Part shown: piece by piece, positions 1 to 64,000 of the stretch | How the letters are laid out: each line of letters begins with the position of its first letter | Position numbering within the stretch: the stretch's first letter is position 1 | Virus record (IMG/VR): IMGVR_UViG_3300006789_000016 | Span: 1 to 64,000 of that record | Source of the DNA: a virus | Strand: one strand, 5' to 3' | DNA length: 64,000 nucleotides | Program-made: the position numbers and the translations under genes | Notes under the pieces: model-generated | Told to the model about the DNA's origin: nothing | Seen by the model: the letters and a program-made list of their open reading frames with translations, nothing else | Databases searched by the model: none

Positions 1-411
1 AAGAAGCCAAACTTCTTGACCTGTCTTTAGCTGTGCTGAAATTTTAGCAGCCTTTGTTTTCTTTGGCTTCTTTGGTAAATCAAAGATAGCCCAATCATCA
101 AAGTCATTAGGTCTTGTTACATATCCTATCGAGTCTAATGTTACACAGCCTTCTTTCTCAAGATCAAGAAAGCCACAAACTCTAGTTGCATGTTCTTTAG
201 AAATATCTGCAACATGAGCGGCTGTCAAAAGCCTATAGATTCCATGAGATTTTACAATAGTCCCAGACCCTACTGGAATCCATCCAAAGACAGCGTGATC
301 AACTTCAAAAGACACTGCAGAGACTTTCATATTTTTAACTTGAGGAACAACGTCGGGCGCTGCGTGGCATGACTGAGCGAACAACAATAACAGAGTAAAA
401 AACTTTATCAT
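1..411 (-). CDS. Trypsin-like (chymotrypsin-fold) secreted serine protease, partial
   Basis: Reading leftward from an ATG at 411, 137 codons stay open to the window edge, so the C-terminal half is missing. The N-terminus is a short hydrophobic leader (MIKFFTLLLLFAQSCHAAP), a Sec signal peptide or possibly a lipoprotein signal around the Cys. Next come GSGTIVKSHG and LLTAAHVAD, the typical context of the catalytic His of S1/S1C proteases, and later DDWAIFDL, which fits the catalytic Asp. The catalytic Ser (GxSGG) would lie outside the window. A GGGAG ribosome-binding site sits about 8 nt upstream. The gene diverges from the 451 gene across only 39 bp. It would act in the periplasm or outside the cell. 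The motifs are seen directly; the substrate is unknown. Confidence 0.72.
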   Translation of the reverse strand, partial: MIKFFTLLLLFAQSCHAAPDVVPQVKNMKVSAVSFEVDHAVFGWIPVGSGTIVKSHGIYRLLTAAHVADISKEHATRVCGFLDLEKEGCVTLDSIGYVTRPNDFDDWAIFDLPKKPKKTKAAKISAQLKTGQEVWLL

Positions 412-450
412 AAACAACACTCCCTATTACTATTATGCCATAAGGTAGCC

Positions 451-1209
451 ATGAATCCGATTCCTAACTTTGTTAAAGAAAAAACAGCTTGTTATTTTTC
501 TCTCTTTAATACTTCTTTTCTTCCTTTTAACAAAGAAGAATCATTAAGAAATACTTTTCGGCAATTAACAATCGCAATTCCTGAAATTCTAGTTACTGGT
601 GGTTACGTTAGAGATAATCTAGCAAACGCAAGTATCTTGCCAAAAGATATAGATTTAATTATTCCTTTTAAAGGGAAAACTCAGCAGATTGTTCTTCAGA
701 ATACTATTACCAACCTTCTTTCTTGTCATGGAGCTGTTCAAAATATATATGAAGATAAATATAATAATATTTTTGAAGAAAAAATTATAGTTAATAAAGT
801 TAATATTCGAATAGGCCAAACTATTGTTTTTAGTATTGACCTTATCTGGACAGAAGAACCAGAAAAATATATTAAATCTTTTGATTGGCTTTGCTGCATG
901 GGGACAATGTTTTTAAAGGATCTCGTGGATTGTAGTTCCCTATATCGAGATATATACTTTCCATCGCCTGAAGAACTTGAAGAATACAAAGAAGAGAAAA
1001 TCTCAAAATTTGGATCATCACCTCTTACACATTATTATCATTATAGAAAAACTCTTCGCCTCAATAGCGTTAAAAATCCCGAGTCAGCACTGAGGCGTGG
1101 GTTTTACTTGGCACATCGCTTAGGTAAAAAGATGAGACAAGAAGACTTCAATACATTAGTCATGATGACTAATCTCTTAGACAATAACAAATTAATCGAA
1201 AAGGATTAA
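451..1209 (+). CDS. CCA-adding/poly(A) polymerase-type nucleotidyltransferase
   Basis: 252 aa. Near residue 50 the protein has the signature of class II CCA-adding enzymes and bacterial poly(A) polymerases: VTGGYVRD followed by KDIDLI, where the two Asp (DID) bind catalytic metal. A third acidic position is likely in FSIDLIW. It is much shorter than CcaA or PcnB (about 400 aa) and keeps only the head and a short helical tail. It may repair tRNA 3' ends, add nucleotides to another RNA, or modify a protein. It lies 1 nt upstream of the 1211 gene, so the two are probably co-translated. The nucleotidyltransferase fold is well supported; the substrate is not. Confidence 0.75.
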   Translation: MNPIPNFVKEKTACYFSLFNTSFLPFNKEESLRNTFRQLTIAIPEILVTGGYVRDNLANASILPKDIDLIIPFKGKTQQIVLQNTITNLLSCHGAVQNIYEDKYNNIFEEKIIVNKVNIRIGQTIVFSIDLIWTEEPEKYIKSFDWLCCMGTMFLKDLVDCSSLYRDIYFPSPEELEEYKEEKISKFGSSPLTHYYHYRKTLRLNSVKNPESALRRGFYLAHRLGKKMRQEDFNTLVMMTNLLDNNKLIEKD

Positions 1210-1210
1210 C

Positions 1211-1897
1211 ATGCAAGTCCCCGAAGGTTATGAGCTAGTCTCTGACTTACAAATAGATGTACCTATCTTAAATCCTATTACATTCAGTGCGCTGGCAAAT
1301 CCCGAGGCTCTCCAACATGTTGGTAAGCACCTTATTGCAGGTCCAGCCCTTACTGCAGATGTAATGGAATTAGATACTGATGCAGACGGAGGAAAACTTT
1401 ATTGTATTTTCACAGAACATCCTAAAGAACTAGAAGATTTCTTCTCAAGCTATGGGATGACTGAGATAACTCATTCTGTTCTTCCTCGTTTATGGAAAGA
1501 CCAAGATTACGCATTATCTATTATTGTTCCTTCAGAACATAGTCTTAACAATATGAGAAAAGAGAACATGCGCATCTTTGATTGTGACTGTCTTGCTGCA
1601 GAGATGCCCTCAAGTATTGAGTTAGGAATCACTGAAGGTACTTATATTCTTAAGCCAAAAGAGATGCCCCAAAAGATTAGACTAACCAAGGTTGGAAGAA
1701 TGCTTCCAGTTGACCTGGTAAAGGTCTACACAAAAGCCTATCATCGAATGGGTTTTAAAATTGACTACTTTGTATTTCATCACTTTTGGAGACTTAGATG
1801 TGCATTCAATTTTAGAAATGATCTAATAGATGACCTAAACGCCTTTGAGGAATGGCGTAGTGATTTCCTCGATGAACCAATTACCTTTACTTACTAA
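1211..1897 (+). CDS. Unknown protein, possible degenerate nucleotidyltransferase-like fold
   Basis: 228 aa, starting one base after the stop of the nucleotidyltransferase. No family is recognised with confidence. The second half (IFDCDCLAAEMPSS, then a Lys/Arg-rich stretch and KAYHRMGFKID) echoes the back half of the upstream enzyme (SFDWLCCMG followed by an Arg/Tyr-rich helix). The two may therefore share a fold, with this one lacking the GG..RD and DxD signature. It is followed 18 nt later by the MoxR-type ATPase, so it may belong to the same functional unit. That link is inference from position and a weak pattern. Confidence 0.6.
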   Translation: MQVPEGYELVSDLQIDVPILNPITFSALANPEALQHVGKHLIAGPALTADVMELDTDADGGKLYCIFTEHPKELEDFFSSYGMTEITHSVLPRLWKDQDYALSIIVPSEHSLNNMRKENMRIFDCDCLAAEMPSSIELGITEGTYILKPKEMPQKIRLTKVGRMLPVDLVKVYTKAYHRMGFKIDYFVFHHFWRLRCAFNFRNDLIDDLNAFEEWRSDFLDEPITFTY

Positions 1898-1915
1898 GAA
1901 CCAGGAGAAAGAACA

Positions 1916-3100
1916 ATGGATTCAAGAAATTTTCAAAGAGTACTAGATATTTACTTCGAAGCGGATGTGCCTCTTCACGTCTGGGGCGCCGGTGGAATCG
2001 GCAAGTCTCAAATCATTGAAGCAGTTGCTGAAAGGAAAGGTCACCACATGGAAGACCTACGTCTCGCAACACAGGAAGTGGGAGACCTTATTGGTATTCC
2101 CAAACGTACAACCCAAGAAGCTTTACGCATCTCTGGACATGATGAAGAAGGCAATGCCATTATCGAAACCTACACTGCTGATGTCACTACTTGGACTCAG
2201 CCGACTTGGTTCCGTCGTATTTGGAACAAGTATGCCCTTGGGTTCCGAACCGTGCTTTTCCTCGACGAAATGGACCGTGCCAACAAAGAAGTTATTCAGG
2301 TAGCTTACCAGCTAACAACGAAAAAGCAACTTCACGAGCACGAGCTGCCCCCTGGGACCATCATCATCGCAGCAGGTAACCCTCCAACTGAAGATTACAT
2401 GGTAGAGACTTTCGACGACGCTATGTGTACTCGTTGGGCACACGTTAAGCTTGATGCTAACGTCCCTGCGTGGCTTACTGAAGTCGGACCTCGTATGGAT
2501 GAAGAAATCACAGGCTTCATTGCAACTGCAGGCAAGGAATATCTTTTCCACAAAGCAGCTGCTTGGGATATTGAAACTGTTAGAATGCCTACGCCTCGTG
2601 GTTGGGAGTTCGTAAACCGAGTTTACGGTGCTTGGAAGAAGCACGGTGGCGGCGACCAACTACTTCTTATGACTTGTGTCGGTTCTATCGTTGGCGCTGC
2701 AGCTGGTCGAGAATTCGTTCAGTCTCTTGAGACTCAGTGGATTACCAGAGATCAGATTCTTTCTGGAGCAAAGAACTACCAAGACCTTAAAGCAAGCTCT
2801 GCAGCTTCTGGTCAGATTCTTCGACTCGTTAACGAATGCTCTCTCTATCTCGAAAAGAAAGACTTTAAGAGCAAGAAGAAAGAGAAAATGGTTGTTGACG
2901 CAAGTAAGGTTCAAGCCTTTGGTGCATTCCTCGATGCCCTTACTCAGGATAAAACCGAGCTTTCTGTCTCTCTAACCAAGAGCATCATGAAGCGCGAGCG
3001 TGAAGTACTCAAGCTTATTCTCACGAAGGTTTCACCTTCCACGAGAAGTCGCTACAACGAACTCTTCACTCTCAGTCACAAGGTTAACGCATCTTATTAA
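1916..3100 (+). CDS. MoxR-type AAA+ ATPase
   Basis: 394 aa. Walker A is GAGGIGKS (residues 24-31). Walker B is in TVLFLDEMDRAN (about 111-122), followed by a sensor-like IIIAAGNPP stretch. This order and the N-terminal position of the P-loop match the MoxR/RavA branch of AAA+ proteins, which work as chaperones for partners with von Willebrand A domains. The next gene is exactly such a partner. The start has a GGAGAAAG ribosome-binding site. By eye, codons are more C/G-ending than in most neighbours, suggesting strong expression. A GC-rich hairpin follows the stop. It acts in the cytoplasm; the client of the ATPase-VWA pair is unknown. Confidence 0.88.
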   Translation: MDSRNFQRVLDIYFEADVPLHVWGAGGIGKSQIIEAVAERKGHHMEDLRLATQEVGDLIGIPKRTTQEALRISGHDEEGNAIIETYTADVTTWTQPTWFRRIWNKYALGFRTVLFLDEMDRANKEVIQVAYQLTTKKQLHEHELPPGTIIIAAGNPPTEDYMVETFDDAMCTRWAHVKLDANVPAWLTEVGPRMDEEITGFIATAGKEYLFHKAAAWDIETVRMPTPRGWEFVNRVYGAWKKHGGGDQLLLMTCVGSIVGAAAGREFVQSLETQWITRDQILSGAKNYQDLKASSAASGQILRLVNECSLYLEKKDFKSKKKEKMVVDASKVQAFGAFLDALTQDKTELSVSLTKSIMKREREVLKLILTKVSPSTRSRYNELFTLSHKVNASY

Positions 3101-3105
3101 CACAC

Positions 3106-3136
3106 GAGAAGGGGAGGGTAACTCCTCCCCTTTCTC
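3106..3136 (+). terminator. GC-rich intergenic hairpin after the MoxR gene
   Basis: The arms GGGGAGG and CCTCCCC enclose a 6-nt loop. GAGAA and TTCTC extend the stem with one bulged T. There is no run of T after the stem (ATTCAAAAC follows), so it may stabilise the mRNA 3' end or give partial termination rather than act as a classic rho-independent terminator. Confidence 0.5.
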
Positions 3137-3167
3137 ATTCAAAACTACTACACAAGTAGGAGAATAA

Positions 3168-4379
3168 ATGAGTACTTTTAAAGACCTTCCTGCTGAAGAA
3201 AAAGTCAGCAAATGGCTTGCTACTGTTCTTGTAGGGAGTGATGCAAACATGCAGTGGTATGCTGCTGCACTATCTCAATTCGCCTTTGGAACAACAAGTG
3301 AAGTTCCTACGATGGCTCTTACTATGAGCTTCGAAACTTTACAACCAAAAATTGTTTACAATGTCAAGTTTGTTAAAGACCTTGACTTTCCTGAATTCGG
3401 AGCAATTCTAATTCATGAACTCTGGCACTTTCTTAATCGCTCATTTATGCGTCAAGAATTTCGTGACCCAACTGGGTGGAACTTTGCAACTGACAGTGCA
3501 ATGAACTGGCATATTGAGAGAGATTTTTCTCATAAACCTCTAGTTCAACTTCCAGACAATTGTCTTCAAGCTCCTAAGGAAATGAAGCAAGAAGACGTTT
3601 ACTCAGAAAATCTTTACAAAGTAACAACAGGCCAAGGTAAAGACAAACAATCAGGACAGCCCGGCGCGGGTTCTCCCCTAGAGCAAGCCTGGGATGATTT
3701 TCAGGCTGGAAAGACTAAGCTAGTTGATGACCACTCTCTTTGGGGTACATTCAACGACGTTCCTGAAGAAGCGATTGGAAACAAAGTTGTTGAGATTATT
3801 GACAACGCAACAAGATTTGCAGGAAGCGAACCTCATGGAGCAGCAAAGATTCTTCGTGAGTTGCTTGAGTCTAAGGTTCCTTGGGGTCAACTACTTCGTA
3901 GATTTGCAGGTGACTACCTTAAGATTGGTAGCAGGCCATCCTGGAAGCGTTATAACAGACGTATGGGAGAAAGCCAGCCCGGCAAAATTATTAAGCGTGG
4001 TGGAAAGCTTGTTATCCTTGTAGATACTTCTGGCTCTACAGCTGGAGACCAAGCACAGTTCTGGGGAGAGATTGACTTTGTTGCACGAAGTTTTGAAACC
4101 TGGGTCATCCAATGTGATGCTGCAGTTCAAGGCAAGCCCATTAGATATCATAGAGGGGTTGGGAAATCTCTTGAGATTAAAGGCTATGGCGGCACCGATA
4201 TGAATCCAGGTATTGAAGCAGCAAAGAAGTTAAAGCCAGATCTCTTTGTTTGTTTTACTGACGGATACCTTTTCGGAGAACCTGTCCCAACTGGAAAACC
4301 AGAGCTTTGGGTTATCTGTCAGAATGGCGTAGAAGTCAAAAACAGACGATGTATCTTCATCGAGAGCAAAGATAAATGA
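3168..4379 (+). CDS. VWA-like/HExxH putative metallopeptidase partner of MoxR (DUF2201-like)
   Basis: 403 aa. The N-terminal half holds a zinc-peptidase motif HELWH (residues 83-87) followed by NFATDSAMNWHIERD, which could supply the third ligand. The C-terminal half has a VWA-like domain opening with LVILVDTSGST (about 284-291), a near-MIDAS metal-binding motif. This two-domain order is that of the putative metallopeptidase/VWA-like family found beside MoxR ATPases in bacteria and phages. It follows the ATPase gene with one hairpin between them. AGTAGGAG lies upstream of the start. Whether it really cleaves protein is not established. Confidence 0.82.
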   Translation: MSTFKDLPAEEKVSKWLATVLVGSDANMQWYAAALSQFAFGTTSEVPTMALTMSFETLQPKIVYNVKFVKDLDFPEFGAILIHELWHFLNRSFMRQEFRDPTGWNFATDSAMNWHIERDFSHKPLVQLPDNCLQAPKEMKQEDVYSENLYKVTTGQGKDKQSGQPGAGSPLEQAWDDFQAGKTKLVDDHSLWGTFNDVPEEAIGNKVVEIIDNATRFAGSEPHGAAKILRELLESKVPWGQLLRRFAGDYLKIGSRPSWKRYNRRMGESQPGKIIKRGGKLVILVDTSGSTAGDQAQFWGEIDFVARSFETWVIQCDAAVQGKPIRYHRGVGKSLEIKGYGGTDMNPGIEAAKKLKPDLFVCFTDGYLFGEPVPTGKPELWVICQNGVEVKNRRCIFIESKDK

Positions 4380-4486
4380 AGGCATATAGTACCAAAGAGG
4401 GAAACTTCTTTGGTATTCCTTATACAAAAAGGCAATGGAATAGTTTTCAATATAAACAAACCATGTGTCCTGATTTCTCCTTATAG
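4376..4486 (+). CDS. Small hypothetical protein (36 aa)
   Basis: A 36-codon reading frame whose ATG overlaps the stop of the VWA-like gene (ATGA), an arrangement typical of translational coupling in this genome. The product is polar and aromatic-rich (KAYSTKEGNFFGIPYTKRQW) with no recognised domain. Support is the overlap only. Confidence 0.35.
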   Translation: MKAYSTKEGNFFGIPYTKRQWNSFQYKQTMCPDFSL

Positions 4487-4535
4487 AAACCCAAAAAGTT
4501 ACTAAAAAATATGACAGATTTTACAGAAAACATTT

Positions 4536-4691
4536 ATGCCTTTTTTCAATAAATCTCTGAACTCTTTAAAGGCTCATGTAAACAAGAACAGGGTAGCTAG
4601 AATTAAATCTCATATTCAAGAAAGTCATTTCTCTTTTTCTTCTTGGGCTGGAGATTATCGCGAAGACTGCTCGTTTCTCCTTGAGAAATAA
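4536..4691 (+). CDS. Small hypothetical protein (51 aa)
   Basis: A 51-codon frame from ATG at 4536 to TAA, in the only gene-poor stretch of more than 300 bases in the window (4380-4820). The product is basic in the first half (NSLKAHVNKNRVARIKSH) and aromatic/acidic in the second. No clear ribosome-binding site is seen. The rest of this stretch holds only a 36-aa and a 23-aa frame and AT-rich sequence with no structure I recognise. Confidence 0.3.
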   Translation: MPFFNKSLNSLKAHVNKNRVARIKSHIQESHFSFSSWAGDYREDCSFLLEK

Positions 4692-4723
4692 AAAGTTTAC
4701 AAAAACAACTTGATTATCAAACA

Positions 4724-4795
4724 ATGATGACAACAAATCATAATGATTTACCCGAAAAGAATGCAGATGAGCAAAGCTCTACTGCAAAAGAATAA
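4724..4795 (+). CDS. Very short reading frame (23 aa), doubtful
   Basis: ATGATG opens a 23-codon polar frame (MMTTNHNDLPEKNADEQSS..) that ends 25 bases before the HTH gene. It may be a leader peptide for the HTH gene or chance. There is no domain and no clear ribosome-binding site. Confidence 0.2.
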   Translation: MMTTNHNDLPEKNADEQSSTAKE

Positions 4796-4820
4796 CAAAC
4801 AAAGATAAACAGGAGTAAAT

Positions 4821-5081
4821 ATGACGTCACATCAAAGAAGTACACTTAGTCGTGTATCACGTCAGCGCTTTACCCAGCGTTATGGTTCAACCAGTTACAA
4901 TATCATCAGCTCCTATGTTGCTTCAGACCGCAGCCTTAGCTCGCAAGAGCTTGCACAGACGCTTGGCGTCGCTGTCGGTACTGTTCGTACCACTCTAGGT
5001 AATTTTACCCGTGGTGCTTATGGCAGCATCGTTGATGACTGTAACTTTACTAGCCGTCACTTCCGTCCTGCTGTACGATAA
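4821..5081 (+). CDS. Small helix-turn-helix DNA-binding protein
   Basis: 86 aa. Residues about 40-62 (SSQELAQTLGVAVGTVRTTL) read as a helix-turn-helix: a first helix, the turn at LGV, and a recognition helix VGTVRTTL. The rest is Ser/Arg-rich. CAGGAG lies 8 nt upstream of the ATG. By eye, codons are more C/G-ending than in the neighbours, suggesting high expression. A perfect 28-bp palindrome follows 22 bp after the stop and could be its operator. It is probably a phage transcription factor or DNA-organising protein; the target is unknown. Confidence 0.7.
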   Translation: MTSHQRSTLSRVSRQRFTQRYGSTSYNIISSYVASDRSLSSQELAQTLGVAVGTVRTTLGNFTRGAYGSIVDDCNFTSRHFRPAVR

Positions 5082-5103
5082 ACAGCTTTCTCCAACCAAA
5101 AGA

Positions 5104-5131
5104 GAGGGGAACACAAATTTGTGTTCCCCTC
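5104..5131. repeat. Perfect 28-bp palindrome (hairpin or operator)
   Basis: Fourteen bases are followed exactly by their reverse complement (GAGGGGAACACAAA and its complement, centre between 5117 and 5118). As RNA it folds into a strong hairpin just upstream of the CAGG ribosome-binding site of the 5146 gene. As DNA it is a two-fold symmetric site. There is no T-run after it, so simple termination is less likely. Confidence 0.7.
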
Positions 5132-5145
5132 GCAGGTTTATAACA

Positions 5146-6456
5146 ATGGACTCTATTGCTTTTACCCCAACATATAATCTGAAATCTAGTAATCCTATTT
5201 CAAAAATGGGAAAAAAGTATCTTCAGTCAATTCATCAACTAAGTGCTTTGTATTGTGTAACTAAATCTCAAAGAATAGATGCAGAACTATTGAAAAATGA
5301 AATGTATAGTACTTTAATATATCCAATATTATTTACAGTAACTACAGATACAGACATTTTTCATAGAGTGGTCGCTTCACAAAATGTACTTACAAAACTA
5401 ATTAAAAATACAGAACAAGGAGATATGTTTTTGAGTCTTCCTCCTTGGGTGAATGATTTAGAAGATCAAAGCGATGCCGAAATCCATGGGACAACTATTT
5501 TTACCCAAATTGAAGGGAAAAATATAGTCTTCTCTCATCCAGAGACAGTTGTGGGCCTTGCAGATTTTGGGATACAACTTACAAAAGGATGTAATTCAAA
5601 ATACTGGGCTCTTCCCATTTCTTTAAAGAAAGATTTTACAATACCTTTATCTATAGGAGAAACAGTAGCTGCATTTACAGAAGCAGAACACCAACAATTT
5701 CTTAAAATTTATCAACAAACTTTACAGGGAAATATATATGTTGGAAATCTTATTCATAATGCTGCTCCTAGTACTTTAAAATATTCTCTTTTTTCTATCA
5801 AAGAAATAGGATTATTTCTTGGGTATATCAATTATATACTTCTTTATTCAAGCAGTTACCCCACCCTTGGTGCTGAACTTCACAATGCATTGCTAGATTC
5901 GAAAAGTACTTCAGATCAGATCAATAATTTGTTTGATCAAGTTAATAAAAGAAAATCATGGATTTCCTCGATTGCTTCTTATCCTACAATTAAAACAAAT
6001 ATAATTCAAATTCAAAACATTGCAAAACAAGTATCGATAGCAAGTCTTTCTTACTCAGCCTGTATTGGACCTGTCAGTCTCCCTGAAAACTCAATGCAAA
6101 CAAAAGAAAAGAAAGATATTAAATATAATATTCAATTCAGAATTCTCGATAAAAATAGACTAAGGGTTCAGTGTAAAAAGACTGGTGGATACGCATCAGA
6201 AGCATCTTATATATTTGACCTGTCCTCATCTTCAATCCTCTTACAAGCAAAGAATCTTTCTGACTTTAAAGAAAGAGATGTTCAGTTACTTATTCAAGAA
6301 AAACAACTTCAACATCTTTCTTATGAAAAATCTTCATTTTATAAAGGCAGTGACCAATATTATTGTAAAGGAATATATGACCCAGCAAAAGGTCTTCTTG
6401 TCAGTATCAACGGAACAAAAACATTAATTGCAAAAGCAACAGAACTACAATTCTAA
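5146..6456 (+). CDS. Unknown 436-aa protein
   Basis: The frame is open from 5011, but the ATG at 5146 is chosen because an earlier start would lie inside the HTH gene and its palindrome; CAGG is 9-10 nt upstream. No known domain was recognised. The middle is rich in Leu, Ile and Ser, and the C-terminal quarter is Lys/Gln-rich with alternating hydrophobic residues suggesting beta structure (IQFRILDKNRLRVQCKKTGG). It is followed 10 nt later by the phosphatase gene and shares its AT-rich codon use. Confidence 0.65.
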   Translation: MDSIAFTPTYNLKSSNPISKMGKKYLQSIHQLSALYCVTKSQRIDAELLKNEMYSTLIYPILFTVTTDTDIFHRVVASQNVLTKLIKNTEQGDMFLSLPPWVNDLEDQSDAEIHGTTIFTQIEGKNIVFSHPETVVGLADFGIQLTKGCNSKYWALPISLKKDFTIPLSIGETVAAFTEAEHQQFLKIYQQTLQGNIYVGNLIHNAAPSTLKYSLFSIKEIGLFLGYINYILLYSSSYPTLGAELHNALLDSKSTSDQINNLFDQVNKRKSWISSIASYPTIKTNIIQIQNIAKQVSIASLSYSACIGPVSLPENSMQTKEKKDIKYNIQFRILDKNRLRVQCKKTGGYASEASYIFDLSSSSILLQAKNLSDFKERDVQLLIQEKQLQHLSYEKSSFYKGSDQYYCKGIYDPAKGLLVSINGTKTLIAKATELQF

Positions 6457-6466
6457 AGGAAAATCA

Positions 6467-7228
6467 ATGAGTAGCGGATATCATTATGGCGGATCAGGCT
6501 TTGGACAAAATATTGGTTGGTGTTTTGACACCAAAAATATAGAATTTTGGGGCTCATCAAAATCAAAATTAGATGATGTGTTAGATTCCACAGGTGAAGA
6601 CTTTGCAGATACTGACCTTATCATTAACTGCACTGGGCTCCCCTATACTATTAAACCTTTTATTAAGTCTGCTCCGACATGGCTTTTAAAAGAAAACAAA
6701 ACAGAAAAAAGTTTGTCTCTTCCGCAACCACATCAATTAGTTCTTGAATGGAAAGACTTTAGTCCTCCCCCTAGGCATTATGAAAACCTAGATTTTTGGA
6801 AAAATATAGTAACAAGAGCAGAAGAACATGGAATCAAACGAATTTTTGTTTGCTGCCAAGGAGGTAAAGGACGTACTGGGACTGCTCTTTCTGCTCTTAT
6901 GATGGCGACAAACATGGCCGAGGATCCATTCCAGGCTATTAATCGAGTTAGAGAAAACTATACAGAAAAAGCAGTAGAAACAACTAGTCAAACTAAATAT
7001 CTCATCAACTGTTTCTATCCAGAAGGAGAAGAAAGAACTGAAGTTTATGATTATTTAGATCAGTTAGAAAAACAACGCCGAGCAGCTGAAAAATCAAAGA
7101 CAACCACTAAATGGAAGCGTCCACAATCAAATCAAGCTATAGCCGATGATGATCTCTATGAGGATGTTCTTGATGATGATACAGAAGATTCTGTCTCTTT
7201 TAAAACGTCTTATTCCAGCTACAAGTAA
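6467..7228 (+). CDS. Protein tyrosine/dual-specificity phosphatase-like protein
   Basis: 253 aa from ATG 6467 (AAAGGA ribosome-binding site; the longer frame from 6428 would overlap the upstream gene). The P-loop VCCQGGKGRTG gives the C(X)5R signature of cysteine phosphatases, with Cys130 as nucleophile and Arg136. The preceding hydrophobic strand (RIFVC) and following helix also fit the fold. WKDFSPPPRHY upstream may supply the general-acid Asp. The C-terminal 60 residues are charged and probably disordered (acidic DDDLYEDVLDDD). It may dephosphorylate a host or phage protein or an RNA 5' end; the substrate is unknown. Confidence 0.82.
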   Translation: MSSGYHYGGSGFGQNIGWCFDTKNIEFWGSSKSKLDDVLDSTGEDFADTDLIINCTGLPYTIKPFIKSAPTWLLKENKTEKSLSLPQPHQLVLEWKDFSPPPRHYENLDFWKNIVTRAEEHGIKRIFVCCQGGKGRTGTALSALMMATNMAEDPFQAINRVRENYTEKAVETTSQTKYLINCFYPEGEERTEVYDYLDQLEKQRRAAEKSKTTTKWKRPQSNQAIADDDLYEDVLDDDTEDSVSFKTSYSSYK

Positions 7229-7256
7229 AGAAGAATTGCAACTAGGTGCAAAAACA

Positions 7257-9095
7257 ATGTCTTTTATTAAAAAGAAAAATATTGATGATGAGGTTCATCT
7301 ATATGAAGAATATGCCCAAAAGGGAAATATCTTTCAGCCATCTAAAAATGTGAAAAAGATTAAAACTCAAAAAGCAAAAGGTGTCCTTGCTATTGAAGAG
7401 TATGCAATCCATGTTCAGTCTGTTAGGTGGAGCATTAACAGACATCTCTTGTTTGAGGCTGGGAGAGAATTTACTAAAGAAAATTTTAATTACCCTGTCT
7501 TTGTAAGACCGTGTCCTACAGTACCCAGACATGGTTTTGTAGACTCAACAACATGCAAGACAGCCACACAATTAAACAAAATCTCTAAACAAACCCATAA
7601 GGTTGAACCTAAAGCAGAATTACTTATTACCAAACCTATTCCTGCTACATATAGTGCGATCATCTCTGGTGATAGAATTACTTTTGGACCAGGAAATGAT
7701 GGAGCTACTTCCGGCAAGCAATGTCAATCTTTATATATCTCTGAGCCAGATTATCTCAGGCAACATATTATTAAAGACAATTGCGGGATAACCGAAGACC
7801 AGATTCCTTATTATGAATTAGTTTGTACTCAAAGAGAAACATTTCTTGTTCAAGTACGTGGGGGACCAGAGCTTCCTACATCAAAAAACTTTGTTCCGAA
7901 TCAACTTATAGTAAACAAAGTAGTTAAAGCCGAGGGTGACCTTTTAAAATGGGAAACCATTGTAAGATCACTAAATCCTAAAACTACAGTTATTGATCAC
8001 ACTGAAGGAACCCTCTCCTCTCATTACGCTGTTCACGCTATTCTAAACAACATTCCTATTTTTACTGAAAACTGTCCTCGGGTTGGTGACTTGGTTGTTC
8101 CTACCGAGGCTGCAAATGAAATTACAGATGAAGAAAGAAAAGAATTTGCTAATGCTTACCTTTTCGGTCTCTCTAATATCAATACAGTTCTTAAAGAAAA
8201 TAATGGGGGAGTAGATTTCTTTCGCCGCTCAACCAGACAGATTGTAGAGCTTGCTGTTGCATGTTTACATAACTTTAGTGCTCTCTATCGTCACAGAGAC
8301 TGGAAGCTCTTAGGGACGACTCTAGGCTTGTTCGCAAGGGTTTGTTACTCTGTCTCTGCAGGAGAAATGAGACACGCTAACTCTAAAGCAAATAAAGAGT
8401 GGAAGAATATAAAAGCTTGTCATACACATGAAGAGCGTGGGAAAACTTACCGTAAAAATTTATGTCTTAGTGCCCCAGATGTTCAAACAAGCATTGAAGA
8501 TATTTGCAAAGGCTTTAGCATTAAAGGTTGGGAGTCAGGATTTGGAGGAAAAGCATGGGCTAATTGTACTTCTTCAATCATGGAGCTACACAATCATTGT
8601 GTTGACGGGGATATCAAAGAAGCAGTTGCTCAATTCAATAATGTTATTCATGAAGAACATAACGGTGGCCTATATCTTAACAAAGTAGTTAATTCTGGTA
8701 TCTTTGATACTGCTGCTAGAAACTCAACTCTGTTTATGTTTCAGAATTTAAAAAATAGTATTCATATTCTTGGTAGTCTTTATAATCAATCACAACCAAA
8801 AGAATATTGTCTTCGCAAACTTTTTATTTCAGCTTCTGCTCAACCAAAAACTCAACCAAAAAAGGCAGAGCCTACAGATATGACAATTAAAAGAACAGGA
8901 AAACAAACACTTCTTACTTCTCCCGATATTTGTATTGACCTTACTAATGATTACAGTTGGGATTTATGGAATACCACAGAAAAAGAAACTCCACTTTACT
9001 CTGGAAAGATTCCTTATTGGTATACAAATAGCAAAGGAAAGAAAGTTATATCTAAAGCAAAGGTAACTAAACTATGCAAACAAAACAAGTCATAA
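7257..9095 (+). CDS. Large unknown protein with PEP-utiliser-like swivel motif
   Basis: 613 aa from ATG 7257; the longest frame begins inside the phosphatase gene and was rejected. Residues about 247-268 (HTEGTLSSHYAVHAILNNIP) resemble the phosphohistidine swivelling domain of PEP-utilising enzymes (GG.TSHAAIVAR..GIPA), with His256 at the phospho-acceptor position. An earlier GPGNDGATSGK is Gly-rich and conserved-looking. The remainder is helical with several Cys/His and matches nothing I recognise. The C-terminus ends with a basic tail. Context: directly after a phosphatase and 69 bp before pth2. The swivel call is a pattern match, not a proven homology. Confidence 0.6.
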   Translation: MSFIKKKNIDDEVHLYEEYAQKGNIFQPSKNVKKIKTQKAKGVLAIEEYAIHVQSVRWSINRHLLFEAGREFTKENFNYPVFVRPCPTVPRHGFVDSTTCKTATQLNKISKQTHKVEPKAELLITKPIPATYSAIISGDRITFGPGNDGATSGKQCQSLYISEPDYLRQHIIKDNCGITEDQIPYYELVCTQRETFLVQVRGGPELPTSKNFVPNQLIVNKVVKAEGDLLKWETIVRSLNPKTTVIDHTEGTLSSHYAVHAILNNIPIFTENCPRVGDLVVPTEAANEITDEERKEFANAYLFGLSNINTVLKENNGGVDFFRRSTRQIVELAVACLHNFSALYRHRDWKLLGTTLGLFARVCYSVSAGEMRHANSKANKEWKNIKACHTHEERGKTYRKNLCLSAPDVQTSIEDICKGFSIKGWESGFGGKAWANCTSSIMELHNHCVDGDIKEAVAQFNNVIHEEHNGGLYLNKVVNSGIFDTAARNSTLFMFQNLKNSIHILGSLYNQSQPKEYCLRKLFISASAQPKTQPKKAEPTDMTIKRTGKQTLLTSPDICIDLTNDYSWDLWNTTEKETPLYSGKIPYWYTNSKGKKVISKAKVTKLCKQNKS

Positions 9096-9164
9096 TAGAC
9101 CTTATTAGAATAAACTATAAACAATTTTCAACACTGTTAATTAAAGATTTAATTAGGAATAAAA

Positions 9165-9593
9165 ATGAATGTAAAGCAGGTTATTGTTGTAAGAACAAAA
9201 TACCCCGATAATAAAGGGGGAACACGAAAATTAAGAACGGGAAAACTTATGGCACAAGCCGCTCATGCTTCAATGAAAGTCTTTCTCGACATGATGGCTG
9301 AAACAACTTATGAAAACAGTCCATACAGTTCCTTTTTTATGGAACTAAGCCACACAAGCCCTGTATATCACTGGCTGTCTGGTCCTTTTGCAAAGATCTG
9401 TTGTTATGTAGAGAGTGAAAAAGATCTATTGGACTTATATTACAGAGCCCGCGCAGCGGGCCTTCCTGCTAGTCTTATTAAAGACTCGGGCAAGACTGAA
9501 TTCCATGGTGTTCCTACCAATACATGTATTGCTATAGGACCAGCAGAGAATAAAGATATAGATAAGATCACTGGAGATTTGAAACTACTATGA
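9165..9593 (+). CDS. pth2: Peptidyl-tRNA hydrolase, Pth2 family
   Basis: 142 aa, close to the family length. It has the archaeal/eukaryotic-type Pth2 signature: KQVIVVRTKY, then TGKLMAQAAHA, KICCYVESEKDLLDLY, GLPASLIKDSGKTEF, TCIAIGP and a terminal ITGDLKLL. Pth2 cleaves the ester between a peptide and tRNA, freeing stalled peptidyl-tRNA. In a phage it could keep the tRNA pool usable late in infection or counter tRNA-targeting defences. A TAGGA ribosome-binding site lies 6 nt before the ATG. Its stop overlaps the next start (ATGA). Confidence 0.92.
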   Translation: MNVKQVIVVRTKYPDNKGGTRKLRTGKLMAQAAHASMKVFLDMMAETTYENSPYSSFFMELSHTSPVYHWLSGPFAKICCYVESEKDLLDLYYRARAAGLPASLIKDSGKTEFHGVPTNTCIAIGPAENKDIDKITGDLKLL

Positions 9594-9847
9594 AAGAAAA
9601 TTGGAGAACAGACCCTCTTCCCAAAAGAAGGTTTTTCTTCTGGGGAAAGGGAGAAATAGATGGTGTCTTTTGTCACTCTATCTTTATAAGAGAACAAGAC
9701 TTTCATCCTGATGATCTCAAGCTTCCATATCGTCGAAGAAGAATGGTCTGGGGGCATAGAAGAATAGATATAATCTCTTGTCGTTGGAGTAGGGGAGAGC
9801 CTTACAGAATGAGGGGATGGTCTGAAATAGAAGAACCGCAGGATTAG
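9590..9847 (+). CDS. Hypothetical protein (85 aa), Arg/Trp-rich
   Basis: It starts within the pth2 stop codon (ATGA). The product is rich in Arg, Trp and aromatic residues (RRFFFWGKGEIDGVFCH, YRRRRMVWGHRRID). No domain is recognised. A 149-aa frame on the opposite strand covers it but lacks a context that would make it a gene. Confidence 0.6.
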   Translation: MKENWRTDPLPKRRFFFWGKGEIDGVFCHSIFIREQDFHPDDLKLPYRRRRMVWGHRRIDIISCRWSRGEPYRMRGWSEIEEPQD

Positions 9848-9848
9848 A

Positions 9849-10082
9849 ATGATATTAAAAAATATTATCTTAGATCTCTTGGAAAACAAGAGTAGACTTA
9901 AAAAACATAATCAATTACGTTCTCGAATAGAAAACTTTACTCCACCTGGTCAGCCAAATTATAGTTGTTCATTTCAGTTTGGTGGTTCACAATTAAGATG
10001 GAAGTGTGGTTGTGAACGAACCATCATGAACAAAACACACTATAACGAATTATGTCAGACACACCTAAATCAACTGAAGTAA
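9849..10082 (+). CDS. Hypothetical protein (77 aa) with Cys/His cluster
   Basis: It begins 1 nt after the previous stop. The C-terminal part has WKCGCERTIMNKTHYNELCQTH, a C-x-C ... C-x2-H arrangement that may bind zinc. The first 25 residues form a Leu/Ile-rich helix. Function unknown. Confidence 0.6.
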   Translation: MILKNIILDLLENKSRLKKHNQLRSRIENFTPPGQPNYSCSFQFGGSQLRWKCGCERTIMNKTHYNELCQTHLNQLK

Positions 10083-10345
10083 AAGCTTACAAGAGACCAC
10101 GCCCTACACGTAGACAACTCAAGAGAGAAATACAGATAGGACGTGAACATATTGGAGAATTAGCAAGTTGGCAAAAAGGACGTGAACAACGTATAGCTAT
10201 TTGTCTTGGTCTTTCAAAGAATGCAACTCTGCCAATGATTGAAAAGGAGGCGCGGAGATTATACACTATCTCTCAGAAACAAGCACAGGGCACTTCTCTT
10301 CTTCCTAAAAAGACTAAAAAGAAAAAGACAAAATCCAAAGTATAA
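10052..10345 (+). CDS. Hypothetical basic protein (97 aa)
   Basis: It overlaps the previous gene by 31 nt. The product is very basic, with an Arg/Lys-rich N-terminal region (KRPRPTRRQLKREIQIGR), a central helix, and a Lys-rich tail (KKTKKKKTKSKV), suggesting nucleic-acid contact. No family recognised. Confidence 0.6.
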   Translation: MSDTPKSTEVKAYKRPRPTRRQLKREIQIGREHIGELASWQKGREQRIAICLGLSKNATLPMIEKEARRLYTISQKQAQGTSLLPKKTKKKKTKSKV

Positions 10346-10392
10346 TATTCTTGTAGCCTTCAGGGCTCATAGACATAAAGGAGTAACTAGCT

Positions 10393-11271
10393 TTGGTTCA
10401 AGAGACTCTTCATACCGTTCACGTTGATCCCAACACATTGAATAATCTTTATAACAAGAATGCTGTTAAGATCAGTGATGTTAATTCTAACTATCCAATC
10501 CTTTCATCAGAAATTCTTTATCCTAATGCACAGCTTATCCTTAAGCATGAATCACAAAGTGCATTGGCTGTTATTGATCCCGCTTGCAATTTTATAGAGC
10601 TATGCTTTAGTAATAATGCACCGTTTGGCATTAGTCCTCGCAACACAGAACAAACAGTTCTAATGCATCAATTACAAAATGATGATATTAAGTTACAGAT
10701 TATTGCAGGAAAAGCTGGCTGCGGCAAGTCTCTGCTTGCAATGGCTTCAGGCCTTAGTAAAGTTCTAGAAGATAATCTGTATAAAAGACTAGTTATTACT
10801 AAGCCTACTTATCAAGTGGGAGAAAAGGGTGCCTTCGCCGCAGTCCCCGGTAATATTCAAGAAAAGTATGAACCTTATCTTATGAACTTCATGATGACTC
10901 TTGAAGAGTTAGGCATGGAGAGAGCTTATCTAAATATTATTAAAGAGAAAAGATTAATAGAATTTGTACCTCTGCAATTAATGAGAGGAATGTCTTTTAA
11001 AAACTGCATGGTAGTCGCTGATGAAGTACAGTCTCTATCAAGACATGAGATGCAAACTCTTTGCTCAAGAATTGGAGCTAACTCCAAGCTTGTTTTGCTT
11101 GGTGATCCAAGACAAATAGATAGAAGCATATCATTTAATGAAACAGGCCTTGCCCGTTTAATCAAATCTGACAGAATAAAATATTCTGATCTATGTGCTA
11201 TGACTCATCTAACAAAGAATGAAAGAAGTAGACTTAGTACATTATTAGATGATGTTCTTTTAGAAGACTAA
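10393..11271 (+). CDS. phoH: PhoH-like ATPase
   Basis: 292 aa. Walker A is GKAGCGKS, followed by KRLVITKPTYQVGEKGAFAAVPGN, the PhoH hallmark region, and Walker B MVVADEVQSLSRHEM, then LVLLGDPRQID. PhoH-like proteins are common in large phages; they are RNA-linked NTPases whose precise role is unsettled. The start is TTG at 10393, supported by an AAAGGAG site 9 nt upstream and absence of a nearby in-frame ATG. The N-terminal 85 residues are a small family-typical extension. A T-tailed hairpin follows the stop. Confidence 0.92.
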   Translation: MVQETLHTVHVDPNTLNNLYNKNAVKISDVNSNYPILSSEILYPNAQLILKHESQSALAVIDPACNFIELCFSNNAPFGISPRNTEQTVLMHQLQNDDIKLQIIAGKAGCGKSLLAMASGLSKVLEDNLYKRLVITKPTYQVGEKGAFAAVPGNIQEKYEPYLMNFMMTLEELGMERAYLNIIKEKRLIEFVPLQLMRGMSFKNCMVVADEVQSLSRHEMQTLCSRIGANSKLVLLGDPRQIDRSISFNETGLARLIKSDRIKYSDLCAMTHLTKNERSRLSTLLDDVLLED

Positions 11272-11290
11272 TCTTTTTCAAAAGATTATG

Positions 11291-11326
11291 GGAAAGGAAG
11301 AGGGTAAAACCTCTCCCTGTTTTGTT
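11291..11326 (+). terminator. Probable rho-independent terminator after phoH
   Basis: The stem AGAGG / CCTCT with loop GTAAAA extends by GG/CC past one mismatch and is followed by a T-rich tract (CTGTTTTGTTT). It lies directly between the phoH stop and the start of the small-gene ladder. Ends are approximate to a base or two. Confidence 0.6.
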
Positions 11327-11327
11327 T

Positions 11328-11660
11328 ATGATTATAAAATCTTACACTGATTCAGAATGTGTTGTCCTTTGTATCTTCTGTACTATAACTTATCGTTTAA
11401 TAAGTAATTTTATTTTAGAGTGTTCTCTTGATCATGGCAATGGGGCTCATGATTATATAATCATGAGGCCTGGCGATAATATTATTCCAGGAGATCTTAT
11501 TGCCTCAAACTGGTTATACCCACTCACCAAGTGGCAAGAAAATCTTAAGAAAGAAATAATAGAAATTGAATATAAATATATAACTATAGGGAAAGAGTTT
11601 CCTAAGATACTTCAAATACTGCAGGAAAGGATTAAACGATGGGATACATCAGAGAATTAG
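11328..11660 (+). CDS. Small W-motif family protein, copy 1 (110 aa)
   Basis: First of a run of small proteins with a shared plan: a beta-looking, aromatic N-terminal part and a helical tail with a Pro-Leu-x-x-Leu pattern (here FPKILQILQERIKRWDT). The tail closely matches that of the 14957 gene (HLEILEILLNNTKKHIQRWET). ATG 11328 is preferred over a TTG at 11322. Function unknown. Confidence 0.55.
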   Translation: MIIKSYTDSECVVLCIFCTITYRLISNFILECSLDHGNGAHDYIIMRPGDNIIPGDLIASNWLYPLTKWQENLKKEIIEIEYKYITIGKEFPKILQILQERIKRWDTSEN

Positions 11661-11959
11661 ACCTGCCACCTGGCAGTAAATATAGATGTATATACGGTGT
11701 TCATCTTAAAATTAAAAGAAAGAGGGAGCACTATACTGGATGGACTTTTTATGCTTCTGCAGACCATCTCAACAGATGGAGACTAACACCTACTCTAGGG
11801 TATGGAAAAACATATTTGTCTTCCGAAGCACAAGAAGAATTTGTAAAAATTCTCCTTAACCTAGAGTATGAGCACCTAACTTCTGGTGATAAGACTTACT
11901 TCCCTAATCTATATCCAGTACTGAGAAAATTAGAAAATGATGCAGATAAAAAAGGTTGA
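11639..11959 (+). CDS. Small W-motif family protein, copy 2 (106 aa)
   Basis: It overlaps copy 1 by 22 nt. The middle reads HYTGWTFYASADHLNRWRL, and the tail is YEHLTSGDKTYFPNLYPVLRKLE, parallel to copy 3 (AIITEDKEFFPELLPLLKALE). This pair is the clearest evidence of tandem duplication in the ladder. Function unknown. Confidence 0.65.
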   Translation: MGYIRELDLPPGSKYRCIYGVHLKIKRKREHYTGWTFYASADHLNRWRLTPTLGYGKTYLSSEAQEEFVKILLNLEYEHLTSGDKTYFPNLYPVLRKLENDADKKG

Positions 11960-12188
11960 AGATATCTATGAATGGAAACCTATCCATATTCATATAGAAA
12001 AAAATAGTTATCAACTGTCAACAGAGTGGTCTCGAAATGAATCGGTAACAAACCTCTCGCCTTTTTATCGAAAAGATTTATTAAATTGCTTGCAAAACTT
12101 ACAATACAAAGCTATAATAACTGAAGATAAAGAGTTCTTTCCAGAACTCTTACCACTATTAAAAGCATTAGAAGAAATAGATCAATAA
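11937..12188 (+). CDS. Small W-motif family protein, copy 3 (83 aa)
   Basis: It overlaps copy 2 by 23 nt; ATGATG offers two adjacent starts. It shares the tail pattern EDKEFFPELLPLLKALEE with copy 2 and has a single central W (STEWSRNE). The N-terminal part is shortened relative to copy 2. Confidence 0.6.
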   Translation: MMQIKKVEDIYEWKPIHIHIEKNSYQLSTEWSRNESVTNLSPFYRKDLLNCLQNLQYKAIITEDKEFFPELLPLLKALEEIDQ

Positions 12189-12191
12189 TTA

Positions 12192-12518
12192 ATGACTGAA
12201 AAATATATTCTCAAAGTAAAAACCTGGGCCCCAATTAGTTTTCATAAAAATGAAGATGATAGAATCATTGCTTTCGCAGACAAGCCGCGCAAAAAATATA
12301 TTCTATCAGAAAAACCACTCTATCTTTCAGGGTTTGACGGCTGGGCTGATCATTGGTTATGCAAAACAAAAGAAACTTTAGAAGATTCAATATATGAGTC
12401 TCTTCTTTGTGGCAATAAAGAACAATTAGATTTAATAGAAAGACTTTTATTTCTTACCAAGAAAGCAATTTATTTTCAAACTATTAGTAATCGAAAAAAT
12501 ATATATCAAAATGAATAG
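12192..12518 (+). CDS. Small W-motif family protein, copy 4 (108 aa)
   Basis: It starts 3 nt after copy 3. It has an N-terminal W (KTWAPISFH), a central GFDGWADHWLC and a tail GNKEQLDLIERLLFLTKKAIYF that keeps the Leu spacing of the family. The most divergent member of the first block. Function unknown. Confidence 0.6.
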   Translation: MTEKYILKVKTWAPISFHKNEDDRIIAFADKPRKKYILSEKPLYLSGFDGWADHWLCKTKETLEDSIYESLLCGNKEQLDLIERLLFLTKKAIYFQTISNRKNIYQNE

Positions 12519-12759
12519 AGAAGAATTAATCCAAAGTATAGAACACTCCTTAAACTCATCTGGTCTATCAGACAGAGAGAAAGTACGTGCACTTAGCAAT
12601 GTCTTGATTGACTATGGATGTGCACTTGAGTCTATATCTGAACCAGTTACCACCACCACACTTAAAAAGATAGAGCAAGACTATTATCAGTCCCCAACCT
12701 TGGGTAAAGCTCTTATCATGCAAGGAAGCCTCATGCTTACATGGGGTGCAACACATTAA
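12511..12759 (+). CDS. Hypothetical protein (82 aa)
   Basis: It overlaps copy 4 by 8 nt. A helical protein (REELIQSIEHSLNSSGLSDREKVRAL) of acidic to neutral character, with no recognised family. It is the last small gene before the Whirly-like protein. Confidence 0.6.
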   Translation: MNREELIQSIEHSLNSSGLSDREKVRALSNVLIDYGCALESISEPVTTTTLKKIEQDYYQSPTLGKALIMQGSLMLTWGATH

Positions 12760-12788
12760 ACACAAATAAAAATAACAGGATAAATCAT

Positions 12789-13316
12789 ATGGAAACATTG
12801 TATATCAACCGTCCCAATCAGTACGCTATTTACAAAGGCATTAAAGGAAATAACGGAGCCATTCAATTTAACTTGATTCCGTTTGACCCCGCGCGTGCAA
12901 ACGTAGATGATGATCGCAAACTGCAAGAAAAAGACAAAAAAGGTTGGTTGCTTATCGATGCAGCCAGTGCTTCTGGACCCAATCAATATGATTGGAGCAC
13001 AGATATTAAATTCTCTATGTCTGAAACAGATATTGGCAAGTTTCTTGTTGGTATCGGTCGAATGGGGAGTGAAGGAGACACTTTAGTTAATATCTTTCAC
13101 AAACATGAAAAGACAGGGGCCACTAAGAAACTAATCATTACACAAGGCAGAGTGTATCAAGGTAATCCAACCTGGATGTTTGCTCTTCTTTGTACAGACA
13201 GTACAGGCACTCGAAATGTCAATGTACCTATTAGCAAAGACGAAATGCTTGTTCTGAAGCTTCTGCTTGAAGCAGCAGTTCCCTCTATTCTTGGATGGAG
13301 TGCTCGTAGTGTCTAA
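12789..13316 (+). CDS. Whirly-like single-strand DNA-binding protein
   Basis: 175 aa from ATG 12789 (CAGGATAAATCAT spacing); a longer in-frame start at 12741 would overlap the previous gene. Read against the plant Whirly fold, the order of landmarks is preserved: YDW (about 67-69), FSMSETDIGKFLVGI (75-89), NIFHKHEKTG (101-110), KKLII (114-118) and PISKDEMLVLKLLLEAAVPSILGW (147-170), where plant proteins have PITRAEFAVL...LPYLIGW. Whirly proteins bind ssDNA as tetramers. It is probably the phage's SSB substitute, near RecA and the SpoVG-like gene. The similarity is by eye and needs a profile search. Confidence 0.68.
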   Translation: METLYINRPNQYAIYKGIKGNNGAIQFNLIPFDPARANVDDDRKLQEKDKKGWLLIDAASASGPNQYDWSTDIKFSMSETDIGKFLVGIGRMGSEGDTLVNIFHKHEKTGATKKLIITQGRVYQGNPTWMFALLCTDSTGTRNVNVPISKDEMLVLKLLLEAAVPSILGWSARSV

Positions 13317-13659
13317 GCCAATTGTAAATGCACATATCTTCGCTCAACTTTTTGACGAAATGGCTTGGGGTGGTCTAGTCTTACTAGAAAGTTCTGAATT
13401 TGAAAAACAACAAAGATTAGAATTTACACTTCCCTTACCCGCTAACGCTGATCCTTCTTATGCTGAAGAGTCAGTTGTTTATGAGGCTAGCAAAATGCTT
13501 CCCATGAGATTAAAATGGCCTGACTATATTGTCACAAATTTTATTGTCTCTTCTGAAGAAGTAAAGAAAAGAGTTGAATCTAACGAACACATAAGTAAAA
13601 ATATGAAACAATATGCCTACCAAACAACCGTCAGAAAAAACGATAGCACTGGAGAATGA
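13309..13659 (+). CDS. Hypothetical protein (116 aa)
   Basis: GTG at 13309, 8 nt after GGAG and overlapping the Whirly-like stop, is preferred to the frame's first start at 13267. The product (SKPIVNAHIFAQLFDEMAWGG ... LEFTLPLPANADPS) has mixed helix and strand and a basic C-terminal end. Family not recognised. Its position suggests co-expression with the ssDNA-binding protein. Confidence 0.55.
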   Translation: MSKPIVNAHIFAQLFDEMAWGGLVLLESSEFEKQQRLEFTLPLPANADPSYAEESVVYEASKMLPMRLKWPDYIVTNFIVSSEEVKKRVESNEHISKNMKQYAYQTTVRKNDSTGE

Positions 13660-13996
13660 AAAGGGAGAGATGCTTAACCTCTTAGATTTGGTCTCACAAA
13701 TCTTAGACAAAAGCACATCATCTCAAATAGATGAAAAATCTCAACTTCTTTCAGCAATTAGTGCAACTCAAATTGTTAAAGATATGGGACAACGAGGATC
13801 AGATGAGGTTATTGCCTTATATAAAATCTATCCAAACTTGATACCTTTACTGGCTGGTGTATTCCAGACAGGGCTTAAACTTGGCCTATTCATTGCACGA
13901 AAAAACATTAAGATTACATTACAGGAATCTAATGCAGAAAGTGATCAGTCAAGTAGCCAAACTAATAGTTCCAATAGTCATACCGATTCTAATTGA
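13613..13996 (+). CDS. Hypothetical protein (127 aa) with Ser/Asn-rich tail
   Basis: It overlaps the previous gene by 47 nt. The first 100 residues are helical and Leu/Ile-rich (MLNLLDLVSQILDKS). The last 20 (SDQSSSQTNSSNSHTDSN) are low-complexity and probably disordered. One hydrophobic stretch (LIPLLAGVFQTGLKLGLFIA) could be amphipathic or membrane-associated. Function unknown. Confidence 0.6.
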   Translation: MPTKQPSEKTIALENEKGEMLNLLDLVSQILDKSTSSQIDEKSQLLSAISATQIVKDMGQRGSDEVIALYKIYPNLIPLLAGVFQTGLKLGLFIARKNIKITLQESNAESDQSSSQTNSSNSHTDSN

Positions 13997-14075
13997 GATG
14001 ACTCTTAAAGAGTTCTTCGGATTATCTGAAGACAAAATAAAACAACATGTAGAAAACAGGAGAAAAAATGAGTGA
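13932..14075 (+). CDS. Small protein with hydrophobic helix (47 aa)
   Basis: A short frame overlapping both neighbours, with a possible membrane helix (KLIVPIVIPILIEM) and a charged C-terminus. An alternative ATG at 13998 would give only 25 aa. The start is uncertain. Confidence 0.35.
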   Translation: MQKVISQVAKLIVPIVIPILIEMTLKEFFGLSEDKIKQHVENRRKNE

Positions 14076-14409
14076 TTTGAAAGTAACCAATGTAAAGTTC
14101 TGGCCGCGCACCGGTAACGGTGCCCTCAAGGCTTTTGCCGATGTAGAGTTTAACGGAGAGATGACCGTCAAGGGATTCTCTGTGTTCTCTGGTCAGAACG
14201 GCATCTGGGCGAAGGCCCCTTCCGACAGAGTAGAAAAGAATGGTGAGACGCAGTATTACCCGCGTATCATGTTCCGTTCTACCGGCGAGGAGAAGAGTAC
14301 TCATCCAGTGCTCAAGGCCATTGTCGATGCTTATACTGGTGGTTCGTCTGCCCAGACTAAGTCTACCCCTCAACCGGCAGATGCAGGTCTTGGTAGCGAT
14401 CCCTGGTAA
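14068..14409 (+). CDS. SpoVG-like DNA/RNA-binding protein
   Basis: 113 aa. Residues 1-75 follow the SpoVG pattern: LKVTNVKFWPR, then LKAFADVEFNGEMTVKGFSVFSG, NGIWAKAPSDR and YYPRIMF, matching the V.D.R...ALASITFD..FVV...V..G..G.FVAMPS.R core. The last 35 residues are a flexible Gly/Ser/Pro tail. SpoVG proteins bind nucleic acid and regulate gene expression. An AGGAGAAAAA site precedes the ATG. By eye, codons are markedly more C/G-ending than in the neighbours and a strong terminator follows, so it is probably abundant. Confidence 0.82.
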   Translation: MSDLKVTNVKFWPRTGNGALKAFADVEFNGEMTVKGFSVFSGQNGIWAKAPSDRVEKNGETQYYPRIMFRSTGEEKSTHPVLKAIVDAYTGGSSAQTKSTPQPADAGLGSDPW

Positions 14410-14430
14410 ACATAGAGTAACTCTCAAAAC

Positions 14431-14466
14431 AAGGGGCGGGGAGAAATCTCCGCCCCTTTGTTATTG
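14431..14466 (+). terminator. Strong terminator hairpin after the SpoVG-like gene
   Basis: A 12-bp stem, AAGGGGCGGGGA against TCTCCGCCCCTT (one G-U pair), with a GAAA tetraloop, then TGTTATT. This is the best GC-rich stem and tetraloop in the window and lies 21 nt after the stop. Confidence 0.75.
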
Positions 14467-14478
14467 AAAAGAGAACGC

Positions 14479-14637
14479 GTGGACAAATTCAAAAATATAG
14501 AGCCCAACCTTATTGAATTGTTTAAATTTATTCGTCAGTTCTATCCTAAATTAGAGCAAGAAATTGTATACAAAGCTCTTCTTACCGACAAGAAGAGTAA
14601 ATTTGTACAATATATTCTAGAAGAAGGAGAAGAATAG
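14479..14637 (+). CDS. Small hypothetical protein (52 aa), GTG start
   Basis: GTG at 14479 begins a 52-codon frame (MDKFKNIEPNLIELFKFIRQ..) that ends exactly at the base before the next GTG start, so it fits the tight gene packing. AAAGAG lies 6-8 nt upstream. The product is helical and charged. No family recognised. Confidence 0.55.
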   Translation: MDKFKNIEPNLIELFKFIRQFYPKLEQEIVYKALLTDKKSKFVQYILEEGEE

Positions 14638-14955
14638 GTGATAAACTGGGGAAGTCCTTCCAATATAGTTTTATCCAAGATTGATTTAAGACCTGGATTC
14701 TCCTGGAGACTTACTTACAAATGTTGGGGTTGGCATATACACTTCTTTCATAAAAGCAATGGTACTTGGTATTGGCAACACAATCCAGACATACTTAGCT
14801 ACGCACGACCATTAACAATTCCCCCCGAGCCTGTACGTCGAGAGGAATTTAAAAATTGGATAAAAGATAAACTTTATATTCAGTTAATAACCCCAACAAA
14901 AAACAATGAACTTATAGAGGTTTTAGAAACAATGCTTGTTGAAGCAGAGGATTGA
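14638..14955 (+). CDS. Small W-motif family protein, copy 5 (105 aa)
   Basis: GTG start abutting the previous stop, with GAAGGAG upstream. Trp-rich N-terminal half (FSWRLTYKCWGWHIHFFH, GTWYWQHN), then WIKDKLYIQLITPTKNNELIEVLETML, the same helical tail spacing as copies 1-4. Function unknown. Confidence 0.62.
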   Translation: MINWGSPSNIVLSKIDLRPGFSWRLTYKCWGWHIHFFHKSNGTWYWQHNPDILSYARPLTIPPEPVRREEFKNWIKDKLYIQLITPTKNNELIEVLETMLVEAED

Positions 14956-14956
14956 G

Positions 14957-15298
14957 GTGGGTTTGCCACCACCATATAAAATGAAGCTAGAGAAAGTTAA
15001 AAACACTTGGGTTTTAACTTTTCGTACATTTGGAAACCATTGTATTTCTATTAACAAATCACAAGAAGGATGGTTCTTCGAGACTATCGGCAGAGGTCTT
15101 GCCATAACAGATTCTATCGACAAGCTTCTTCTTCGAACATATCTATCTCATTATCCATATCTATATAGATTTAAAGCATGGCTAGAAGAAGAACTCTATA
15201 CAGCATGGATGACAGATAATCCCGAACACTTAGAGATTTTGGAAATTCTATTAAATAATACTAAAAAGCATATACAGCGGTGGGAAACAAAACTATGA
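14957..15298 (+). CDS. Small W-motif family protein, copy 6 (113 aa)
   Basis: GTG at 14957 is chosen (AGAGG upstream, 1 nt after the previous stop); the frame also has TTG at 14936. The N-terminal half is NTWVLTFRTFGNHCISI and EGWFFETIGRG. The tail is WLEEELYTAWMTDNPEHLEILEILL ending IQRWET, very like copy 1 and copy 5. Function unknown. Confidence 0.62.
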   Translation: MGLPPPYKMKLEKVKNTWVLTFRTFGNHCISINKSQEGWFFETIGRGLAITDSIDKLLLRTYLSHYPYLYRFKAWLEEELYTAWMTDNPEHLEILEILLNNTKKHIQRWETKL

Positions 15299-15801
15299 AA
15301 GAAACACTTGAAACCCTTAAAAAAGGGAAAGAAAAACTTAAAGAATTCTCTACTCTTATTGGGACTCACTATCTTGTTGATGGGAAGACTCCCGATCAGT
15401 GGAGACAAGAATTTACTATTAACATAGGAAAAGACCCGAACATTGAAGAAGTGCGCCGGACTTCTGCCGCTCTTGTTCGGCTCATCAATATTGCATCTTT
15501 CTATAAAGCTAATGCTCAATTAGTCTTTGATGGTATTAGTCATGGTTCTCACGACCAGTACCTCAGTGCTTTTGAAAAGCAAGTAGACAAATATAAGGTT
15601 GATGGTAAACGACTTCCATCACAGAAAACACTTGAGTCTCTAGCAGAAAGCTCAATGAAAGATCTTAACTCTGCTAAAGCTAATGCTGGAATGAAGCTTC
15701 GCTTCTGGAAAGATATTGTCCAAGGTCTTGTTGAGCAAAGGAAAAGCTTAGAAATGATTATGTGGTCAATCAATATTGAAATGAAGAAAGAAACATACTG
15801 A
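15295..15801 (+). CDS. Helical protein (168 aa), possible UvsY-like recombination mediator
   Basis: ATG 15295 overlaps the previous stop (ATGA). The protein is strongly helical and charged. Its length class and C-terminal pattern (LRFWKDIVQGLVEQRKSLEMIMWSI) recall the last helices of T4 UvsY (a W/Y, then I..R..AIK), a mediator that loads recombinase on ssDNA. Its neighbourhood (ssDNA-binding protein upstream, RecA 4.5 kb downstream) is compatible. The resemblance is weak and I would not name it without a structure comparison. Confidence 0.55.
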   Translation: MKETLETLKKGKEKLKEFSTLIGTHYLVDGKTPDQWRQEFTINIGKDPNIEEVRRTSAALVRLINIASFYKANAQLVFDGISHGSHDQYLSAFEKQVDKYKVDGKRLPSQKTLESLAESSMKDLNSAKANAGMKLRFWKDIVQGLVEQRKSLEMIMWSINIEMKKETY

Positions 15802-15812
15802 TTTTGTTCAAT

Positions 15813-16172
15813 ATGTCTGTTACTTACTCATGGCCGCCACCATCACGAGTTAAATACTATTTTTTCTTTGAAGAAAAAGAACTCTCTTTAAAGAGAGTTC
15901 TTATTATCTCTTCCTCTAGAAAACCTGCTTATTTATGTAAAGTAAGCTCTCTTATCTATGGAGGAAAGAATCGCTGGCGTGCGCCTGAAGATGTTGTGTG
16001 GAGAAATCTTGAAGAAAGTCTTGCATTGAAAACATCTTTTTATTGCAAAGCTCTTCAAGAGGCAGCAAAAGAAAAATATTACAAGCTCATTATGAATAAT
16101 TTAGATAATTGGATACTTCAACCTCTTCAAGAATTGATAGATATAGACCTTAGTCAGATTGTGAGAGACTAA
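15813..16172 (+). CDS. Small W-motif family protein, copy 7 (119 aa)
   Basis: ATG 15813 is used; TTG at 15804 is possible. It starts SVTYSWPPPSRVKYYFFFEEKE and ends KLIMNNLDNWILQPLQELIDIDL, keeping the aromatic front and helical tail of the ladder though with low identity. Membership in the family is inferred. Confidence 0.55.
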   Translation: MSVTYSWPPPSRVKYYFFFEEKELSLKRVLIISSSRKPAYLCKVSSLIYGGKNRWRAPEDVVWRNLEESLALKTSFYCKALQEAAKEKYYKLIMNNLDNWILQPLQELIDIDLSQIVRD

Positions 16173-16215
16173 TGGGTGCTCCTATAGTCAAACCACTTAC
16201 ATCCCATATACCCAT

Positions 16216-16302
16216 ATGATGAAAGAAAAAGAAGATACATTAGAAATTTCTATTCTTACAGCTTTGTATAAAGCTTTACTAGAAGTTCAGCATACAGTAT
16301 AA
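16216..16302 (+). CDS. Very small hypothetical protein (28 aa)
   Basis: ATGATG opens a 28-codon helical frame (KEKEDTLEISILTALYKALL) in the 150 bp before the thioredoxin-like gene. No ribosome-binding site is evident. Kept only because the tail again shows the helical Leu pattern of the ladder. Confidence 0.25.
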   Translation: MMKEKEDTLEISILTALYKALLEVQHTV

Positions 16303-16323
16303 TAAGCACCCCAAGGAGAATAA

Positions 16324-16962
16324 ATGCCAACAACTTTTCTATTACTATTGAGCTGTACTCAAGACATTTTCGATACAGCAGCAGAAGAAGACGGTTGGCT
16401 CGGAGGATCACCGGAGACTCCTATCATTGTAGACTTTACAGAATCTGAAGTAGAAGATACCGGGGTGGTTAAAGAAAACAACCTAACTGAAATAATAGAA
16501 GAAAATTGTTATGTTCAAATGGGTACAAAACTTTGTGACTTCACCTTGACAAATCAGATGGGAACAGATATTACTCTTTCCGATTATTCAGGATCTTATA
16601 TTCTATTAGATTTCTCTGCAATGTGGTGCGGACCTTGTCAAAGTGCAGCAGCTGCAGCCCAGGATCTTCAAAATAATTATTCTGACAAGAATGTTAAATA
16701 CATTATTGTCTTACTTGAGGATTATTACAGTCAAGAGTTAGACTTAAAAGATCTTAATGATTGGTCAGACACATTTGGCCTAACAACTATAAATACATTG
16801 GGCGGATCAAGAGCATTGCTTCAGTCAAGCGGAGGACCATATCCTCTTTCATCCTGGCCCACCTTTTACTATATTAATAAGGAAGGAATTGTAGAGTATT
16901 ACCACTCTGGATATTCAGAAGAAGCTCTACAACATAACCTCGATTACTTAACCTCGCAATAA
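16324..16962 (+). CDS. Thioredoxin-fold (TlpA/ResA-like) protein with lipoprotein-like leader
   Basis: 212 aa. The N-terminus MPTTFLLLLSC resembles a very short lipoprotein signal (LLSC lipobox) but lacks the usual positive charges. An acidic linker of about 50 residues follows. The thioredoxin domain starts near CDFTLTNQMGTDITLSDYSG and has the redox site FSAMWCGPCQ, with the cis-Pro region at SSWPTFYYI. Layout matches membrane-anchored thiol-disulfide proteins. AAGGAG lies 6 nt upstream. The next gene is ribonucleotide reductase, which needs a dithiol donor, but a lipoprotein would be outside the cytoplasm. Either the leader is not processed or it serves another thiol target. Confidence 0.8.
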   Translation: MPTTFLLLLSCTQDIFDTAAEEDGWLGGSPETPIIVDFTESEVEDTGVVKENNLTEIIEENCYVQMGTKLCDFTLTNQMGTDITLSDYSGSYILLDFSAMWCGPCQSAAAAAQDLQNNYSDKNVKYIIVLLEDYYSQELDLKDLNDWSDTFGLTTINTLGGSRALLQSSGGPYPLSSWPTFYYINKEGIVEYYHSGYSEEALQHNLDYLTSQ

Positions 16963-16981
16963 GTCTCTATACAGGCTCGAG

Positions 16982-19390
16982 ATGACCTATACAGAAGAGC
17001 AAGCCAAGCAGGCTTGCTTAGAATACTTTAATAATGATTTTTTAGCTGCAGATACTGTTGTTAAAAAATATCTACTCAGAAACCTTAATGGTGAACTATT
17101 AGAGGTCTCTCCAACAGACATGCATCGGCGTTTGGCTAAAGAATTTGCACGAATTGAAAGTAATTACCCTAGTCCTCTTTCAGAAGAAGAGATTCTTTCA
17201 CAACTTGAAAGATTTTCTAAGATTATTCCTCAAGGTTCTCCCATGTATGGGATTGGAAATCCAAGACCTGTGTCTTTGAGTAATTGTGTTGTGATTGATA
17301 GTCCTAAAGATAATATCTCTGCAATCTTTGAAGGTGCACGAGATATTGCGAACCTAAGCAAAAGACGATGTGGAATTGGTGTAGACATTAGTCAGCTACG
17401 ACCAGACGGGACTGTTGTTAACAATGCAGCACAGACGACTACTGGAGCTTGGAGCTTTGCTGATCTTTACAGCTATACGCTAAGAAAGATTGGACAAAAA
17501 GGCCGGCGAGGTGCTGGTATGATCTCTATAGATGTACGACATCCAGATATAGAGAAGTTTATTACCATGAAAAAGGATCTAACTAAAGTTACTGGCGCTA
17601 ATATTAGCATTAGAATCAGAGATGATTTTATGGAGGCAGTAGAAGCCGACACTGACTTTACTTTACGTTGGCCTGTGGATAGTAAAAACCCAAGCATTAC
17701 AAGAATAGTAAAAGCAAAAGAGCTATGGAGTTTAATCACAACAACTGCCACGACTACAGCAGAGCCTGGACTAATGATGTGGGATAACATCATCAATCAT
17801 CTTCCAGCTCACTGTTATAAAGGATTTGAAACATTAACAACCAACCCTTGCGGCGAGGTCCCCTTGTCTGCTTATGATAGTTGCCGTTTGATCACTATAA
17901 ATCTAACTTCTTTTGTCCAGAATCCCTATACTTCACAGGCTAATTTTAATATAGATGATTTTAAAAACACAGTTCGCATTGCTATGCGTCTTTGTGATGA
18001 TCTAGTAGATCTTGAGCTTGAAAAACTTGAATTGATTTATCAATCTGCAGATACAGAAGATGAAAAAGTTTTATGGCAACAACTCAGAAATTCTTGTGAA
18101 AAAGGACGCCGCACTGGCTTAGGAACAACAGGCCTTGCAGATGCACTAGCTATGCTTAACCTTGAATATGGGTCAACAAATAGTCTTTATCATATAGAGA
18201 ATCTTTATGAAATATTTAAGTTAGAAGCTTACAAAGAATCAGCAAGTCTTGCACAAGAAAGAGGAGCATTTCCCGTTTGGAAACCAGGCGTAGAAGAAGA
18301 CTGTAAGTTCTTTGATCCTTTTCCTTTGGGGCTTGTTGAAAAGATGGAAGCTCATGGACGCCGAAACATATCTATCTTAACAAATGCTCCAACAGGATCA
18401 TGTTCTATCTTAGCTCAATGTTCATCAGGAATAGAGCCTATCTACAGATTAGAGTACACACGTAGAAAGAAATTATCTCATGACGAACTAGAAAATAGTT
18501 CAGATTTTATCGACAAAGATGGAGAGAAGTGGAAAGAGTTTACTGTCTTCCATCATGCCTATAATGAATATAGAAAACTAACAAAGAAAACTACTTCTTC
18601 AAAGTTTTTCGTTACCTCTGATCAAATAGATTGGAGTGCTCGTATTGACGTACAGGCAGCCATACAGCGGCATATTGATCACAGCATTAGCTCGACCATC
18701 AATCTACCCAAAGGAACACCTGTAGACGTCGTTAAAGAGCTTTATATGAAAGCCTGGAAGGAAGGCCTCAAGGGAGTTACCGTTTATGTAGAGGGGTCTC
18801 GAGCAGGTGTTCTGGTATCGAAAGATATTCAATCAACCAAAGACTTGATTACAGAAACAACAGCTCCTAAACGACCACAAGAACTTCCTTGTGAAATCCA
18901 TCATAGATCTGTGAAGGGCGAGAAGTGGACAATCTTACTTGGTCTATTAGACGATAAACCTTATGAAGTATTTGCCGGACCTGCAGAAAATATTGATATT
19001 GCCACTAAATTTACAACTGGAACAATCTTTAAATATCCAAGAAAAACAATTAACTCAAGATATGATTTAGAGTATGGGGAGAACGGCGGGACAACAAAGA
19101 TAAAGAACATTGTTAAGTGGTTTGAAAACGATGACTATGGAACAATGAGTCGTCTTGTCAGCATGAATTTAAGACATGGTGTACCTATCCATTACATCTG
19201 TGAACAATTACAGAAAGATCCCAACGGAGATCTTCTCAGTTTTAATAAAGTATTAGGACGTGTTCTCAAAACTCATATTCCAGACGGAACAGACAGAGAT
19301 AGAATCTGTGGCGAATGTAATAACGAAGGCCTGACTTACCAAGAAGGCTGTTTGACATGTACTTCTTGCGGCTACACTAAGTGTAATTAA
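16982..19390 (+). CDS. nrdJ: Adenosylcobalamin-dependent (class II) ribonucleoside reductase
   Basis: 802 aa. Landmarks of the B12-dependent reductases are in order: SLSNCVVID (first redox Cys), RRCGIGVDIS, the substrate-loop NPCGEVPLSAYDSCRL (about 287-301), APTGSCSILAQCSSGIEP (about 468) and a C-terminal Cys cluster CGECNN...CLTCTSCGYTKC that shuttles electrons or binds zinc. It makes deoxynucleotides without a small subunit, and no nrdB-like gene is adjacent. Use of cobalamin implies the host supplies it. It is followed without spacing by the 19390 gene. Confidence 0.93.
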   Translation: MTYTEEQAKQACLEYFNNDFLAADTVVKKYLLRNLNGELLEVSPTDMHRRLAKEFARIESNYPSPLSEEEILSQLERFSKIIPQGSPMYGIGNPRPVSLSNCVVIDSPKDNISAIFEGARDIANLSKRRCGIGVDISQLRPDGTVVNNAAQTTTGAWSFADLYSYTLRKIGQKGRRGAGMISIDVRHPDIEKFITMKKDLTKVTGANISIRIRDDFMEAVEADTDFTLRWPVDSKNPSITRIVKAKELWSLITTTATTTAEPGLMMWDNIINHLPAHCYKGFETLTTNPCGEVPLSAYDSCRLITINLTSFVQNPYTSQANFNIDDFKNTVRIAMRLCDDLVDLELEKLELIYQSADTEDEKVLWQQLRNSCEKGRRTGLGTTGLADALAMLNLEYGSTNSLYHIENLYEIFKLEAYKESASLAQERGAFPVWKPGVEEDCKFFDPFPLGLVEKMEAHGRRNISILTNAPTGSCSILAQCSSGIEPIYRLEYTRRKKLSHDELENSSDFIDKDGEKWKEFTVFHHAYNEYRKLTKKTTSSKFFVTSDQIDWSARIDVQAAIQRHIDHSISSTINLPKGTPVDVVKELYMKAWKEGLKGVTVYVEGSRAGVLVSKDIQSTKDLITETTAPKRPQELPCEIHHRSVKGEKWTILLGLLDDKPYEVFAGPAENIDIATKFTTGTIFKYPRKTINSRYDLEYGENGGTTKIKNIVKWFENDDYGTMSRLVSMNLRHGVPIHYICEQLQKDPNGDLLSFNKVLGRVLKTHIPDGTDRDRICGECNNEGLTYQEGCLTCTSCGYTKCN

Positions 19391-19695
19391 TGTCTCAAGA
19401 TGAATATTCAGAGATGGGCAAACAAATACTAAGAGCCGTTTTCACCTCAGCCGTTTTTGACTACAATAAATATGTTGTCAGAAAGCGCCTTAAGCCCAAA
19501 GAAGCATTAGCTTTCTCTACTGCAAGTCGTCTGTTATTTGACGATGATTATCGAATATTGTATGGGGACTGGGAGCTTTCTCTCGAAGAGCTTCTTTCTG
19601 TTATTAATGATAACAAAGAAGTAGATCTCGAAATAGTTAGAGAAAATATTATAAACAAGGCTTATCAGAGAAAATCAAGAAAAAAGAAAACATGA
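19390..19695 (+). CDS. Hypothetical protein (101 aa)
   Basis: The ATG shares its first base with the last base of the RNR stop codon. A helical, basic-tailed protein (KAYQRKSRKKKT) with no recognised motif. The stop overlaps the next start by 4 nt, so it is translated as part of the RNR-nucleotidyltransferase-RecA string. Confidence 0.62.
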   Translation: MSQDEYSEMGKQILRAVFTSAVFDYNKYVVRKRLKPKEALAFSTASRLLFDDDYRILYGDWELSLEELLSVINDNKEVDLEIVRENIINKAYQRKSRKKKT

Positions 19696-20261
19696 TTCCT
19701 CCAGTAAAAATTCTTAAAATTAAAGACGAGACTGAACTAATCTTAGAGCTTGGCTCAACTGAAATTAGTTTTGTAAATGGATGTTTTGAATTACCTCATA
19801 TGGGGTATGCAACATTCTTTTGTGAAGTCTTAGCTCAAGCGAACATGATGTCTCTTACTTTTAAAATAACAGAATTGAGAAATGCCAAATATACATTTGG
19901 ACATACCCTACTGATAGCTGTCAATGACGACGAGTCTTTCAGAAAAGTTCGAGGAACAAAACCACTTTACAAGTGGGATGAAAGAGTTGATACATTAATA
20001 TCTTGTCTTCAGGGACTTACTTCTAGGAATACTTTGTTTTCAGATATTGATAAAATTATTTTCTTTAAAATGGAAGAGACTAATCCCTGCAAATTACTTA
20101 GAGTAGTTCAGCCAGGTTATATCTATAAAGGCTCAGAATATAAATATAAACAAATTCCTGAGAAAAAAGTTATCAAAAGTTATGGTGGAGAAATTAATTG
20201 GATTAAAAATCCAGTCACAATACATGGCTCTGATATTAAAAAAAGAATTCTAGAAGGATAA
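19692..20261 (+). CDS. HldE/RfaE C-terminal-type cytidylyltransferase (ADP-heptose synthase-like)
   Basis: 189 aa. FVNGCFELPHMGY (residues 27-39) is the nucleotide-binding front of the RfaE/GlmU-like cytidylyltransferase fold (usually F.NGCFDLLHAGH). LLIAVNDDESFRKVRG, the downstream Arg-Glu-Arg-containing DERVDTLISCL and a later DKIIFF strand complete the family plan. In this family the enzyme joins heptose-1-phosphate to ATP. The second His of the HxGH motif is Tyr39 here, so activity is uncertain. Together with the GmhB-like (30432) and PfkB/HldE-like (34700) genes it forms the core of an ADP-heptose route. It overlaps 19390 and precedes recA by 2 nt. Confidence 0.8.
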   Translation: MIPPVKILKIKDETELILELGSTEISFVNGCFELPHMGYATFFCEVLAQANMMSLTFKITELRNAKYTFGHTLLIAVNDDESFRKVRGTKPLYKWDERVDTLISCLQGLTSRNTLFSDIDKIIFFKMEETNPCKLLRVVQPGYIYKGSEYKYKQIPEKKVIKSYGGEINWIKNPVTIHGSDIKKRILEG

Positions 20262-20263
20262 AA

Positions 20264-21310
20264 TTGGAACAACAGAATACCTACAAGAAAAAAGACCCAA
20301 CTCAAATTGATGCCCTCTTAGCTAGACTAACAAAGTCTATGGGCAAGGGAACTATTTTCAGACAAACAGAAGAAAGAGTTTCCGCCTGGCCCGCAATCAG
20401 TACTACTTCACTATCTTTAGACCATGCATTAGGTATTGGAGGAGTTCCCCAAGGAAGATTTGTTGAACTTCTGGGGATGGAGAGTAGTGGCAAAACCACA
20501 ATGGCGTTACATATGATTGCTGAAGCTCAAAAATTAGGAGCAACAGTCGCTTTCGTTGACGCAGAGCATGCTCTTGACCCCAACTATGCTGCAGCTCTTG
20601 GGGTAGATATGGACAACATGTTAATCTCTCAGCCCAATACTGGAGAAGAAGCACTGAATATAGTTGATGAGTTAGTTCGTTCTCAATTGATTGATCTTGT
20701 TGTTGTAGACTCTGTCGCCGCCCTTGTACCGAAGGCAGAACTGGAAGGCGGGATGGATGAACAGCAAATGGGGCTACAAGCAAGACTCATGAGTAAAGCT
20801 TGTCGAAAGCTTACACCACTTGCTCATAAAAACAACGTAACCGTTCTTTGGATTAATCAATACAGAAGCAAGATAGGAGTCTTCTTCGGCTCTCCTCATG
20901 TTGGGGCAGGAGGAAATGCATTGAAATACTACTGTTCAGTTCGAATGAAAGTCAGTCGAACAAAGACAGAGAAAACCCAGGGAGAAGCGACTCATAACAG
21001 GACTAAGGTAGAAATTATTAAAAACAAAATGGCACCACCATACAAGCAAGCACAGTTTGACATTCGCTTTGGCGTTGGCATAGATCAAGTTGGAGAACTT
21101 ATTGATATTGGTGTCTTGCATAAAATTATTAGAAAAGCAGGTCCTTACTTTTATCTAGAAGCGGAGAACGTTAAATTAGGTCAAGGGAAAACTAATTCCA
21201 TTAACTTCTTAAAGGAAAATCCTGAAATACAAACTCAATTGAAAACAGCTGTCATAGATGCTCTCTATCCCCAAGAGGAGGACGAGGAGATTATGGATGG
21301 CCTGGAGTAG
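20264..21310 (+). CDS. recA: RecA recombinase, bacterial type
   Basis: 348 aa, the usual bacterial length rather than the UvsX type. It has SLDHALGIGGVPQGRFVELLGMESSGKTT (Walker A within GMESSGKTT), VAFVDAEHALDP, LVVVDSVAALVPKAELEG, and the loop region MGLQARLMSKACRKLT with WINQYRSKIGVFFGSP. The C-terminal acidic tail (EEDEEIMDG) is typical of RecA. The start is TTG at 20264 with AAGGA 6 nt upstream. Role: strand exchange for phage replication and repair. Confidence 0.96.
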   Translation: MEQQNTYKKKDPTQIDALLARLTKSMGKGTIFRQTEERVSAWPAISTTSLSLDHALGIGGVPQGRFVELLGMESSGKTTMALHMIAEAQKLGATVAFVDAEHALDPNYAAALGVDMDNMLISQPNTGEEALNIVDELVRSQLIDLVVVDSVAALVPKAELEGGMDEQQMGLQARLMSKACRKLTPLAHKNNVTVLWINQYRSKIGVFFGSPHVGAGGNALKYYCSVRMKVSRTKTEKTQGEATHNRTKVEIIKNKMAPPYKQAQFDIRFGVGIDQVGELIDIGVLHKIIRKAGPYFYLEAENVKLGQGKTNSINFLKENPEIQTQLKTAVIDALYPQEEDEEIMDGLE

Positions 21311-21857
21311 CCCAATTGAAGATAAGTTCAATCAAAAGATAAGGCCTTATCTGAAAAGATCACCAAAAGTAACACTCTCAAAAGTAACCCCAGGCGATTT
21401 AGTCTGGGGTTATTACGATAGCGCGTGGCAAACAACTGCTTTAATAATTAGACCTCTTGGCTCATTAAAAGCTTTTTGTTCTGAAGAAAATATCTCTAAA
21501 GAAATGGTTGAATATATTTATAGTGAATATCAATTTCTTTTAAAGATTAGACAAAATACAAATCCAGATATAAATATTACTCTTGATCCACAAATTTATA
21601 ATTGTCTAATTCAACATACAACTCCAGAATATATTCTAAAAGAAATCTGGAAGTTTTATGAAACAAATCAAGTAGGGTTGTACACAAAATCTTGTTTTCT
21701 TTCTCAATCAATGATTACTATAAAAGACAAACCCCAGTGGTGGTTTCATTGGATTGATAATGAAATCTTTTTACAAGTTTTAGAACATCCAGATTCATAT
21801 TCAGCATTTGCTACGAAATATGATTATTTTTTAGAACATTCACAGGATTATAGATGA
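21297..21857 (+). CDS. Hypothetical protein (186 aa)
   Basis: ATG 21297 is chosen over 21258 because GAGGAG lies 7 nt upstream and it barely overlaps recA. Aromatic-rich (WGYYDSAWQTT, WWFHWIDNEIFLQVL), mixed strand/helix. First of four unknown, mutually overlapping genes between recA and dnaE. No family recognised. Confidence 0.62.
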   Translation: MAWSSPIEDKFNQKIRPYLKRSPKVTLSKVTPGDLVWGYYDSAWQTTALIIRPLGSLKAFCSEENISKEMVEYIYSEYQFLLKIRQNTNPDINITLDPQIYNCLIQHTTPEYILKEIWKFYETNQVGLYTKSCFLSQSMITIKDKPQWWFHWIDNEIFLQVLEHPDSYSAFATKYDYFLEHSQDYR

Positions 21858-22429
21858 CACTAGAAGAAATTAAGACTACACAACAATGGTATTCAAAACT
21901 TCCCAACCATAAAAGAGAAAAATACTTAGAGAATGAGTTAGCCAAACTTACAAAGTTTGATACAACACCCACTCTATGGGATGACTATATACAAAACAAT
22001 AACCTTTGGTGGCAAAAAGCTGACTCAAATCCAACAGCCTTATTTAAAACTATCTTTCTGGGAAAGACCTTTTTTGTAAAAATAAAACATAAAACAAATA
22101 TTATTGATATGCCAAAGTATCTACAAGCAAATACGCCTGGTTCCACACAGCTTTATGAGGGTCAGCCTGTCGCTTCAATAGGACCTTTTCAAGGAAAGAT
22201 CTTCTTTAATTCTAATGATAATCATTTTTACTTGGGAGCTACTGGGCGACATAAATATTTGCATCGATCATTCATAATGGAGTTCTTGCAAACACATGGA
22301 CAAGAGGATTACTCTTGGATGAAAGATATTGAATTATTTTATAAAGACTCATATCTTATTGGTGGCTATAAAGAATTAGAAGAGCCACAATCTAAACAAA
22401 CAGCACTTCAATGGAAATATATAGGATAG
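21854..22429 (+). CDS. Hypothetical protein (191 aa), paralogue of the 22433 gene
   Basis: It overlaps its predecessor by 4 nt. It begins with QQWYSKLPNHKREKYLENELAK and ends TALQWKYIG. The next gene begins with LILYSKASNKRRLDFLSKI and ends ALTHQWKIL, at matching positions. I infer a duplication that has diverged strongly. Function unknown. Confidence 0.62.
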   Translation: MTLEEIKTTQQWYSKLPNHKREKYLENELAKLTKFDTTPTLWDDYIQNNNLWWQKADSNPTALFKTIFLGKTFFVKIKHKTNIIDMPKYLQANTPGSTQLYEGQPVASIGPFQGKIFFNSNDNHFYLGATGRHKYLHRSFIMEFLQTHGQEDYSWMKDIELFYKDSYLIGGYKELEEPQSKQTALQWKYIG

Positions 22430-22432
22430 ATT

Positions 22433-22987
22433 ATGCCAAAGAAAAAGAAAGTAATAAGTGCAGACGAACAAGCTCTGATTCTTTATAGCAAGGCTTCAAA
22501 TAAAAGAAGGCTTGACTTCCTTTCAAAGATAACAATTGACGCTATGGTTGCTGTTGGTTATGTCAAAGAAGGACAAAACTGGCATCCATTCAAATCTCAA
22601 ACAAGCAAATATGCTTGGAGTTGGAACAAAGACAAATATCAAGAATATTGTACTGTAGATCTCCCCATCCACACTCGTCCTGCCAATGTAGTTCTTGGAC
22701 ATCCATATTCTATTTTTTCTATTGAATTAATAGAAAAAGACAATTGGTCTAAAAAAGAATTAAAATACTGGGCAGGAGGAGTACTCGGCCCGAAGTCCCC
22801 TGCTATGAAACAACTTTGCGAATATATTCTATTGAAATTAATAGTAGATGAGTTTGAGATTTCCTCACTACAATACCTTAGAGAACCAATGGAATACTAT
22901 GAAATGAGTTTTTCTCTCATAGACTTAGATTCACTAACATCAAAAGACAAAACAAAGGCCTTGACTCACCAATGGAAAATATTGTAA
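22433..22987 (+). CDS. Hypothetical protein (184 aa), paralogue of the 21854 gene
   Basis: It starts 3 nt after the 21854 gene and shares its N-terminal YSK..N..R pattern and C-terminal QWK ending. The middle contains WHPFKSQTSKYAWSWNKDKYQ and a helical region (MKQLCEYILLKLIVDEF). A very basic start (MPKKKKVISA). Function unknown. Confidence 0.62.
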   Translation: MPKKKKVISADEQALILYSKASNKRRLDFLSKITIDAMVAVGYVKEGQNWHPFKSQTSKYAWSWNKDKYQEYCTVDLPIHTRPANVVLGHPYSIFSIELIEKDNWSKKELKYWAGGVLGPKSPAMKQLCEYILLKLIVDEFEISSLQYLREPMEYYEMSFSLIDLDSLTSKDKTKALTHQWKIL

Positions 22988-23493
22988 ATCAAATTGAACA
23001 AGCTGTTGAGCATAAAAAATGGGAGATTGCAAGCAATCTTGTCCTTACTGTTATTAAAAAATCTACAAATCTTAATAGTTTAATTTTACAAACAAAATGG
23101 ATTGGAAATAATCCAACTCTGAATATCCAGCTCAATCACCTTCATTTAGGTAATACAAATATTTCTATGCCTATTCAGTCTAAAAGTCAACAACAACTAA
23201 GGTTGAGAGAATTATTTAAGTCAGGTTATGGTAGGTGGAGAGATCATATTAGTCTTAGTACAGGAGTTAGGTATTCCAGATTCCCTATTTCACATAGTCA
23301 CGTAATTAAAGGAACTCCCAAGCTTGTAGCTTTGCTTTGCTTAGGAATCTATGGACTTAAAATCGAAAGCTTATATCCTCTTCAAGAAATACTTGAAGAA
23401 ACTTTGATGCCCCCTGAGCTAGGTTTTATTAAAGAAATACGTCCGGGTGTCTTAATTTTTGCCAAGCCACCAACAAAAGAAGATACTTTTTAA
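22972..23493 (+). CDS. Hypothetical protein (173 aa)
   Basis: It overlaps the previous gene by 16 nt and shares one base with the dnaE start. The N-terminal helix (NQIEQAVEHKKWEIASNLVL) is followed by a beta-looking core and a basic segment (YGRWRDHISLSTGVRYSRF). No family recognised. Its position suggests translation coupled to dnaE. Confidence 0.6.
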   Translation: MENIVNQIEQAVEHKKWEIASNLVLTVIKKSTNLNSLILQTKWIGNNPTLNIQLNHLHLGNTNISMPIQSKSQQQLRLRELFKSGYGRWRDHISLSTGVRYSRFPISHSHVIKGTPKLVALLCLGIYGLKIESLYPLQEILEETLMPPELGFIKEIRPGVLIFAKPPTKEDTF

Positions 23494-26400
23494 TGAATAC
23501 ACCTAACTTTGTACATCTTCATATGCATACTGAGCATTCGCTTTTGGATGGCATCATTCGTGTGAAACAACTTCCTCAAGCTGTTAAAGAAATGGGAATG
23601 AATGCTGTTTCTATGACTGATCATGGAACTCTCAGTGGTGCCCTAGACTTCTATAAAGAGTGTACAAAAGCAAATGTTAAACCTCTTATTGGTTTAGAGT
23701 CTTATACTTCTAAAGACAGACTTCTTAAACAAGTAGATGATTTAGATCAAAAGTATTATCATTTACTCCTTTTGGCTCAAAATGAAGTAGGCTACAAAAA
23801 CTTATGTCAGCTTGTCTCTACAGGAAATAGGGATGGTTATTATTACAAGGGAAGACTTGACGATAAACTATTAGAGCAATACAGTGAAGGTTTGATTGCA
23901 ACTAGTACATGTCTTGGTGGGCGAATTGCACAACTATATAGACGTAGTTCTTCTGCAGCTGCAGAAAAGCTTATCATGTACTATGCAGATCTATTCAAAG
24001 ATAGATTCTTTTTAGAGATTCAGCATCATCCCACTGAACCAGAACAAGTTGCTTTAAATAATTTCCTCCTAGAAGTCTCTAGTAAATATAATATTCCTCC
24101 TATTTTGTCAGCTGATTGTCATTATTTGAAAAAATCAGATGGAATCACTAATGATTCTCCTCATGAACAGATGCTTGCTTTGAACGTAGGTTCTACCATT
24201 CATACAGAGGGTAGATTTTCGTTTGATCAACGTCATCATTATGTTCTTCCTCCCGAAGAGGTTCGTGAGATTTGTGAAACAAATCAATGGCCACTTGACT
24301 TAATGACAAATACACAACACATTGCAGACATGTGTACTGGAAAATACTTCACAGATTGTGGTGTTGGTTCTAAAATGCCCGAACCACTCAATATCAAAGT
24401 AGATTCTCTTACAGACCTAACTAAATTAGGTAAGTGGGGGTTAGTTAATCGATTTGGGTCTGTAAATAAAGTTCCAGAAAAATACAAAGCGCGCCTAAAC
24501 TATGAGCTTGAAGTTATCCACAGGATGGGTTACTCCAATTATTTCCTCATTGTCAAAGACCTTGTAGATGCTATTAGAAAAAAAGGAATAGCTATTGGGC
24601 CTGGAAGAGGATCAGCGGCGGGCTCTTTACTTAATTGGGCCTTGGGTATTACTTCTAAAGAAGCCGATCCTATTAAGCATGATCTTTATTTTGAACGTTT
24701 CCTTAACGCAGCAAGAACTGACGCCATGGTTGATGTTGACCTTGACTTCCCTACCTCTAAAAGACATTTAGTGTTTGACTATCTCAAAGAAACCTATGGA
24801 GAGAAGGGGTGTGCCCATCTGGGTACATATCAAAAGTTTAAAGCACGAGGACTTATGTGGGCCTTAGCTCGTGTTCAAGGACACAGTATTGAATACGGAA
24901 AGAAGTTATCTAAGCTAGTTCCTGAAGATCATAGAGGTGTTTCTCCGACACTAGAAGAGGCTATCGAGGCTTCTCCTGAATTACTAGAACATCCAAAAAT
25001 CTTATCAGTTGCAGAAAAAATAGAAGGGATGACTTCAAGAGCAGGCGTTCATGCTTCTGGTTACATCGTTTATAACGATGACCTGGGAAAGTATATGCCT
25101 GTTTATCAAAAGAAAGATGCTAAGACAAAGAAACCAATCATGGTTACCCAAATGGATATGCATGATGTTGAAGAAATGGGTTTCGTTAAGTTTGATATTC
25201 TTGGTATTCAAAATCTTGATGTTGTAAGCAGAACTTTAGATCTTGTTGAAAAGTATCATAATGTAACTATTGATTTAGACGCTATTGATTACCATGATGA
25301 TAATGTCTTTGCGTTAATGAGAGAAGGAAGATTAGCTGGTGTCTTCCAATTAGAAGACTCACTTCGAAACATTACTGTTAGAGTACAGCCAACATGCCTT
25401 AACGATATCTCTGTTGTTAACGCTATAGGACGCCCAGGACCTTTAGATGCTGGGCTCTTGGATGGATATGTCCTGGCTAAAGAACACGGCCTAGAGGGGC
25501 TTAAGAAGTGGGGGAAATACGGCTCTGACCGAATGTCTGAACTACTTTGGAACCTGTTGCCTGAAACCTATGGTCTCTTTATTTATCAAGAGTCTGTTAT
25601 GAGGCTTCTTGTAGAAATTGCTGGCTTCTCTCTTGCCGAGGCTGACCTTGCACGCCGAGCAATGGGAAAGAAAAAACCCGAAGAGATGAATAAGCTAAAG
25701 AAAAGATTTGTTCCTGGTGCTATTGAAAAAGTAAATGCTACCGAAGAAGAAGCAGAAACTTTATGGAAGCTTATTCAAGGTTATAGTCTTTATGGCTTTA
25801 ACAAATCCCACAGTCTTACCTATTCTATTCTTGGATACCAGGAAGCATGGCTCAAAAAGTATTATCCTGTCGAGTTTATGACTGCATTATTATCAGAAGA
25901 ATCTGATATTAATAAGATTACAAAATATATCTCTGAGTGTAAGATTTTGGGTATTAAGGTAGAAGGACCTAACGTTAATAAATCTTTAAGGCACTTCTCT
26001 ATTGAAGACGACACCATTGTCTTTGGCCTTGAAGCAATCAAGGGGATGGGTAGAGGCGCCGTCACAGCTTTATTAAAAGCAAGAGGCTCTCAACCATTCA
26101 AAGATATCTCAGACTTATTAAGTAGAGTAAACCTTACAAAGATTAACTCAGCAAAAGTTGAAGCATTAACTCATGCTGGCGCCCTCGATTGTTTAGGGTT
26201 AGGGCGACAAACTATTCTGGATCATTTTAAAAAGATTACTCAATACTTTAGAGATTTAGAAAAGTATGGCGAAAAGATACTACGCTACAAAGAAAGAGAA
26301 AAGGAAATCAAAATAGCTCTTGCTCTTAGAGAAGCAGGAGAGAAAGTTAATAAGCCCAGAATCCTTAAGAAACCTGAACTTCCTGAGAAGCCTACGATTC

Positions 26401-26804
26401 CAGCAGAAGAAAGACGTGAGATTACTTTCGATCTTCTTCAAAAGGAAAAAGAAGTCTTGGGGTATTACCTTTCAATTCATCCAACTGATTTTGTTACTGC
26501 AACCAACAATACATCTCTTATCTTAGATGTTTGTAGGACAAGACAAAGAGGGTTTTTGAATGGTGTAATCTTACAAGCCAAAGAGATAACCACAAAGAAA
26601 GGTACTCGCATGGCATTCCTCACTGTGGAAGATGCTACCGGCCAAGCCGAAGTAGTTGTCTTCCCAGGAAAAGTTTTTAAACAATACAAAAAGGCGGTAA
26701 GTAATTCTCCTAAAGATAAAATTGTTAGGATAGAATTTACAGCTGAAGATATACAGCAAACGCCAATCAAACTAATAGCAGAGCGTATAAGAGGAGTAAA
26801 ATGA
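23493..26804 (+). CDS. dnaE: DNA polymerase III alpha subunit (DnaE)
   Basis: 1103 aa, near the bacterial length. The N-terminal PHP domain has HLHMHTEHSLLDG and MTDHGTLSG. The C-family polymerase core has GPGRGSAAGSL and the catalytic VDVDLDFP (Asp pair), with further landmarks GVFQLEDS, NAIGRPGPLDAG and YSLYGFNKSHS. A helix-hairpin-helix region and an OB-fold (GVILQAKEITTKKGTRMAFLTVEDATG) follow. No clamp, clamp loader or proofreading subunit is visible in the window. It overlaps the next gene by 4 nt (ATGA). It is the replicative polymerase of this phage. Confidence 0.95.
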   Translation: MNTPNFVHLHMHTEHSLLDGIIRVKQLPQAVKEMGMNAVSMTDHGTLSGALDFYKECTKANVKPLIGLESYTSKDRLLKQVDDLDQKYYHLLLLAQNEVGYKNLCQLVSTGNRDGYYYKGRLDDKLLEQYSEGLIATSTCLGGRIAQLYRRSSSAAAEKLIMYYADLFKDRFFLEIQHHPTEPEQVALNNFLLEVSSKYNIPPILSADCHYLKKSDGITNDSPHEQMLALNVGSTIHTEGRFSFDQRHHYVLPPEEVREICETNQWPLDLMTNTQHIADMCTGKYFTDCGVGSKMPEPLNIKVDSLTDLTKLGKWGLVNRFGSVNKVPEKYKARLNYELEVIHRMGYSNYFLIVKDLVDAIRKKGIAIGPGRGSAAGSLLNWALGITSKEADPIKHDLYFERFLNAARTDAMVDVDLDFPTSKRHLVFDYLKETYGEKGCAHLGTYQKFKARGLMWALARVQGHSIEYGKKLSKLVPEDHRGVSPTLEEAIEASPELLEHPKILSVAEKIEGMTSRAGVHASGYIVYNDDLGKYMPVYQKKDAKTKKPIMVTQMDMHDVEEMGFVKFDILGIQNLDVVSRTLDLVEKYHNVTIDLDAIDYHDDNVFALMREGRLAGVFQLEDSLRNITVRVQPTCLNDISVVNAIGRPGPLDAGLLDGYVLAKEHGLEGLKKWGKYGSDRMSELLWNLLPETYGLFIYQESVMRLLVEIAGFSLAEADLARRAMGKKKPEEMNKLKKRFVPGAIEKVNATEEEAETLWKLIQGYSLYGFNKSHSLTYSILGYQEAWLKKYYPVEFMTALLSEESDINKITKYISECKILGIKVEGPNVNKSLRHFSIEDDTIVFGLEAIKGMGRGAVTALLKARGSQPFKDISDLLSRVNLTKINSAKVEALTHAGALDCLGLGRQTILDHFKKITQYFRDLEKYGEKILRYKEREKEIKIALALREAGEKVNKPRILKKPELPEKPTIPAEERREITFDLLQKEKEVLGYYLSIHPTDFVTATNNTSLILDVCRTRQRGFLNGVILQAKEITTKKGTRMAFLTVEDATGQAEVVVFPGKVFKQYKKAVSNSPKDKIVRIEFTAEDIQQTPIKLIAERIRGVK

Positions 26805-28885
26805 CGACCAAGCCCTGGACTATTGAAGAAGACAATATCCTTCTGTCTCATTATGAGCCAGACCCAGGGAGTAAACCCCTGGGGATGGATGATGTTCTCG
26901 TCTCTTTACCCAGCCGAACTTACAAGGCTGTGTATTCTAGATATAAAAGAATCAAAGTGCTTCGAACAAAACTACAAGAGTGTGTTCCTAAAAGTCTCCC
27001 TACTATTAAGCTTCCTACAGAAGAAGAAAGGACAAAAGAAAATTGGGAAAAGTTAAAGAAATTCTTTAACGAAGAGGTCACAAAAAGTGCAAAACTAGAA
27101 CCAAGAGGCTTGGTTGATGGAGAGGTTAAAATCCTTTCTATGTCTGATTGGCATATTCCTTTTCATCGAGCTGAATTAGTGGAAGAAATTTTAGAAGAAC
27201 ATGGCGACGCCGATGCTGTTGTTGTTAATGGAGACTTCCTCGATATGTATGGAGTCTCTAGTTATACCAAACATAAGCACATTCCTCTTATGGATGAGTA
27301 TAAAATAGGGCTCGAGATGGTCGCTAGACTTTCAAGTATGTTCCCAAAGGTTTTTCTAACCAGAGGTAATCATGAGAATAGATTGTCTAGAATCATGCGT
27401 AGTCAACTACCATTAGAAACCAAGGGGTTTTTCGCAACCAATGTGACAGCAATGCTCGCGAATGGTATACTCATTGACAAAAATGGATTAGCTGGCGAAA
27501 GCCTTGACTTCCCGAATGTTTATCACGACCCACACCTACCTTGGGGATGCTTGATTGGGAAAACCCTCTTTGCTCACCCTCATCCTTTTAGAAAAGGGCC
27601 AGGGAGAACAGTAGAGTATGTCCATAAGCAGTTAGAGGGTGGTCACTTAGACTACGACGCAATCGTATTGGGTCATTGCTTTGATGCAGAAACAGAACTC
27701 TTGACAAAAGAAGGGTGGCAATCTATTGATAGCATTGATGAAAAACATCAAGCCGTTACATTCAATTTAGACACAGAAGAATTAGAATTTAATCATATCA
27801 AAGCCATATACAAATATAATGACTATGATAAGTTAATTCATTTTACAAACAAAGATGGACTAGAGATTGCCGTTACAGAAGACCATGGTATGGTCGGACG
27901 ATCGACCAATGCCTGTAATTGGCAGAAGAAGAAGGCAAAAAACTTTTTTAATAAAAAGTTCTATATCCCTGCAGCAGGAGAGGAAACCTCAACAAAGGAT
28001 GCTGGTATCTCCGATAATCTCCTTAGGCTTCTTGCTTGGGTAGTTACTGAAGGACACATTACTTGGACAAATAAAGATCAAACTAATGCCTATATTAGGA
28101 TTTCTCAATCACAAGACAAAAACGAATATGTAACTTATTTAGAAGAGCTTCTTCAAAAAGAAAACTTCTCCTATTCAAAAAGCCAGAGATATGTTGCCAA
28201 CTCTGTCAAACACAATCAGCATCGAAATTACGATGCATATCGTTTTGGACTTGGAGTAAAAGATACTCCACGTCTTATGAAATTCTTAACCAAAGACAAA
28301 GTATTTAAACAGTCTCTTCTTGGTCAGCTTTCTCTTCGGCAAAGGAAGCTTCTGATAGAAGAGCTATGTAAAGGAGATGGTAGTAAGTGTGGCTCAGAAT
28401 CTTGGAGAGCTTATTACACCAAAAACCCAGAACTTAAAGATCAATTTCAATATCTAGCAACCCTAGCTGGATATAGAACTAAGGCTTCCATAAGAGACGA
28501 TGGTGTTTTTGTTATCCATCTTAGTTACCAAAACGTACGACAAGTAACGAAAACAGAAGTGAAGCCTTATAGCGGAAAAGTGTTCTGTGTCTCCGTCCCT
28601 AATGGCACATTAGTTGCAAGAAGAAATGGAGTGGTCTTTGTTACTCAAAATACCCACCACTGTGCTAAGTATATTTATGAAGGCATGCTTCTTATGGAAC
28701 AAGGATGTCTTTCGGGACTTCATGGATACCAGACTTCTCCTAATTTAGGCTATAAGGCTCAAGTAAATGGGTACGCCGTAGTTTATCAAGATAAAGATGG
28801 AAATACAGACTACAACAAGAGTCGAGTATATTACCGTGGAATACAAAAAGCATACAAAACACATAGTGCTGTAGCAAAGGATTAA
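26801..28885 (+). CDS. Calcineurin-like phosphoesterase with Myb/SANT-like N-terminus, interrupted by an intein
   Basis: 694 aa precursor. Residues 1-50 (WTIEEDNILLSHY ... SRTYKAVYSRYKRI) look like a Myb/SANT-type DNA-binding helix bundle. The phosphoesterase part shows SDWHIP, NGDFLDMYG, RGNHENR and FAHPHPF. The last metal-binding motif, GHTHH, is assembled only after removal of residues 293-617, a 325-aa intein between VLGH and THHCAKY. The mature protein would be about 369 aa. The enzyme family cleaves phosphate esters, often DNA or nucleotides; the DNA-binding front suggests a nuclease acting near replication forks. Directly downstream of dnaE. Confidence 0.88.
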   Translation: MTTKPWTIEEDNILLSHYEPDPGSKPLGMDDVLVSLPSRTYKAVYSRYKRIKVLRTKLQECVPKSLPTIKLPTEEERTKENWEKLKKFFNEEVTKSAKLEPRGLVDGEVKILSMSDWHIPFHRAELVEEILEEHGDADAVVVNGDFLDMYGVSSYTKHKHIPLMDEYKIGLEMVARLSSMFPKVFLTRGNHENRLSRIMRSQLPLETKGFFATNVTAMLANGILIDKNGLAGESLDFPNVYHDPHLPWGCLIGKTLFAHPHPFRKGPGRTVEYVHKQLEGGHLDYDAIVLGHCFDAETELLTKEGWQSIDSIDEKHQAVTFNLDTEELEFNHIKAIYKYNDYDKLIHFTNKDGLEIAVTEDHGMVGRSTNACNWQKKKAKNFFNKKFYIPAAGEETSTKDAGISDNLLRLLAWVVTEGHITWTNKDQTNAYIRISQSQDKNEYVTYLEELLQKENFSYSKSQRYVANSVKHNQHRNYDAYRFGLGVKDTPRLMKFLTKDKVFKQSLLGQLSLRQRKLLIEELCKGDGSKCGSESWRAYYTKNPELKDQFQYLATLAGYRTKASIRDDGVFVIHLSYQNVRQVTKTEVKPYSGKVFCVSVPNGTLVARRNGVVFVTQNTHHCAKYIYEGMLLMEQGCLSGLHGYQTSPNLGYKAQVNGYAVVYQDKDGNTDYNKSRVYYRGIQKAYKTHSAVAKD
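27677..28651 (+). mobile_element. Intein with LAGLIDADG endonuclease in the phosphoesterase
   Basis: 325 codons. It opens with Cys (CFDAETELLTKEGWQSI, splicing block A) and ends GVVFVTQN before an extein Thr. The penultimate residue is Gln instead of the usual His. Two LAGLIDADG-like blocks, LLRLLAWVVTEGHI and LLIEELCKGDGS, mark a homing endonuclease. VTEDHGMVG carries the block-B TxxH-type motif. The insertion point is inside the catalytic GHTHH motif of the host protein. Confidence 0.9.
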
Positions 28886-29215
28886 ATGACACCACAAGAA
28901 AAACTAGAAGAGTTAATGGCCAAAGCCAATAATGGCGGAGGCCTTTCTTTAGAACAAATTGCACACATGACAAATGGCAATTACCTTGCAATCGAAGAGC
29001 TACAAAGTGCCTTTCAAAGTATGGCTCGAGATATGCTCATGATCTTAACTAATGCCCAGGGCATGCAGAAGATTCTTATCGACAAAGAATTTACCACAGA
29101 AGAAGAACTGAATAATACAATTACAAAAGTTCAGCTTGCTCTTGAAGAGGAGTGGAAAACAAAAAGACAAGAAAAAGAGACTACAGTAATAGATGATAGT
29201 GACCTGGAACTATAA
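28886..29215 (+). CDS. Hypothetical helical protein (109 aa)
   Basis: It begins at the base after the phosphoesterase stop and ends on the first base of the Cas4-like gene. Almost entirely helical and acidic (EELQSAFQSMARDMLMILTNAQ; LALEEEWKTKRQEK). A small partner or coiled-coil protein is possible. No family recognised. Confidence 0.65.
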   Translation: MTPQEKLEELMAKANNGGGLSLEQIAHMTNGNYLAIEELQSAFQSMARDMLMILTNAQGMQKILIDKEFTTEEELNNTITKVQLALEEEWKTKRQEKETTVIDDSDLEL

Positions 29216-30432
29216 TGAAAGCATGGGAAGCACTAGACAAAGCAATTACAGAAGTTGATCCACTAAAAGAATGCAGAACTATTAACCTTTACCCAAGTGA
29301 GGCAAGTTTGATAGATCCTACGACAAACAAAGCCGCTGGCGGGTGTGTTCGTAAGGGTTGGCTTCGTTTTAAAACTGCTATAGATCAAAATAATAAACCA
29401 AAAGATATTCATGCAAAGAAAGCAAGTCTAGATGTTCATGGTGAACCCTTAAACATTGTTGTTTCACATCATACTCCAAGATCAGAATGGATTTTTAAAG
29501 CAGGTAATACTTTTGAAAGCATGATTATCCAAGTAGCAAGACGTGGAGGTATCCTCCACTCAGGTCACAAACGTTTTAAGATCCCTGTTAAACATGATCT
29601 ATTCTTGGCTGGTGAAGTTGACGCTGTCTTTCGAGATGGCTCCACGTTGGTTGGGATTGAAATTAAATCTACTCATGGCTATATGGCCGAAAAGAAAATT
29701 ATCCATCCCAAATATGGAGAGCCAAAGCTAGAGCACTTGCTTCAAACAGCACTTTATGCCTGGTATTATCGAGATCAAATTCCATACTTTCAACTTCTCT
29801 ATATTTTAAGAGGGAAGCTCCAAAGAAGAGAGTTTAAAATCTCAATTCATGAATTAGATGATGGCGACTTCGGAATCAAGGTCGACGACATGAGAACACC
29901 CTATCGTATATCTCATGTTCTTGATCGATATACAGAATTGGCTGAATATATTCACGAAAACTATCTCCCTCCAAGAGACTTTGAACTCATCTTTGATGAT
30001 GATCAAATGAATGAGCTTAACGATAACAATGAGTTAGGCAAAACACTTGGATCTGCTTGGGAAAAGTATTGGGATAGAAAGGTCAATGGTGGCCGAAAGG
30101 TTCAACGACCAGAAAAGGGACACTTCCAATGTTCTTACTGTCAATTCAAAGATGTTTGTTACAAGAAAGATGGGACTCCATACGATATGACAAAATACAT
30201 GAATCCAAAAGATACAAATATAATGTCTCTTGAGTCAATTGCAGCTGACACTGTTTGGGATGTAGTAAAATTCTATCAATTAACATGGCCGTTTAAAGAA
30301 ACACTCATGGAAAGAATGAACGTAGATACGGTTGAAGAAGCTGCAGAACTCTTCAATCAGGACCAAAAGAAGTGGATACAAGATTCAGAGCTTGAGCAAT
30401 TCTCCCTAATAATGCGTAAGTATAGAGAATAA
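29215..30432 (+). CDS. Cas4/RecB-like PD-(D/E)XK nuclease with Fe-S cysteines
   Basis: 405 aa. FLAGEVDAVF and LVGIEIKSTHG give the D...ExK catalytic core, and HLLQTALYAWYY is the following QxxxY-type helix (motif IV). An N-terminal Cys (GGCVRKGWLRF) and a C-terminal CSYCQFKDVC trio match the four-Cys 4Fe-4S clamp of Cas4 and AddB-type nucleases. It is longer than Cas4 (about 200 aa) and there is no CRISPR array nearby, so it is probably a phage exonuclease for recombination or DNA processing. It lies in a string with dnaE and before GmhB- and NifU-like genes. Confidence 0.87.
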   Translation: MKAWEALDKAITEVDPLKECRTINLYPSEASLIDPTTNKAAGGCVRKGWLRFKTAIDQNNKPKDIHAKKASLDVHGEPLNIVVSHHTPRSEWIFKAGNTFESMIIQVARRGGILHSGHKRFKIPVKHDLFLAGEVDAVFRDGSTLVGIEIKSTHGYMAEKKIIHPKYGEPKLEHLLQTALYAWYYRDQIPYFQLLYILRGKLQRREFKISIHELDDGDFGIKVDDMRTPYRISHVLDRYTELAEYIHENYLPPRDFELIFDDDQMNELNDNNELGKTLGSAWEKYWDRKVNGGRKVQRPEKGHFQCSYCQFKDVCYKKDGTPYDMTKYMNPKDTNIMSLESIAADTVWDVVKFYQLTWPFKETLMERMNVDTVEEAAELFNQDQKKWIQDSELEQFSLIMRKYRE

Positions 30433-30938
30433 TGTCTAAGCTTCATGGTCTATTCCTCGACAGGGATGGGGTTCTTAATGTGAATACACATTACCCTCAC
30501 CTTGTCGAGGATCTTTACATTCCCGATGGTGTTTTTGAGGCCTGTACTTTATTAAAGTATTATCAAAATAAAATTCGACCAATAGTAGTGACCAATCAAA
30601 GTGGTGTTGGGCGTGGGCTTTATACTAAAGCAGAATGTTTAGAATTTGAAGAGCACCTTGCTAATGAAATCTATATACATTCTGGACTTAATATACCTAA
30701 AGAAAACTGGTACCACGCATGGGACACTGCCTCTCCTGACTATAAACCTTCTCCCAACATGATTCTACAGGGTATGAAAGATCATAACTTAAAACCCAAA
30801 AACTGTGTGCTCATTGGAGACAAACAGACTGATGTTGACGCCGCGATGGCAGCAGAACTTAGTCTTGGCTATCTCATTTACACCAATAATGGTGAACACT
30901 TCCTTGAAGCTGTAATGGAAACTTTATTAAAATTATGA
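30432..30938 (+). CDS. GmhB/HisB-N-type HAD phosphatase
   Basis: 168 aa, the family length. It has FLDRDGVLN (Asp10 nucleophile, Asp12), VVTNQSGVGRGLYTKAECLEFEEHL and CVLIGDKQTDVDAAMAA. This is the GmhB pattern (D,D-heptose 1,7-bisphosphate phosphatase; related to histidinol phosphatase). The Cys/His zinc loop usual in GmhB, near the 'Y.C.H' region, is replaced by WYHAWDTASPDYKPSP, so metal binding there is lost. It probably supplies heptose-1-phosphate for the 19692 enzyme. It overlaps the nuclease stop by one base and the NifU gene by 4. Confidence 0.83.
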   Translation: MSKLHGLFLDRDGVLNVNTHYPHLVEDLYIPDGVFEACTLLKYYQNKIRPIVVTNQSGVGRGLYTKAECLEFEEHLANEIYIHSGLNIPKENWYHAWDTASPDYKPSPNMILQGMKDHNLKPKNCVLIGDKQTDVDAAMAAELSLGYLIYTNNGEHFLEAVMETLLKL

Positions 30939-31195
30939 ACAAAGGACTCCTCTGGTCTCAAATAGCCAGTCATATAGAATCATCTATAGCCCCCGCTCTC
31001 GCAACACATCAAGGCTCTTGCGAATTAAAAGATATTGAATTAACAAAAGACGAAGATCTTGTTGTTTATATTCAATACCAAGGAGCTTGTAATGGCTGTG
31101 CTTATTCAGAGACAACTACATTATCTATGATTCAAAATCTCCTTAGAGAAGAACTCAATGATCCAAGAATAGTTGTAGAGAAATGGAATGAGTAA
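30935..31195 (+). CDS. NifU C-terminal-like Fe-S scaffold protein
   Basis: 86 aa. VYIQYQGACNGCAYSETTTLSMIQNLL carries the CxxC (Cys52, Cys55) and following helix of NifU/Nfu-type scaffolds, and the full length equals one such domain. Such proteins assemble and hand over 4Fe-4S clusters. Two Cas4-like proteins with four-Cys clusters are encoded in the same window, one of them two genes upstream, so they are the obvious clients. The ATG overlaps the GmhB stop. Confidence 0.82.
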   Translation: MNKGLLWSQIASHIESSIAPALATHQGSCELKDIELTKDEDLVVYIQYQGACNGCAYSETTTLSMIQNLLREELNDPRIVVEKWNE

Positions 31196-31394
31196 GCAAA
31201 AGAAAAGCAGCTGGGAGAATATAGAGATTCTCGAGCTGGGTGGTTTTATTATTGAATACGACAAGTCTGACAATACACTTACAGTAAATACAAAGTTTGA
31301 ATGCGAGGTAGATTGCATTCATTTGAGTAACTTTATTGAAGAAATAGATGAATGCAAAACCGTCATAATTAAAGGGCCAGAATGGAACGAATAG
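31188..31394 (+). CDS. Hypothetical protein (68 aa)
   Basis: It overlaps its predecessor by 8 nt. A small acidic beta-looking protein (GGFIIEYDKSDNTLTVNTKFE) with two Cys near the end. No family recognised. Confidence 0.55.
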   Translation: MSKQKKSSWENIEILELGGFIIEYDKSDNTLTVNTKFECEVDCIHLSNFIEEIDECKTVIIKGPEWNE

Positions 31395-31756
31395 TTACAA
31401 AACACTGGTATATCCAACTTCGTATAGCAACAGGAACACAGAAAAAGAAATGTCTTTATGCTGGAGAGGGTTGTTGTAATACAGTAACAAAACAAAGAAC
31501 AGTTCCCACTGGTAGTCATTGGACCTGTACAAATGGAAGGTGGAAACGGTCTAACACAAAGAAAGAAAAAAGAACTTACCATTCTACAGTTAAAGGAACC
31601 AAGCTTTTATGCTTTAGTATAAAGCATAAACATCATCTTGTATGCACAGCTTGTTGGCCTAGATTGATTAAAGAATTAGCAATGATGCCAACTCAAGTAA
31701 CAGAATTTGATTATGAATTAATGATGAAAGGACTAACAGATGAGCATAACGAATAA
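31382..31756 (+). CDS. Cys-rich small protein, copy A (124 aa)
   Basis: It shares with the next gene KKCLYAGEGCCNTVTKQRTVP (next: HKCDYVEKGCVNTEIITKKVP) and VCTACWPRLIKEL (next: VCPDCWPRAIQEI). The Cys pairs suggest a zinc ribbon split by a basic insertion. Tandem duplicate. Function unknown; nucleic-acid binding is plausible from charge. Confidence 0.65.
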   Translation: MERIVTKHWYIQLRIATGTQKKKCLYAGEGCCNTVTKQRTVPTGSHWTCTNGRWKRSNTKKEKRTYHSTVKGTKLLCFSIKHKHHLVCTACWPRLIKELAMMPTQVTEFDYELMMKGLTDEHNE

Positions 31757-32141
31757 TAGACTATGTGTTAAAACCTTTACGGTGAATAATAAGCTTCATA
31801 AATGTGACTATGTAGAAAAGGGTTGTGTTAATACAGAGATCATAACCAAGAAAGTACCAATTAGAAAAAGAGTACAGAAACAATACAAAAAAGGATACAC
31901 TCGTTGGGGTCAAAGCCGGTATTGGACGTGGAAAACTACAGGCCACAACAAGGTTAAAAAACATTACACTAGAAAAGGCACTATGCTCTTTCAATTAAAA
32001 ACAGGTTCTTACGGTGGATATAATATTCTTAAAGTATGTCCTGACTGTTGGCCCAGGGCTATCCAAGAGATACAGGACCTGCCTTCAATTGACTTCCAAT
32101 ACACTACGACAATGAAGGAATTTGCAAGTGGCGAAGAATGA
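31740..32141 (+). CDS. Cys-rich small protein, copy B (133 aa)
   Basis: Tandem paralogue of the 31382 gene with which it overlaps by 17 nt. The Cys framework KCDY..KGC ... KVCPDCWPR is kept, while the central basic region differs. It carries many Lys/Arg/Trp (YKKGYTRWGQSRYWTWK). Confidence 0.65.
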   Translation: MSITNNRLCVKTFTVNNKLHKCDYVEKGCVNTEIITKKVPIRKRVQKQYKKGYTRWGQSRYWTWKTTGHNKVKKHYTRKGTMLFQLKTGSYGGYNILKVCPDCWPRAIQEIQDLPSIDFQYTTTMKEFASGEE

Positions 32142-32454
32142 TATATTTCGTGAAGAGGACTGGGAGCTTATAAGAACTGAAAGGGAATGGATCGACCGCT
32201 GGAATAAAGTTGGCGGCGAGAACAAAAAACGCTCCCGATCTGATGTAGACTGGCCTCAAAGCTATCCTGTTCTTGTTTGGTTTCAAAGAGAATATGATGA
32301 ATATTTTGATGAGGGTTGGGCGTGGCCCAATTTCTTTTATCCTCTCAATCATATATGCACTAACTGCCAACATACAGAACCCATCTGGCCAGAAACTGGC
32401 GACGATAATATAGATTATGAATTATTAATGGAGAAAACAAATGAGATTAAGTAA
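32128..32454 (+). CDS. Hypothetical protein (108 aa), possible third Cys-rich relative
   Basis: GTG 32128 is chosen (AAGGA 8 nt upstream), although TTG 32122 is possible. One CxxC (ICTNCQHTEPIW) and a C-terminal DDNIDYELLMEK that resembles the tail of copy A (TEFDYELMMKGL). The rest is Trp- and acid-rich (FDEGWAWPNFFY). Confidence 0.58.
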   Translation: MAKNDIFREEDWELIRTEREWIDRWNKVGGENKKRSRSDVDWPQSYPVLVWFQREYDEYFDEGWAWPNFFYPLNHICTNCQHTEPIWPETGDDNIDYELLMEKTNEIK

Positions 32455-32734
32455 ATGGAAAATAGGCGATATTGTAATCGCAAGAAAACTTATAACTGAA
32501 GATGGTACTTCTCAGGGCGATCATAATGCTTCTTTCCCTGCCCCCAATTACATTCATGCATGTAAGAGTGATCGAGGTGCTGTTGTGGGCATTCATGACG
32601 AAATACCAACTGTTCGTTTTCAAAAGACTAAAACTGCTACTATTGTCAGAGATGACGAAATAAAGTATATCGGATTTAACTCTAAAAATAAAGCGTCAGA
32701 TGCTTTCATGAACCCTTCATATAAAACAAAGTAA
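32441..32734 (+). CDS. Hypothetical SH3-like protein (97 aa), faint NifZ resemblance
   Basis: It overlaps the previous gene by 14 nt. WKIGDIVIARKLITEDGTSQGDH, ACKSDRGAVVGIHDEIPTVRF and TIVRDDEIKYIG read as a small all-beta barrel. The 'G D.V.A...I..DGT ... DRG.V..I......V.F' spacing recalls NifZ/SH3-type proteins, but this may be a general feature of such barrels. Confidence 0.55.
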   Translation: MRLSKWKIGDIVIARKLITEDGTSQGDHNASFPAPNYIHACKSDRGAVVGIHDEIPTVRFQKTKTATIVRDDEIKYIGFNSKNKASDAFMNPSYKTK

Positions 32735-32737
32735 AAT

Positions 32738-32956
32738 ATGAAACGAATAGCAATAGCTGACATTCTCCTAGAGTCTGGAGAGACAGAAGTATCTCTCGAC
32801 CTTAGAGAACACATGAATTCATTTGAAAAAGCAAATCCTGATAAAACTCTTCACCCCTCTACTCTTAAGTTAATCACACACCCTGTTTCTGATGGAAATT
32901 TTAGATTAATCTTATCTGTAGGCTATACACAGTATGGGGAAAAATATGTTAGGTAA
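32738..32956 (+). CDS. Hypothetical protein (72 aa)
   Basis: It starts 3 nt after the previous stop. Mixed helix and strand; ends in a beta-looking FRLILSVGYTQYGEKYVR. No family recognised. The 57 bases between this gene and 33014 hold no feature I can identify. Confidence 0.5.
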   Translation: MKRIAIADILLESGETEVSLDLREHMNSFEKANPDKTLHPSTLKLITHPVSDGNFRLILSVGYTQYGEKYVR

Positions 32957-33013
32957 ATTAAATTTAAACACAGATTTAGGACGAACAACTTATCCGCCGT
33001 CCCTGTATTATAA

Positions 33014-33283
33014 ATGAAAAAGAAACAAAAAGTAACCAAAACATATTATGTATTTACTAACAAAAACCAAACAAAGTTTATAGAAGAAATCAAAGACGAA
33101 TGGAATGACGATGTCTGTCCGTCCTATTTGCCAACAGAAGACATTCTTAAGGCCTACAGGGCAACCGCAAATGAACTCAAAGAAATAGGATGGCATTCAA
33201 ATGTTGGTAATATTAAAACAAATTGGCCAAGTTACAAACCAATGAAAATTAAATATACTCGTATAATTGAGGTGGAATATTAA
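33014..33283 (+). CDS. Hypothetical protein (89 aa)
   Basis: ATG 33014. The N-terminus is Lys-rich and strand-like (KKKQKVTKTYYVFTNK), the middle helical (EDILKAYRATANELKEIGW). It overlaps the thyX frame. No family recognised. Confidence 0.52.
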   Translation: MKKKQKVTKTYYVFTNKNQTKFIEEIKDEWNDDVCPSYLPTEDILKAYRATANELKEIGWHSNVGNIKTNWPSYKPMKIKYTRIIEVEY

Positions 33284-34154
33284 AATTAACATACTAGACG
33301 ATGGCTTTGTTCGTCTTGTTGACAGTATGGGGACAGATTCTTCTATAGTTAGGAGTGCTCGTGTTTCCTATGGTGACGGAACAAAGAGTAAAAGAGAAGA
33401 CGAAGGGCTAATTAGATACCTCATGCGTCATAAACACTTCTCTCCATTCGCCTCCTGTCAAGTTCAGCTTCATTTAAGACTTCCCATTTATGTACATAAC
33501 CAGCTGGTACGTCATGATCGAGTCCACTGGAATATGCTAAGTGGAAGATACTCTGTAATGCCAGATGAGAAGTGGATATGTCAGGAATGGAAAGGCCAAT
33601 CCGACCATAATAAACAAGTCGGAGACAAGGGTCTGGATGGCACTGTGACAACTGATCACCCCAAAGCTATAGCCCTGGGTCTAGAGCCAGAACAAGGCCT
33701 CCAAGAGGGCTTGCAGGACCTACAGAAAGCTGCTTATGAAGAGTCTCAAGAACACTACGAAGCTCTTCTAGAATTAGGAGCTAGTAGAGAAAAAGCGCGA
33801 TCAGTATTACCCATGGGGCAATATACTGAAGGCTATATGACTGCTAACCTTGGGGACCTTATGCTTATCCTCTCACAAAGAATGCATCCCCATGCTCAAG
33901 AAGAAACTCAAGAATATGCTAAGGCTATCTTTACTATTCTTTCAGATTTGTTTCCTGTTTCTATGCAAGCATTCGAAGACTACCAATTAAATTCTATTTC
34001 TTTAAGTGGTTATGAGATACAGTTGATTACAAGGGCCTTTAAAATAAGATATGAGGATGACATAGAGGGGCTTAAGAAAATAATGGACACGATGGGGTTT
34101 CCTAAAAACAAAAGAGAGCGGGGTGAGTTCCTGAAAAAGATGGAGTTAATATGA
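33267..34154 (+). CDS. thyX: Flavin-dependent thymidylate synthase ThyX
   Basis: 295 aa, a little longer than usual (220-250). DDGFVRLVDSMGTDSSIVRSARVSYG, LIRYLMRHKHFSPFASCQVQ, and the ThyX signature VRHDRVHWNMLSGRYS (RHRxxSxNxxSxRYS in the family) are present; EYAKAIFTIL and GYEIQLITRAF close the fold. It makes dTMP using FAD and folate. TTG 33267 is the first legal start, but it has no ribosome-binding site. GAGG at 33269-33272 points instead at an ATT (33279) that would give the expected N-terminus KINILDDG. It overlaps neighbours at both ends. Confidence 0.93.
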   Translation: MRWNIKINILDDGFVRLVDSMGTDSSIVRSARVSYGDGTKSKREDEGLIRYLMRHKHFSPFASCQVQLHLRLPIYVHNQLVRHDRVHWNMLSGRYSVMPDEKWICQEWKGQSDHNKQVGDKGLDGTVTTDHPKAIALGLEPEQGLQEGLQDLQKAAYEESQEHYEALLELGASREKARSVLPMGQYTEGYMTANLGDLMLILSQRMHPHAQEETQEYAKAIFTILSDLFPVSMQAFEDYQLNSISLSGYEIQLITRAFKIRYEDDIEGLKKIMDTMGFPKNKRERGEFLKKMELI

Positions 34155-34366
34155 CGACAAAACAGAAAAAGATTATTGACGAGGCTGTTTCTAGAGTAGC
34201 CTCTATGATTGTAGCTACCAATCATTGTGGACACGGATCTCTAGAGGATTTATCTTGTGCAATGTATTCTCTTCAGGATTATTTAGGAAATATAGATTGC
34301 AATGAAGAAGGCCTTACTCTTCCTGGCCAAGAAACACAATCAATTACAGATCTTTGGGAATATTAA
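34151..34366 (+). CDS. Hypothetical protein (71 aa)
   Basis: The ATGA overlap with thyX suggests coupled translation. A helical protein with two Cys/His near the middle (ATNHCGHGSLEDLSCAMYSL). No family recognised. Confidence 0.58.
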   Translation: MTTKQKKIIDEAVSRVASMIVATNHCGHGSLEDLSCAMYSLQDYLGNIDCNEEGLTLPGQETQSITDLWEY

Positions 34367-34367
34367 A

Positions 34368-34517
34368 ATGAACTGGTTAAGGGATAAGCTAGCAGAAATC
34401 CTACATAATTGTATTGCGCATCCACTCATGCCTTTCCTTCCTCGAAAGTGGGGTAATTTTCTCCATGATTGGACTCTAAAATTCTGGCCACCTTATCATG
34501 GAGACCATGATGAGTGA
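34368..34517 (+). CDS. Small hypothetical protein (49 aa), HNCIAHP-type
   Basis: ATG 34368, one base after the previous stop, rather than a start within the upstream gene. The sequence (EILHNCIAHPLMPFLPRKWG and FLHDWTLKF) has a compact conserved-looking pattern that I associate with small phage proteins of unknown role. Confidence 0.55.
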   Translation: MNWLRDKLAEILHNCIAHPLMPFLPRKWGNFLHDWTLKFWPPYHGDHDE

Positions 34518-34737
34518 TCCAGTCAATCATCCCGACCACTATAAAAAAGGTGGACTAGAATGCATAGATGTAATCGAGGGCCTGGGGCTTGGGTATCATT
34601 TAGGAAATGCCCTTAAATATATGTGGAGAGCAGGAGATAAAGACCCATCTAAATACGTAGAAGATTTAGAGAAATGTATTTGGTTTATACGGAGGCGCAT
34701 TGAGTATTACGAAAAAACGCATTCTAGTGATAGGTGA
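34510..34737 (+). CDS. DUF3310-type small phage protein
   Basis: 75 aa from ATG 34510 (GGAG 8 nt upstream). VNHPDHYKKGGLECIDVIEGL, LGNALKYMWRAGDK and VEDLEKCIWFIRRRIEYYE match the DUF3310 signature (NHP.HY..G..E.ID.I....F..GN..KY..R...K). Such proteins are widespread in phages and their role is unsettled. It overlaps the kinase gene by 38 nt. Confidence 0.85.
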   Translation: MSDPVNHPDHYKKGGLECIDVIEGLGLGYHLGNALKYMWRAGDKDPSKYVEDLEKCIWFIRRRIEYYEKTHSSDR

Positions 34738-35548
34738 TGGGATACAAGACACCTATCATACAGGAGATATCCTAGGTATTGCTAACGAAGACCCTGCATT
34801 AAAATTTAGACCAACAGGAATGGTAACAAAAAAGGGTGGAGCCGCATACTGTCAAGCACTTCTTCAATCGTTTCTGCCTGACTATGAGATAGAGCTATTC
34901 TTAACTAGCCATTCTCACATTCAACGCTTTGTTGATAACAAATACAAAAGAGTTGTTCTTACTGTAGATACAGAACCAGTAGAAAAGTATCCGTATGAGG
35001 TTATTGCAAATCATGCGTTGGAAAGATTTGTAAAGTCTTGGGACCCTAGTGTTCTTTATATATGGGACGACGACAGAACTCCATCTTTACCCTCTTGGGT
35101 TTTTCGACTTTCGGGACTAGATGCTCTTCCCGTTCGAGGAATTTATTTAGACTCTTCTAGGAAAAATACTTTGGGTTACCCTGTAGTTAGTTATAGAAAA
35201 GCCTCAGAAACTGAGAATATATTACCTCAGCAAAATGACCATCTTTTAATTACAACAAGTGCCTCCAAGGTAGAAATCATTAATGCATGGGCTCTAAATC
35301 CTTTCGCACGCAAAGGAACCTTAAGGCCTATCGATTACTTAGTTCCTAAATCAAATAAAATTGTCGACACATGTGGTGCAGGAGACACATTTTTCACTGC
35401 CTTCTGTGCAGCCAAAGAACAAGGAAAAGAGTTAGAAGAAGCTATTCATTATGCTATCAGTGCAGCCTCTTTGAGTATTGAACACAATGGCTGTTTCCTC
35501 CCATCCTTACAAGAAATAGAGGATAGACAATTAGAATATTATGGTTAA
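34700..35548 (+). CDS. PfkB-family kinase, HldE N-terminal-like (heptose-7-phosphate kinase type)
   Basis: 282 aa. It opens with RILVIGDGIQDTYHTGDILGIANEDPALKF, parallel to the HldE/RfaE kinase start (VLVVGDVMLDRYW...RISPEAPVPV), and has the catalytic DTCGAGDTFFTAFCAA of PfkB kinases (anion hole plus base Asp). HldE adds phosphate at C1 of heptose-7-phosphate. The usual fused cytidylyltransferase half is absent here but exists separately at 19692. The start is TTG with GGAGG close upstream. The next gene is a cupin sugar isomerase-like protein. Other sugar or nucleoside kinases of the PfkB family are possible. Confidence 0.8.
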   Translation: MSITKKRILVIGDGIQDTYHTGDILGIANEDPALKFRPTGMVTKKGGAAYCQALLQSFLPDYEIELFLTSHSHIQRFVDNKYKRVVLTVDTEPVEKYPYEVIANHALERFVKSWDPSVLYIWDDDRTPSLPSWVFRLSGLDALPVRGIYLDSSRKNTLGYPVVSYRKASETENILPQQNDHLLITTSASKVEIINAWALNPFARKGTLRPIDYLVPKSNKIVDTCGAGDTFFTAFCAAKEQGKELEEAIHYAISAASLSIEHNGCFLPSLQEIEDRQLEYYG

Positions 35549-35945
35549 AGTAGTTATGACAGATAAAAAAACAGACCCTTCATATGTTCAGCGCTTTGAA
35601 AAAACAAAAAATGTTCCCAAAAGATGGGGTTATGAATTATGGATAGCCAATTCCCACCTATATTGTGGAAAGCAATTAAACATATTCCCCCTATGTCAAA
35701 CCTCCTTGCATTTTCATGTAAATAAAACAGAACACATTTATGTTTCTTCAGGAACTATGACTCTTGAAGTAGCAAAAAAGGATGGTTCTGGCTTACAGAT
35801 TACAAGATTAAAACCAGGTGATTCAGTAATTGTCACTCCTGGACTAATGCATAGACTTAAAAATGAAAACAGTACTGAAGACCTAGTTCTTATGGAATTC
35901 AGCACACAACACTTTGATGAAGATAGTTATAGAGTACAAACATGA
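35541..35945 (+). CDS. Cupin, mannose-6-phosphate isomerase type II-like
   Basis: 134 aa; ATG 35541 overlaps the kinase stop, with a second ATG at 35556. PKRWGYELWIANSHLYCGKQLNI, SLHFHVNKTEHIYVSSGTMTLEV and LKPGDSVIVTPGLMHRL give the cupin metal-binding pattern (H.H...E; G...P....H). Such cupins isomerise or epimerise sugar phosphates or bind them. Adjacent to the HldE-like kinase, it may prepare its substrate. Precise reaction unknown. Confidence 0.78.
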   Translation: MVKVVMTDKKTDPSYVQRFEKTKNVPKRWGYELWIANSHLYCGKQLNIFPLCQTSLHFHVNKTEHIYVSSGTMTLEVAKKDGSGLQITRLKPGDSVIVTPGLMHRLKNENSTEDLVLMEFSTQHFDEDSYRVQT

Positions 35946-36415
35946 GAATTGCACAATTGCCACATGCAAGTGGCCTCAAGTTTCCCGAGAGAGGAGACGA
36001 ATACGCAGCTGGCTTAGATTTAAGAGCTGCACATCCAAACAAAACAGAAGTTCCTCAAGATCAAACAGACACATTAGTCTGGACTCTTAAACCAGGAGAA
36101 CGAAGACTTATTTCTACTGGTTTAATTGTAGAAGTACCTGCTGGAAACTATGGAAGAATTGCGCCGCGCTCTGGCCTCGCCCTCAAACAAGGCATTGACG
36201 TTATGGCCGGCGTTGTGGACTCTAGTTATCGAGGCGAGGTAGGCGTCGTCCTGGTTAATCTAGGACAAGATGAAGTAACGCTTAAGCATGGCGACCGCAT
36301 CGCACAATTAATTGTTACTCCTTATAGGAATGTGTCTATACAACCAGCAGAAATAAAAGCCCTAACTAAAACAAGTAGACAAGATGGCGGCTTTGGTTCT
36401 ACTGGCGTACAGTGA
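35942..36415 (+). CDS. dut: dUTP pyrophosphatase
   Basis: 157 aa, the family length. The five motifs are present: AAGLDLRAA, GRIAPRSGLA, GVVDSSYRGEVGVVLVNLG, GDRIAQLIV and the C-terminal RQDGGFGSTG. Hydrolyses dUTP to dUMP, limiting uracil in DNA and feeding ThyX. It overlaps both neighbours by 4 nt. Confidence 0.96.
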   Translation: MRIAQLPHASGLKFPERGDEYAAGLDLRAAHPNKTEVPQDQTDTLVWTLKPGERRLISTGLIVEVPAGNYGRIAPRSGLALKQGIDVMAGVVDSSYRGEVGVVLVNLGQDEVTLKHGDRIAQLIVTPYRNVSIQPAEIKALTKTSRQDGGFGSTGVQ

Positions 36416-36996
36416 TAATTGCAATCGTATTGATGGCGCTTGGACTCTCAATCCTAGGCTACCTACTCTTTCATGCTCAACGGTCAAACAATAAAGCAGA
36501 ACACATTATAAATAGTTATAAAAAACAGTTTGATATAAAGTCTCAAAATATTCAGCATCTGCTGAATGAAAATGAGACTTTGAATAACCATATATCTATT
36601 ATTAAGAATGTTCTTGCCAATATTGAAAAAGAAAAGACTGATTGGAAAAAACAAGAAGAGCACAAGATAAGAGCAGATGCACTAAAGAAGTCCAAGTCCA
36701 TCTTACGAGGGCAAGCTGTAGAACACCTAGCCCCTTTCCTTACTTCACATGACTTTAATCCAAAAGATATGCGATTTCTTGGTGACCCAGTAGATTATAT
36801 TATTTATGATGGCATGTCTGACCTCAAAGCTGGCAATAGAAATGATATAGAAAAGATTGTTTTTATGGATATTAAAACAGGCCAGTCCTCTTTGAATAAA
36901 ACACAAAGAAGAATTAGAGATGCTGTCAAGGCAGGCAAGGTAGAATTTATTACAGAAAGAATAGAAACGAAAAAATCAGGAGACAATAATGACTGA
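36412..36996 (+). CDS. Membrane-anchored Holliday junction resolvase-like endonuclease (Endonuc_Holl type)
   Basis: 194 aa, GTG start overlapping dut. N-terminal membrane helix (IIAIVLMALGLSILGYLLF), a coiled coil to about 85, then LRGQAVEHLAPFL, LGDPVDYIIYDG and IVFMDIKTGQSSLNKTQRRI. The order E...D...DxK is a PD-(D/E)XK core, in the arrangement of bacterial proteins related to archaeal Holliday junction resolvase. It may resolve branched DNA or process replication intermediates at the membrane. Confidence 0.8.
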   Translation: MIIAIVLMALGLSILGYLLFHAQRSNNKAEHIINSYKKQFDIKSQNIQHLLNENETLNNHISIIKNVLANIEKEKTDWKKQEEHKIRADALKKSKSILRGQAVEHLAPFLTSHDFNPKDMRFLGDPVDYIIYDGMSDLKAGNRNDIEKIVFMDIKTGQSSLNKTQRRIRDAVKAGKVEFITERIETKKSGDNND

Positions 36997-37552
36997 CCTT
37001 CCAAAACCAAAAGCACGACGACTTTATTTAACTAAACAAATAGACCAATCTTCAATAGCTCCATTAATTCAAAGTATTCTTGATATAAATGCTAATGATA
37101 AACATCTAATCAAGTTATATAAAATATATGGTCTTGATTACACACCCCAACCAATAGAACTCTATATAGATTCTTATGGTGGTACAGTCTATCAAGCCTT
37201 TGGTCTTATTAGTGTCATGGAACAGTCAAAAGTTCCTGTTCATACTATTGTCACAGGTGTCGCTATGTCTGGAGGGTTCATGATACTTATTCATGGGCAT
37301 AAGAGATTTGCATACAAACACTCTACCCCCATGTACCATCAAGTCTCTACAGCAAAATGGGGAACCATTAAAGAGATTGAAGAAAGTCTCGAGCAAAGCC
37401 AAAAGCTACAAAAACAAATGGAAGCTATGGTTAAAGCTAAAACCAAAATCCCCAAAGCTAAACTCAAAAAGATTTTTGAGAATAAGGCTGATTGGTATAT
37501 GACTTCTAAAGAAGCTCTTGAGTACAAAGTCATTGATGAGATCATTAAATGA
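36989..37552 (+). CDS. ClpP-like serine protease, copy 1
   Basis: 187 aa. YIDSYGGTVYQAF, the nucleophile motif GVAMSGGFM (Ser95), MYHQVS (His117) and the third-residue region KADWYMTSKEALEYKVIDEI (Asp) fit the ClpP/S14 triad. The N-terminus is not ClpP-like (acts without a recognisable propeptide). In phages such proteases can be head maturation enzymes, but this one lies among replication genes. It overlaps the endonuclease gene by 8 nt. Confidence 0.85.
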   Translation: MTDLPKPKARRLYLTKQIDQSSIAPLIQSILDINANDKHLIKLYKIYGLDYTPQPIELYIDSYGGTVYQAFGLISVMEQSKVPVHTIVTGVAMSGGFMILIHGHKRFAYKHSTPMYHQVSTAKWGTIKEIEESLEQSQKLQKQMEAMVKAKTKIPKAKLKKIFENKADWYMTSKEALEYKVIDEIIK

Positions 37553-37851
37553 TAAATGAAAACAAAACAGCTTTTACTATTGGTCACGAAAAGAATTACG
37601 ATGAAGTTCTTGAAAGAGAACCGACTGTTCAAAAAGTTGGAAGATATTTGGGCTACCCCGGAGGGTGGGTTTGGGAAAAGGCTGAAGATGCAAAAAGTTT
37701 TATAGACCAATCTTCTTTTTCATTCAGAGCTGCAGTTTATGAATTACGTCTTAGAAATGGAGTTGACGCAGACTTTTCAGCTGTACCAGGGGAAGACGGT
37801 GTATATAACTTACTCCATGATGCTGAAATAATTAAAAAAATAGAACTATGA
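37549..37851 (+). CDS. Hypothetical protein (100 aa)
   Basis: ATGA overlap with clpP-like copy 1. It contains VGRYLGYPGGWVWEKAEDAKSFI and a terminal helix; a compact alpha/beta look. No family recognised, though the overlap suggests co-expression with the protease. Confidence 0.6.
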   Translation: MINENKTAFTIGHEKNYDEVLEREPTVQKVGRYLGYPGGWVWEKAEDAKSFIDQSSFSFRAAVYELRLRNGVDADFSAVPGEDGVYNLLHDAEIIKKIEL

Positions 37852-38225
37852 AAAAAGAATTAGAGCAACAACTGCTTAGTGATTATCCTGATCTATTCTT
37901 TACTTTTGAAAATAGTCTTATCCTTAGCTATGGATTTAATTGTCAAGATGGTTGGTTCGATATTATCGACACTCTTTGTAAAAATATACAACATAGAGTC
38001 AAGTGGGTTAAGCCACCTATAAATCAACCCAAAGTTGTTCAAGTCAAAGAAAAATTTGGTGGTCTTCACTTTTATCTTGATGTCTGTTTAGACGAAGAAA
38101 TAAGAGGAATGATTGGATTTGCTGAAAGCTTTAGCCTCAAAATCTGTGAAAAGTGTGGCTCACCAGGTAAACGACGTCAAGGCGGATGGATTAAAACACT
38201 TTGCGACAAATGCCATAAAGTATAA
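37848..38225 (+). CDS. Zinc-ribbon hypothetical phage protein (125 aa)
   Basis: VQVKEKFGGLHFYLDV followed by ICEKCGSPGKRRQGGWIKTLCDKCHK, two CxxC pairs of a zinc ribbon. The 'KEKFG.L..Y' plus ribbon layout recurs in small phage and bacterial proteins of unknown function. It overlaps its predecessor by 4 nt. Confidence 0.7.
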   Translation: MKKELEQQLLSDYPDLFFTFENSLILSYGFNCQDGWFDIIDTLCKNIQHRVKWVKPPINQPKVVQVKEKFGGLHFYLDVCLDEEIRGMIGFAESFSLKICEKCGSPGKRRQGGWIKTLCDKCHKV

Positions 38226-38240
38226 AGGGAAATTAGAATA

Positions 38241-38456
38241 ATGAATACATATGTAACATATTTCGAAAGCGAATCAGGCGATAATTACTTGGTTCAATAC
38301 AAACGCGAAACACTCCCCGAGTCACCACAAGAATGGCTTAGCGTAATCCAAGAAACTTTAGATGATGAATATTTTGTTGCCGAACAAGATGATTTTTCAG
38401 GCCCCGGAATTATGGGCACTTGGGTTTACCCACAAGAAACAATTGAGATAGTTTAA
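38241..38456 (+). CDS. Hypothetical protein (71 aa)
   Basis: ATG 38241, with GGGAAATTAG before it. Acidic protein (DDEYFVAEQDDFSGPG). It shares one base with the start of the IMPDH-like gene. No family recognised. Confidence 0.58.
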   Translation: MNTYVTYFESESGDNYLVQYKRETLPESPQEWLSVIQETLDDEYFVAEQDDFSGPGIMGTWVYPQETIEIV

Positions 38457-39484
38457 TGAGCACTCTATGGAGAGATCCTCTCTTCACATATGATGATCTT
38501 TTACTTATTCCACAACATTCTTGTCTTTCAACCAGGAAAGAGGCCATAACTGAAACAGCTATAGGAGATACAAAACTTAATTTTCCTATGATTTCAGCTA
38601 ATATGGATACAGTCACTGGTGTAAGAATGGCTATCGCCATGTGGAAAGCAGGTGGATTAGGAATACTCCATCGTTTTTATCCTCCAGAGCAAGAGAACCG
38701 TAGACTATCCGATGTCCAACAACTAGTTGATAGGGGTGTCCCTAGAGAATATATCTACACTAGTATCGGTGTAGGTGGAAAAGAAATAGAGTGGGCCGAA
38801 AAGTTAGTAGAAGCAGGAGCAGGGGGTCTATGTTTAGATATAGCTCATGCACACTCTGAACTAACTGGATATGTTCTTAAGCAATTACAGCACCTTAGGC
38901 CACATATCACTATTATTGGAGGGAATGTAGCCACACCCGAAGGGGCTATCTTCTTGGCTCCATTGTGTGATGCAATTAAGGTCGGGATTGGACCCGGTTC
39001 TCGCTGCACAACTCGCTCAGTAACCGGACATGGCGTTCCCCAAGCATATGCCATCCATAGTATTAGACGAACACTTCCTAATAAACCAATCATTGCTGAT
39101 GGTGGACTTAAAACTTCTGGAGATATTGCAAAAGCGCTTGCTCTAGGAGCCACAGCAGTCATGAGCGGCTCTATGCTTGCTCCTTCTACAGAAGCAGAAG
39201 GAACTCACTATACAGGACAAGACGGAAGAACCTATAAGGTTTATAGAGGCATGGCCTCTAAGCAAGCAATGGAAAAGGCAGGACGACAACCACGTGCTGC
39301 CGAGGGTGTGTCTGCACCCGTGCTTGTCCGGGGAACAGTATCTGAATTAATGTCTGAATGGAAAGATGGCTTACAGAGTGCTTTGTCTTATTCTGGTTGC
39401 ATGAGCATTACAGAATTTAGAGAAGATGCAATTCTTTCTCTAATCACGCCTACAACATTAGTAGAAAATGGAGTTAGATTATGA
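38456..39484 (+). CDS. IMP dehydrogenase/GMP reductase family enzyme
   Basis: 342 aa. SANMDTVTG, GGNVATPEGA, the catalytic loop VGIGPGSRCTTR (Cys), IIADGGLKTSGDIAKALALGA and YRGMASKQAM are family hallmarks. No CBS pair is inserted, and the length equals GMP reductase. RAAEGVSAPVLVRGTV is compatible with either enzyme. It could make XMP for the guanine pool or turn GMP into IMP. ATGA-type overlap with the next small gene. Function between the two is open. Confidence 0.88.
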   Translation: MSTLWRDPLFTYDDLLLIPQHSCLSTRKEAITETAIGDTKLNFPMISANMDTVTGVRMAIAMWKAGGLGILHRFYPPEQENRRLSDVQQLVDRGVPREYIYTSIGVGGKEIEWAEKLVEAGAGGLCLDIAHAHSELTGYVLKQLQHLRPHITIIGGNVATPEGAIFLAPLCDAIKVGIGPGSRCTTRSVTGHGVPQAYAIHSIRRTLPNKPIIADGGLKTSGDIAKALALGATAVMSGSMLAPSTEAEGTHYTGQDGRTYKVYRGMASKQAMEKAGRQPRAAEGVSAPVLVRGTVSELMSEWKDGLQSALSYSGCMSITEFREDAILSLITPTTLVENGVRL

Positions 39485-39630
39485 ATAACTACAAAAGAAA
39501 GTTTCCGCGTTTAACCTGGGAACAAAAAGAAGCTATTAAAGAATATTTTGCTGACAAAGGCGATGTCATTTCTATATTAAAAGCAATACGAAAGAAGAAG
39601 GAAACAATTCCAGCTGATGAAACTAAGTAA
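39481..39630 (+). CDS. Small basic protein (49 aa)
   Basis: A 49-codon frame whose ATG overlaps the IMPDH-like stop and whose end overlaps the primase-helicase start by 14 nt. Lys/Arg-rich and helical (WEQKEAIKEYFADKGDVISI). The tight two-sided overlap supports it. Function unknown. Confidence 0.6.
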   Translation: MNNYKRKFPRLTWEQKEAIKEYFADKGDVISILKAIRKKKETIPADETK

Positions 39631-42600
39631 AGCTATTACCGAGCTTAAACTCCTCCTCCCTCAATATCTAAAAGATCAAGATATTGTCAGTAGTAAATCA
39701 AAGAAGTTTGCTTGTATCAACCCACACCATAAAGACTCAACTCCAAGTGCCTCTCTCTATCCTGGAAGTGATTACACTGAAGGAAGATGTTTTGGTTGTG
39801 TAACTAACTTTGATATTTTTACTGCAGCTCATTGGTTAGAAGGAATGCCTCAAGAAGGGCCCGAATGGGTCTCTACTACTGTCTCCACACTATGTGAGAG
39901 GTATGATATACCCTTAGAGCTTGAGCCCCTTACAGACGCCCAGAAAGCCTCTAAGGCAGCACTTGCTGCATTTCAAGAAGCAGCTCGTATTCTTACCACA
40001 CATACTGTTTGGTCAAAAGATTGTGAAGAGTATATTAATAAAAACAAATGGAAGAAAGAGGTACTTTTACACAGGGGTGTGGGCTGTCTCTCTAGAGAAA
40101 TTCTAACTTTAGAAATGTCCAAAAAAGGATACAGCGCAGAGTATCTTAGAACATTAGGTTTGCTTGGTGAGCATAATTGTCCTTTCGATGGAGAGCAACT
40201 TGTATTTACTGTGTATAACCACCGTGGGCAAGCCCTTGGCTTCTCCTATCGGACATGGGATGGGAAACAAAAGTATGTTAACCCACACATGTATGGCTAT
40301 GGCACAGAGTCTTTAAAGAAAGGGGAGACACTTTATGGGTTGGATAAAGCGCGCCGGTGCACTGACCAACCACTCATTCTAGTAGAGGGATATACAGATG
40401 TCCTAACTCTTAACCATAAAGGAATCAACAATGTTGCTGCCATTTGTGGAACTGCCCTAACTAAGGAACAGATTCTCCTCTTAGAAAGTGTAGGTTTTCA
40501 TAGTATTGTTTTGGCTCTTGACTGGGATGCAGCTGGCCAGATAGGAATCAGAAGAGCAATAGACTTGCTTATGAAAGAAAGTCAAGATCTTGATATTTCT
40601 ATCATTGGAAAGACCGACAAGACTGAGGGATTAGACCCTTCTGATTTTGTACTCCAACATGGAAAGAAAGGATGGCTAGCATTACCCAATCTAAGTGCCT
40701 TCTCTTGGTTGCTTCAAGATCGTTTGACAGGCCAAACGCCAAAGAGAAAATTAGCCGAAGACATGGTGCGAATTATTGCACTTGAATCTTCTGCAATTAC
40801 AAGAGAAGAATACACTAAGGAATTGGCAAATACAACCGGGGTGTCTATCCATGCTCTTGATATTGAGGTTGGCAAACAACTCAATAAAAGAGAAAGACAA
40901 CGCAATAAGATTGAAAAAAACATAATCGAAAGAATGGCTCTGGACTTAGACAAGTTCCCTGACCATCGCATATCTATCCTTTCTGAAGCAGCTGGCAATA
41001 TTGAAAAAGTCCGTAATGATTATGAGTCTGGCAAATACTCCTCAAGAGGAGTTCTTTCTTTACTCAGAACACAAAAGATTAAAGAGGAGTCAATTGACCC
41101 CTCTGTTGGCCTTGGATTCAAAATGAATCTAATGCCCCAATTAGCTAAATGCTTTGAAGGAGGAAAGGACTGGGCGAGTGACACGCTTATGCTTTTGGGT
41201 GGAGAAGCCAATGCGGGTAAGTCCTCGCTCATGTCCAATATCGCTTTTGATATTGCGCATTCTAACAAAGATGCAACCGTTATCTACTTCTCTATTGATG
41301 ACTCTGGTCGAGACATCTTGCCTAAATTCCTATGTAATGCACATGTCTCTAACTTAGGCAGATTACCCACAAGCAAATTCGAAGAACTATCTATCGGGGC
41401 AATCATTAACCCCGGACGATGGGCCTCTATGCTTCCATCTAAAGGACACAAGGAACGCTTCTTTGACTTTAGGCAACAGGCTTATAACTTAATAGAAAAT
41501 CTTGTAAAAGAAGATAGGTTTCTAATTAAGGATGCTACTGATGGAGCTACTCTTGAATACATGGAAGCCGTTATTCGCTTTCATAGAGGAAAATACCCAA
41601 GTCGTAGAATCTTCTGCGTCTTAGACAATACTCACAACCTTCAAGACTATGGTGGCAAAGACATGAGAGAACGCTTTAGTAAAATTGCAGATACTATGAA
41701 CAATATTTGTAACAAATACAGTGTCTGCATGCTGGCCTCTGTTGAGTATAAGAAAAGAAGTGGTGGAATGCGTGGTGGGAAGTTACTTCCCAAAAATGAA
41801 GATATTGCTGAGTGTATGACAGGAGATTCTCTTGTCTTTACAACTCAAGGGCTAAAAAGAATTGATCAAATTATCCCTGGCAATATTGTTTACACCAAAG
41901 ACGAAAACAATCGAATTGTTACCAACAAGGTGTTGGCTAAACTAGACAAAGGCGTTCAGCAAGTTTATAAGGTCATGCTTAAAGGTGGACGCACTATTAA
42001 AGTTACTGGCAATCACCCATTTTTCACAGAAAAGTATAAATGGAATAAACTTTCAGAATTATCTGTAGGGGATTTTGTTGCTTTGCCTTCTGAGATTCCT
42101 CAACCAAAATCATGCTCTAATCCAATAAATAACGACATTGCTCGTTTACTTGGATACATGGCAGGTGATGGTTGCTATGCCTTAAAAAGTACTCCTCGTT
42201 TTACAAACAGAGATAAGGGCATAATCAAAGATATAAAAACAATAGTACAGGATAGGTTTAAATTAGGAGCTTCTGAAAGACTCCATAATGGTTCTCTTCA
42301 TCTTCGTTTTACTAACGGAAGACAAGGATGTAAGGTCAAAAATCCACTAACAGAATATCTAAAAACTTTGGATATCTGGGGTCAGACGGGTATGGCAAAA
42401 AATATCCCGACTGAACTTTATTCTCAAACCAATGAAGTTATTAGCCATTATATCTCTGGCTTAATTGCCACAGACGGCTCAATAGATACAAAGAAGAAAA
42501 CAATCAGATTCTTTAATAAGAGTAATTATTTAACTCAGGGTTTAATATCTCTTTTAAGTAGACTTGGTATTTATTCCACACTAAATAATGTAAAGAATGG

Positions 42601-43324
42601 TGTTAATGCTGTTTGTATTTCAGGCGATGAAGCAATTAATCTCGCTCAGCTTTTGTTTATTCCTGGTGCAAAAGGAAACAAGTGTAAGCAATTGGCTAGT
42701 CTTTCCAGACTGAATAAAAACAAACATGATCATTTGCCAATTCTGTTTACTGAGCGCCTTAAAGAAATTACAACAAAGGCAAGAATAAATATAAATGACG
42801 GAAGAGAGCTAGGGTTTCAAGTAAGAGACGGTCATAGAGTTACAAGATCTATTGGCTCTAAATTAGCAAGCTCCTTAAAGGACAAAGGATTACAAGCCAT
42901 ACTTAATGAACAGTTAAGGTGGGTGAACATTGTCAAGATTGAAAAACTGGACAAAGAACAAGTCTGGGATTTAACAATTGATGGAACTCATAACTTTATT
43001 GCCAATAATATTATTGTTCATAACACCAGGGCCTTCAATTACCGAGCTAAGTGGATTGGACACATCTATAATGATATGCACGAACGACAGGAAGATTATG
43101 ATACTTTTCATATCGACCCAATGACGAAGAAACCAATGCCTCGCATCCTTTTACTCCACTCAAAAAATAAGATTAATGGTTTTAAAGAGATTACTGTTCA
43201 CGACTTCTTTCCTCACCTTAGTACTTTCAAATGGAAAGATGAAAGTGAGGCCAAACTAGAAGCCAAGAAATATCTAGAAGACCTTAAAGAAGAGGAAGAA
43301 TATGATCAAGACGAAAATTGGTAG
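39617..43324 (+). CDS. Primase-helicase (T7 gp4-like layout) interrupted by an intein
   Basis: 1235-aa precursor; about 831 aa after splicing. A CHC2-type zinc finger (Cys33, His37/38, Cys58, Cys61), a TOPRIM domain (LILVEGYTD about 253-261, ALDWDAAG), and a DnaB-like helicase with Walker A GGEANAGKSS (about 527) are in order. After the Walker B-like FCVLDNTH, the sequence DIAE is followed by the intein (733-1136) and then TRAFNYRAKWIGHIYND, which completes the DnaB H4-type motif. This is the bifunctional enzyme that unwinds DNA and makes primers. The 3' end overlaps the 43302 gene. Confidence 0.93.
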   Translation: MKLSKAITELKLLLPQYLKDQDIVSSKSKKFACINPHHKDSTPSASLYPGSDYTEGRCFGCVTNFDIFTAAHWLEGMPQEGPEWVSTTVSTLCERYDIPLELEPLTDAQKASKAALAAFQEAARILTTHTVWSKDCEEYINKNKWKKEVLLHRGVGCLSREILTLEMSKKGYSAEYLRTLGLLGEHNCPFDGEQLVFTVYNHRGQALGFSYRTWDGKQKYVNPHMYGYGTESLKKGETLYGLDKARRCTDQPLILVEGYTDVLTLNHKGINNVAAICGTALTKEQILLLESVGFHSIVLALDWDAAGQIGIRRAIDLLMKESQDLDISIIGKTDKTEGLDPSDFVLQHGKKGWLALPNLSAFSWLLQDRLTGQTPKRKLAEDMVRIIALESSAITREEYTKELANTTGVSIHALDIEVGKQLNKRERQRNKIEKNIIERMALDLDKFPDHRISILSEAAGNIEKVRNDYESGKYSSRGVLSLLRTQKIKEESIDPSVGLGFKMNLMPQLAKCFEGGKDWASDTLMLLGGEANAGKSSLMSNIAFDIAHSNKDATVIYFSIDDSGRDILPKFLCNAHVSNLGRLPTSKFEELSIGAIINPGRWASMLPSKGHKERFFDFRQQAYNLIENLVKEDRFLIKDATDGATLEYMEAVIRFHRGKYPSRRIFCVLDNTHNLQDYGGKDMRERFSKIADTMNNICNKYSVCMLASVEYKKRSGGMRGGKLLPKNEDIAECMTGDSLVFTTQGLKRIDQIIPGNIVYTKDENNRIVTNKVLAKLDKGVQQVYKVMLKGGRTIKVTGNHPFFTEKYKWNKLSELSVGDFVALPSEIPQPKSCSNPINNDIARLLGYMAGDGCYALKSTPRFTNRDKGIIKDIKTIVQDRFKLGASERLHNGSLHLRFTNGRQGCKVKNPLTEYLKTLDIWGQTGMAKNIPTELYSQTNEVISHYISGLIATDGSIDTKKKTIRFFNKSNYLTQGLISLLSRLGIYSTLNNVKNGVNAVCISGDEAINLAQLLFIPGAKGNKCKQLASLSRLNKNKHDHLPILFTERLKEITTKARININDGRELGFQVRDGHRVTRSIGSKLASSLKDKGLQAILNEQLRWVNIVKIEKLDKEQVWDLTIDGTHNFIANNIIVHNTRAFNYRAKWIGHIYNDMHERQEDYDTFHIDPMTKKPMPRILLLHSKNKINGFKEITVHDFFPHLSTFKWKDESEAKLEAKKYLEDLKEEEEYDQDENW
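41813..43024 (+). mobile_element. Intein with LAGLIDADG endonuclease in the primase-helicase
   Basis: 404 codons. Block A CMTGDSLVFTTQGLKRID, block B VTGNHPFF, two endonuclease blocks RLLGYMAGDG and ISGLIATDGS, and the C-terminal NFIANNIIVHN before an extein Thr, with canonical His-Asn at the end. The insertion lies in a conserved DnaB-type helicase motif. Flanking extein reads DIAE|TRAFNYRAKW when joined. Confidence 0.93.
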
Positions 43325-44192
43325 CATGGCCTTGGGCATCATTGTAGGTATTATCCTAGCAATAGGACTTGCCTTTGGAGTTGCACGGCGGGCTAACGCC
43401 AGAATGATTATGCTTGATGATCAACTGACAGCAGAGAAACAGCTTTCTCAAGAAGTCTTGCGTACTAAAAACAAAGAAGTCTATAATCTTGAAAAACATA
43501 TTAAAGATTTAGTAAAATCAAATGATGGTTTGAAAGAAGATATCAAAGAACTCGAGGCCAATCCTGTTGTTGTGACGCATACAGAGGTCATCATTAAAGG
43601 GGAGACAACAGAAGAAACTGTGGACCACTTTCCTGAAGAGTGGGACTATCGAAATGCAAACAATCTTCTTGTTGCTTCTCACCTCTATAATGAGGATCTT
43701 TCTTCTTTCTCTGCAACTACTTATGACTTAACAGTGAGTGTTCAAAACCTTATCGCAACGATACCAACAGGAGAATCAGTAACATACAGCACTGTTACTG
43801 TTACTTCTTCTGGTGATGATAGTAGTGTTCAGTTAGTACCAAAGTCAGTCGAAACCATTTATGAAGACCAAACACAATCTAGATGGCACTGGTGGGCGCC
43901 GCACATTGATGGCGGCATTAGTGCCACCCCCATGTCCTATGGACCAACTCTTGGTTTCTCTCCAACAGCAATAGGGAAGACTAAAGACGACAATACCATC
44001 AGGCTCTTTCATGTCAGAGGTGTTGTCACCAATGACGAAAACCTTCATGTCGGTTTTGACCCCGGCGGAATCCCTGTATTTAAACAAATAAATTTTATCC
44101 CATTAAATGACACATGGTTATGGGTAGGAGTAGACTACAATGTCAGAACTGGGGGAATTTTACCAGCAGCTGCTGTCACATCAACATTCTAG
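43302..44192 (+). CDS. Membrane-anchored coiled-coil protein (296 aa), spanin-like layout possible
   Basis: Residues about 8-28 (SMALGIIVGIILAIGLAFGVA) form a membrane helix, followed by a coiled coil to about 90, a Thr/Ser-rich linker and a C-terminal beta-rich domain (DTWLWVGVDYNVRTGG). This N-in, long periplasmic-domain layout resembles an inner-membrane spanin, but no partner is evident and other roles (virion or envelope protein) are equal candidates. It overlaps the helicase gene by 23 nt. Confidence 0.6.
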   Translation: MIKTKIGSMALGIIVGIILAIGLAFGVARRANARMIMLDDQLTAEKQLSQEVLRTKNKEVYNLEKHIKDLVKSNDGLKEDIKELEANPVVVTHTEVIIKGETTEETVDHFPEEWDYRNANNLLVASHLYNEDLSSFSATTYDLTVSVQNLIATIPTGESVTYSTVTVTSSGDDSSVQLVPKSVETIYEDQTQSRWHWWAPHIDGGISATPMSYGPTLGFSPTAIGKTKDDNTIRLFHVRGVVTNDENLHVGFDPGGIPVFKQINFIPLNDTWLWVGVDYNVRTGGILPAAAVTSTF

Positions 44193-44652
44193 TTCTTTGG
44201 AGTTTGATACAAACATTGAGGTCGATTTAATTCAAGCGTTGATCAGAAATGGATCAAACTACATTACAGAATCTATCATCCTAAAAAGGGGATCGATTAC
44301 TCCCCTAATAAATTATTTTCTTGTTTGGCCTGAAACTCATTTATTTCAAAACCTTTATCAAGAAGAAAGATGCTTAATTATTCCAACACCAATTTGTAAA
44401 ATTTACTCAGTAAAATCTCAAAGAGATGTGAAGTCAATATATCAAATGGGAAGGAGAACTCCTTTTTCTTTCTCTACAGGGATGACTCAAACTACTTTTA
44501 GTATGAGTATTTCTCAAGACCTAGCCAGACAACCATATATCATTGAAGTTCAAAACATTCTTTATCTCAAAACTCCTAGTAATGTTATAGATCTTTATAA
44601 AGATGATATATATAAACACATGATGACTGGAGAGACCCATGCCAATCTTTGA
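44140..44652 (+). CDS. Hypothetical protein (170 aa)
   Basis: It overlaps its predecessor by 53 nt; GGAG lies about 10 nt before the ATG. Predicted mix of helix and strand with Ile/Tyr-rich segments; no motif recognised. It overlaps the FmdB-like gene by 14 nt. Confidence 0.55.
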   Translation: MSELGEFYQQLLSHQHSSSLEFDTNIEVDLIQALIRNGSNYITESIILKRGSITPLINYFLVWPETHLFQNLYQEERCLIIPTPICKIYSVKSQRDVKSIYQMGRRTPFSFSTGMTQTTFSMSISQDLARQPYIIEVQNILYLKTPSNVIDLYKDDIYKHMMTGETHANL

Positions 44653-44842
44653 ATACGAATGCCAGGAATGCAAACATAAGTTTGAACAACTTGTTCTTCC
44701 TCGAGATCTGAAGAATGAAAACTTTAAAATCCAATGTCCACATGAGCACGAACACCAACTAGGCAAAGATTATGAAATCAGAAAACTTATCAGTCAACAT
44801 GCACAGCATTTGTCTTGGAGCAAGTGGAGAGCAATAGATTAA
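44639..44842 (+). CDS. FmdB-like small zinc-ribbon protein
   Basis: 67 aa. MPIFEYECQECKHKFEQLVLPRD is the classical start of FmdB-type zinc ribbons (MPIYEY.C..C...FE), with the second pair replaced by QCPHEHEH. Usually a regulatory or nucleic-acid-binding protein. It ends on the overlapping base of the Cas4-like gene start (TAATG). Confidence 0.78.
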   Translation: MPIFEYECQECKHKFEQLVLPRDLKNENFKIQCPHEHEHQLGKDYEIRKLISQHAQHLSWSKWRAID

Positions 44843-45543
44843 TGCTTATTCACGGGCACGACCTTGATACATTCCAAAAGTGTCCACGACTACTAAGCTT
44901 CTCTAAGAAAGATCCCCAACCCTCACCACCACAGTTTAAAGATCTTTATCTTTATATGGCTAGGTGGATGTGGGCTGCAGAAGTGCAGCATGAATGCAAA
45001 ACAACAGAGAAAAGACTTAAAGAAAAATGGGCACAGTTAGTTGTGACAGAAACTAATAAGAGAGTCAAGGCAGGCGCCACCTCCCTTAAGTCAACTCAAG
45101 AAGTAATTGCTATAGGATATCCAAGAGTAAAGGATATCTATGCTCATTATCTTAATTACAGCTTAGTCCCCATGGCAGGTACTATTCCTATAGTTTATAA
45201 ACTTAATAAAGATTATAGATTAAAGGTTTATATAGATGCTATCGGAGTGAGTACAAATGGAAAAACAAAAGTTTTGTTGTATACAGAATCCAAGCACAAC
45301 CAACACATACCCACAAGACTAAAGATTATTGCTCAGGCATTTGCAGCCAAAGAGACTTTGGGTATAAAAGAATTTGATGTATATAAGCTAACTCGTCGCG
45401 GCGACCAAACTGTTTACTCATTCAAACCTCAATCTAGACATAAACAATGGCTTTTAAATGCATGTCAACAAATAGAATCTAAAATAGATATTCCTATTCT
45501 TAATTGTCATCACAAGTGTCCTTATAAACAAAAATGCAAATAA
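44842..45543 (+). CDS. Second Cas4-like Fe-S nuclease
   Basis: 233 aa from ATG 44842, TTG 44815 being possible. Cys14 (FQKCPRLLSF) plus Cys222, Cys226 and Cys232 (NCHHKCPYKQKC) make the four-Cys cluster of Cas4/RecB-like nucleases. YIDAIG and LLYTESKHNQH fit the D...ExK core, and RLKIIAQAFAAKETLGI the following helix. Length is close to Cas4. The gene is 14.4 kb from the first Cas4-like gene and shares little sequence with it. Confidence 0.78.
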   Translation: MLIHGHDLDTFQKCPRLLSFSKKDPQPSPPQFKDLYLYMARWMWAAEVQHECKTTEKRLKEKWAQLVVTETNKRVKAGATSLKSTQEVIAIGYPRVKDIYAHYLNYSLVPMAGTIPIVYKLNKDYRLKVYIDAIGVSTNGKTKVLLYTESKHNQHIPTRLKIIAQAFAAKETLGIKEFDVYKLTRRGDQTVYSFKPQSRHKQWLLNACQQIESKIDIPILNCHHKCPYKQKCK

Positions 45544-45809
45544 ACACCAACTTTAAAATATCCAATCCTAATCGAAAGGCTCTTCCTAAACATGCTCAAC
45601 CACTAGGGAGGGAGATTTGGCATATCTGTACAATCACTGGTGGTTTGAGAGAGTATGTTCTTCTACAAGACCGTATTAATCCGAAAGATATATGGCTAAA
45701 CGAAGTAGATGGGATTAGCAACGTTAAAGAAATAGAGGACGAGGAACTTTTTAAAGACCTATGGAAGTATTTATATGACTTGGGATTTATCACAGCAACA
45801 GCGATTTGA
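45534..45809 (+). CDS. Hypothetical protein (91 aa)
   Basis: It overlaps the Cas4-like gene by 10 nt and the endonuclease gene by 35. A small alpha/beta protein (LGREIWHICTITGGLREYVLL). No family recognised. Confidence 0.55.
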   Translation: MQINTNFKISNPNRKALPKHAQPLGREIWHICTITGGLREYVLLQDRINPKDIWLNEVDGISNVKEIEDEELFKDLWKYLYDLGFITATAI

Positions 45810-46893
45810 CTTAATAGCAAAAGCGCTAGGTAGCCGAAAATTCGGCAAGATTCTTTCTCTTTACAGCACTATGTCTATTTGCGACCTTGCTGATAAATAC
45901 CTTATTTCTCCGATGGCTGTATATCTTATATATGATATGAGTTTAGAAGCAGACATCCATATGTCTCATTGGACAAGCAAACAAGATAAACTATTAGAAA
46001 ATTCATATCCCTATTACACATCTGCTCTAGAACACTCTCGTGAAGAGGGGCTTCAGCGAGCATTGCAACTGAAATTAATAAGCACAGGGTGGGATGTTCA
46101 AAACCTGAAATATCTAACTCATTATAGAAATAGTAATTATTCTATTAAAACTTGCGCGGCATTTCTCCATAAAAATGTTTCTGATGTGCAAGCAAAAGCA
46201 AAAGAATTAGGGCTTCTTAAAAGATACACCCCAACGAAAATACAACTCTCTAATCTTAAGAAACTTATTGATGCCCAACCCCACTCTCTGAACATTTATG
46301 ACTTAAGTTCTCTAACACAAATTCCCCCAGAAACTATTTCTGCTGTGTGTTTTAATAAAAAATGGACTAATAAATTAGAGAGAACAAACTCAAAAGGATG
46401 TGCTCAACTTAAGCATATCTTGCAAAATATTTACCCAAATACTACCATTATTGAAGAGTATCAAGTCGGCGAAAAGCTGCGTCTAGACCTCTATATCCCT
46501 GATCTTAATATAGGTTTTGAATATGATGGAATTCAGCATTTTGAATTCACTCCAATGTTTCACAATTGTGTAGAAGACTTCTTAGAGGGAGTCCGTAAAG
46601 ACACTCTTAAAGAAAAGCTGTGTACAAAACGTGGTATAACTTTAGTTAGGTTTTCCTACAAAGAAGTTTTAACCAAAGGTACTGTTACCAACAAGATCAA
46701 AGATATTGGTTATGGGACAGGTATAATAGAAGATGCGTCTGTTCTTACTGCTAAAGAAAAGAAAGCACAAGAACAAAACAACTATAAGCACAGTCAGAAA
46801 CAGAAACAAAAAGAATGGAGAAAGAAACAATATGAAAAGCTGCGCGAATTCAAAAAGAAAAAACGAGGTGTCGATGTCTCAAGCTCCAGCTGA
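45775..46893 (+). CDS. Vsr/EDxHD-like endonuclease with HTH-type repeats
   Basis: 372 aa. The first 160 residues hold several HTH-like segments (YSIKTCAAFLHKNVSDVQAKAK and SSLTQIPPETISAV). The nuclease part is RLDLYIPDLNIGFEYDGIQHF, then EGVRKDTLKEKLCTKRGITLVRFSY, the E-x-D..QH..D..K pattern of Vsr/DUF559-type and EDxHD homing enzymes. The tail is very Lys/Arg-rich. A free-standing homing endonuclease is the best guess, inserted between the Cas4-like and ClpP-like genes. Confidence 0.72.
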   Translation: MTWDLSQQQRFDLIAKALGSRKFGKILSLYSTMSICDLADKYLISPMAVYLIYDMSLEADIHMSHWTSKQDKLLENSYPYYTSALEHSREEGLQRALQLKLISTGWDVQNLKYLTHYRNSNYSIKTCAAFLHKNVSDVQAKAKELGLLKRYTPTKIQLSNLKKLIDAQPHSLNIYDLSSLTQIPPETISAVCFNKKWTNKLERTNSKGCAQLKHILQNIYPNTTIIEEYQVGEKLRLDLYIPDLNIGFEYDGIQHFEFTPMFHNCVEDFLEGVRKDTLKEKLCTKRGITLVRFSYKEVLTKGTVTNKIKDIGYGTGIIEDASVLTAKEKKAQEQNNYKHSQKQKQKEWRKKQYEKLREFKKKKRGVDVSSSS

Positions 46894-47440
46894 AGAGCCT
46901 ACCCCTTTAATGTATGATCCATTTTTAGCTGCTCGAACCATTAGAGTTTTTGGTGAAATAGATAGTGACGTAGCCCAAAGTGTCTTTGAACATATTTATA
47001 TATTAGAGGTACTAGACCCCGACGAACCCATTAAGCTTTATATCAACAGCCCAGGAGGAGATGTTTACGCTATGTTCGCGATTGTAGATACAATCAAAAG
47101 TACAACTTGTCCTGTATATACTATCGGATCTGGACAAGTCATGAGTGCTGCAACTTTGATTTTAGCTGCTGGCACTCCTGGCCATCGCTCTCTTTTTCCA
47201 AACACTACCCTAATGCTCCACGAAGCATTTTCTGCTGTTTCAGGGAAGTTAACTGATATCACTATTCATCATAAAGAAACAACTAGATTACAAAAATTAT
47301 ATATAAAACTTCTTGAAAAATACACAGGAACGGCTAAAGCCGATCTGGTGTCTTATATTCTTGGAAGTGATTACTACTTTAGCCCAACACAAGCTTTAAA
47401 GCTTGGTTTGGCTGATAAGATTACAAAGAAATTAATTTAA
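46874..47440 (+). CDS. ClpP-like serine protease, copy 2
   Basis: 188 aa from ATG 46874 with GAGG 5 nt upstream; the longer frame lies inside the endonuclease gene. YINSPGGDVYAMFAIVD, GSGQVMSAATL (Ser91), LMLHEAF (His116) and a C-terminal SDYYFSPTQALKLGLAD (Asp) give the full ClpP triad. Closer to cellular ClpP than copy 1 in its N-terminal FGEIDSDVAQ segment. It may pair with a host Clp ATPase or with copy 1. Confidence 0.88.
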   Translation: MSQAPAEEPTPLMYDPFLAARTIRVFGEIDSDVAQSVFEHIYILEVLDPDEPIKLYINSPGGDVYAMFAIVDTIKSTTCPVYTIGSGQVMSAATLILAAGTPGHRSLFPNTTLMLHEAFSAVSGKLTDITIHHKETTRLQKLYIKLLEKYTGTAKADLVSYILGSDYYFSPTQALKLGLADKITKKLI

Positions 47441-47444
47441 TATT

Positions 47445-47762
47445 ATGTCTGTAGACGATAGGCTTTTGAAAATCCAACATGATGTGGACGAGATAAAAAG
47501 AGTACAGACATACACTACTGCACATCTAGACAATCTTTCAAGAGAATACAATAGAACTTCAGCTGCCTTAGAGAAAATGGCACAGATTCAACAAGACAAA
47601 TCTAATGCTAAAAAAGAGGCTATTAAAGAAATCTGGGCTGTTCTAAAGAAACCATTAACGATCTTTTTGTTAGCATGGGCAACTTCAATGAGTTATCTCT
47701 ACTTTTCAAAAGGAGAAAGCCCTGCCCCTGAGGCAGTAGAGTATCACAACAAGGGGGACTAA
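47445..47762 (+). CDS. Coiled-coil protein with one C-terminal membrane helix (105 aa)
   Basis: A long N-terminal coiled coil (IQHDVDEIKRVQTYTTAHLDNLSREYN) is followed by a membrane helix (PLTIFLLAWATSMSYLYF) and a short tail. The layout recalls XhlA-type lysis accessory proteins but could also be a membrane tether. It lies between ClpP-like copy 2 and the receiver-domain gene, sharing one base with the latter. Confidence 0.58.
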   Translation: MSVDDRLLKIQHDVDEIKRVQTYTTAHLDNLSREYNRTSAALEKMAQIQQDKSNAKKEAIKEIWAVLKKPLTIFLLAWATSMSYLYFSKGESPAPEAVEYHNKGD

Positions 47763-48157
47763 TGTACACTTTTCTTTTAGCAGAAGACTATCACCCTGAT
47801 ATTCTTCTATTTAGAAAAGCCATCAAGGAACTTGGATTGCCTGTTCGTTTGATAGAAGTGCGGAATGGCGAAGAAGCCTGGACTAAATTACAAACAGAGT
47901 CTATAGATTTAATTATCTCAGATTTAAAAATGCCAGAGCTTGGTGGTGTAGACTTATTAAAAAGAATCAATCAAGACTCTAGGCTTAAAATGATTCCATT
48001 TATTATCTTTTCAAATTCAATCAATCCAGAAGATATACAGAAAGCTTATGAGCATTACGCAAATAGCTACTTACAAAAACCAGGCTTGTTTGAAGACTTG
48101 AAAGAACTCCTTGCTAAAGTTCATGACTATTGGTTGAATACAAATGAGAGAATTTAG
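47762..48157 (+). CDS. Single-domain response regulator (CheY-like receiver)
   Basis: 131 aa. Acidic pair Glu8/Asp9 (LLAEDYHPD), phospho-acceptor Asp54 (IISDLKMPELGG), the Ser/Thr strand FIIFSNS and the conserved Lys in SYLQKPG complete a full receiver domain with no output domain. Closest in style to small Rcp1/Spo0F-type receivers. No histidine kinase is present, so it would be phosphorylated by a host kinase or act as a decoy. It shares its last base with the next start. Confidence 0.88.
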   Translation: MYTFLLAEDYHPDILLFRKAIKELGLPVRLIEVRNGEEAWTKLQTESIDLIISDLKMPELGGVDLLKRINQDSRLKMIPFIIFSNSINPEDIQKAYEHYANSYLQKPGLFEDLKELLAKVHDYWLNTNERI

Positions 48158-48951
48158 TGACCAAGAAACAATGCACAAAGTGCAAGGCCACGAAAACCTT
48201 ACGTAGTTTTCATAAAGATGCCAATAAACCAGATGGCTATGCCTCTAACTGTAAACTTTGTCGAAAAAAGCACAAAGAAAAAGCTACAGCAGAAGGCAAT
48301 GCATATCATCAGACACCTATAGCTAGATATAAATCATATCAAAGAGGTGCTAAACAAAGATCTTTAAAATGGGAATTAACAGAAGAGGAATTTCTTCAAT
48401 TCTGGCAAAGACCTTGTTTCTATTGTACGGCACAGATAAGCACAATTGGCCTTGATCGTTTAGATAATAATTTAGGCTACACGATGACAAATGTAGTGCC
48501 ATGCTGCACATCATGCAACTTCTTAAAGGGTCCTCGTGGGGCTGATGATTTTATTTCAAAATGCTTCAAGATTGGACAGAATAAAATTCCTTACAAACTA
48601 TTAACTAGCTTTACTGTTGACTCCAAGCCTATCTCTACAAACAAAGGTTATTTCATAGGAAATAAACGTATGTTTAAAACTAAAGAAGCAGTGCATTGGC
48701 AAGCGGCAATCAAAGAAGCCTGTCCGTATACAGGTGAGGTAATTCAGGGAAAGAAGATTCATGTAGAAATAGACTTCTTCTTTAAAACAACCGCTAGTGA
48801 CGTTGACGGACCCACCAAGTTCACCATGGATGCCCTGGAAAAAATTGTCTACTTCAATGATAAGCAAATTTATTCGGTCAAGCTTACCAAAAACAAAGAT
48901 AAAGATAATCCCCATGCTAAAATTCGAGTATATGAAATCATTGAACTCTAA
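48157..48951 (+). CDS. HNH-type zinc endonuclease fused to RusA-like Holliday junction resolvase
   Basis: 264 aa, GTG start. Residues 1-35 hold a four-Cys zinc finger (CTKCKATKT ... CKLCRKKH). Residues about 85-130 carry an HNH-like module (CFYC ... IGLDRLDNNLGYTMTNVVPCCTSCNFLKG). From about 150 the RusA plan begins (STNKGYFIG, then WQAAIKEAC) and continues with IDFFFKTTASDVDGPTKFTMDALEKIVYFNDKQI, where D-x-D..K...D.L....D are catalytic positions of RusA. One continuous frame with no frameshift. RusA cuts four-way junctions; the HNH part might nick DNA or target the enzyme. Confidence 0.8.
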   Translation: MTKKQCTKCKATKTLRSFHKDANKPDGYASNCKLCRKKHKEKATAEGNAYHQTPIARYKSYQRGAKQRSLKWELTEEEFLQFWQRPCFYCTAQISTIGLDRLDNNLGYTMTNVVPCCTSCNFLKGPRGADDFISKCFKIGQNKIPYKLLTSFTVDSKPISTNKGYFIGNKRMFKTKEAVHWQAAIKEACPYTGEVIQGKKIHVEIDFFFKTTASDVDGPTKFTMDALEKIVYFNDKQIYSVKLTKNKDKDNPHAKIRVYEIIEL

Positions 48952-49021
48952 AACACGGACAACTTCTAATCCCTCCAAAATAAAGAAAAAAAAAGGAAGG
49001 AAGAAGAAATCCAAATACTAG
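48932..49021 (+). CDS. Short Lys-rich frame (29 aa), doubtful
   Basis: ATG 48932 inside the end of the RusA fusion opens 29 codons, mostly Ser, Thr and Lys, ending KKKKGRKKKSKY. It could be a short basic peptide, or the poly-purine tract may mainly serve as ribosome-binding site for the 49042 gene. Confidence 0.25.
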   Translation: MKSLNSKTRTTSNPSKIKKKKGRKKKSKY

Positions 49022-49041
49022 AAACCACCTACAAAAGACAA

Positions 49042-49194
49042 GTGTGGTATAAACTAACTAACTGGGAAAGATACATCTTGTATCTCCACTCATACTGCGG
49101 CTTAACGGCTAGAGATATTAGCAGGATTACAGGAGTGGCGAAGACAGATATAGCAAAAGATATAAAAGGAGTATTAGATGGCATTCGCTGTTAA
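49042..49194 (+). CDS. Small HTH protein (50 aa or slightly longer)
   Basis: A frame that ends inside the 49178 gene and encodes a clear HTH (LTARDISRITGVAKTDIAKDIKGVL). GTG 49042 is the first legal start but has no ribosome-binding site. A strong AGGAAGG lies 11-12 codons upstream, 9-10 nt before an in-frame ATC (49009), which may be the true initiator. No family name; probably a small DNA-binding regulator. Confidence 0.5.
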   Translation: MWYKLTNWERYILYLHSYCGLTARDISRITGVAKTDIAKDIKGVLDGIRC

Positions 49195-49642
49195 GGGCAG
49201 ACCAGACACTTATGGTGCTACAAACCAAGGTGACATTGTGGATAATACATTTCCACACGAAAACTTTAAGACAGTTGTCTGGGATGATCCTAAGGATTGC
49301 CCGGGTTTAACTATTGACTTCGCAGACCGAGAGAAGGAAGAGTCTATCAGTACCTTTATTTACAACTCTCTTAGAACAAGAACCCTTCCCCAGGTTTGGG
49401 AGCTTGAATTAAGCAGCAACATGAAGACAACAAATACACGGTGGACAGGTATCATCGATGACAGAAAAATGTACAAGCGTCCTCTTCGAGACTCATGTAC
49501 AGAAATAGCTCGTCAAATACTAGGCACAGACAATGTCGTTGGTATTCGTATTACCCAACAACATGGTGCTCAGCTCGCCATCAATCCAGATGGCCCTGCG
49601 GATACAAAGAGAAGTCTAACCATGGTCTACAAGGCACTGTAA
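49178..49642 (+). CDS. Unknown, probably abundant protein (154 aa)
   Basis: ATG 49178 with AAAGGAG upstream and a strong terminator 22 nt after the stop, the same set-up as the SpoVG-like gene. The product is moderately polar (TTNTRWTGIIDDRKMYKRPLRDSC and VVGIRITQQHG) without a recognised domain. Codons are more C-ending than in most neighbours, suggesting high expression. Structural or nucleic-acid-binding roles are both possible. Confidence 0.7.
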   Translation: MAFAVKGRPDTYGATNQGDIVDNTFPHENFKTVVWDDPKDCPGLTIDFADREKEESISTFIYNSLRTRTLPQVWELELSSNMKTTNTRWTGIIDDRKMYKRPLRDSCTEIARQILGTDNVVGIRITQQHGAQLAINPDGPADTKRSLTMVYKAL

Positions 49643-49664
49643 GTACTTGTTTCATAAGAAGACT

Positions 49665-49694
49665 AAGAGGGAGCCTGAGTGCTCCCTCTTTTTA
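49665..49694 (+). terminator. Rho-independent terminator after the 49178 gene
   Basis: A 10-bp perfect stem AAGAGGGAGC / GCTCCCTCTT with loop CTGAGT, directly followed by TTTTAT. The clearest classic terminator of the window. Confidence 0.85.
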
Positions 49695-49698
49695 TGTT

Positions 49699-50253
49699 AT
49701 GACTGATGCCTTGGACAGATACATATTCCCTCTTGGGACTATTCAGAGAGCGCCCGCGGCTATCTCTTTGTTGAATAATATTTATAATAAATATGAAGTC
49801 AATTGCCCAACGAGAGAAGAACAACAAGAATATGTTGATCATATAAAAACTTTCTTATCATTATCAACAGCTGTTGCTCGTGGTTATCTTTTCTTACCAA
49901 TTCCCCACATTCCCGCCTTGGGAATGTTAGGGGTAGTCCAGTTACCTGTTAATCCTATTTATTTTAGAGGAGTTTCTTCTCCATTTGGAATACATACCAC
50001 CAACCCAATTGGCCAAGATGTTCTTGACATTAGTGTATTGTGGCAACAAAAACTAACGACAAAACCAGAGAGAAGAAAAAGCGAAGTAATAAAAAATAGG
50101 CCTATCGGAGAAGAAGGCTTTGCCTTTAAGTGTCTCCCAGATAGAACCTATTTATTACAAGACTGCGAATGGGTTGCAACGAACCCACCCACTTTAATTG
50201 GAAATAAATCCCTCTTGCTGATTAAGACTGATGATAAGATTCAAGCTGAGTAG
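49699..50253 (+). CDS. Hypothetical protein (184 aa)
   Basis: ATG 49699, just past the terminator; the longer frame starts inside the 49178 gene and was rejected. The product has Pro/Gly-rich loops between strands (IPHIPALGMLGVVQLPVNPIYFRG) suggesting a beta-rich fold. It is the last plus-strand gene and overlaps the convergent minus-strand gene by 32 bp. Unknown. Confidence 0.58.
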   Translation: MTDALDRYIFPLGTIQRAPAAISLLNNIYNKYEVNCPTREEQQEYVDHIKTFLSLSTAVARGYLFLPIPHIPALGMLGVVQLPVNPIYFRGVSSPFGIHTTNPIGQDVLDISVLWQQKLTTKPERRKSEVIKNRPIGEEGFAFKCLPDRTYLLQDCEWVATNPPTLIGNKSLLLIKTDDKIQAE

Positions 50254-50440
50254 CTCTTGACTCTACACCATCCATACGGGTCTTCAGTTGCTCAACATCT
50301 GTTTGTTTGAGAAGACCCAACTGTGTTATCTGATCAATTGTGATAGTACGCCCGAGAGCAGTGATAACATCATTCATCTTATTCTCAAGTGCCTTGACTC
50401 TAGCCAACAGGGATTGATACTCCACAGAACTAACAGGCAT
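50222..50440 (-). CDS. Coiled-coil protein (72 aa)
   Basis: ATG at 50440 with GAGGAGG about 9 nt upstream; a longer start at 50467 was rejected. YQSLLARVKALENKMNDVIT and EQLKTRMDGVESRATQLE form two amphipathic coiled-coil helices. It follows the holin-like gene with one base between, so it may be a lysis accessory or structural chaperone. Its end overlaps the convergent 49699 gene. Confidence 0.62.
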   Translation of the reverse strand: MPVSSVEYQSLLARVKALENKMNDVITALGRTITIDQITQLGLLKQTDVEQLKTRMDGVESRATQLESYHQS

Positions 50441-50441
50441 A

Positions 50442-50693
50442 TTACATCGCCTCCTCTTCGAAACCATTTTGTTTTTTCTCTACAGGAGAGAACTTGGCCG
50501 CTACATTGGATGCAAAATAAGCACCCCAAATCATACTTAGAAAAGCAACCCATTGCTCACCTGCAATTAGCACCCACTGAACAGCACCAAAAGCCGTCCA
50601 GGTTAAAGGAACTGCAAACAATAAGGTAACCAATATTGTTAGTCCTACGGCTGCAGAGAATTTACGGGAAACCCATTTATTATGTTGTTCCAT
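50442..50693 (-). CDS. Holin-like protein with two membrane helices (83 aa)
   Basis: Two hydrophobic stretches (VGLTILVTLLFAVPLTWTAFGAV and WVAFLSMIWGAYFASNVAA) separated by a short turn, with a charged C-terminal tail (VEKKQNGFEEE). Size and topology fit class II holins. No endolysin is nearby in the window, so the role is inferred from topology only. Confidence 0.6.
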   Translation of the reverse strand: MEQHNKWVSRKFSAAVGLTILVTLLFAVPLTWTAFGAVQWVLIAGEQWVAFLSMIWGAYFASNVAAKFSPVEKKQNGFEEEAM

Positions 50694-50696
50694 TTT

Positions 50697-51686
50697 CTAA
50701 GTATAGCATCCTAACTGTAATGCCGTTAAATCGCTGAGATACATTTCTCGAAGAAGATCTCTCCAACTATAGCTAGGAGTCCAATCCAGGATAGCTTCTG
50801 CTTTAGAACCATCGCCTTTAAGATATGGAACATCAGACGGCCGCATGTATCGCTTATCCATCCGATATACATCTTCATATTTGAGTTCTGCAAGTTCACA
50901 AACATACGCTAACATCTCCCTGATTGATACTGATTCACCAGTTGCAATCACAAAATCTTGAGGTTTATCTTCTTGAAGCATTAGGTGCATAGCTCTAACA
51001 TAATCTTTACTATGCCCTATGTCTCTGTATGCATCCATGTTACCCATATCTAGGCGATCTTGCAAGCCTAATTTTACAGAAGCAACACCTTTTGTGATCT
51101 TCCTTGGAGCAAAGTCTAATCCTCGTCTAGGTGACTCATGATTAAAAAGGATACCAGAACAGCAGTGAAGATCGTAGGCTTCACGATAGTTACGAACAGC
51201 ATAAAAGCTAGCAGCTTTAGCAACAGCATAAGGGGACCGGGGGTCGATGGGTGATTCTTCATTGTAGCCAGACTCAGGACATTTCATTCCTCCAAACAAT
51301 TCACTTGTTGCGGCAAAGTAAACCCTGGTCATAGGGCTCTCTTGTCTTACCGCTTCTAGTGCTCCAATAGTGGCCTCTGCGTCCACCCTGAAGGTCTGTA
51401 TTGGCTCTTTGAAGGACTGGCCGACATGGGACATGGCTGCAAGCAAATAAAGCTCTGTGGGCTGTATCTGGCGCATTAGAGACTGCATCTGAGCATGGTC
51501 ACATATATCACCAGGAACTAAATGAAGTTTAGGGTGTTCTTTAATAAGTTTAATATTATTAAAGTTATTCCCTGTGCTCACTCTGCGATATAATCCATAA
51601 ACATCGTAATCTTGTCCAATAAGATACTCTGCAAGATAACTGCCATCCTGGCCCGTCACCCCGGTAATCAACGCACGCTTCTTCAT
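50697..51686 (-). CDS. gmd: GDP-mannose 4,6-dehydratase
   Basis: 329 aa. Rossmann motif TGVTGQDGSYLAE; YGLYRRVSTG; LAAMSHVGQSF; FAATSELFGG; and SPYAVAKAAS (Tyr-xxx-Lys) in the extended SDR order. NHESPRRG and the YRDIGHSKDYVRAM segment are typical of Gmd. The enzyme turns GDP-mannose into GDP-4-keto-6-deoxymannose, precursor of fucose, rhamnose and perosamine. It overlaps the aminotransferase by 4 nt, so GDP-amino-sugar synthesis is plausible. Confidence 0.93.
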   Translation of the reverse strand: MKKRALITGVTGQDGSYLAEYLIGQDYDVYGLYRRVSTGNNFNNIKLIKEHPKLHLVPGDICDHAQMQSLMRQIQPTELYLLAAMSHVGQSFKEPIQTFRVDAEATIGALEAVRQESPMTRVYFAATSELFGGMKCPESGYNEESPIDPRSPYAVAKAASFYAVRNYREAYDLHCCSGILFNHESPRRGLDFAPRKITKGVASVKLGLQDRLDMGNMDAYRDIGHSKDYVRAMHLMLQEDKPQDFVIATGESVSIREMLAYVCELAELKYEDVYRMDKRYMRPSDVPYLKGDGSKAEAILDWTPSYSWRDLLREMYLSDLTALQLGCYT

Positions 51687-52783
51687 TCTGCCTCCACAGA
51701 GTTTACTGCTTCAACAACAAGATTTGCTTGTTCTTTTGTCATACAGGGATGAATTGGAAGAGAGATAAGGCGCTCAGATAGAGCTTCACAAACAGGTGTA
51801 GTTGCCGAACCAAAGAGCCCAGTCTCAGATAATGCCTCAGGATAATGATAGCCAAAAGCAATGTCAGCATTTGTCAAAGCAATTGCCACATGGTCACGAT
51901 GCTTAGGGCTATCACAGCGATATTCATAGAGATGATAAACATGAGTTGATCCTACTTGTTTCCCAGGCGACCGGTGTTCAAATGCATTGTCATATATCTT
52001 CGCCACTTCTTGTCTCTTCTTGTTCCATCCATCTAGAGCCCCCAGAGCATGGAATAACTGAGCTGCCTTGATTGTGTCAAGTCGAGAATTGCCTCCTAGG
52101 ATTTTATGCTCATATTTCTTTTGGGCGCCCTGGTTGATCCAGGTACGAACATAATTAGCAATCTCTGTATTGTCTGTTAAAACAGCTCCACCCTGTCCTA
52201 TAGTACCAAGGTTCTTGGCAGGATAAAAGGATGTTGTGGCGGCATCTGCATAAGCTCCTAGGTGTTGTTTATTAAAAGTTGCTCCCAGTGACTGCGCGCC
52301 ATCTTCTATTAAATAAACTCCATGAGCCCAACACAGATCTTTTAGTTTAGCCATGTCTGGCCTTTGACCATAAAGAGATACAGCGACAACAGCAAGAAAT
52401 TCACCTTTCCTAAAAGCAAGATGATTTCTTACAGAATCTATATTAATTAGATATGTATTCGGATCAACGTCAACAAAGACAGGCTCTAGTCCAGCCTGTA
52501 CAGCAGCGTAGGCAGTTGCAATAAAAGTATTATTTGGCATTAATACTTTTTTTCGCTTAAGACTACCAGGAAGAGAAGAGAACACAATCCGCAAGGCATC
52601 CGTTCCATTTCCTACACCAACTACATGTTTGCATCCAGTATAGTCTTCAAGAGCATTCTCAAAACGTTTAAGATATGATCCTCCAACAAACTGACAAGTA
52701 TGAAGAATATCTAGAACATCTTTATCAATTGCATCCTGTATCTCTTTATACTGTCCGGGTAGATTTACAAAGTTAACTTTCAT
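51683..52783 (-). CDS. DegT/DnrJ/EryC1 sugar aminotransferase
   Basis: 366 aa. VNLPGQYKEIQDAIDKDVLD and VVGVGNGTDALRIVFSSL at the front, LIEDGAQSLGATF with the cofactor Asp, and FYPAKNLGTIGQGGAV containing the PLP Lys. The family transaminates keto-sugar nucleotides. Next to gmd it may make GDP-perosamine or a 3-amino analogue; next to a Gfo/Idh dehydrogenase and acetyltransferases it could also serve a WbpE-like 2,3-diamino route. The exact position of amination cannot be told. Confidence 0.9.
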   Translation of the reverse strand: MKVNFVNLPGQYKEIQDAIDKDVLDILHTCQFVGGSYLKRFENALEDYTGCKHVVGVGNGTDALRIVFSSLPGSLKRKKVLMPNNTFIATAYAAVQAGLEPVFVDVDPNTYLINIDSVRNHLAFRKGEFLAVVAVSLYGQRPDMAKLKDLCWAHGVYLIEDGAQSLGATFNKQHLGAYADAATTSFYPAKNLGTIGQGGAVLTDNTEIANYVRTWINQGAQKKYEHKILGGNSRLDTIKAAQLFHALGALDGWNKKRQEVAKIYDNAFEHRSPGKQVGSTHVYHLYEYRCDSPKHRDHVAIALTNADIAFGYHYPEALSETGLFGSATTPVCEALSERLISLPIHPCMTKEQANLVVEAVNSVEAE

Positions 52784-52798
52784 TTTGATTATAGAATC

Positions 52799-53203
52799 CT
52801 ATTCTCGAAGAAATCCAGTTTTTTGGGTTCTTCCTTTTAGATGTTTATTAAAAAATACCAAGTCTGTTCTGTTCCACTTCTTATAACGTCCATGATTTAC
52901 CAATCTCATCTTCTTTATTACTTTGTCTTGACCGCCATGCTTTTTAATTATATTTTTATTAAGATGGACTATATAGTTTCTTACTAATAGTTTTCCTAAC
53001 CTTTCGTATTCTACAAAAGGAATGCTTCTTTGATATCTGCTCGAAACAAGATCTATCAGTCGTAAAAAACTATGATGTTTTGTAAAGATATATGATTCGC
53101 CTCGCTGACCAACAATTTTTGGATGACTAAAGATTACATTTGCCATGTATGTAGTCCCTGATCGCCCGTGGCCGCCAATAATAATTGGTGCTTTTGGTGG
53201 CAT
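52799..53203 (-). CDS. Short sulfotransferase-like protein (134 aa)
   Basis: ATG at 53203 with AAGGAG 6 nt upstream. GGHGRSGTTYMANVIFSHPKI is the PAPS-binding loop of sulfotransferases. The protein stops at about half the family length, and no C-terminal half follows in another frame before the next gene, so it is either a minimal version or a decayed one. It overlaps the upstream gene's stop (TGATG). Confidence 0.68.
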   Translation of the reverse strand: MPPKAPIIIGGHGRSGTTYMANVIFSHPKIVGQRGESYIFTKHHSFLRLIDLVSSRYQRSIPFVEYERLGKLLVRNYIVHLNKNIIKKHGGQDKVIKKMRLVNHGRYKKWNRTDLVFFNKHLKGRTQKTGFLRE

Positions 53204-54108
53204 CACTTACTCCTTGCTGCTTTTAATACTTGTTCTTTGTGAGCATAATCTCTTTCATTTACAATTCTTATATCACATAATTGTCCAGATTCTGGAAGTA
53301 CCAATACATCTAAAAGATTAAAGTCTTTGTCATATAGATTGATAGCAGAATCTCCACTCTCTCGATCTTCTCTAGATTTGCACTCTGAAACTCCGACGAT
53401 GTAGCAATCTCTTGTGACAGCAAAACCACGTAACCAGGCGCCCTTGCCCAAGAATCTTTCTCTTTGTTTCTTTGTGTTTTGCTCAGTCCATAAAACTCTC
53501 CCATCATGAGAGCTAAAGGTTAAAATCTCACTACCTTCTCTGTAAACATTATGAGCTGCATAGCCAGCTGTAAAGCTATCTACTTCAGTCAAATTCTTGT
53601 CAAGAATAACTATACGGCTTTTACGCTTAAGCTTCTTTTCTGTTCTTGTATTGAAATGAAGTCCAGCAGGACAATAGCCTACTTGGTTATGTTCAACAAC
53701 ATAAAAAAGTTCTTCTTCTTTGTCATACCAAATGGAATTAAAATGATTAAGGTCATTGCCTGTTGGTCGCCAACTAACTGGATCAAAAGCGCCATGCCGA
53801 TATATGTAAAGAGAATTCGTCCCACTGTCTACTACTATTAGACTTCCTTCAAGATGAATCACTTGGTGATGGTGAGTTCCAGGTAAGTCTAATTCGTGTT
53901 TCTTTTTAAAGCTATGGTCCATGACCAAAAGCTTTTCGCTTTTTGTGGCTATTTTATCTTGGTTCTCTCTTGCAACAACATAAAGATTATCTTTATCCCA
54001 AGACATACCATAATAAAGCCCCTGTCCTGTTAAGACAGGAACTATCTGTTTGTCCTGAATATGATAAACAGCTTGAGCCGTTGACACTAAAAAACTAGGC
54101 CACTTCAT
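53203..54108 (-). CDS. Beta-propeller-like protein (301 aa)
   Basis: ATG at 54108 (AGAGG about 10 nt upstream) is preferred to TTG 54117. Repeating blade-like pairs can be seen: GLYYGMSWDKDNLYVVARE, HHHQVIHLEGSLIVVDSGTN, NHFNSIWYDKEEELFYVVEH, LRGFAVTRDCYIVGVSE and CDIRIVNERDYA. This suggests a five- or six-bladed propeller. No catalytic motif recognised. It may bind or process a carbohydrate in the cluster. Confidence 0.68.
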   Translation of the reverse strand: MKWPSFLVSTAQAVYHIQDKQIVPVLTGQGLYYGMSWDKDNLYVVARENQDKIATKSEKLLVMDHSFKKKHELDLPGTHHHQVIHLEGSLIVVDSGTNSLYIYRHGAFDPVSWRPTGNDLNHFNSIWYDKEEELFYVVEHNQVGYCPAGLHFNTRTEKKLKRKSRIVILDKNLTEVDSFTAGYAAHNVYREGSEILTFSSHDGRVLWTEQNTKKQRERFLGKGAWLRGFAVTRDCYIVGVSECKSREDRESGDSAINLYDKDFNLLDVLVLPESGQLCDIRIVNERDYAHKEQVLKAARSK

Positions 54109-54706
54109 CCTTATCAAACCTCTTGTTCACTAGAAGCTTACCTGTTGATTCCATCTCAGAAAGATATTTTTCTACAATATCATCTGTAAAATTGAGATTG
54201 CAGTCAATTCCAATTCTATCTTCCAGCGGTACTTCGCCAACCCTGACTGCTGGACAGCCAAGATAAATGCCACCCTCTTCGCAATCTTTAACCACTACCG
54301 CGCCCGCACCAACGATAACGTCCTTGCCAATAGTAATACCAGACACAAGGGTTACACTGCCACCAATGATAGCACCTGATTTAATGTGAACACCACGAGA
54401 AATTTTCTTTACATTGCGTTGAAAAGAAACATTCTTCTCATGAATAATCATTATGCCAGGACCAATAAAAACTTTGTCTTCTATGACAGTCCCTTGTGTA
54501 ATGCAAGACATTCTTTTGATATGAACATCATTTCCAATCAATACAGTTTCTGAGGTGTTGCAGTAGTCGTCAAATTTTACATTGTTCCCAATGCGAGTTC
54601 CAGAATGAAGCTTACAAAAGTCTCCAATCTTTACATCGTCACCAAGAACAACATCATTGTCGATAACTGTATATTTTCCTGCTCTTGTATTCTTTCCTAT
54701 TTTCAT
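54095..54706 (-). CDS. Left-handed beta-helix acyltransferase, copy 1
   Basis: 203 aa. Hexapeptide repeats ([IV]-G-x-x-x-x) run through the first 160 residues (VVLGDDVKIGDFCKLHSGTRIGNN), ending VIVGAGAVVVKDCEEGGIYLGCPAVRVG. Family members N- or O-acetylate sugar nucleotides. A C-terminal helical extension with a Lys-rich end is unusual. It overlaps the copy-2 gene by 4 nt. Confidence 0.85.
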   Translation of the reverse strand: MKIGKNTRAGKYTVIDNDVVLGDDVKIGDFCKLHSGTRIGNNVKFDDYCNTSETVLIGNDVHIKRMSCITQGTVIEDKVFIGPGIMIIHEKNVSFQRNVKKISRGVHIKSGAIIGGSVTLVSGITIGKDVIVGAGAVVVKDCEEGGIYLGCPAVRVGEVPLEDRIGIDCNLNFTDDIVEKYLSEMESTGKLLVNKRFDKDEVA

Positions 54707-55350
54707 TCAAACACCCACCTTTTAAGCACTGCCGGAACACCAGCAACAAGAGTTCTTGAAGCAACCGACTTAGTGACAACAGCACCAGCTGCTACTATTG
54801 CATTTTCTCCTATTTCAACACCAGGGAGAAGCGAACTGTTTTGTCCAATTCTAGCCCCTTTTTTAATAACAGGGCCAGCACTAGTCCATTCTTTTCCTTG
54901 AGGCGCTAACCTACCCATAGAGTTGTCGTTGGCACACATCGTTCCTTGTCCAATGAAGACACCATCTTCAATAGTCATGTTGCCAGAAATATTGCATAAA
55001 TCCATGATTTTTACTTTGTTGCCAACAGTAGTTTTGAATCCAATTTTTGCATTCATTCCAACAATACAAAATTTACCAAGAACACAATGATCTCGGAGCT
55101 TGGCGCCATCACCGATAAGAGTATTAGCTCCTACATAACAACCATGGTAAATAGTTGCTCCAGCCCCGATTACACAGTTCTCTTCAATATAAGTAGAAGT
55201 TAATTCTGTGCTGGGCTTTCGGCTAGTTGCACCAGAGGGAACTTTCGGCGGCTTTCCAATTACAGCAAAAGGACCGACTGACACGTTCTCACCCATAACA
55301 ACACCTTCATAAATATAACAAGGAATCCCTTTCCATTCTGTTAGTATCAT
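54703..55350 (-). CDS. Left-handed beta-helix acyltransferase, copy 2 (WbpD/FdtC-like)
   Basis: 215 aa. Hexapeptide repeats with VVMGENVSVGPFAVIGKPP, a CVIGAGATIYHGCYVG series and closing GVEIGENAIVAAGAVVTKSV. The SMGRLAPQGKEW loop before the last coils is like the acyl-CoA-binding region of N-acetyltransferases acting on amino sugars, so it is the best candidate to acetylate the product of the 51683 aminotransferase. Confidence 0.85.
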   Translation of the reverse strand: MILTEWKGIPCYIYEGVVMGENVSVGPFAVIGKPPKVPSGATSRKPSTELTSTYIEENCVIGAGATIYHGCYVGANTLIGDGAKLRDHCVLGKFCIVGMNAKIGFKTTVGNKVKIMDLCNISGNMTIEDGVFIGQGTMCANDNSMGRLAPQGKEWTSAGPVIKKGARIGQNSSLLPGVEIGENAIVAAGAVVTKSVASRTLVAGVPAVLKRWVFE

Positions 55351-56207
55351 TAAATTTCTCCATGAGCTTTTAGTACTTCTAATATAAATTCAGCACGTTG
55401 TAGATAGGTGTGGTGGCACAACATATGCTTATAAGCCTTTTGTCCTAACTCTATTAAATCTTTTGGATATCTAGAATAATATTCTAAAGCGGGCTTTAGT
55501 TTAACAGATTCAATATAGTGTTCGTTTGGAGTAAAAAGTTCGCGTAAACCTTTGTGTGGGTATGTCAACACAGAAACTTGGCAACTAAAACTATCAAAAT
55601 ATCTTATTGGAACACCTGGCTTGCCCTCTTTCCAGAGATAATCATTCCAAATACCTATAGAGGCTAAGCTTTTAGATAAATGCCTGAATCTTTCTCTGTG
55701 GTAAAGATGGGGAGGAATGTTTCCCATAAGTTTATACATCCCTCCAATATCTTTCTTTATTTCTCTGTGAAGTACTCCGCGCAATGTGTCTTCTTTGCTT
55801 TTATCCTTAGCAAGGAGAACAAAATCAGATCTTTTTTTAGCGACCATCCATCCTCGCTGTAGACCAGCAAAGGGAAGGTAAAAACTATTTTTGACTTCGC
55901 GACGAGTTGTAAAATAATACTTTATTCCTCGTCGCCCACGAGCTAATTCGTGGCTAGCTTCCTTCTCCCAAAATATACAGATATGTTTTTTCTTTAATTT
56001 CTTTAAAATATTTGTAGGAGGTAATGTCGAAGGACAGGGGAATATAATTAGATCAATATTTCTTGCTTTGAGCCATCTTGATAATTTCTCATAAGGAAGT
56101 CCTAGCACTTCGTTGTGGCAGTGATAAACATTGTGCCCAAGAAGAGTAAAGCCACAACCTAATGCCTTCTCCAAAGGTCTTGTATGGCCAATAAGTATAT
56201 TTAACAT
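55350..56207 (-). CDS. CgeB-like glycosyltransferase (GT-B fold)
   Basis: 285 aa. A short N-terminal Rossmann half (MLNILIGHTRPLEKALGCGF) and a C-terminal part with VPIRYFDSFSCQVSVLTY and LFTPNEHYIESVK, then LGQKAYKHMLCHHTYLQRAEFIL, as in CgeB/Glyco_trans_1_2 proteins. The acceptor and donor are unknown. It overlaps the dehydrogenase gene by 7 nt. Confidence 0.75.
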   Translation of the reverse strand: MLNILIGHTRPLEKALGCGFTLLGHNVYHCHNEVLGLPYEKLSRWLKARNIDLIIFPCPSTLPPTNILKKLKKKHICIFWEKEASHELARGRRGIKYYFTTRREVKNSFYLPFAGLQRGWMVAKKRSDFVLLAKDKSKEDTLRGVLHREIKKDIGGMYKLMGNIPPHLYHRERFRHLSKSLASIGIWNDYLWKEGKPGVPIRYFDSFSCQVSVLTYPHKGLRELFTPNEHYIESVKLKPALEYYSRYPKDLIELGQKAYKHMLCHHTYLQRAEFILEVLKAHGEI

Positions 56208-57130
56208 TTCTTTAATATATCTTCAATATCTCCAACAACCCTCATTCCAAGACTCCCTGGAGAAACAAAAGGTTTATCTAATAAAATCCAATCTGCAAAT
56301 TCATCAACAAGCAAAGCCAATGGCTCTTTAACTTCTCCTTCATAAATAGACATCCAACTATAACGATGGGCCATGTCTCTATCAATACCAACAATGGCTT
56401 TGTCGTAAATAATAAGAGGAGAGTCAGACAACATGTCATACTCAATCATCCCATTAGTTCCGACTACAGTTGTTGTTCTGTCTTTCTTCGGGTTTAACCA
56501 GCTTAAATCTAATCCATAAGTCATCCCAGTTTTGTATTCTATATGGATAGTTGCTGTATCAACAACATCATTCTGTAGATGAGTTCCAGAAACTACAGCC
56601 GAGACTTGAAAGTCAGAACCAAAAAGATAATCCATAACGGCTAAGTCATGTGGTGCTAAATCCCAGATAACTCCAGACAATTGGAACTTACCAAAATTAA
56701 GACGTCTAGAAACTACATGAAGAATATCCCCAATTTTTCCAGCTTGAATTAATTTTCTAAGTTGTCTTATATGTGAACTAAACAAAAATGTATGATCTAC
56801 GCCTAATTTAAGATTCTTTTCAGCGGCCAGCCGGACAAGGGCTTGTGCATCTTTTAGGGTTGTTGTTAGTGGCTTTTCTACAAGGACATGTTTTCCTGCC
56901 AACAAGGCTTCTTTTGCCACACTATAGTGGGTTTCGGGAGGAGTAGCAATAACAACAGCATCGAAGTCTCTCATGGCCAATGCATCTTTTAAAGACTTTT
57001 CTTCCCTCTCTTCTTCGCCTGCTTGCATATCAACCAAAGCAGTCACTTTTATTCTGCTATTTTTTTCTAAATTTCTAAGTAACTTTGGGCCCCAATATCC
57101 TTTATGTCCTACAAGACATATACTTAACAT
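56201..57130 (-). CDS. Gfo/Idh/MocA-family sugar dehydrogenase (WlbA-like)
   Basis: 309 aa. NAD-binding start SICLVGHKGYWGPKLLRNL; DAVVIATPPETHYSVAKEALLAGKHVLVEKPLTTTLKDA is the family signature (EKP with catalytic Lys); WDLAPHDLAVMDYLFG is the second half. In WbpB/WlbA routes such enzymes oxidise C3 of UDP-GlcNAc derivatives so that a DegT enzyme and a WbpD-type acetyltransferase can follow, all three of which are in this cluster. Confidence 0.88.
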   Translation of the reverse strand: MLSICLVGHKGYWGPKLLRNLEKNSRIKVTALVDMQAGEEEREEKSLKDALAMRDFDAVVIATPPETHYSVAKEALLAGKHVLVEKPLTTTLKDAQALVRLAAEKNLKLGVDHTFLFSSHIRQLRKLIQAGKIGDILHVVSRRLNFGKFQLSGVIWDLAPHDLAVMDYLFGSDFQVSAVVSGTHLQNDVVDTATIHIEYKTGMTYGLDLSWLNPKKDRTTTVVGTNGMIEYDMLSDSPLIIYDKAIVGIDRDMAHRYSWMSIYEGEVKEPLALLVDEFADWILLDKPFVSPGSLGMRVVGDIEDILKKC

Positions 57131-57979
57131 TTAAACTCCTAACTTATAGTTTTCGATTATTTTTAAATAAGCTTTAGCCATTTTGAATGCCGACCATTTT
57201 TTATAGACTAACTCTAAACATTTATTAGAGCAGTAAGTATAAAAATCTTTATCTGTACTCAGTTCTTCTAAACAAACAACAGCGTCTTCTATTTTCTTGA
57301 AAGCAAGACTATTGAGTATAGGATGAAGAGAAATTAACTTTTTGTTTCTGGGATGAAGTAGTGTTACTACAGGCAAACCACAAGCCATGGCTTCTTTTGG
57401 AGCTAAACCAAGAGAGTAGCTTAGAACAAATACTTTGCTTTTCCAATAAAAATTCCTCACTCCATCTTTCTCTACTGCGGGTATATCATACCCTACCAAA
57501 GGAATTTCCTTAAATTTTTGCATTTCTTTTAAAAGATCAATTCTCTTTTGGTCATAGCGTGCTTTGTTCCAAATATCAGCACAAGAAATAAACCCAAATC
57601 TCGAAGTCACCGAAGGTCTCCAAAAGTTTAGATCTATACCATTGGGAATGTGATGGATACCTTTTTTGGGCTGACAAAGCATACCACCCTCAAGGGATGA
57701 ACGCTCATCAACAATGATAATTGGTCGATGAGTTGTAGGCAATCGATGATCAAGAGACCATCGGTTATGATCAATTAACAAAACATTTTGCAGATCAATT
57801 AACTTTCCTGCCTCTACAAAAGTAATAGAAGCAATGATTAAGTCATAAGGAGAGAGGTCTAAATCAAAATCTTTCGGAGTGGCAGGGTTGACAGTTATGT
57901 CCATTAGTCCAAGAGAATAAAAACCTTTAGCTAAATAATCACCCCAGGTGGGATGATGCGGAAGAATCAATATATTCAT
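57131..57979 (-). CDS. Glycosyltransferase, GT4-like
   Basis: 282 aa. IHHIPNGIDLNFWRP and LGLAPKEAMACGLPVVTLL are the C-terminal GT4 hallmarks (E-x7-E region), and IIIVDERSSLEGG lies at the domain junction. It is shorter than typical GT4 (about 350 aa) with a reduced N-domain. It abuts the dehydrogenase gene and overlaps the GT2-like gene by 4 nt. Confidence 0.82.
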   Translation of the reverse strand: MNILILPHHPTWGDYLAKGFYSLGLMDITVNPATPKDFDLDLSPYDLIIASITFVEAGKLIDLQNVLLIDHNRWSLDHRLPTTHRPIIIVDERSSLEGGMLCQPKKGIHHIPNGIDLNFWRPSVTSRFGFISCADIWNKARYDQKRIDLLKEMQKFKEIPLVGYDIPAVEKDGVRNFYWKSKVFVLSYSLGLAPKEAMACGLPVVTLLHPRNKKLISLHPILNSLAFKKIEDAVVCLEELSTDKDFYTYCSNKCLELVYKKWSAFKMAKAYLKIIENYKLGV

Positions 57980-58788
57980 ACATTAAACTTCCACTTCTTT
58001 TTTCTTTTAATCCAAGAAACGATAACCTTTGGGTGAGATCCTGCAAAAGTCTGTGTTTTAAGACTACCTGGATTATAGACAAAACTTGACTGAATGTATC
58101 TTTTATTGCGAAAAGAACGATAGTTCGCATTCTCTACAGCAAACTGTTTCTTTAGTTTTTTCCCCATAGCTTCCGCGTCTCTGCACCAACCGTAATGGTT
58201 TACAAAAGCAGATACTTTTTGTACATCGGCGCGAGCATAAAACTTTTCTGTATTGATATCAATATTATCAACACCAACAGCTACATGAGAACAGCCAGGC
58301 CTAGCAATAAACCTTACTTTTTGATTTCGACGAGTAAGCTTTGAACGCTCTTGATACCATTTAGTGTCTATCACTTGTTTTTGTGCTTTCACCCCAAAGA
58401 AATGCCTAAACTTAAATACAAAATAATTTTTATCTCTTCTTTTACTTATCTCTATTATCTTTTTTGCTGTCTTTGAGGGCACTACTTCGTCAGCATCTGC
58501 TCTCCAAATCCATTCGCTTGTACAGGCCCGCAAAATCCGAGTTCTTAGTTTAGATTCAGTAGAGCGGTTTAACGCCCAAGGATGCCGCAAAATAACAAAT
58601 CGTCCATTTGGCTGAACTTGATAAAACTCTTCTTGAAGATCTAACAACAACTCTAATGTATTATCAATAGAGTGTGCTTCCAAAATGACTATCTCATTAG
58701 AAAAAGCAAAAAGAGATCGTATAGCTGCTTGCATTGGATAGTCAAGAATCTCCACATCCCTAACCCACATTACTGAACTAACAGACAT
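57976..58788 (-). CDS. Glycosyltransferase, GT2-like
   Basis: 270 aa. The GT-A core includes SNEIVILEAHSIDNTLEL and the metal/nucleotide site WIWRADADEVV (DxD), followed by a basic C-terminal half with several aromatic residues. It is an inverting-type family by pattern. The last residues are very basic (SWIKRKKKWKFNV). Confidence 0.78.
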   Translation of the reverse strand: MSVSSVMWVRDVEILDYPMQAAIRSLFAFSNEIVILEAHSIDNTLELLLDLQEEFYQVQPNGRFVILRHPWALNRSTESKLRTRILRACTSEWIWRADADEVVPSKTAKKIIEISKRRDKNYFVFKFRHFFGVKAQKQVIDTKWYQERSKLTRRNQKVRFIARPGCSHVAVGVDNIDINTEKFYARADVQKVSAFVNHYGWCRDAEAMGKKLKKQFAVENANYRSFRNKRYIQSSFVYNPGSLKTQTFAGSHPKVIVSWIKRKKKWKFNV

Positions 58789-58794
58789 AAGTGA

Positions 58795-59133
58795 TTACTT
58801 TACTTCAAATTCAGCATCAACCTTGTCATACCAAGTCACTCCTTCACGAACTAAACCAAATCTTATTTCGTATTTTCCTGACAATAAAGAAAGATCAGCT
58901 GCTTCAAAAGAAGTGCGATAAACCACTGTTTCTCCAGCAGGAACAGTATCTGCCCTAACTAGCCCTACCCTATAAGGTATCTTTATTTCCTTGTCTCCAA
59001 CAAGATGTCTTATACGACAAGGCCTAATCAGTAATTTACTTTTGCTCTGATCTTGACCAGTAGTATTGTCTAGCTCAAGAATAAAGAAGAATTTATTCTT
59101 TCGACGATAAGCTTTGATTACTTTGAGTTTCAT
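58795..59133 (-). CDS. Small beta-sandwich protein (112 aa), carbohydrate-module-like
   Basis: KYEIRFGLVREGVTWYD near the end, with paired strands (IRHLVGDKEIKIPYRVGLVR, GETVVYRTSFEAADL), resembles the Ig-like modules that accompany polysaccharide transport or glycosyltransferase proteins (PG.Y.L.F.LV.EGV.WF). It could bind glycan. It sits between two GT genes. Confidence 0.62.
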   Translation of the reverse strand: MKLKVIKAYRRKNKFFFILELDNTTGQDQSKSKLLIRPCRIRHLVGDKEIKIPYRVGLVRADTVPAGETVVYRTSFEAADLSLLSGKYEIRFGLVREGVTWYDKVDAEFEVK

Positions 59134-60512
59134 AAGTCCATAACCTCGATAAGCCTCTTGGCAGAAAGATCATAATTCTCATTCTTCCTAACCCATTGAG
59201 CGGCTTTCTTTCCTTTTTTAAATGCCTCTCTTTTGTGAGAGACAATATGACGCATTTGTTCTACTAAATCATCAGTATTAATTTTAGCATACTGACCAAA
59301 ATCATCTGATCCATTATTGTGTGATCTTAAGAATTTAGGCAAGTCAGCTCGTTGTAAGCCACTTGGATTCACCCAATAAGCGATATCATCCTTGCATATT
59401 TCTGTAAGAGAAGACCAGTTACAAAGAATAACGGGGAGTCCCGTGCACATAGCCTCTCGTGGAGGTAGGCCATAGCCCTCTCCGTTAGAGGGAAATAGGA
59501 AACAGTCGGCCCGGTGCATTAGACTCACCAATTCTTTATGCGGCAACCTTGCATCTATAACCTCAACATTGCTTGGCAAGTTAGGCTTGTTTCCTCCCCA
59601 CCCTCCGCTGATTTTTAAAATAAGCTTCACATCTGTTCTATTCCCAAAAGCTCTTTTGAATGCTGCCAACGTCAGAGGGTAGTTCTTCCTAGAGTTAGAC
59701 CAATGCGCATTAGCTAGCAAGAGAAACTCAAAGGGTTTATCTCTCTTTGCTCTATTCTCACACATAGGCCATATCTTATGATTTACCCCCAAGGGAACTT
59801 TGTGGATAGGAACTTTTACCCCTGCGTCTTTGAAAATCTTTTTACAAAAGTCAGAAGGAACAATAAGGTGATTAAACTTATTGTTAATTCTACCGGCCCA
59901 GGCGCTAGGAACCTTTGTCGTTTCGAACATTGTGAGAATATATTTCTCTGCTCTTTGACATTTTCCATGCGTCCTGGTTATAGCTGGAGTATGATATAAA
60001 AGATATTTCTTGTAAAGGAAGTTTCTTTCATTAACCAACTCATGGAATTTTGCACTAGCTAAATGATTGTTATTCCTACGTGTAGGGACAAATGACATAG
60101 AGATATGTGCACGATCCAGAGCGAGAACTAATTGCTCTGTACTATTTCCATAACCATCACAAGGGTCGAACACTCCTTCAAATACCAATCCTTTCTCCAG
60201 AGGAGCTACAGATTGATCCATAAAGGCGTGGCCTAGTTCTTTACACAAAGCCGTATAGACATCCTCTACATCTTTTCCATTCTTCAAGCATCTTGAATAG
60301 TCAATTACATATCCAAAACGTTGTCTTTTGAATCCCATAAGAGGGATAATCCCTATCCCAGGATATTTTTGAGGTAAGCCCGGTGCTGGGTTGGCGAGAG
60401 CAAAATGCCAACTATACCTAGAGGTTTCCTCTTTTATCTTGTTAATAGCTGCAAAATAAATTTTATATAGTTCTGGGTTTTGTTTAGGAAATTGAATAAC
60501 TACTTTTTTCAT
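59130..60512 (-). CDS. Glycosyltransferase, GT4 family
   Basis: 460 aa. HKVPLGVNHKIWP, FEFLLLANAHWSNSRKNYPLTLAAF, ADCFLFPSNGEGYGLPPREAMCTGLPVI and a terminal amphipathic helix make a complete GT4 C-domain. The N-domain is long and includes FEGVFDPCDGYGNSTEQLV. Retaining-type transferase by family. It overlaps both neighbours by 4 nt. Confidence 0.88.
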   Translation of the reverse strand: MKKVVIQFPKQNPELYKIYFAAINKIKEETSRYSWHFALANPAPGLPQKYPGIGIIPLMGFKRQRFGYVIDYSRCLKNGKDVEDVYTALCKELGHAFMDQSVAPLEKGLVFEGVFDPCDGYGNSTEQLVLALDRAHISMSFVPTRRNNNHLASAKFHELVNERNFLYKKYLLYHTPAITRTHGKCQRAEKYILTMFETTKVPSAWAGRINNKFNHLIVPSDFCKKIFKDAGVKVPIHKVPLGVNHKIWPMCENRAKRDKPFEFLLLANAHWSNSRKNYPLTLAAFKRAFGNRTDVKLILKISGGWGGNKPNLPSNVEVIDARLPHKELVSLMHRADCFLFPSNGEGYGLPPREAMCTGLPVILCNWSSLTEICKDDIAYWVNPSGLQRADLPKFLRSHNNGSDDFGQYAKINTDDLVEQMRHIVSHKREAFKKGKKAAQWVRKNENYDLSAKRLIEVMDL

Positions 60513-62542
60513 TTTAAAGTCAAAAGCTTTTGAGCTGTAACAACAAAGGTCTCTGCCACTGCAGAGTCTACTGTTTGCAACAACTCTTTCTTAATTGTAA
60601 CGAGTTCATCATTATAAAGATATCCTTCAGAGGCAATGTCAAAAGCTGTCCCCAATTCTTCGAGATCAAATCCCTCGACTTGACCAAGGACTTTCTTTGT
60701 TTCAGAATAAAAAACATTATGAAGTTCTGTATTTCCCTGTAAGAAATAAGAAGCGTTAAAGGGCATGTCCAGCTTTTTGAGTGCTGGAGAACTTATCGTA
60801 GGCTTTCCATATAGCATTGCTTCTTTCAAGTAAGTACCCAAGTGAACATCATCTAATTGAATGTAAACATCAATCCCCCTAAACCATTTATGCATAACTG
60901 CTCTATTGGTCAAAGGAACAACATTAACAGAAGGACTTACAAAAGGTGCTTCGCCCGATGCCAAATCCTGTAATAGTGTTAACTGAAGGTCTTTCCATCC
61001 ACACTTTTTTGTTCCCTTTATTAAATCCTGTAACCTTGATCTTGAAACATTCTTAACAACACTACCCACTACAAGCTTGTTTTTGGTTGGGTTGTGAATT
61101 CGAGAAAGACTAACATTTAAAGGTAGGTCTACTACATAGATTGGCTTAGAAACTCCTGCGTCGATAATTAAAGACTCTGCATATTTAGATGTCACAAACA
61201 ATGCATCATAGTCTCGAGTTAATCGATTGATTGCTTCTCGAGAAAGCTTCCTCTCTTCTATTAGTACAAAAGCAAATCGCAGTAATCCCTGCGCTGGCAT
61301 TGCATAGTTCGTACGAACAAGAGTGGAGGTTTTAAACACATCAACAACCAAGGCATCCTTGTTGTTTTGGGATGGATTAAGAGAAGCCTTGAAGCCTATC
61401 TTCTTGAAGATCTCCTTTAGAGATTCTGCAAGATAACCTGTTTCAAAATCTGGCTCAATCAGAGTGAAGATATCGATAGGTATTTTCTTATCAAGAATAG
61501 TTACTAGATCTTTATCTAGTCTAGATTCAATCGCCTGGCCGACTTCTTGATAGGTAATTCCTTTCATACAAGCAATATTGATTGAGCACGGCTTGTAGAA
61601 ACACCCAGCACATGGAAGGTCACTAAATACAGCAGTTGCATTTTTGTAATGATTCAGCCGAGCCATGGGAGGAGTAGAACCGAAGACCCCTACAATATCT
61701 TTTTCAAGCGCACCTGCGATATGAAGCATCCCTGAGTCAGGGCCAACAAAAAGACTACAGGCATTTACTAATGCAGACTTCGCTCTTAGGTCAAACTGAG
61801 AAACATCCCATGTGTTCTTATAGTCCCAGGTCCTACCCAGTCTTTTATTATGATCGTTAACAAGGAATTTTAAATCATTTCTGATGCTATTCAAATAACC
61901 AATAAGATGGACATACTTTCCAACAGGCCATGTCCGGCGAGGGTCAACAGAAGCAATATCTAAGAAAACTAATTTAGTGCCATTGAGTTTGCCAAACTGT
62001 TTCTTCAGGATTTTCCCCACCCATTCCTTTTCTTTTTTAGATACAATGTAAGTAGGCTTCTTGTTCGGAAGCCTAATCCCTACATAATCTGCAAACAAAT
62101 CAATACGATTGCGAGGATATAAATTCTTGTTTTCATGGGTAAGGCCCGCTGTCGTAATATCAGAAAAGAAATGGTAATCTTCTCTATTGACTTTTTGGAA
62201 ATCAACAACATGATCTATATGAGGATTCTCTTTAAGAAGATCGCTCAAAACTCCAGGCTGTGTAGCATATGTCGTTTCACAGTTGGGGTAGAAATGCTTA
62301 AAAGCCTCCAAGACAGGAGTTGACATAATGATATCACCGATACCGCCTAGCTTTCTCTGAATACAAACCTTAACAATAGATTGATCTCCTCCTAGTTGAG
62401 GAACAGAATTCTTTTGTTGAAAGTTCGGACGCTTTTGAGCCTTTCCTCTTCCACCATTTGTGACAACGGGGATTTGCTTTCTTGTTGGACGAGCTACTCC
62501 TCGACCACCGATACGTCTATTCTTTCTAAATACATTTCCCAT
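60509..62542 (-). CDS. GT9 (heptosyltransferase-family) protein fused to a second GT-like domain
   Basis: 677 aa. Residues 1-50 are a basic disordered tail (RKNRRIGGRGVARPTRKQ). Residues about 58-345 are GT9: KLGGIGDIIMSTPVLEAFKHFYP, VDPRRTWPVGKYV, LFVGPDSGMLHIAGAL and VGVFGSTPPMARLN. From about 355 to the end a GT-B-like domain follows (LVVDVFKTSTLVR, VSKPIYVVDLPLN, HLGTYLKEAMLYGKPTI). GT9 enzymes move ADP-heptose to LPS core or other acceptors, which ties this protein to the window's ADP-heptose genes. It lies next to the structural gene. Confidence 0.85.
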   Translation of the reverse strand: MGNVFRKNRRIGGRGVARPTRKQIPVVTNGGRGKAQKRPNFQQKNSVPQLGGDQSIVKVCIQRKLGGIGDIIMSTPVLEAFKHFYPNCETTYATQPGVLSDLLKENPHIDHVVDFQKVNREDYHFFSDITTAGLTHENKNLYPRNRIDLFADYVGIRLPNKKPTYIVSKKEKEWVGKILKKQFGKLNGTKLVFLDIASVDPRRTWPVGKYVHLIGYLNSIRNDLKFLVNDHNKRLGRTWDYKNTWDVSQFDLRAKSALVNACSLFVGPDSGMLHIAGALEKDIVGVFGSTPPMARLNHYKNATAVFSDLPCAGCFYKPCSINIACMKGITYQEVGQAIESRLDKDLVTILDKKIPIDIFTLIEPDFETGYLAESLKEIFKKIGFKASLNPSQNNKDALVVDVFKTSTLVRTNYAMPAQGLLRFAFVLIEERKLSREAINRLTRDYDALFVTSKYAESLIIDAGVSKPIYVVDLPLNVSLSRIHNPTKNKLVVGSVVKNVSRSRLQDLIKGTKKCGWKDLQLTLLQDLASGEAPFVSPSVNVVPLTNRAVMHKWFRGIDVYIQLDDVHLGTYLKEAMLYGKPTISSPALKKLDMPFNASYFLQGNTELHNVFYSETKKVLGQVEGFDLEELGTAFDIASEGYLYNDELVTIKKELLQTVDSAVAETFVVTAQKLLTLK

Positions 62543-62563
62543 AATCCACGTTTTTAAGACTTA

Positions 62564-64000
62564 CTATCTATACCAGCAAACATTGATTGCTACGACACCA
62601 ACATCACCATCCCAATCATCGTCGGCATGTCCAACAACTCTTGTTAACTTCAACAAGAGTGGTCCCATTTTAGGACTCTCAAGGTCTTGAATACCAAAAT
62701 CAACAGTATATATTAAATCTTCAGACGTTCCCATTACCCAACCTGTTTTTGAAATGCTATCTACATTTACCCATACAGGATTTGCCGTCTGAGCATCTCC
62801 TACTGTATCATAGTTTCCACTAGCATGAGGATCCGAAGCATCTAGTTGCCAACGACTACCAGTGCCCCCAGCGGGCGCTTCAGGCTTTAGGGTAATGTAG
62901 ACTCTAAACCTAGAAGGATAGTTGTCATCTTCATCCATTGGGACTGTACTATATACATATCCTGACTCTGCGACTGTTTGGTCATATAGACAGCTTCTCC
63001 AAACCATTGCAGGTGGACCGGTGTATTCTGAGTTTGCTGGAGCCGGTCCGGCGGCTGCTGCAGGCTTCATAATTTGATCAGCATGAATTGTATTGTTGGC
63101 AATAAGTTTTTCAAAGACAAAGCCATCTCTTGTAATTTGAACTACATTTCCATTTTCATCTTGTGTGTATAGTTCAGAATCTCCACTGTCATCTTTTGAA
63201 TATACTTTTACAGAACCTGTTGTGGCACCAGGATCACCGCTAGATTCTTCTAAGACAATAGGGACATCTCCCTTCGTAACAAGTTCGTCAATATGAACTT
63301 CTACTTTTGCAGATCCGCCATTGTCTGCAACAGAGAATAAAGAAGAGCCTAGTCCAGCAACAGTATCTCTGATTTGTACTTGACCGATACCACCAAGAAG
63401 ACTAATACGGCCATTTGATCCAGCCTGATATGCAGTATTAAGAGACCAACCATTTAGTTCTGCATCAAGTGCCTGGATGGCTGCTTCGAGGGTTGTCCCA
63501 TCAGAGACAGTTGCGATTGGGCCAGAGTCACTATAAGTACCAAGGATGTCATCAGCATCAAGACCATGAGGGTTTATTGCTGTTTGGGCCGCGGACCCCT
63601 TAGAGTCAATATGAGCTGCAAGAGAAATAATATTGGAATCATATCCTGGAGCAACTCCTGCATCTGTATTCCACACCCCACCTCTTAACCGAGCCAGCTC
63701 CCACCGAAGTCTATTGAGATCATCTTCGAGTGTTGTTACTGTACCAACCCTATTTAAAATAGTATAATCTACAGAATTATCTACACCCGTTTGGGGAATC
63801 AACTCATCGTAAACAAGGTCACTAGTATTGGTCGTATGAGACAAGGTAATATCATTAGATGAAATTAGGCCTGTTGCATAGCTAGAACCACCATGAACTG
63901 CTAAAAGTGCTTCAACCATCTCTAGAACAGAGTTTGATAAGTCTCTATTCCCATCACAGTCAAGGACATAGTCATTTCCAAAGACATCTTTGCTCAACTG
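62564..64000 (-). CDS. Probable tail-fibre/virion structural protein, 5' end at or beyond the right edge
   Basis: At least 477 aa. Repetitive beta character, Gly/Ser/Asp/Thr-rich (SGPIATVSDGTTLEAAIQALDAEL, KVYSKDDSGDSELYTQDENG), and a C-terminal beta-rich domain ending VVAINVCWYR, like phage fibres and base-plate proteins. TTG at 63997 is only a nominal start; the frame is still open at the edge, so the true start may lie outside. Leu-rich coiled coil (LEDDLNRLRWELARLRGG) near residue 100 fits a trimeric fibre. Confidence 0.65.
   Translation of the reverse strand, partial: QLSKDVFGNDYVLDCDGNRDLSNSVLEMVEALLAVHGGSSYATGLISSNDITLSHTTNTSDLVYDELIPQTGVDNSVDYTILNRVGTVTTLEDDLNRLRWELARLRGGVWNTDAGVAPGYDSNIISLAAHIDSKGSAAQTAINPHGLDADDILGTYSDSGPIATVSDGTTLEAAIQALDAELNGWSLNTAYQAGSNGRISLLGGIGQVQIRDTVAGLGSSLFSVADNGGSAKVEVHIDELVTKGDVPIVLEESSGDPGATTGSVKVYSKDDSGDSELYTQDENGNVVQITRDGFVFEKLIANNTIHADQIMKPAAAAGPAPANSEYTGPPAMVWRSCLYDQTVAESGYVYSTVPMDEDDNYPSRFRVYITLKPEAPAGGTGSRWQLDASDPHASGNYDTVGDAQTANPVWVNVDSISKTGWVMGTSEDLIYTVDFGIQDLESPKMGPLLLKLTRVVGHADDDWDGDVGVVAINVCWYR

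Follow-up and report, generated by a model that had tools for sequence, protein, structure and literature searches.

Our analysis of a 64,000-nucleotide stretch of viral DNA (the window) suggests, with moderate confidence, that a marine phage encodes a GmhA-less route to ADP-D-glycero-D-manno-heptose in which a cupin is the predicted isomerase. This cupin probably replaces GmhA as a cupin-fold sedoheptulose-7-phosphate isomerase, because the two proteins occur almost exclusively of one another and the kinase of the pathway is found fused to either one. With slightly greater confidence, we propose that these cupins, an unrecognised family, constitute a second kind of this isomerase that is unrelated to GmhA and has replaced it in many marine phages and some archaea, with the pathway carried here on split genes. 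A preliminary description of the window had overlooked the cupin gene, which becomes a fourth pathway candidate (Table 1). Every enzyme activity discussed here, that of the phage's own nucleotidyltransferase included, is one that we infer. The source is a marine phage represented by a 74.6-kb record, judged incomplete because no capsid or terminase gene was recognised among the ORFs read beyond the window. A near-identical record measures 151 kb. The three previously described pathway genes and the cupin gene recur base for base in a second record, in which the GT9 gene lacks exact identity. The DNA polymerase III of the phage matched 1,358 phage records, every one at below 60% identity, and gave the phage no placement.

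Table 1. Positions of the predicted heptose pathway genes and associated glycan genes in the window.
Feature	Position	Strand	Basis or content
HldE-C/HldC-like nucleotidyltransferase (heptose-1-phosphate adenylyltransferase-like)	19692..20261	+	TIGR02199, Foldseek
GmhB-like HAD phosphatase (heptose-1,7-bisphosphate phosphatase-like)	30432..30938	+	NF050049, PDB, K-12 comparison
HldE-N-like PfkB kinase (heptose-7-phosphate kinase-like)	34700..35548	+	TIGR02198, HldE-N profile
PHROG 7851 cupin, proposed sedoheptulose-7-phosphate isomerase replacing GmhA	35541..35945	+	phrog_7851, cassettes, fusions
Glycan cluster	50697..60512	-	Gmd-like dehydratase, DegT/PseC-like aminotransferase, two NeuD-like acyltransferases, Gfo/Idh dehydrogenase, glycosyltransferase, genes without family match
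GT9-domain glycosyltransferase, candidate heptose-donor user	60509..62542	-	PF01075, TIGR02193

Genes were assigned to families by NCBIfam profile searches, with scores compared to the curated cut-offs, and also with Pfam and PHROG. The HldE-N-like kinase, GmhB-like phosphatase and HldE-C-like enzyme named in the preliminary description were all located as ORFs, and for each of the three the top curated model was a heptose family, yet each score fell far under its cut-off. The nucleotidyltransferase matched TIGR02199 (rfaE_dom_II) with 73 bits (E 2e-20; cut-off 181.5), the best non-HldE NCBIfam model reaching only 14.5 bits. The kinase ORF, which has a TTG start codon preceded by GGAGG and carries the PfkB catalytic GAGD as VDTCGAGDTF, matched TIGR02198 (rfaE_dom_I) with 47.8 bits (E 1e-12; cut-off 345) versus 38.1 bits for ribokinase. 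An HldE-N kinase profile built without the window kinase gave 90.9 bits, against 44-58 for K-12 RbsK, PfkB, PsuK and FruK, a margin of more than 30 bits for HldE-N over the other K-12 PfkB kinases. The phosphatase matched the GmhB model NF050049 with 84 bits (E 1e-23; cut-off 250) and the histidinol-phosphatase domain model with 75; it scored 63.5 bits with K-12 GmhB versus 33.9 with HisB-N, and its top PDB matches, 3l8e and 2gmw, are both named D,D-heptose 1,7-bisphosphate phosphatase. Its HAD DxDG motif reads LDRDG. The cysteines of the zinc-binding Cys/His loop (CPHH...CDCRKP in K-12) are absent from the phage protein, which has WYHAWDTASPDYKPS there.

The cupin ORF matched phrog_7851 (E 6e-28), shares an 8-bp overlap with the kinase gene and is 40-44% identical to six cyanophage and marine-virus cupins that neighbour nucleotidyltransferase, kinase and HAD genes. 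In an alignment of 53 cupin sequences, H57, H59, K62, E64 and H104 were invariant, corresponding to the metal ligands of cupin aldose-ketose isomerases (HxH, a Glu and a distal His) and to their Lys. The HxHxxKxE motif was present in 148 of the 151 ORFs matching the cupin profile; of the other three, two are cut ahead of the motif and one is a distant cupin. Fold neighbours of the structure model (pLDDT 91) include archaeal phosphomannose isomerase and D-lyxose isomerase. These cupin aldose-ketose isomerases (D-lyxose/D-mannose isomerase, archaeal phosphomannose isomerase) share with the phage cupin the fold, the HxH, the Glu and the distal His, and the D-lyxose isomerases examined also have a Lys two residues before the Glu. 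Work on a D-lyxose isomerase structure proposes that the catalytic residues are the metal-bound Glu together with the Lys two residues earlier (PMC8378251). In contrast, overall identity to these enzymes is low, the cupin family has conserved positions of its own (WGxExWxxN...CGK and ExSTxHxxxDxxR), and the stretch from HxH to KxE is longer in the Thermofilum enzyme. No proposal of a cupin as sedoheptulose-7-phosphate isomerase was found in the open-access papers searched.

Further evidence was provided by viral loci, fetched as stretches of up to 8 kb per side. Cyanophages carry a cassette of cupin, nucleotidyltransferase, HldE-I kinase and small HAD genes. A cupin-only search, whose query alignment was derived from cassette cupins, gave at least 579 viral loci; the best 80, a ranked and therefore biased sample, contained an HldE-N-like kinase in 61, a nucleotidyltransferase in 55, a small HAD in 56 and GmhA in none. 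In the best 80 of 209 GmhA viral loci, likewise ranked and biased, an HldE-N-like kinase was present in 13, none of which had the cupin. Kinase-bearing loci in these two ranked samples of 80 thus comprised 61 with cupin, 13 with GmhA and none with both. When 50 of the 80 cupin-bearing viral records, including that of the window's phage, were searched whole with TIGR00441, no GmhA was detected. Cyanophage proteins labelled 'phosphoheptose isomerase' were considered as possible GmhA and rejected, as they are small HADs by sequence (the P-SSM2 protein matched TIGR01689 with 35 bits) and TIGR00441 had zero matches in three complete cyanophage genomes. The cupin family is wider than the heptose pathway: at 54 of 69 cupin loci from genomes, and at 13 of the best 80 of at least 579 viral cupin loci, the fetched stretch held neither a kinase nor a nucleotidyltransferase nor a small HAD, and most cellular cupin loci are without the pathway in their neighbourhood.

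Cupin and GmhA were also nearly exclusive of one another in cellular genomes. HldE-N was present in 51 of the 194 genomes sampled from one archaeal phylum, and of these 51, 13 had only the cupin, 28 only GmhA, two both and eight neither (Fisher p 3e-5, on genomes that are related to each other); six of 21 archaeal cupin genomes were without HldE-N. In archaea the kinase is fused to GmhA at three loci (L220-L222) and to the cupin at four (L163, L203, L226 and L227), with a fifth cupin fusion (L205) whose kinase part is incomplete. Genes joining nucleotidyltransferase to GmhB adjoin the fusions at L220, L222, L203 and L205, and one locus (L170) encodes a GmhB::cupin::HldE-C fusion. A kinase was present at 15 of the 69 genome cupin loci. 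Ten of these were followed up in their MAGs, and three of these kinase-plus-cupin MAGs contained a GmhA-like protein (84-236 bits); the five omitted loci (L134, L149, L152, L156 and L172) resemble viral contigs that had been binned together with cellular ones.

With these data in mind, we considered other roles for the cupin and its neighbors. The cupin may act in the pathway as an anomerase or epimerase on an intermediate while a host enzyme isomerises sedoheptulose 7-phosphate. CapF, an epimerase, was indeed the top VIA-align match of the cupin model (Z 17.6, versus 16.4 for phosphomannose isomerase and 14.9 for KdgF), and cupin and GmhA-like proteins do occur together in the two archaea and three MAGs described above. 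We nevertheless regard this role as unlikely, since the near-exclusion of GmhA and the cupin's occupation of GmhA's fusion position favour replacement over an extra step, and the GmhA-like proteins of the two archaeal exceptions (87 and 117 bits) do not adjoin the kinase. It is also doubtful that the phage enzymes have diverged so as to act on a different sugar phosphate and make another activated sugar. This would fit matches that all lie well under the curated cut-offs, a nucleotidyltransferase that reads HMGY at its signature and is missing the STT motif, and a kinase whose branch is very long and whose place in the tree is unsettled. The kinase phylogeny that had been suggested as a check gave a divided answer: the HldE side received an SH-aLRT of 93, but AU tests accepted ribokinase placements (p 0.75 and 0.63), the constrained trees slightly outscoring the free tree. 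A phmmer search of PDB with the window kinase returned ribokinases and adenosine kinases and no heptose kinases. Against divergence to another sugar, the heptose model is still the best for each gene, the independent profile prefers HldE-N, and the cupin overlapping the kinase is 40-44% identical to those of the cassettes, although the nucleotidyltransferase and kinase are just 21-27% identical to their cyanophage counterparts.

The altered signature raises the further idea that the nucleotidyltransferase is inactive and that the other genes tap or alter the host heptose phosphate pool. Both histidines of HxGH are kept in all 68 relatives from cupin loci and the second is lost in the window protein, which also has an insert of about 20 residues after the signature; the genes, moreover, are dispersed. 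Inactivity is quite improbable in our estimation, as the ORF is intact and identical in the second record, and the model keeps the fold, with HldC (5xf2) as the top Foldseek match (E 2e-9). The sole phmmer match in PDB at E <= 0.01 was 5x9q. Finally, unrelated PfkB, HAD and nucleotidyltransferase genes could have come together by chance, given the 4-15 kb between them and a kinase distant from all those compared. Since three genes independently indicate one pathway and the kinase overlaps a pathway-linked cupin, we consider coincidence very improbable indeed.

Based upon these observations, we return to the predicted heptose route. The cupin, as a metal-dependent enzyme, would convert sedoheptulose 7-phosphate to heptose 7-phosphate, the C7 analogue of the isomerisation between mannose 6-phosphate and fructose 6-phosphate. 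The kinase would then add a phosphate at C1, the phosphatase would remove the one at C7, and the HldE-C-like enzyme would complete ADP-D-glycero-D-manno-heptose by adenylylation. The preliminary description saw neither GmhA nor HldD in the window, and a wider profile search of the phage's incomplete records likewise found neither. TIGR00441 at E <= 1 matched nothing in the 74.6-kb, 151-kb and 81.5-kb records, PF13580 nothing in the latter two (all fragments), and the HldD model TIGR02197 at E <= 0.01 nothing in the 151-kb record, which covers nearly all of the 74.6-kb one. The missing GmhA is explained if, as is probable, the cupin performs that step, and, no HldD having been found, ADP-D-glycero-D-manno-heptose would be the end point provided that the other steps work. 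The first step could instead come from a GmhA of the host, which would count against the cupin as isomerase. The earlier pathway reading is strengthened by a like enzyme set, cupin included, that is compact in cyanophages and many viral contigs as well as in some archaea, and weakened by the phage's own HMGY signature and zinc-loop-less GmhB. The genes lie kilobases apart as described, but 'dispersed' is only partly right because the kinase gene runs into the cupin gene and relatives have the set in compact form.

The GT9-type transferase might place the product on glycans of the virion or of the host. The earlier GT9 assignment held, with PF01075 at 58.1 bits (1e-15; gathering score 22) and TIGR02193 at 2e-15, and the second half of the protein had no Pfam match at E <= 1. 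The gene adjoins tail genes. Donors used by GT9 enzymes are not confined to heptose ones, so this protein is a candidate user. The sugar may serve to glycosylate the virion, to remodel the host or to manipulate the host's pool. Cyanobacterial LPS is reported in PMC4390846 to be without heptose, which raises the question of where cassette-bearing cyanophages put the sugar. PMC5387315 and PMC11056994 describe GmhA as a drug target and as the enzyme that begins the synthesis of nucleotide-activated glycero-manno-heptose. If our reading is true, a cupin isomerase fills a gap in the heptose pathways of phages and archaea, a recurring phage mislabel (small HAD called phosphoheptose isomerase) is corrected, and the phage pathway begins at a central metabolite.

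Similar to the cyanophage cassette (P-SSM2, S-CAM3, S-T4; heptose genes of SynMITS9220M01 are covered in PMC7378029), the phage has HldE-C-like, HldE-N-like and cupin genes, with glycan genes near. The cassette differs in that its genes lie together and a small HAD of EcbF/BcbF type serves as its phosphatase, with HldD next to it in P-SSM2 and S-CAM3, whereas the phage has dispersed genes and a GmhB-like phosphatase, and HldD was not found. Compared with the E. coli K-12 pathway (GmhA, HldE, GmhB, HldD), the kinase, phosphatase and nucleotidyltransferase steps are alike by family resemblance; in contrast, GmhA and HldD were not found in the phage, a cupin is present and HldE is in two genes. 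The Woesearchaeota-type fusions (L163, L203, L205, L226, L227; L220-L222) have the same domain set with the cupin in GmhA's place, but they are cellular and fused, and the L163 kinase reaches 342 bits against the cut-off of 345.

Three dispersed genes had been read in the preliminary description as enzymes of ADP-heptose synthesis, with a GT9-family protein as a user of the product, and all four ORFs were confirmed at their positions (see table). In a search of 18,950 NCBIfam models, a heptose model was the top match of each pathway gene, but the scores fell far under the curated cut-offs. Compared with K-12 proteins, the phosphatase scored 63.5 bits with GmhB and 33.9 bits with HisB-N. An HldE-N profile built with the window kinase excluded gave this kinase 90.9 bits and K-12 RbsK, PfkB, PsuK and FruK 44-58, and an RbsK/PsuK profile scored it 22. 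The kinase phylogeny accommodates either placement: trees with the window kinase put among ribokinases stood 3.5-6.4 log units above the free quick tree, and the matches listed by phmmer against the PDB were ribokinases and adenosine kinases. When 50,697 phage records were searched by tblastn, the kinase matched 13 (six Synechococcus, four Prochlorococcus and three marine virus), all at 21-26% identity; the matched gene was a heptose-type cassette kinase in all six of these that were inspected.

Features of the phage, with leading profile matches
Position	Record	Feature	Model
9165-9593	window	Pth2-like (archaeal/eukaryotic-type peptidyl-tRNA hydrolase) by appearance of the translation	
19692-20261	window	HldE-C-like nucleotidyltransferase	TIGR02199, 73 bits
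26801-28885	window	metallophosphoesterase-like protein, intein-like insertion	
30432-30938	window	GmhB-like phosphatase	NF050049 GmhB, 84 bits
34700-35548	window	HldE-N-like kinase	TIGR02198, 48 bits
35541-35945	window	cupin	
39617-43324	window	primase/helicase-like protein, intein-like insertion	
50697-55350	window	Gmd-like dehydratase, DegT/PseC-like aminotransferase, NeuD-like acyltransferases	TIGR01472 (dehydratase), 339 bits, cut-off 415
60509-62542	window	GT9-family protein	
first 6-7 kb, reverse-complement	151-kb	proline/arginine-rich predicted proteins, unlike the remainder by appearance	
~10.9-30 kb, reverse-complement (L006-L013)	151-kb	ten small ORFs, 102-163 residues (eye count)	

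The source record has 74,561 bases, the first 64,000 of which make up the window. The same phage recurs (99.98% identity across 74,140 bases) in a longer record of 151,482 bases, which extends it by 47.6 kb upstream of the window and by 29.3 kb past the first record's end, where the translations read are mainly tail-like. The phage genome is judged incomplete because no capsid or terminase genes were recognised among the ORFs read from its records. Both intein-like insertions show Hint-type start and end signatures in translation. The ten small ORFs have (F/Y)(Q/K)GxGxY in common, and in many of them HS comes next; the set resembles a paralogous family that has expanded. Gene content at 50697-55350 suggests a second phage-made sugar, of the GDP-4-amino-6-deoxy type, and the proline/arginine-rich end of the longer record may be foreign or non-coding.

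Directly 3′ of the kinase, and overlapping it by 8 bases, is a 134-residue cupin of PHROG 7851. The order nucleotidyltransferase, kinase, small HAD, cupin is found in cyanophages P-SSM2, S-CAM3 and S-T4 and in three marine virus records, with inserted genes interrupting the cassettes of S-T4 and viral locus L018. An HldD (epimerase) homologue adjoins the cassette in P-SSM2 (TIGR02197, 191 bits) and S-CAM3 (179 bits). Window and cassette proteins share 40-44% identity for the cupin, 22-27% for the kinase and 21-27% for the nucleotidyltransferase. In these three annotated cyanophage genomes the small HAD is annotated as 'phosphoheptose isomerase' (YP_214542.1, YP_009321371.1 and YP_009810867.1). 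The sequences are HAD phosphatase-like; the P-SSM2 protein, the one run against NCBIfam, has a capsule phosphatase model (TIGR01689) as its top match, and the profile for GmhA, the usual sedoheptulose-7-phosphate isomerase (TIGR00441), had no match in the three genomes. By sequence, the annotation looks wrong. Phage heptose genes are already published as annotations: SynMITS9220M01 is reported to carry a kinase, an epimerase and a 'phosphoheptose isomerase' (PMC7378029), and pelagimyophages to carry rfaE (PMC7029224). No mention of a cupin in the heptose pathway was found in the portion of the long open-access result lists that was covered.

Using the cupin alignment as query, we recovered 80 viral loci (the best 80 of at least 579) and 69 genome loci. 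The viral stretches held the HldE-N-like kinase in 61/80, the HldE-C-like nucleotidyltransferase in 55/80 and a small HAD in 56/80; all three were missing in 13, and GmhA was missing in all 80. A whole-record search of 50 cupin-bearing viral sequences likewise gave no GmhA (E ≤ 0.001). Among the best 80 of 209 viral GmhA loci, 13 had the kinase and none of these 13 a cupin; one further locus (L280) combined a cupin with GmhA and lacked the kinase. The genome stretches held the kinase in 15/69 and none of the three partners in 54/69, which indicates that the cupin family is wider than this pathway or that the partners are located elsewhere. Ten MAGs with kinase and cupin were searched for GmhA: a GmhA-like protein scoring 84-236 bits is encoded elsewhere in three of them, four gave weak matches only (18-35 bits) and three gave none. 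In two cellular loci (L115 and L173), kinase and nucleotidyltransferase form one HldE-like ORF with a cupin no more than a few kb away.

Two enzymes of this phage lack residues found in relatives. The nucleotidyltransferase is without the STT motif and its signature reads HMGY; both histidines are kept in all 68 relatives from cupin loci (67 HxGH, one HxAH). HldC is the first match of its fold model. The window GmhB is without the zinc loop present in K-12 and in loci L107, L163 and L170. Like the window, viral loci L095 and L096 have a loop-less GmhB-like protein; there it lies close to a full cassette that includes the small HAD. Since HldD was not found in the incomplete phage records, the predicted product is the D,D form. 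Judged from its genes, the pathway may be complete, partial or altered.

A possible replacement of GmhA by the cupin was examined in 194 archaeal genomes, including incomplete MAGs, from one phylum (cupin E ≤ 1e-15, HldE-N E ≤ 1e-25, GmhA E ≤ 1e-12), of which 21, 51 and 54, respectively, were positive. The 51 HldE-N genomes comprised 13 with cupin only, 28 with GmhA only, two with both and eight with neither (Fisher p 2.9e-5); for kinases of at least 200 bits the counts were 11, 21, two and seven (p 5e-4), these p-values overstating independence because the genomes are related. Kinase::GmhA proteins occur in one frame in L220, L221 and L222 (527, 512 and 560 residues) and kinase::cupin proteins in L163, L203, L226 and L227, and with a partial kinase in L205. 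A nucleotidyltransferase::GmhB gene adjoins the former in L220 and L222 and the latter in L203 and L205, so that L203 has all four domains in two genes, with the cupin in the position that GmhA occupies in relatives. In L170, GmhB::cupin::HldE-C form a single frame.

CapF is the top structural neighbour of the cupin model (pLDDT 91), with Z 17.6; archaeal phosphomannose isomerase reaches Z 16.4, and D-lyxose isomerase Z 14.8 with the top identity (26%) among the structural neighbours listed. H57, H59, K62, E64 and H104 are invariant across 53 aligned sequences, and 148 of 151 cupin-profile ORFs have the motif HxHxxKxE. Among the phmmer alignments listed, sugar isomerase 3kmh has the identical motif, and oxalate decarboxylase and quercetinase are without Lys at its Lys position. 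The interconversion of heptose 7-phosphate and sedoheptulose 7-phosphate shares its C1-C2 chemistry and its manno configuration with that of mannose 6-phosphate and fructose 6-phosphate. From these neighbours, residues, motif comparisons and shared chemistry, and from the mechanism of D-lyxose isomerase, we infer that the cupin would act as a sedoheptulose-7-phosphate isomerase, and we lean towards its family being a second, unrelated family of this enzyme. In the Thermofilum D-lyxose isomerase (H75, H77, K86, E88 and H143), Glu is the proposed proton acceptor and Lys the proposed enediol stabiliser (PMC8378251); the spacing from HxH to KxE is longer there than in the cupin family.

Follow-up and report, generated by a model that had tools for sequence, protein, structure and literature searches.

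The gene described here is a genuine and well-constructed fusion between two enzymes of known kinds, a PacI-type HNH nuclease and a RusA-type Holliday-junction resolvase, and in the data that we searched it is restricted to one virus. It lies within a 64,000-nucleotide stretch of viral DNA (the window), its product is probably a bifunctional recombination nuclease as predicted from both halves, and the joining of a PacI-type HNH module to RusA is a new form of a recurring HNH-RusA partnership. A first-pass annotation had read this locus as two nucleases fused in one uninterrupted frame, and we found that both parts of that reading hold: the frame lies exactly where it was placed (Table 1), and each half is matched by profiles as well as by its predicted fold. 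Chance matching of either half is ruled out, and the join is real.

Table 1. Features of the fusion gene and of the surrounding phage DNA (positions in the window).
Feature	Position	Strand	Basis or remark
Ribonucleotide reductase	16982-19390
RecA	20264-21310
Bacterial-type Pol III alpha with PHP domain	23493-26804
Stand-alone response-regulator receiver domain	47762-48157		PF00072, 5.9e-19; one-base overlap with fusion gene
HNH-RusA fusion ORF	48157-48951	+	264 aa, GTG start, TAA stop, no internal stop
N-terminal Cys4 zinc finger, C6-x2-C9 ... C32-x2-C35	48172-48261	+	Sequence; alignment
PacI-type HNH (beta-beta-alpha metal) catalytic module	48415-48528	+	Profiles, fold, alignment
In-frame stretch without ATG, GTG or TTG	48499-48669	+	Codon 114 (GTG) to codon 172 (ATG)
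Short linker, residues 142-145	48580-48591	+	Secondary structure of the two half models
RusA-type Holliday-junction resolvase domain	48592-48948	+	Pfam, PHROG, alignments, fold

Residues 1-142 of the protein comprise the zinc finger and the HNH nuclease and residues 146-264 the RusA-type domain, and in the predicted models the HNH half closes with a helix that stops at residue 141, while the first strand of RusA runs from residue 146. The halves were folded one by one, because full-length alignments misplaced half-length RusA rows onto the HNH half. At its 5' end the gene begins with a GTG that overlaps the TAG stop of the response-regulator gene upstream (TAGTG). GC content is nearly equal in the two halves (0.38 for HNH and 0.37 for RusA), and nothing therefore points to foreign DNA having been inserted very recently. 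The first-pass annotation had allowed that a sequencing error might have joined two separate genes, and such an artefact, whether of sequencing or assembly, now appears highly improbable. It would fit a fusion that occurs in one virus only, and the second assembly described here may share the same or related samples with the first. However, besides the source record (a virus contig of 74,561 bases) an identical fusion protein is encoded by a second IMG/VR contig of 151,482 bases, and the DNA common to both assemblies carries one mismatch in 6,792 bp and one in 22,250 bp. Moreover, no canonical start codon is available for the RusA half alone, as the in-frame starts that flank the junction are the GTG at codon 114, inside the HNH motif, and the ATG at codon 172, beyond the conserved RusA Asn, so that separate translation of RusA would require a rare start. 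It is the combination of the same frame in two assemblies with the missing start that makes a sequencing join unlikely.

The N-terminal four-Cys finger proposed for the protein is present (C6/C9/C32/C35), with C6, C9 and C32 invariant among 10 aligned sequences, and the HNH module has its own Cys4 zinc site formed by C87, C90, C117 and C120, likewise invariant in the alignment. PHROG 1035, named ‘endonuclease VII’, matches residues 1-142 (2.1e-28), and when the window protein and 10 relatives were made into a profile of the HNH half (11 sequences), PacI ranked top of the solved structures (4.6e-8). PacI is also the sole PDB match below 0.001 for the predicted fold (pLDDT 93; E=2.3e-6), with a TM of 0.50 and a high rmsd; as this TM is moderate and the rmsd high, the placement of the finger relative to the catalytic module may differ from that in PacI. 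In place of the usual catalytic first His, the residue of canonical HNH enzymes, we observe Arg101, and in fact Arg occupies this position in 75 of 75 readable IMG/VR relatives, 72 of which also have the Tyr. The catalytic site of PacI itself is H42-R93-Y100-N113 (PMC3765158), with the Tyr proposed as general base (PMC4081073). Similar to R.PacI (PDB 3ldy/3m7k), the HNH half has Arg for His together with the conserved Tyr and Asn, although R.PacI is a stand-alone restriction enzyme and its H42 is not retained in the window protein. Because the Arg, Tyr and Asn match PacI catalytic residues, the module looks intact as a PacI-type nuclease rather than decayed, and on residues and model we assign the HNH half to the PacI type, with an Arg/Tyr/Asn site in place of the catalytic His. 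Of the ‘HNH-like module’ in the first-pass annotation the nuclease stands, while the HNH label gives way to PacI-type; the His mutants suggested there would test nothing, since the position is already Arg in the window protein and its relatives, as in PacI.

It has to be considered whether the HNH half lacks cutting activity and only binds DNA, as an extension by which RusA is targeted or strengthened. The finger and helix would make an obvious DNA-binding unit for this, and the absent catalytic His would agree with it. We consider this improbable, however, as that absence is family-wide and matches an active enzyme in which Tyr is the proposed base, and as D100, R101, Y108 and N121 of the active site are all retained.

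T4 Endo VII was rejected as a parent of the HNH half: its D40, H41, H43, R54 and N62 set (DHHRN) is not matched, DRLD stands in place of DHDH, and Pfam Endonuclease_7 (PF02945) gave no match to the fusion protein at E 1. The phage relatives in PHROG 1035 share the finger and the GxDR...GY...CN layout with the HNH half but differ in that the RusA half is absent from all that were examined, and by sequence the name ‘endonuclease VII’ is not supported for this family, since it lacks the D-H-D-H of T4 Endo VII. F-CphI, a homing endonuclease with an Endo VII motif (PMC6083498), is similar in that it, too, is a phage nuclease with the HNH fold and has ties to a resolvase fold, although it has the DHHRN residues (PMC6083498) where the window module has Arg and Tyr. 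A separate observation is that loci L113 and L114 encode (at 1967-3406) a protein of 479 aa in which two or more PacI-type HNH modules follow one another.

The RusA half is equally well defined, and the claim of a complete RusA-like domain with its Asp/Lys pattern is borne out. Pfam RusA (PF05866) matches it at 36.1 bits (1.1e-8), well above the cut-off of 22.8, PHROG 11573 matches at 5.9e-15, and E. coli RusA is recovered by a profile made from 16 sequences (1.4e-4). The invariant set is D215/D217/K221/D225/D235, of which D215, D217, K221 and D235 align with the conserved set of 15-21 relatives and of 1q8r. These four correspond to D70, D72, K76 and D91, which we take to be the catalytic residues of E. 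coli RusA, in agreement with the D70N crystal entries. Structure prediction, which had been suggested for both halves, gave PacI as the best PDB match of the HNH half and E. coli RusA as that of the RusA half (pLDDT 88, E=1.7e-6, TM 0.73), with RusA entries at all of places 1-7 (TM up to 0.73-0.74). E. coli RusA (PDB 1q8r, 2h8c, 2h8e) thus shares with the RusA half its Pfam family, fold and Asp/Asp/Lys/Asp set, but is a stand-alone protein of ~120 aa with ~17% identity to the window domain, and the motif D-x-D-N-x-x-K reads DVDGPTK in the window protein. The Pfam scan of the fusion protein at E 1 returned RusA only, with no PF06147 (DUF968).

A search for the same fusion in other phages, as had been proposed, found it in this single virus only. 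By whole-protein tblastn against phages and plasmids, 0 of 105 phage records and no plasmid record covered 80% of the query. RusA relatives read in 80 IMG/VR loci were all stand-alone proteins of ~110 aa, the HNH relatives in another 80 IMG/VR loci all lacked a RusA tail, and with both profiles run over all fetched loci only the source virus had both in one frame, with no case of a PacI-type HNH gene adjoining a separate RusA gene. A RusA search of 21 records comprising other HNH relatives and the virus's other contigs, several of which are short fragments, gave 0 matches. We also scanned DNA for a joined pattern of the HNH end, the RusA Asn and the RusA Asp/Asp/Lys in order, with spacing fixed within about five residues each side, and it occurred only in the source virus in IMG/VR and, for one of two codon variants, in none of the GTDB genomes; because of that fixed spacing, looser fusions could escape the scan. 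A Helicobacter prophage RusA, used as query and aligned with the window RusA, led to no further fused relative. The six-sequence RusA alignment A1 was too divergent for a scan of the collection. The first-pass annotation would have been undermined by homologues that always occur separately with the fusion confined to one assembly, and here the homologues do occur apart, while the fusion is found in two assemblies, yet of one virus.

HNH-fold nucleases nevertheless recur beside RusA in other phages. In 44 genes that immediately precede a stand-alone RusA relative, Pfam identified DUF968 in 9, a RecA-dependent nuclease (Ref) in 4, YbcO in 3, and NUMOD4-HNH_3 and HNHc_6 in 1 each. Provided that none of these proteins was counted more than once, an HNH-fold nuclease precedes RusA in up to 18 of the 44 cases, whereas among 25 genes directly downstream HNH, NinG and HNH_5 add up to no more than 4, a contrast that is suggestive but no proper test because related loci are not independent. 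The upstream nucleases in the RusA loci (L025-L104) are of several unrelated kinds (DUF968, Ref-like, YbcO, NUMOD4-HNH), and in BA3 and a Rhodobacteraceae phage the HNH and RusA genes form pairs with a one-base overlap. One candidate PacI-like HNH upstream of RusA, at L036, proved unrelated in sequence. To our knowledge there is no accepted reason for this recurrence of HNH-fold nucleases upstream of phage RusA. A paper that cites CDD mentions DUF968 joined to RusA (PMC4118853), and such fusions and the adjacent phage HNH/RusA pairs likewise have an HNH-fold nuclease upstream of or fused to RusA, although their partners are NUMOD4-type, DUF968, YbcO or Ref-like where that in the window is PacI-type.

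In the 151-kb record a profile search matched RusA once and RuvC not at all, making the RusA of the fusion the phage's only detected resolvase; searches for Endonuclease_7 and phage endonuclease I matched no control genome and are uninformative on absence. RecA (2.2e-107), Pol III alpha and a primase-helicase are all encoded by the phage itself. The primase-helicase gene (39617-43324) contains an intein (Intein_splicing 2.4e-23) with a LAGLIDADG domain, and an intein-like insert (1.1e-6, below the Pfam cut-off) is present in a metallophosphoesterase gene (26801-28885). About 1.3 kb upstream of the fusion an ORF of 372 aa (45775-46893) matches PHROG homing/HNH endonuclease families (6e-16), with a C-terminal part that resembles a Vsr/EDxHD-type nuclease.

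We tentatively favor, at close to an even chance, the view that this large tailed phage encodes a recombination enzyme with two nucleases, which arose from a mobile HNH gene joined to rusA and acts as one unit. By this account a mobile PacI-type phage HNH gene would have landed directly upstream of rusA, a position often taken elsewhere by other HNH-fold nucleases, and the two genes would then have fused; such a capture agrees with the way in which members of the HNH family stand alone at scattered sites. E. coli RusA dimerises, and the RusA half would bind four-way junctions and make paired nicks, acting as resolvase in a phage that also brings a RecA of its own, while the HNH half, held near, might bind or nick duplex arms or branched intermediates so that the pair forms one unit. 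Support comes from the two active sites, both complete and matching solved enzymes in profile and fold. It comes also from the missing start codon for RusA alone, from the one RusA match without RuvC in the 151-kb record, from the phage's RecA and replication genes, and from the HNH/RusA neighbours seen in other phages and the DUF968-RusA fusions mentioned in PMC4118853. Against it, the HNH kinds found beside RusA elsewhere are not PacI-type, a PacI-type HNH adjoining a separate RusA gene was not found in the fetched loci, and because the fusion occurs in one virus only there is no conserved fused lineage showing selection for it. A more specific version, in which two unrelated active sites on one polypeptide work co-ordinately, RusA nicking the junction and HNH cutting an arm or D-loop, we regard as rather unlikely.

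The main competing possibility, which we hold to be plausible but somewhat doubtful, is that the HNH half is still a selfish homing endonuclease that entered rusA in frame at its 5' end and cuts the HNH-free allele in co-infecting phages, with RusA merely tolerating it. The PacI-type HNH relatives are mostly stand-alone, lying beside genes for DNA polymerase, tail fibre and holin, capsid or terminase and without a RusA tail in the 80 loci noted above, and the genome carries the two intein-bearing genes and the homing-endonuclease-like ORF; moreover, F-CphI and ShiLan are examples of HNH-fold homing nucleases in phages. However, no HNH-free allele of the locus was found, the virus's other contigs ending before it, and the fused records are essentially identical to one another. 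Weighing these observations, and with both routes of the first-pass annotation still plausible, we lean towards the recombination enzyme, and think that the fusion protein likely resolves junctions for the phage and carries in addition a PacI-type nuclease, probably active and of mobile-HNH origin, as judged from its sequence and models.

As a natural fusion, the protein offers a ready tool for asking whether both nucleases act on the same recombination intermediate and, if true, co-ordinated cutting would make explicit an HNH-RusA co-operation that many phages encode as neighbouring genes. That the large phage HNH group labelled ‘endonuclease VII’ is PacI-like, with an Arg/Tyr/Asn site, also points to other residues to mutate and another expected activity. 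PADLOC returned nothing but a negligible pAgo match. Elsewhere in the window, two separate ClpP-like proteases are encoded (46733-47440 and 36989-37552), and translations read by eye suggest a cluster of sugar-nucleotide, aminotransferase, acyltransferase and glycosyltransferase genes on the minus strand at 50697-62542.
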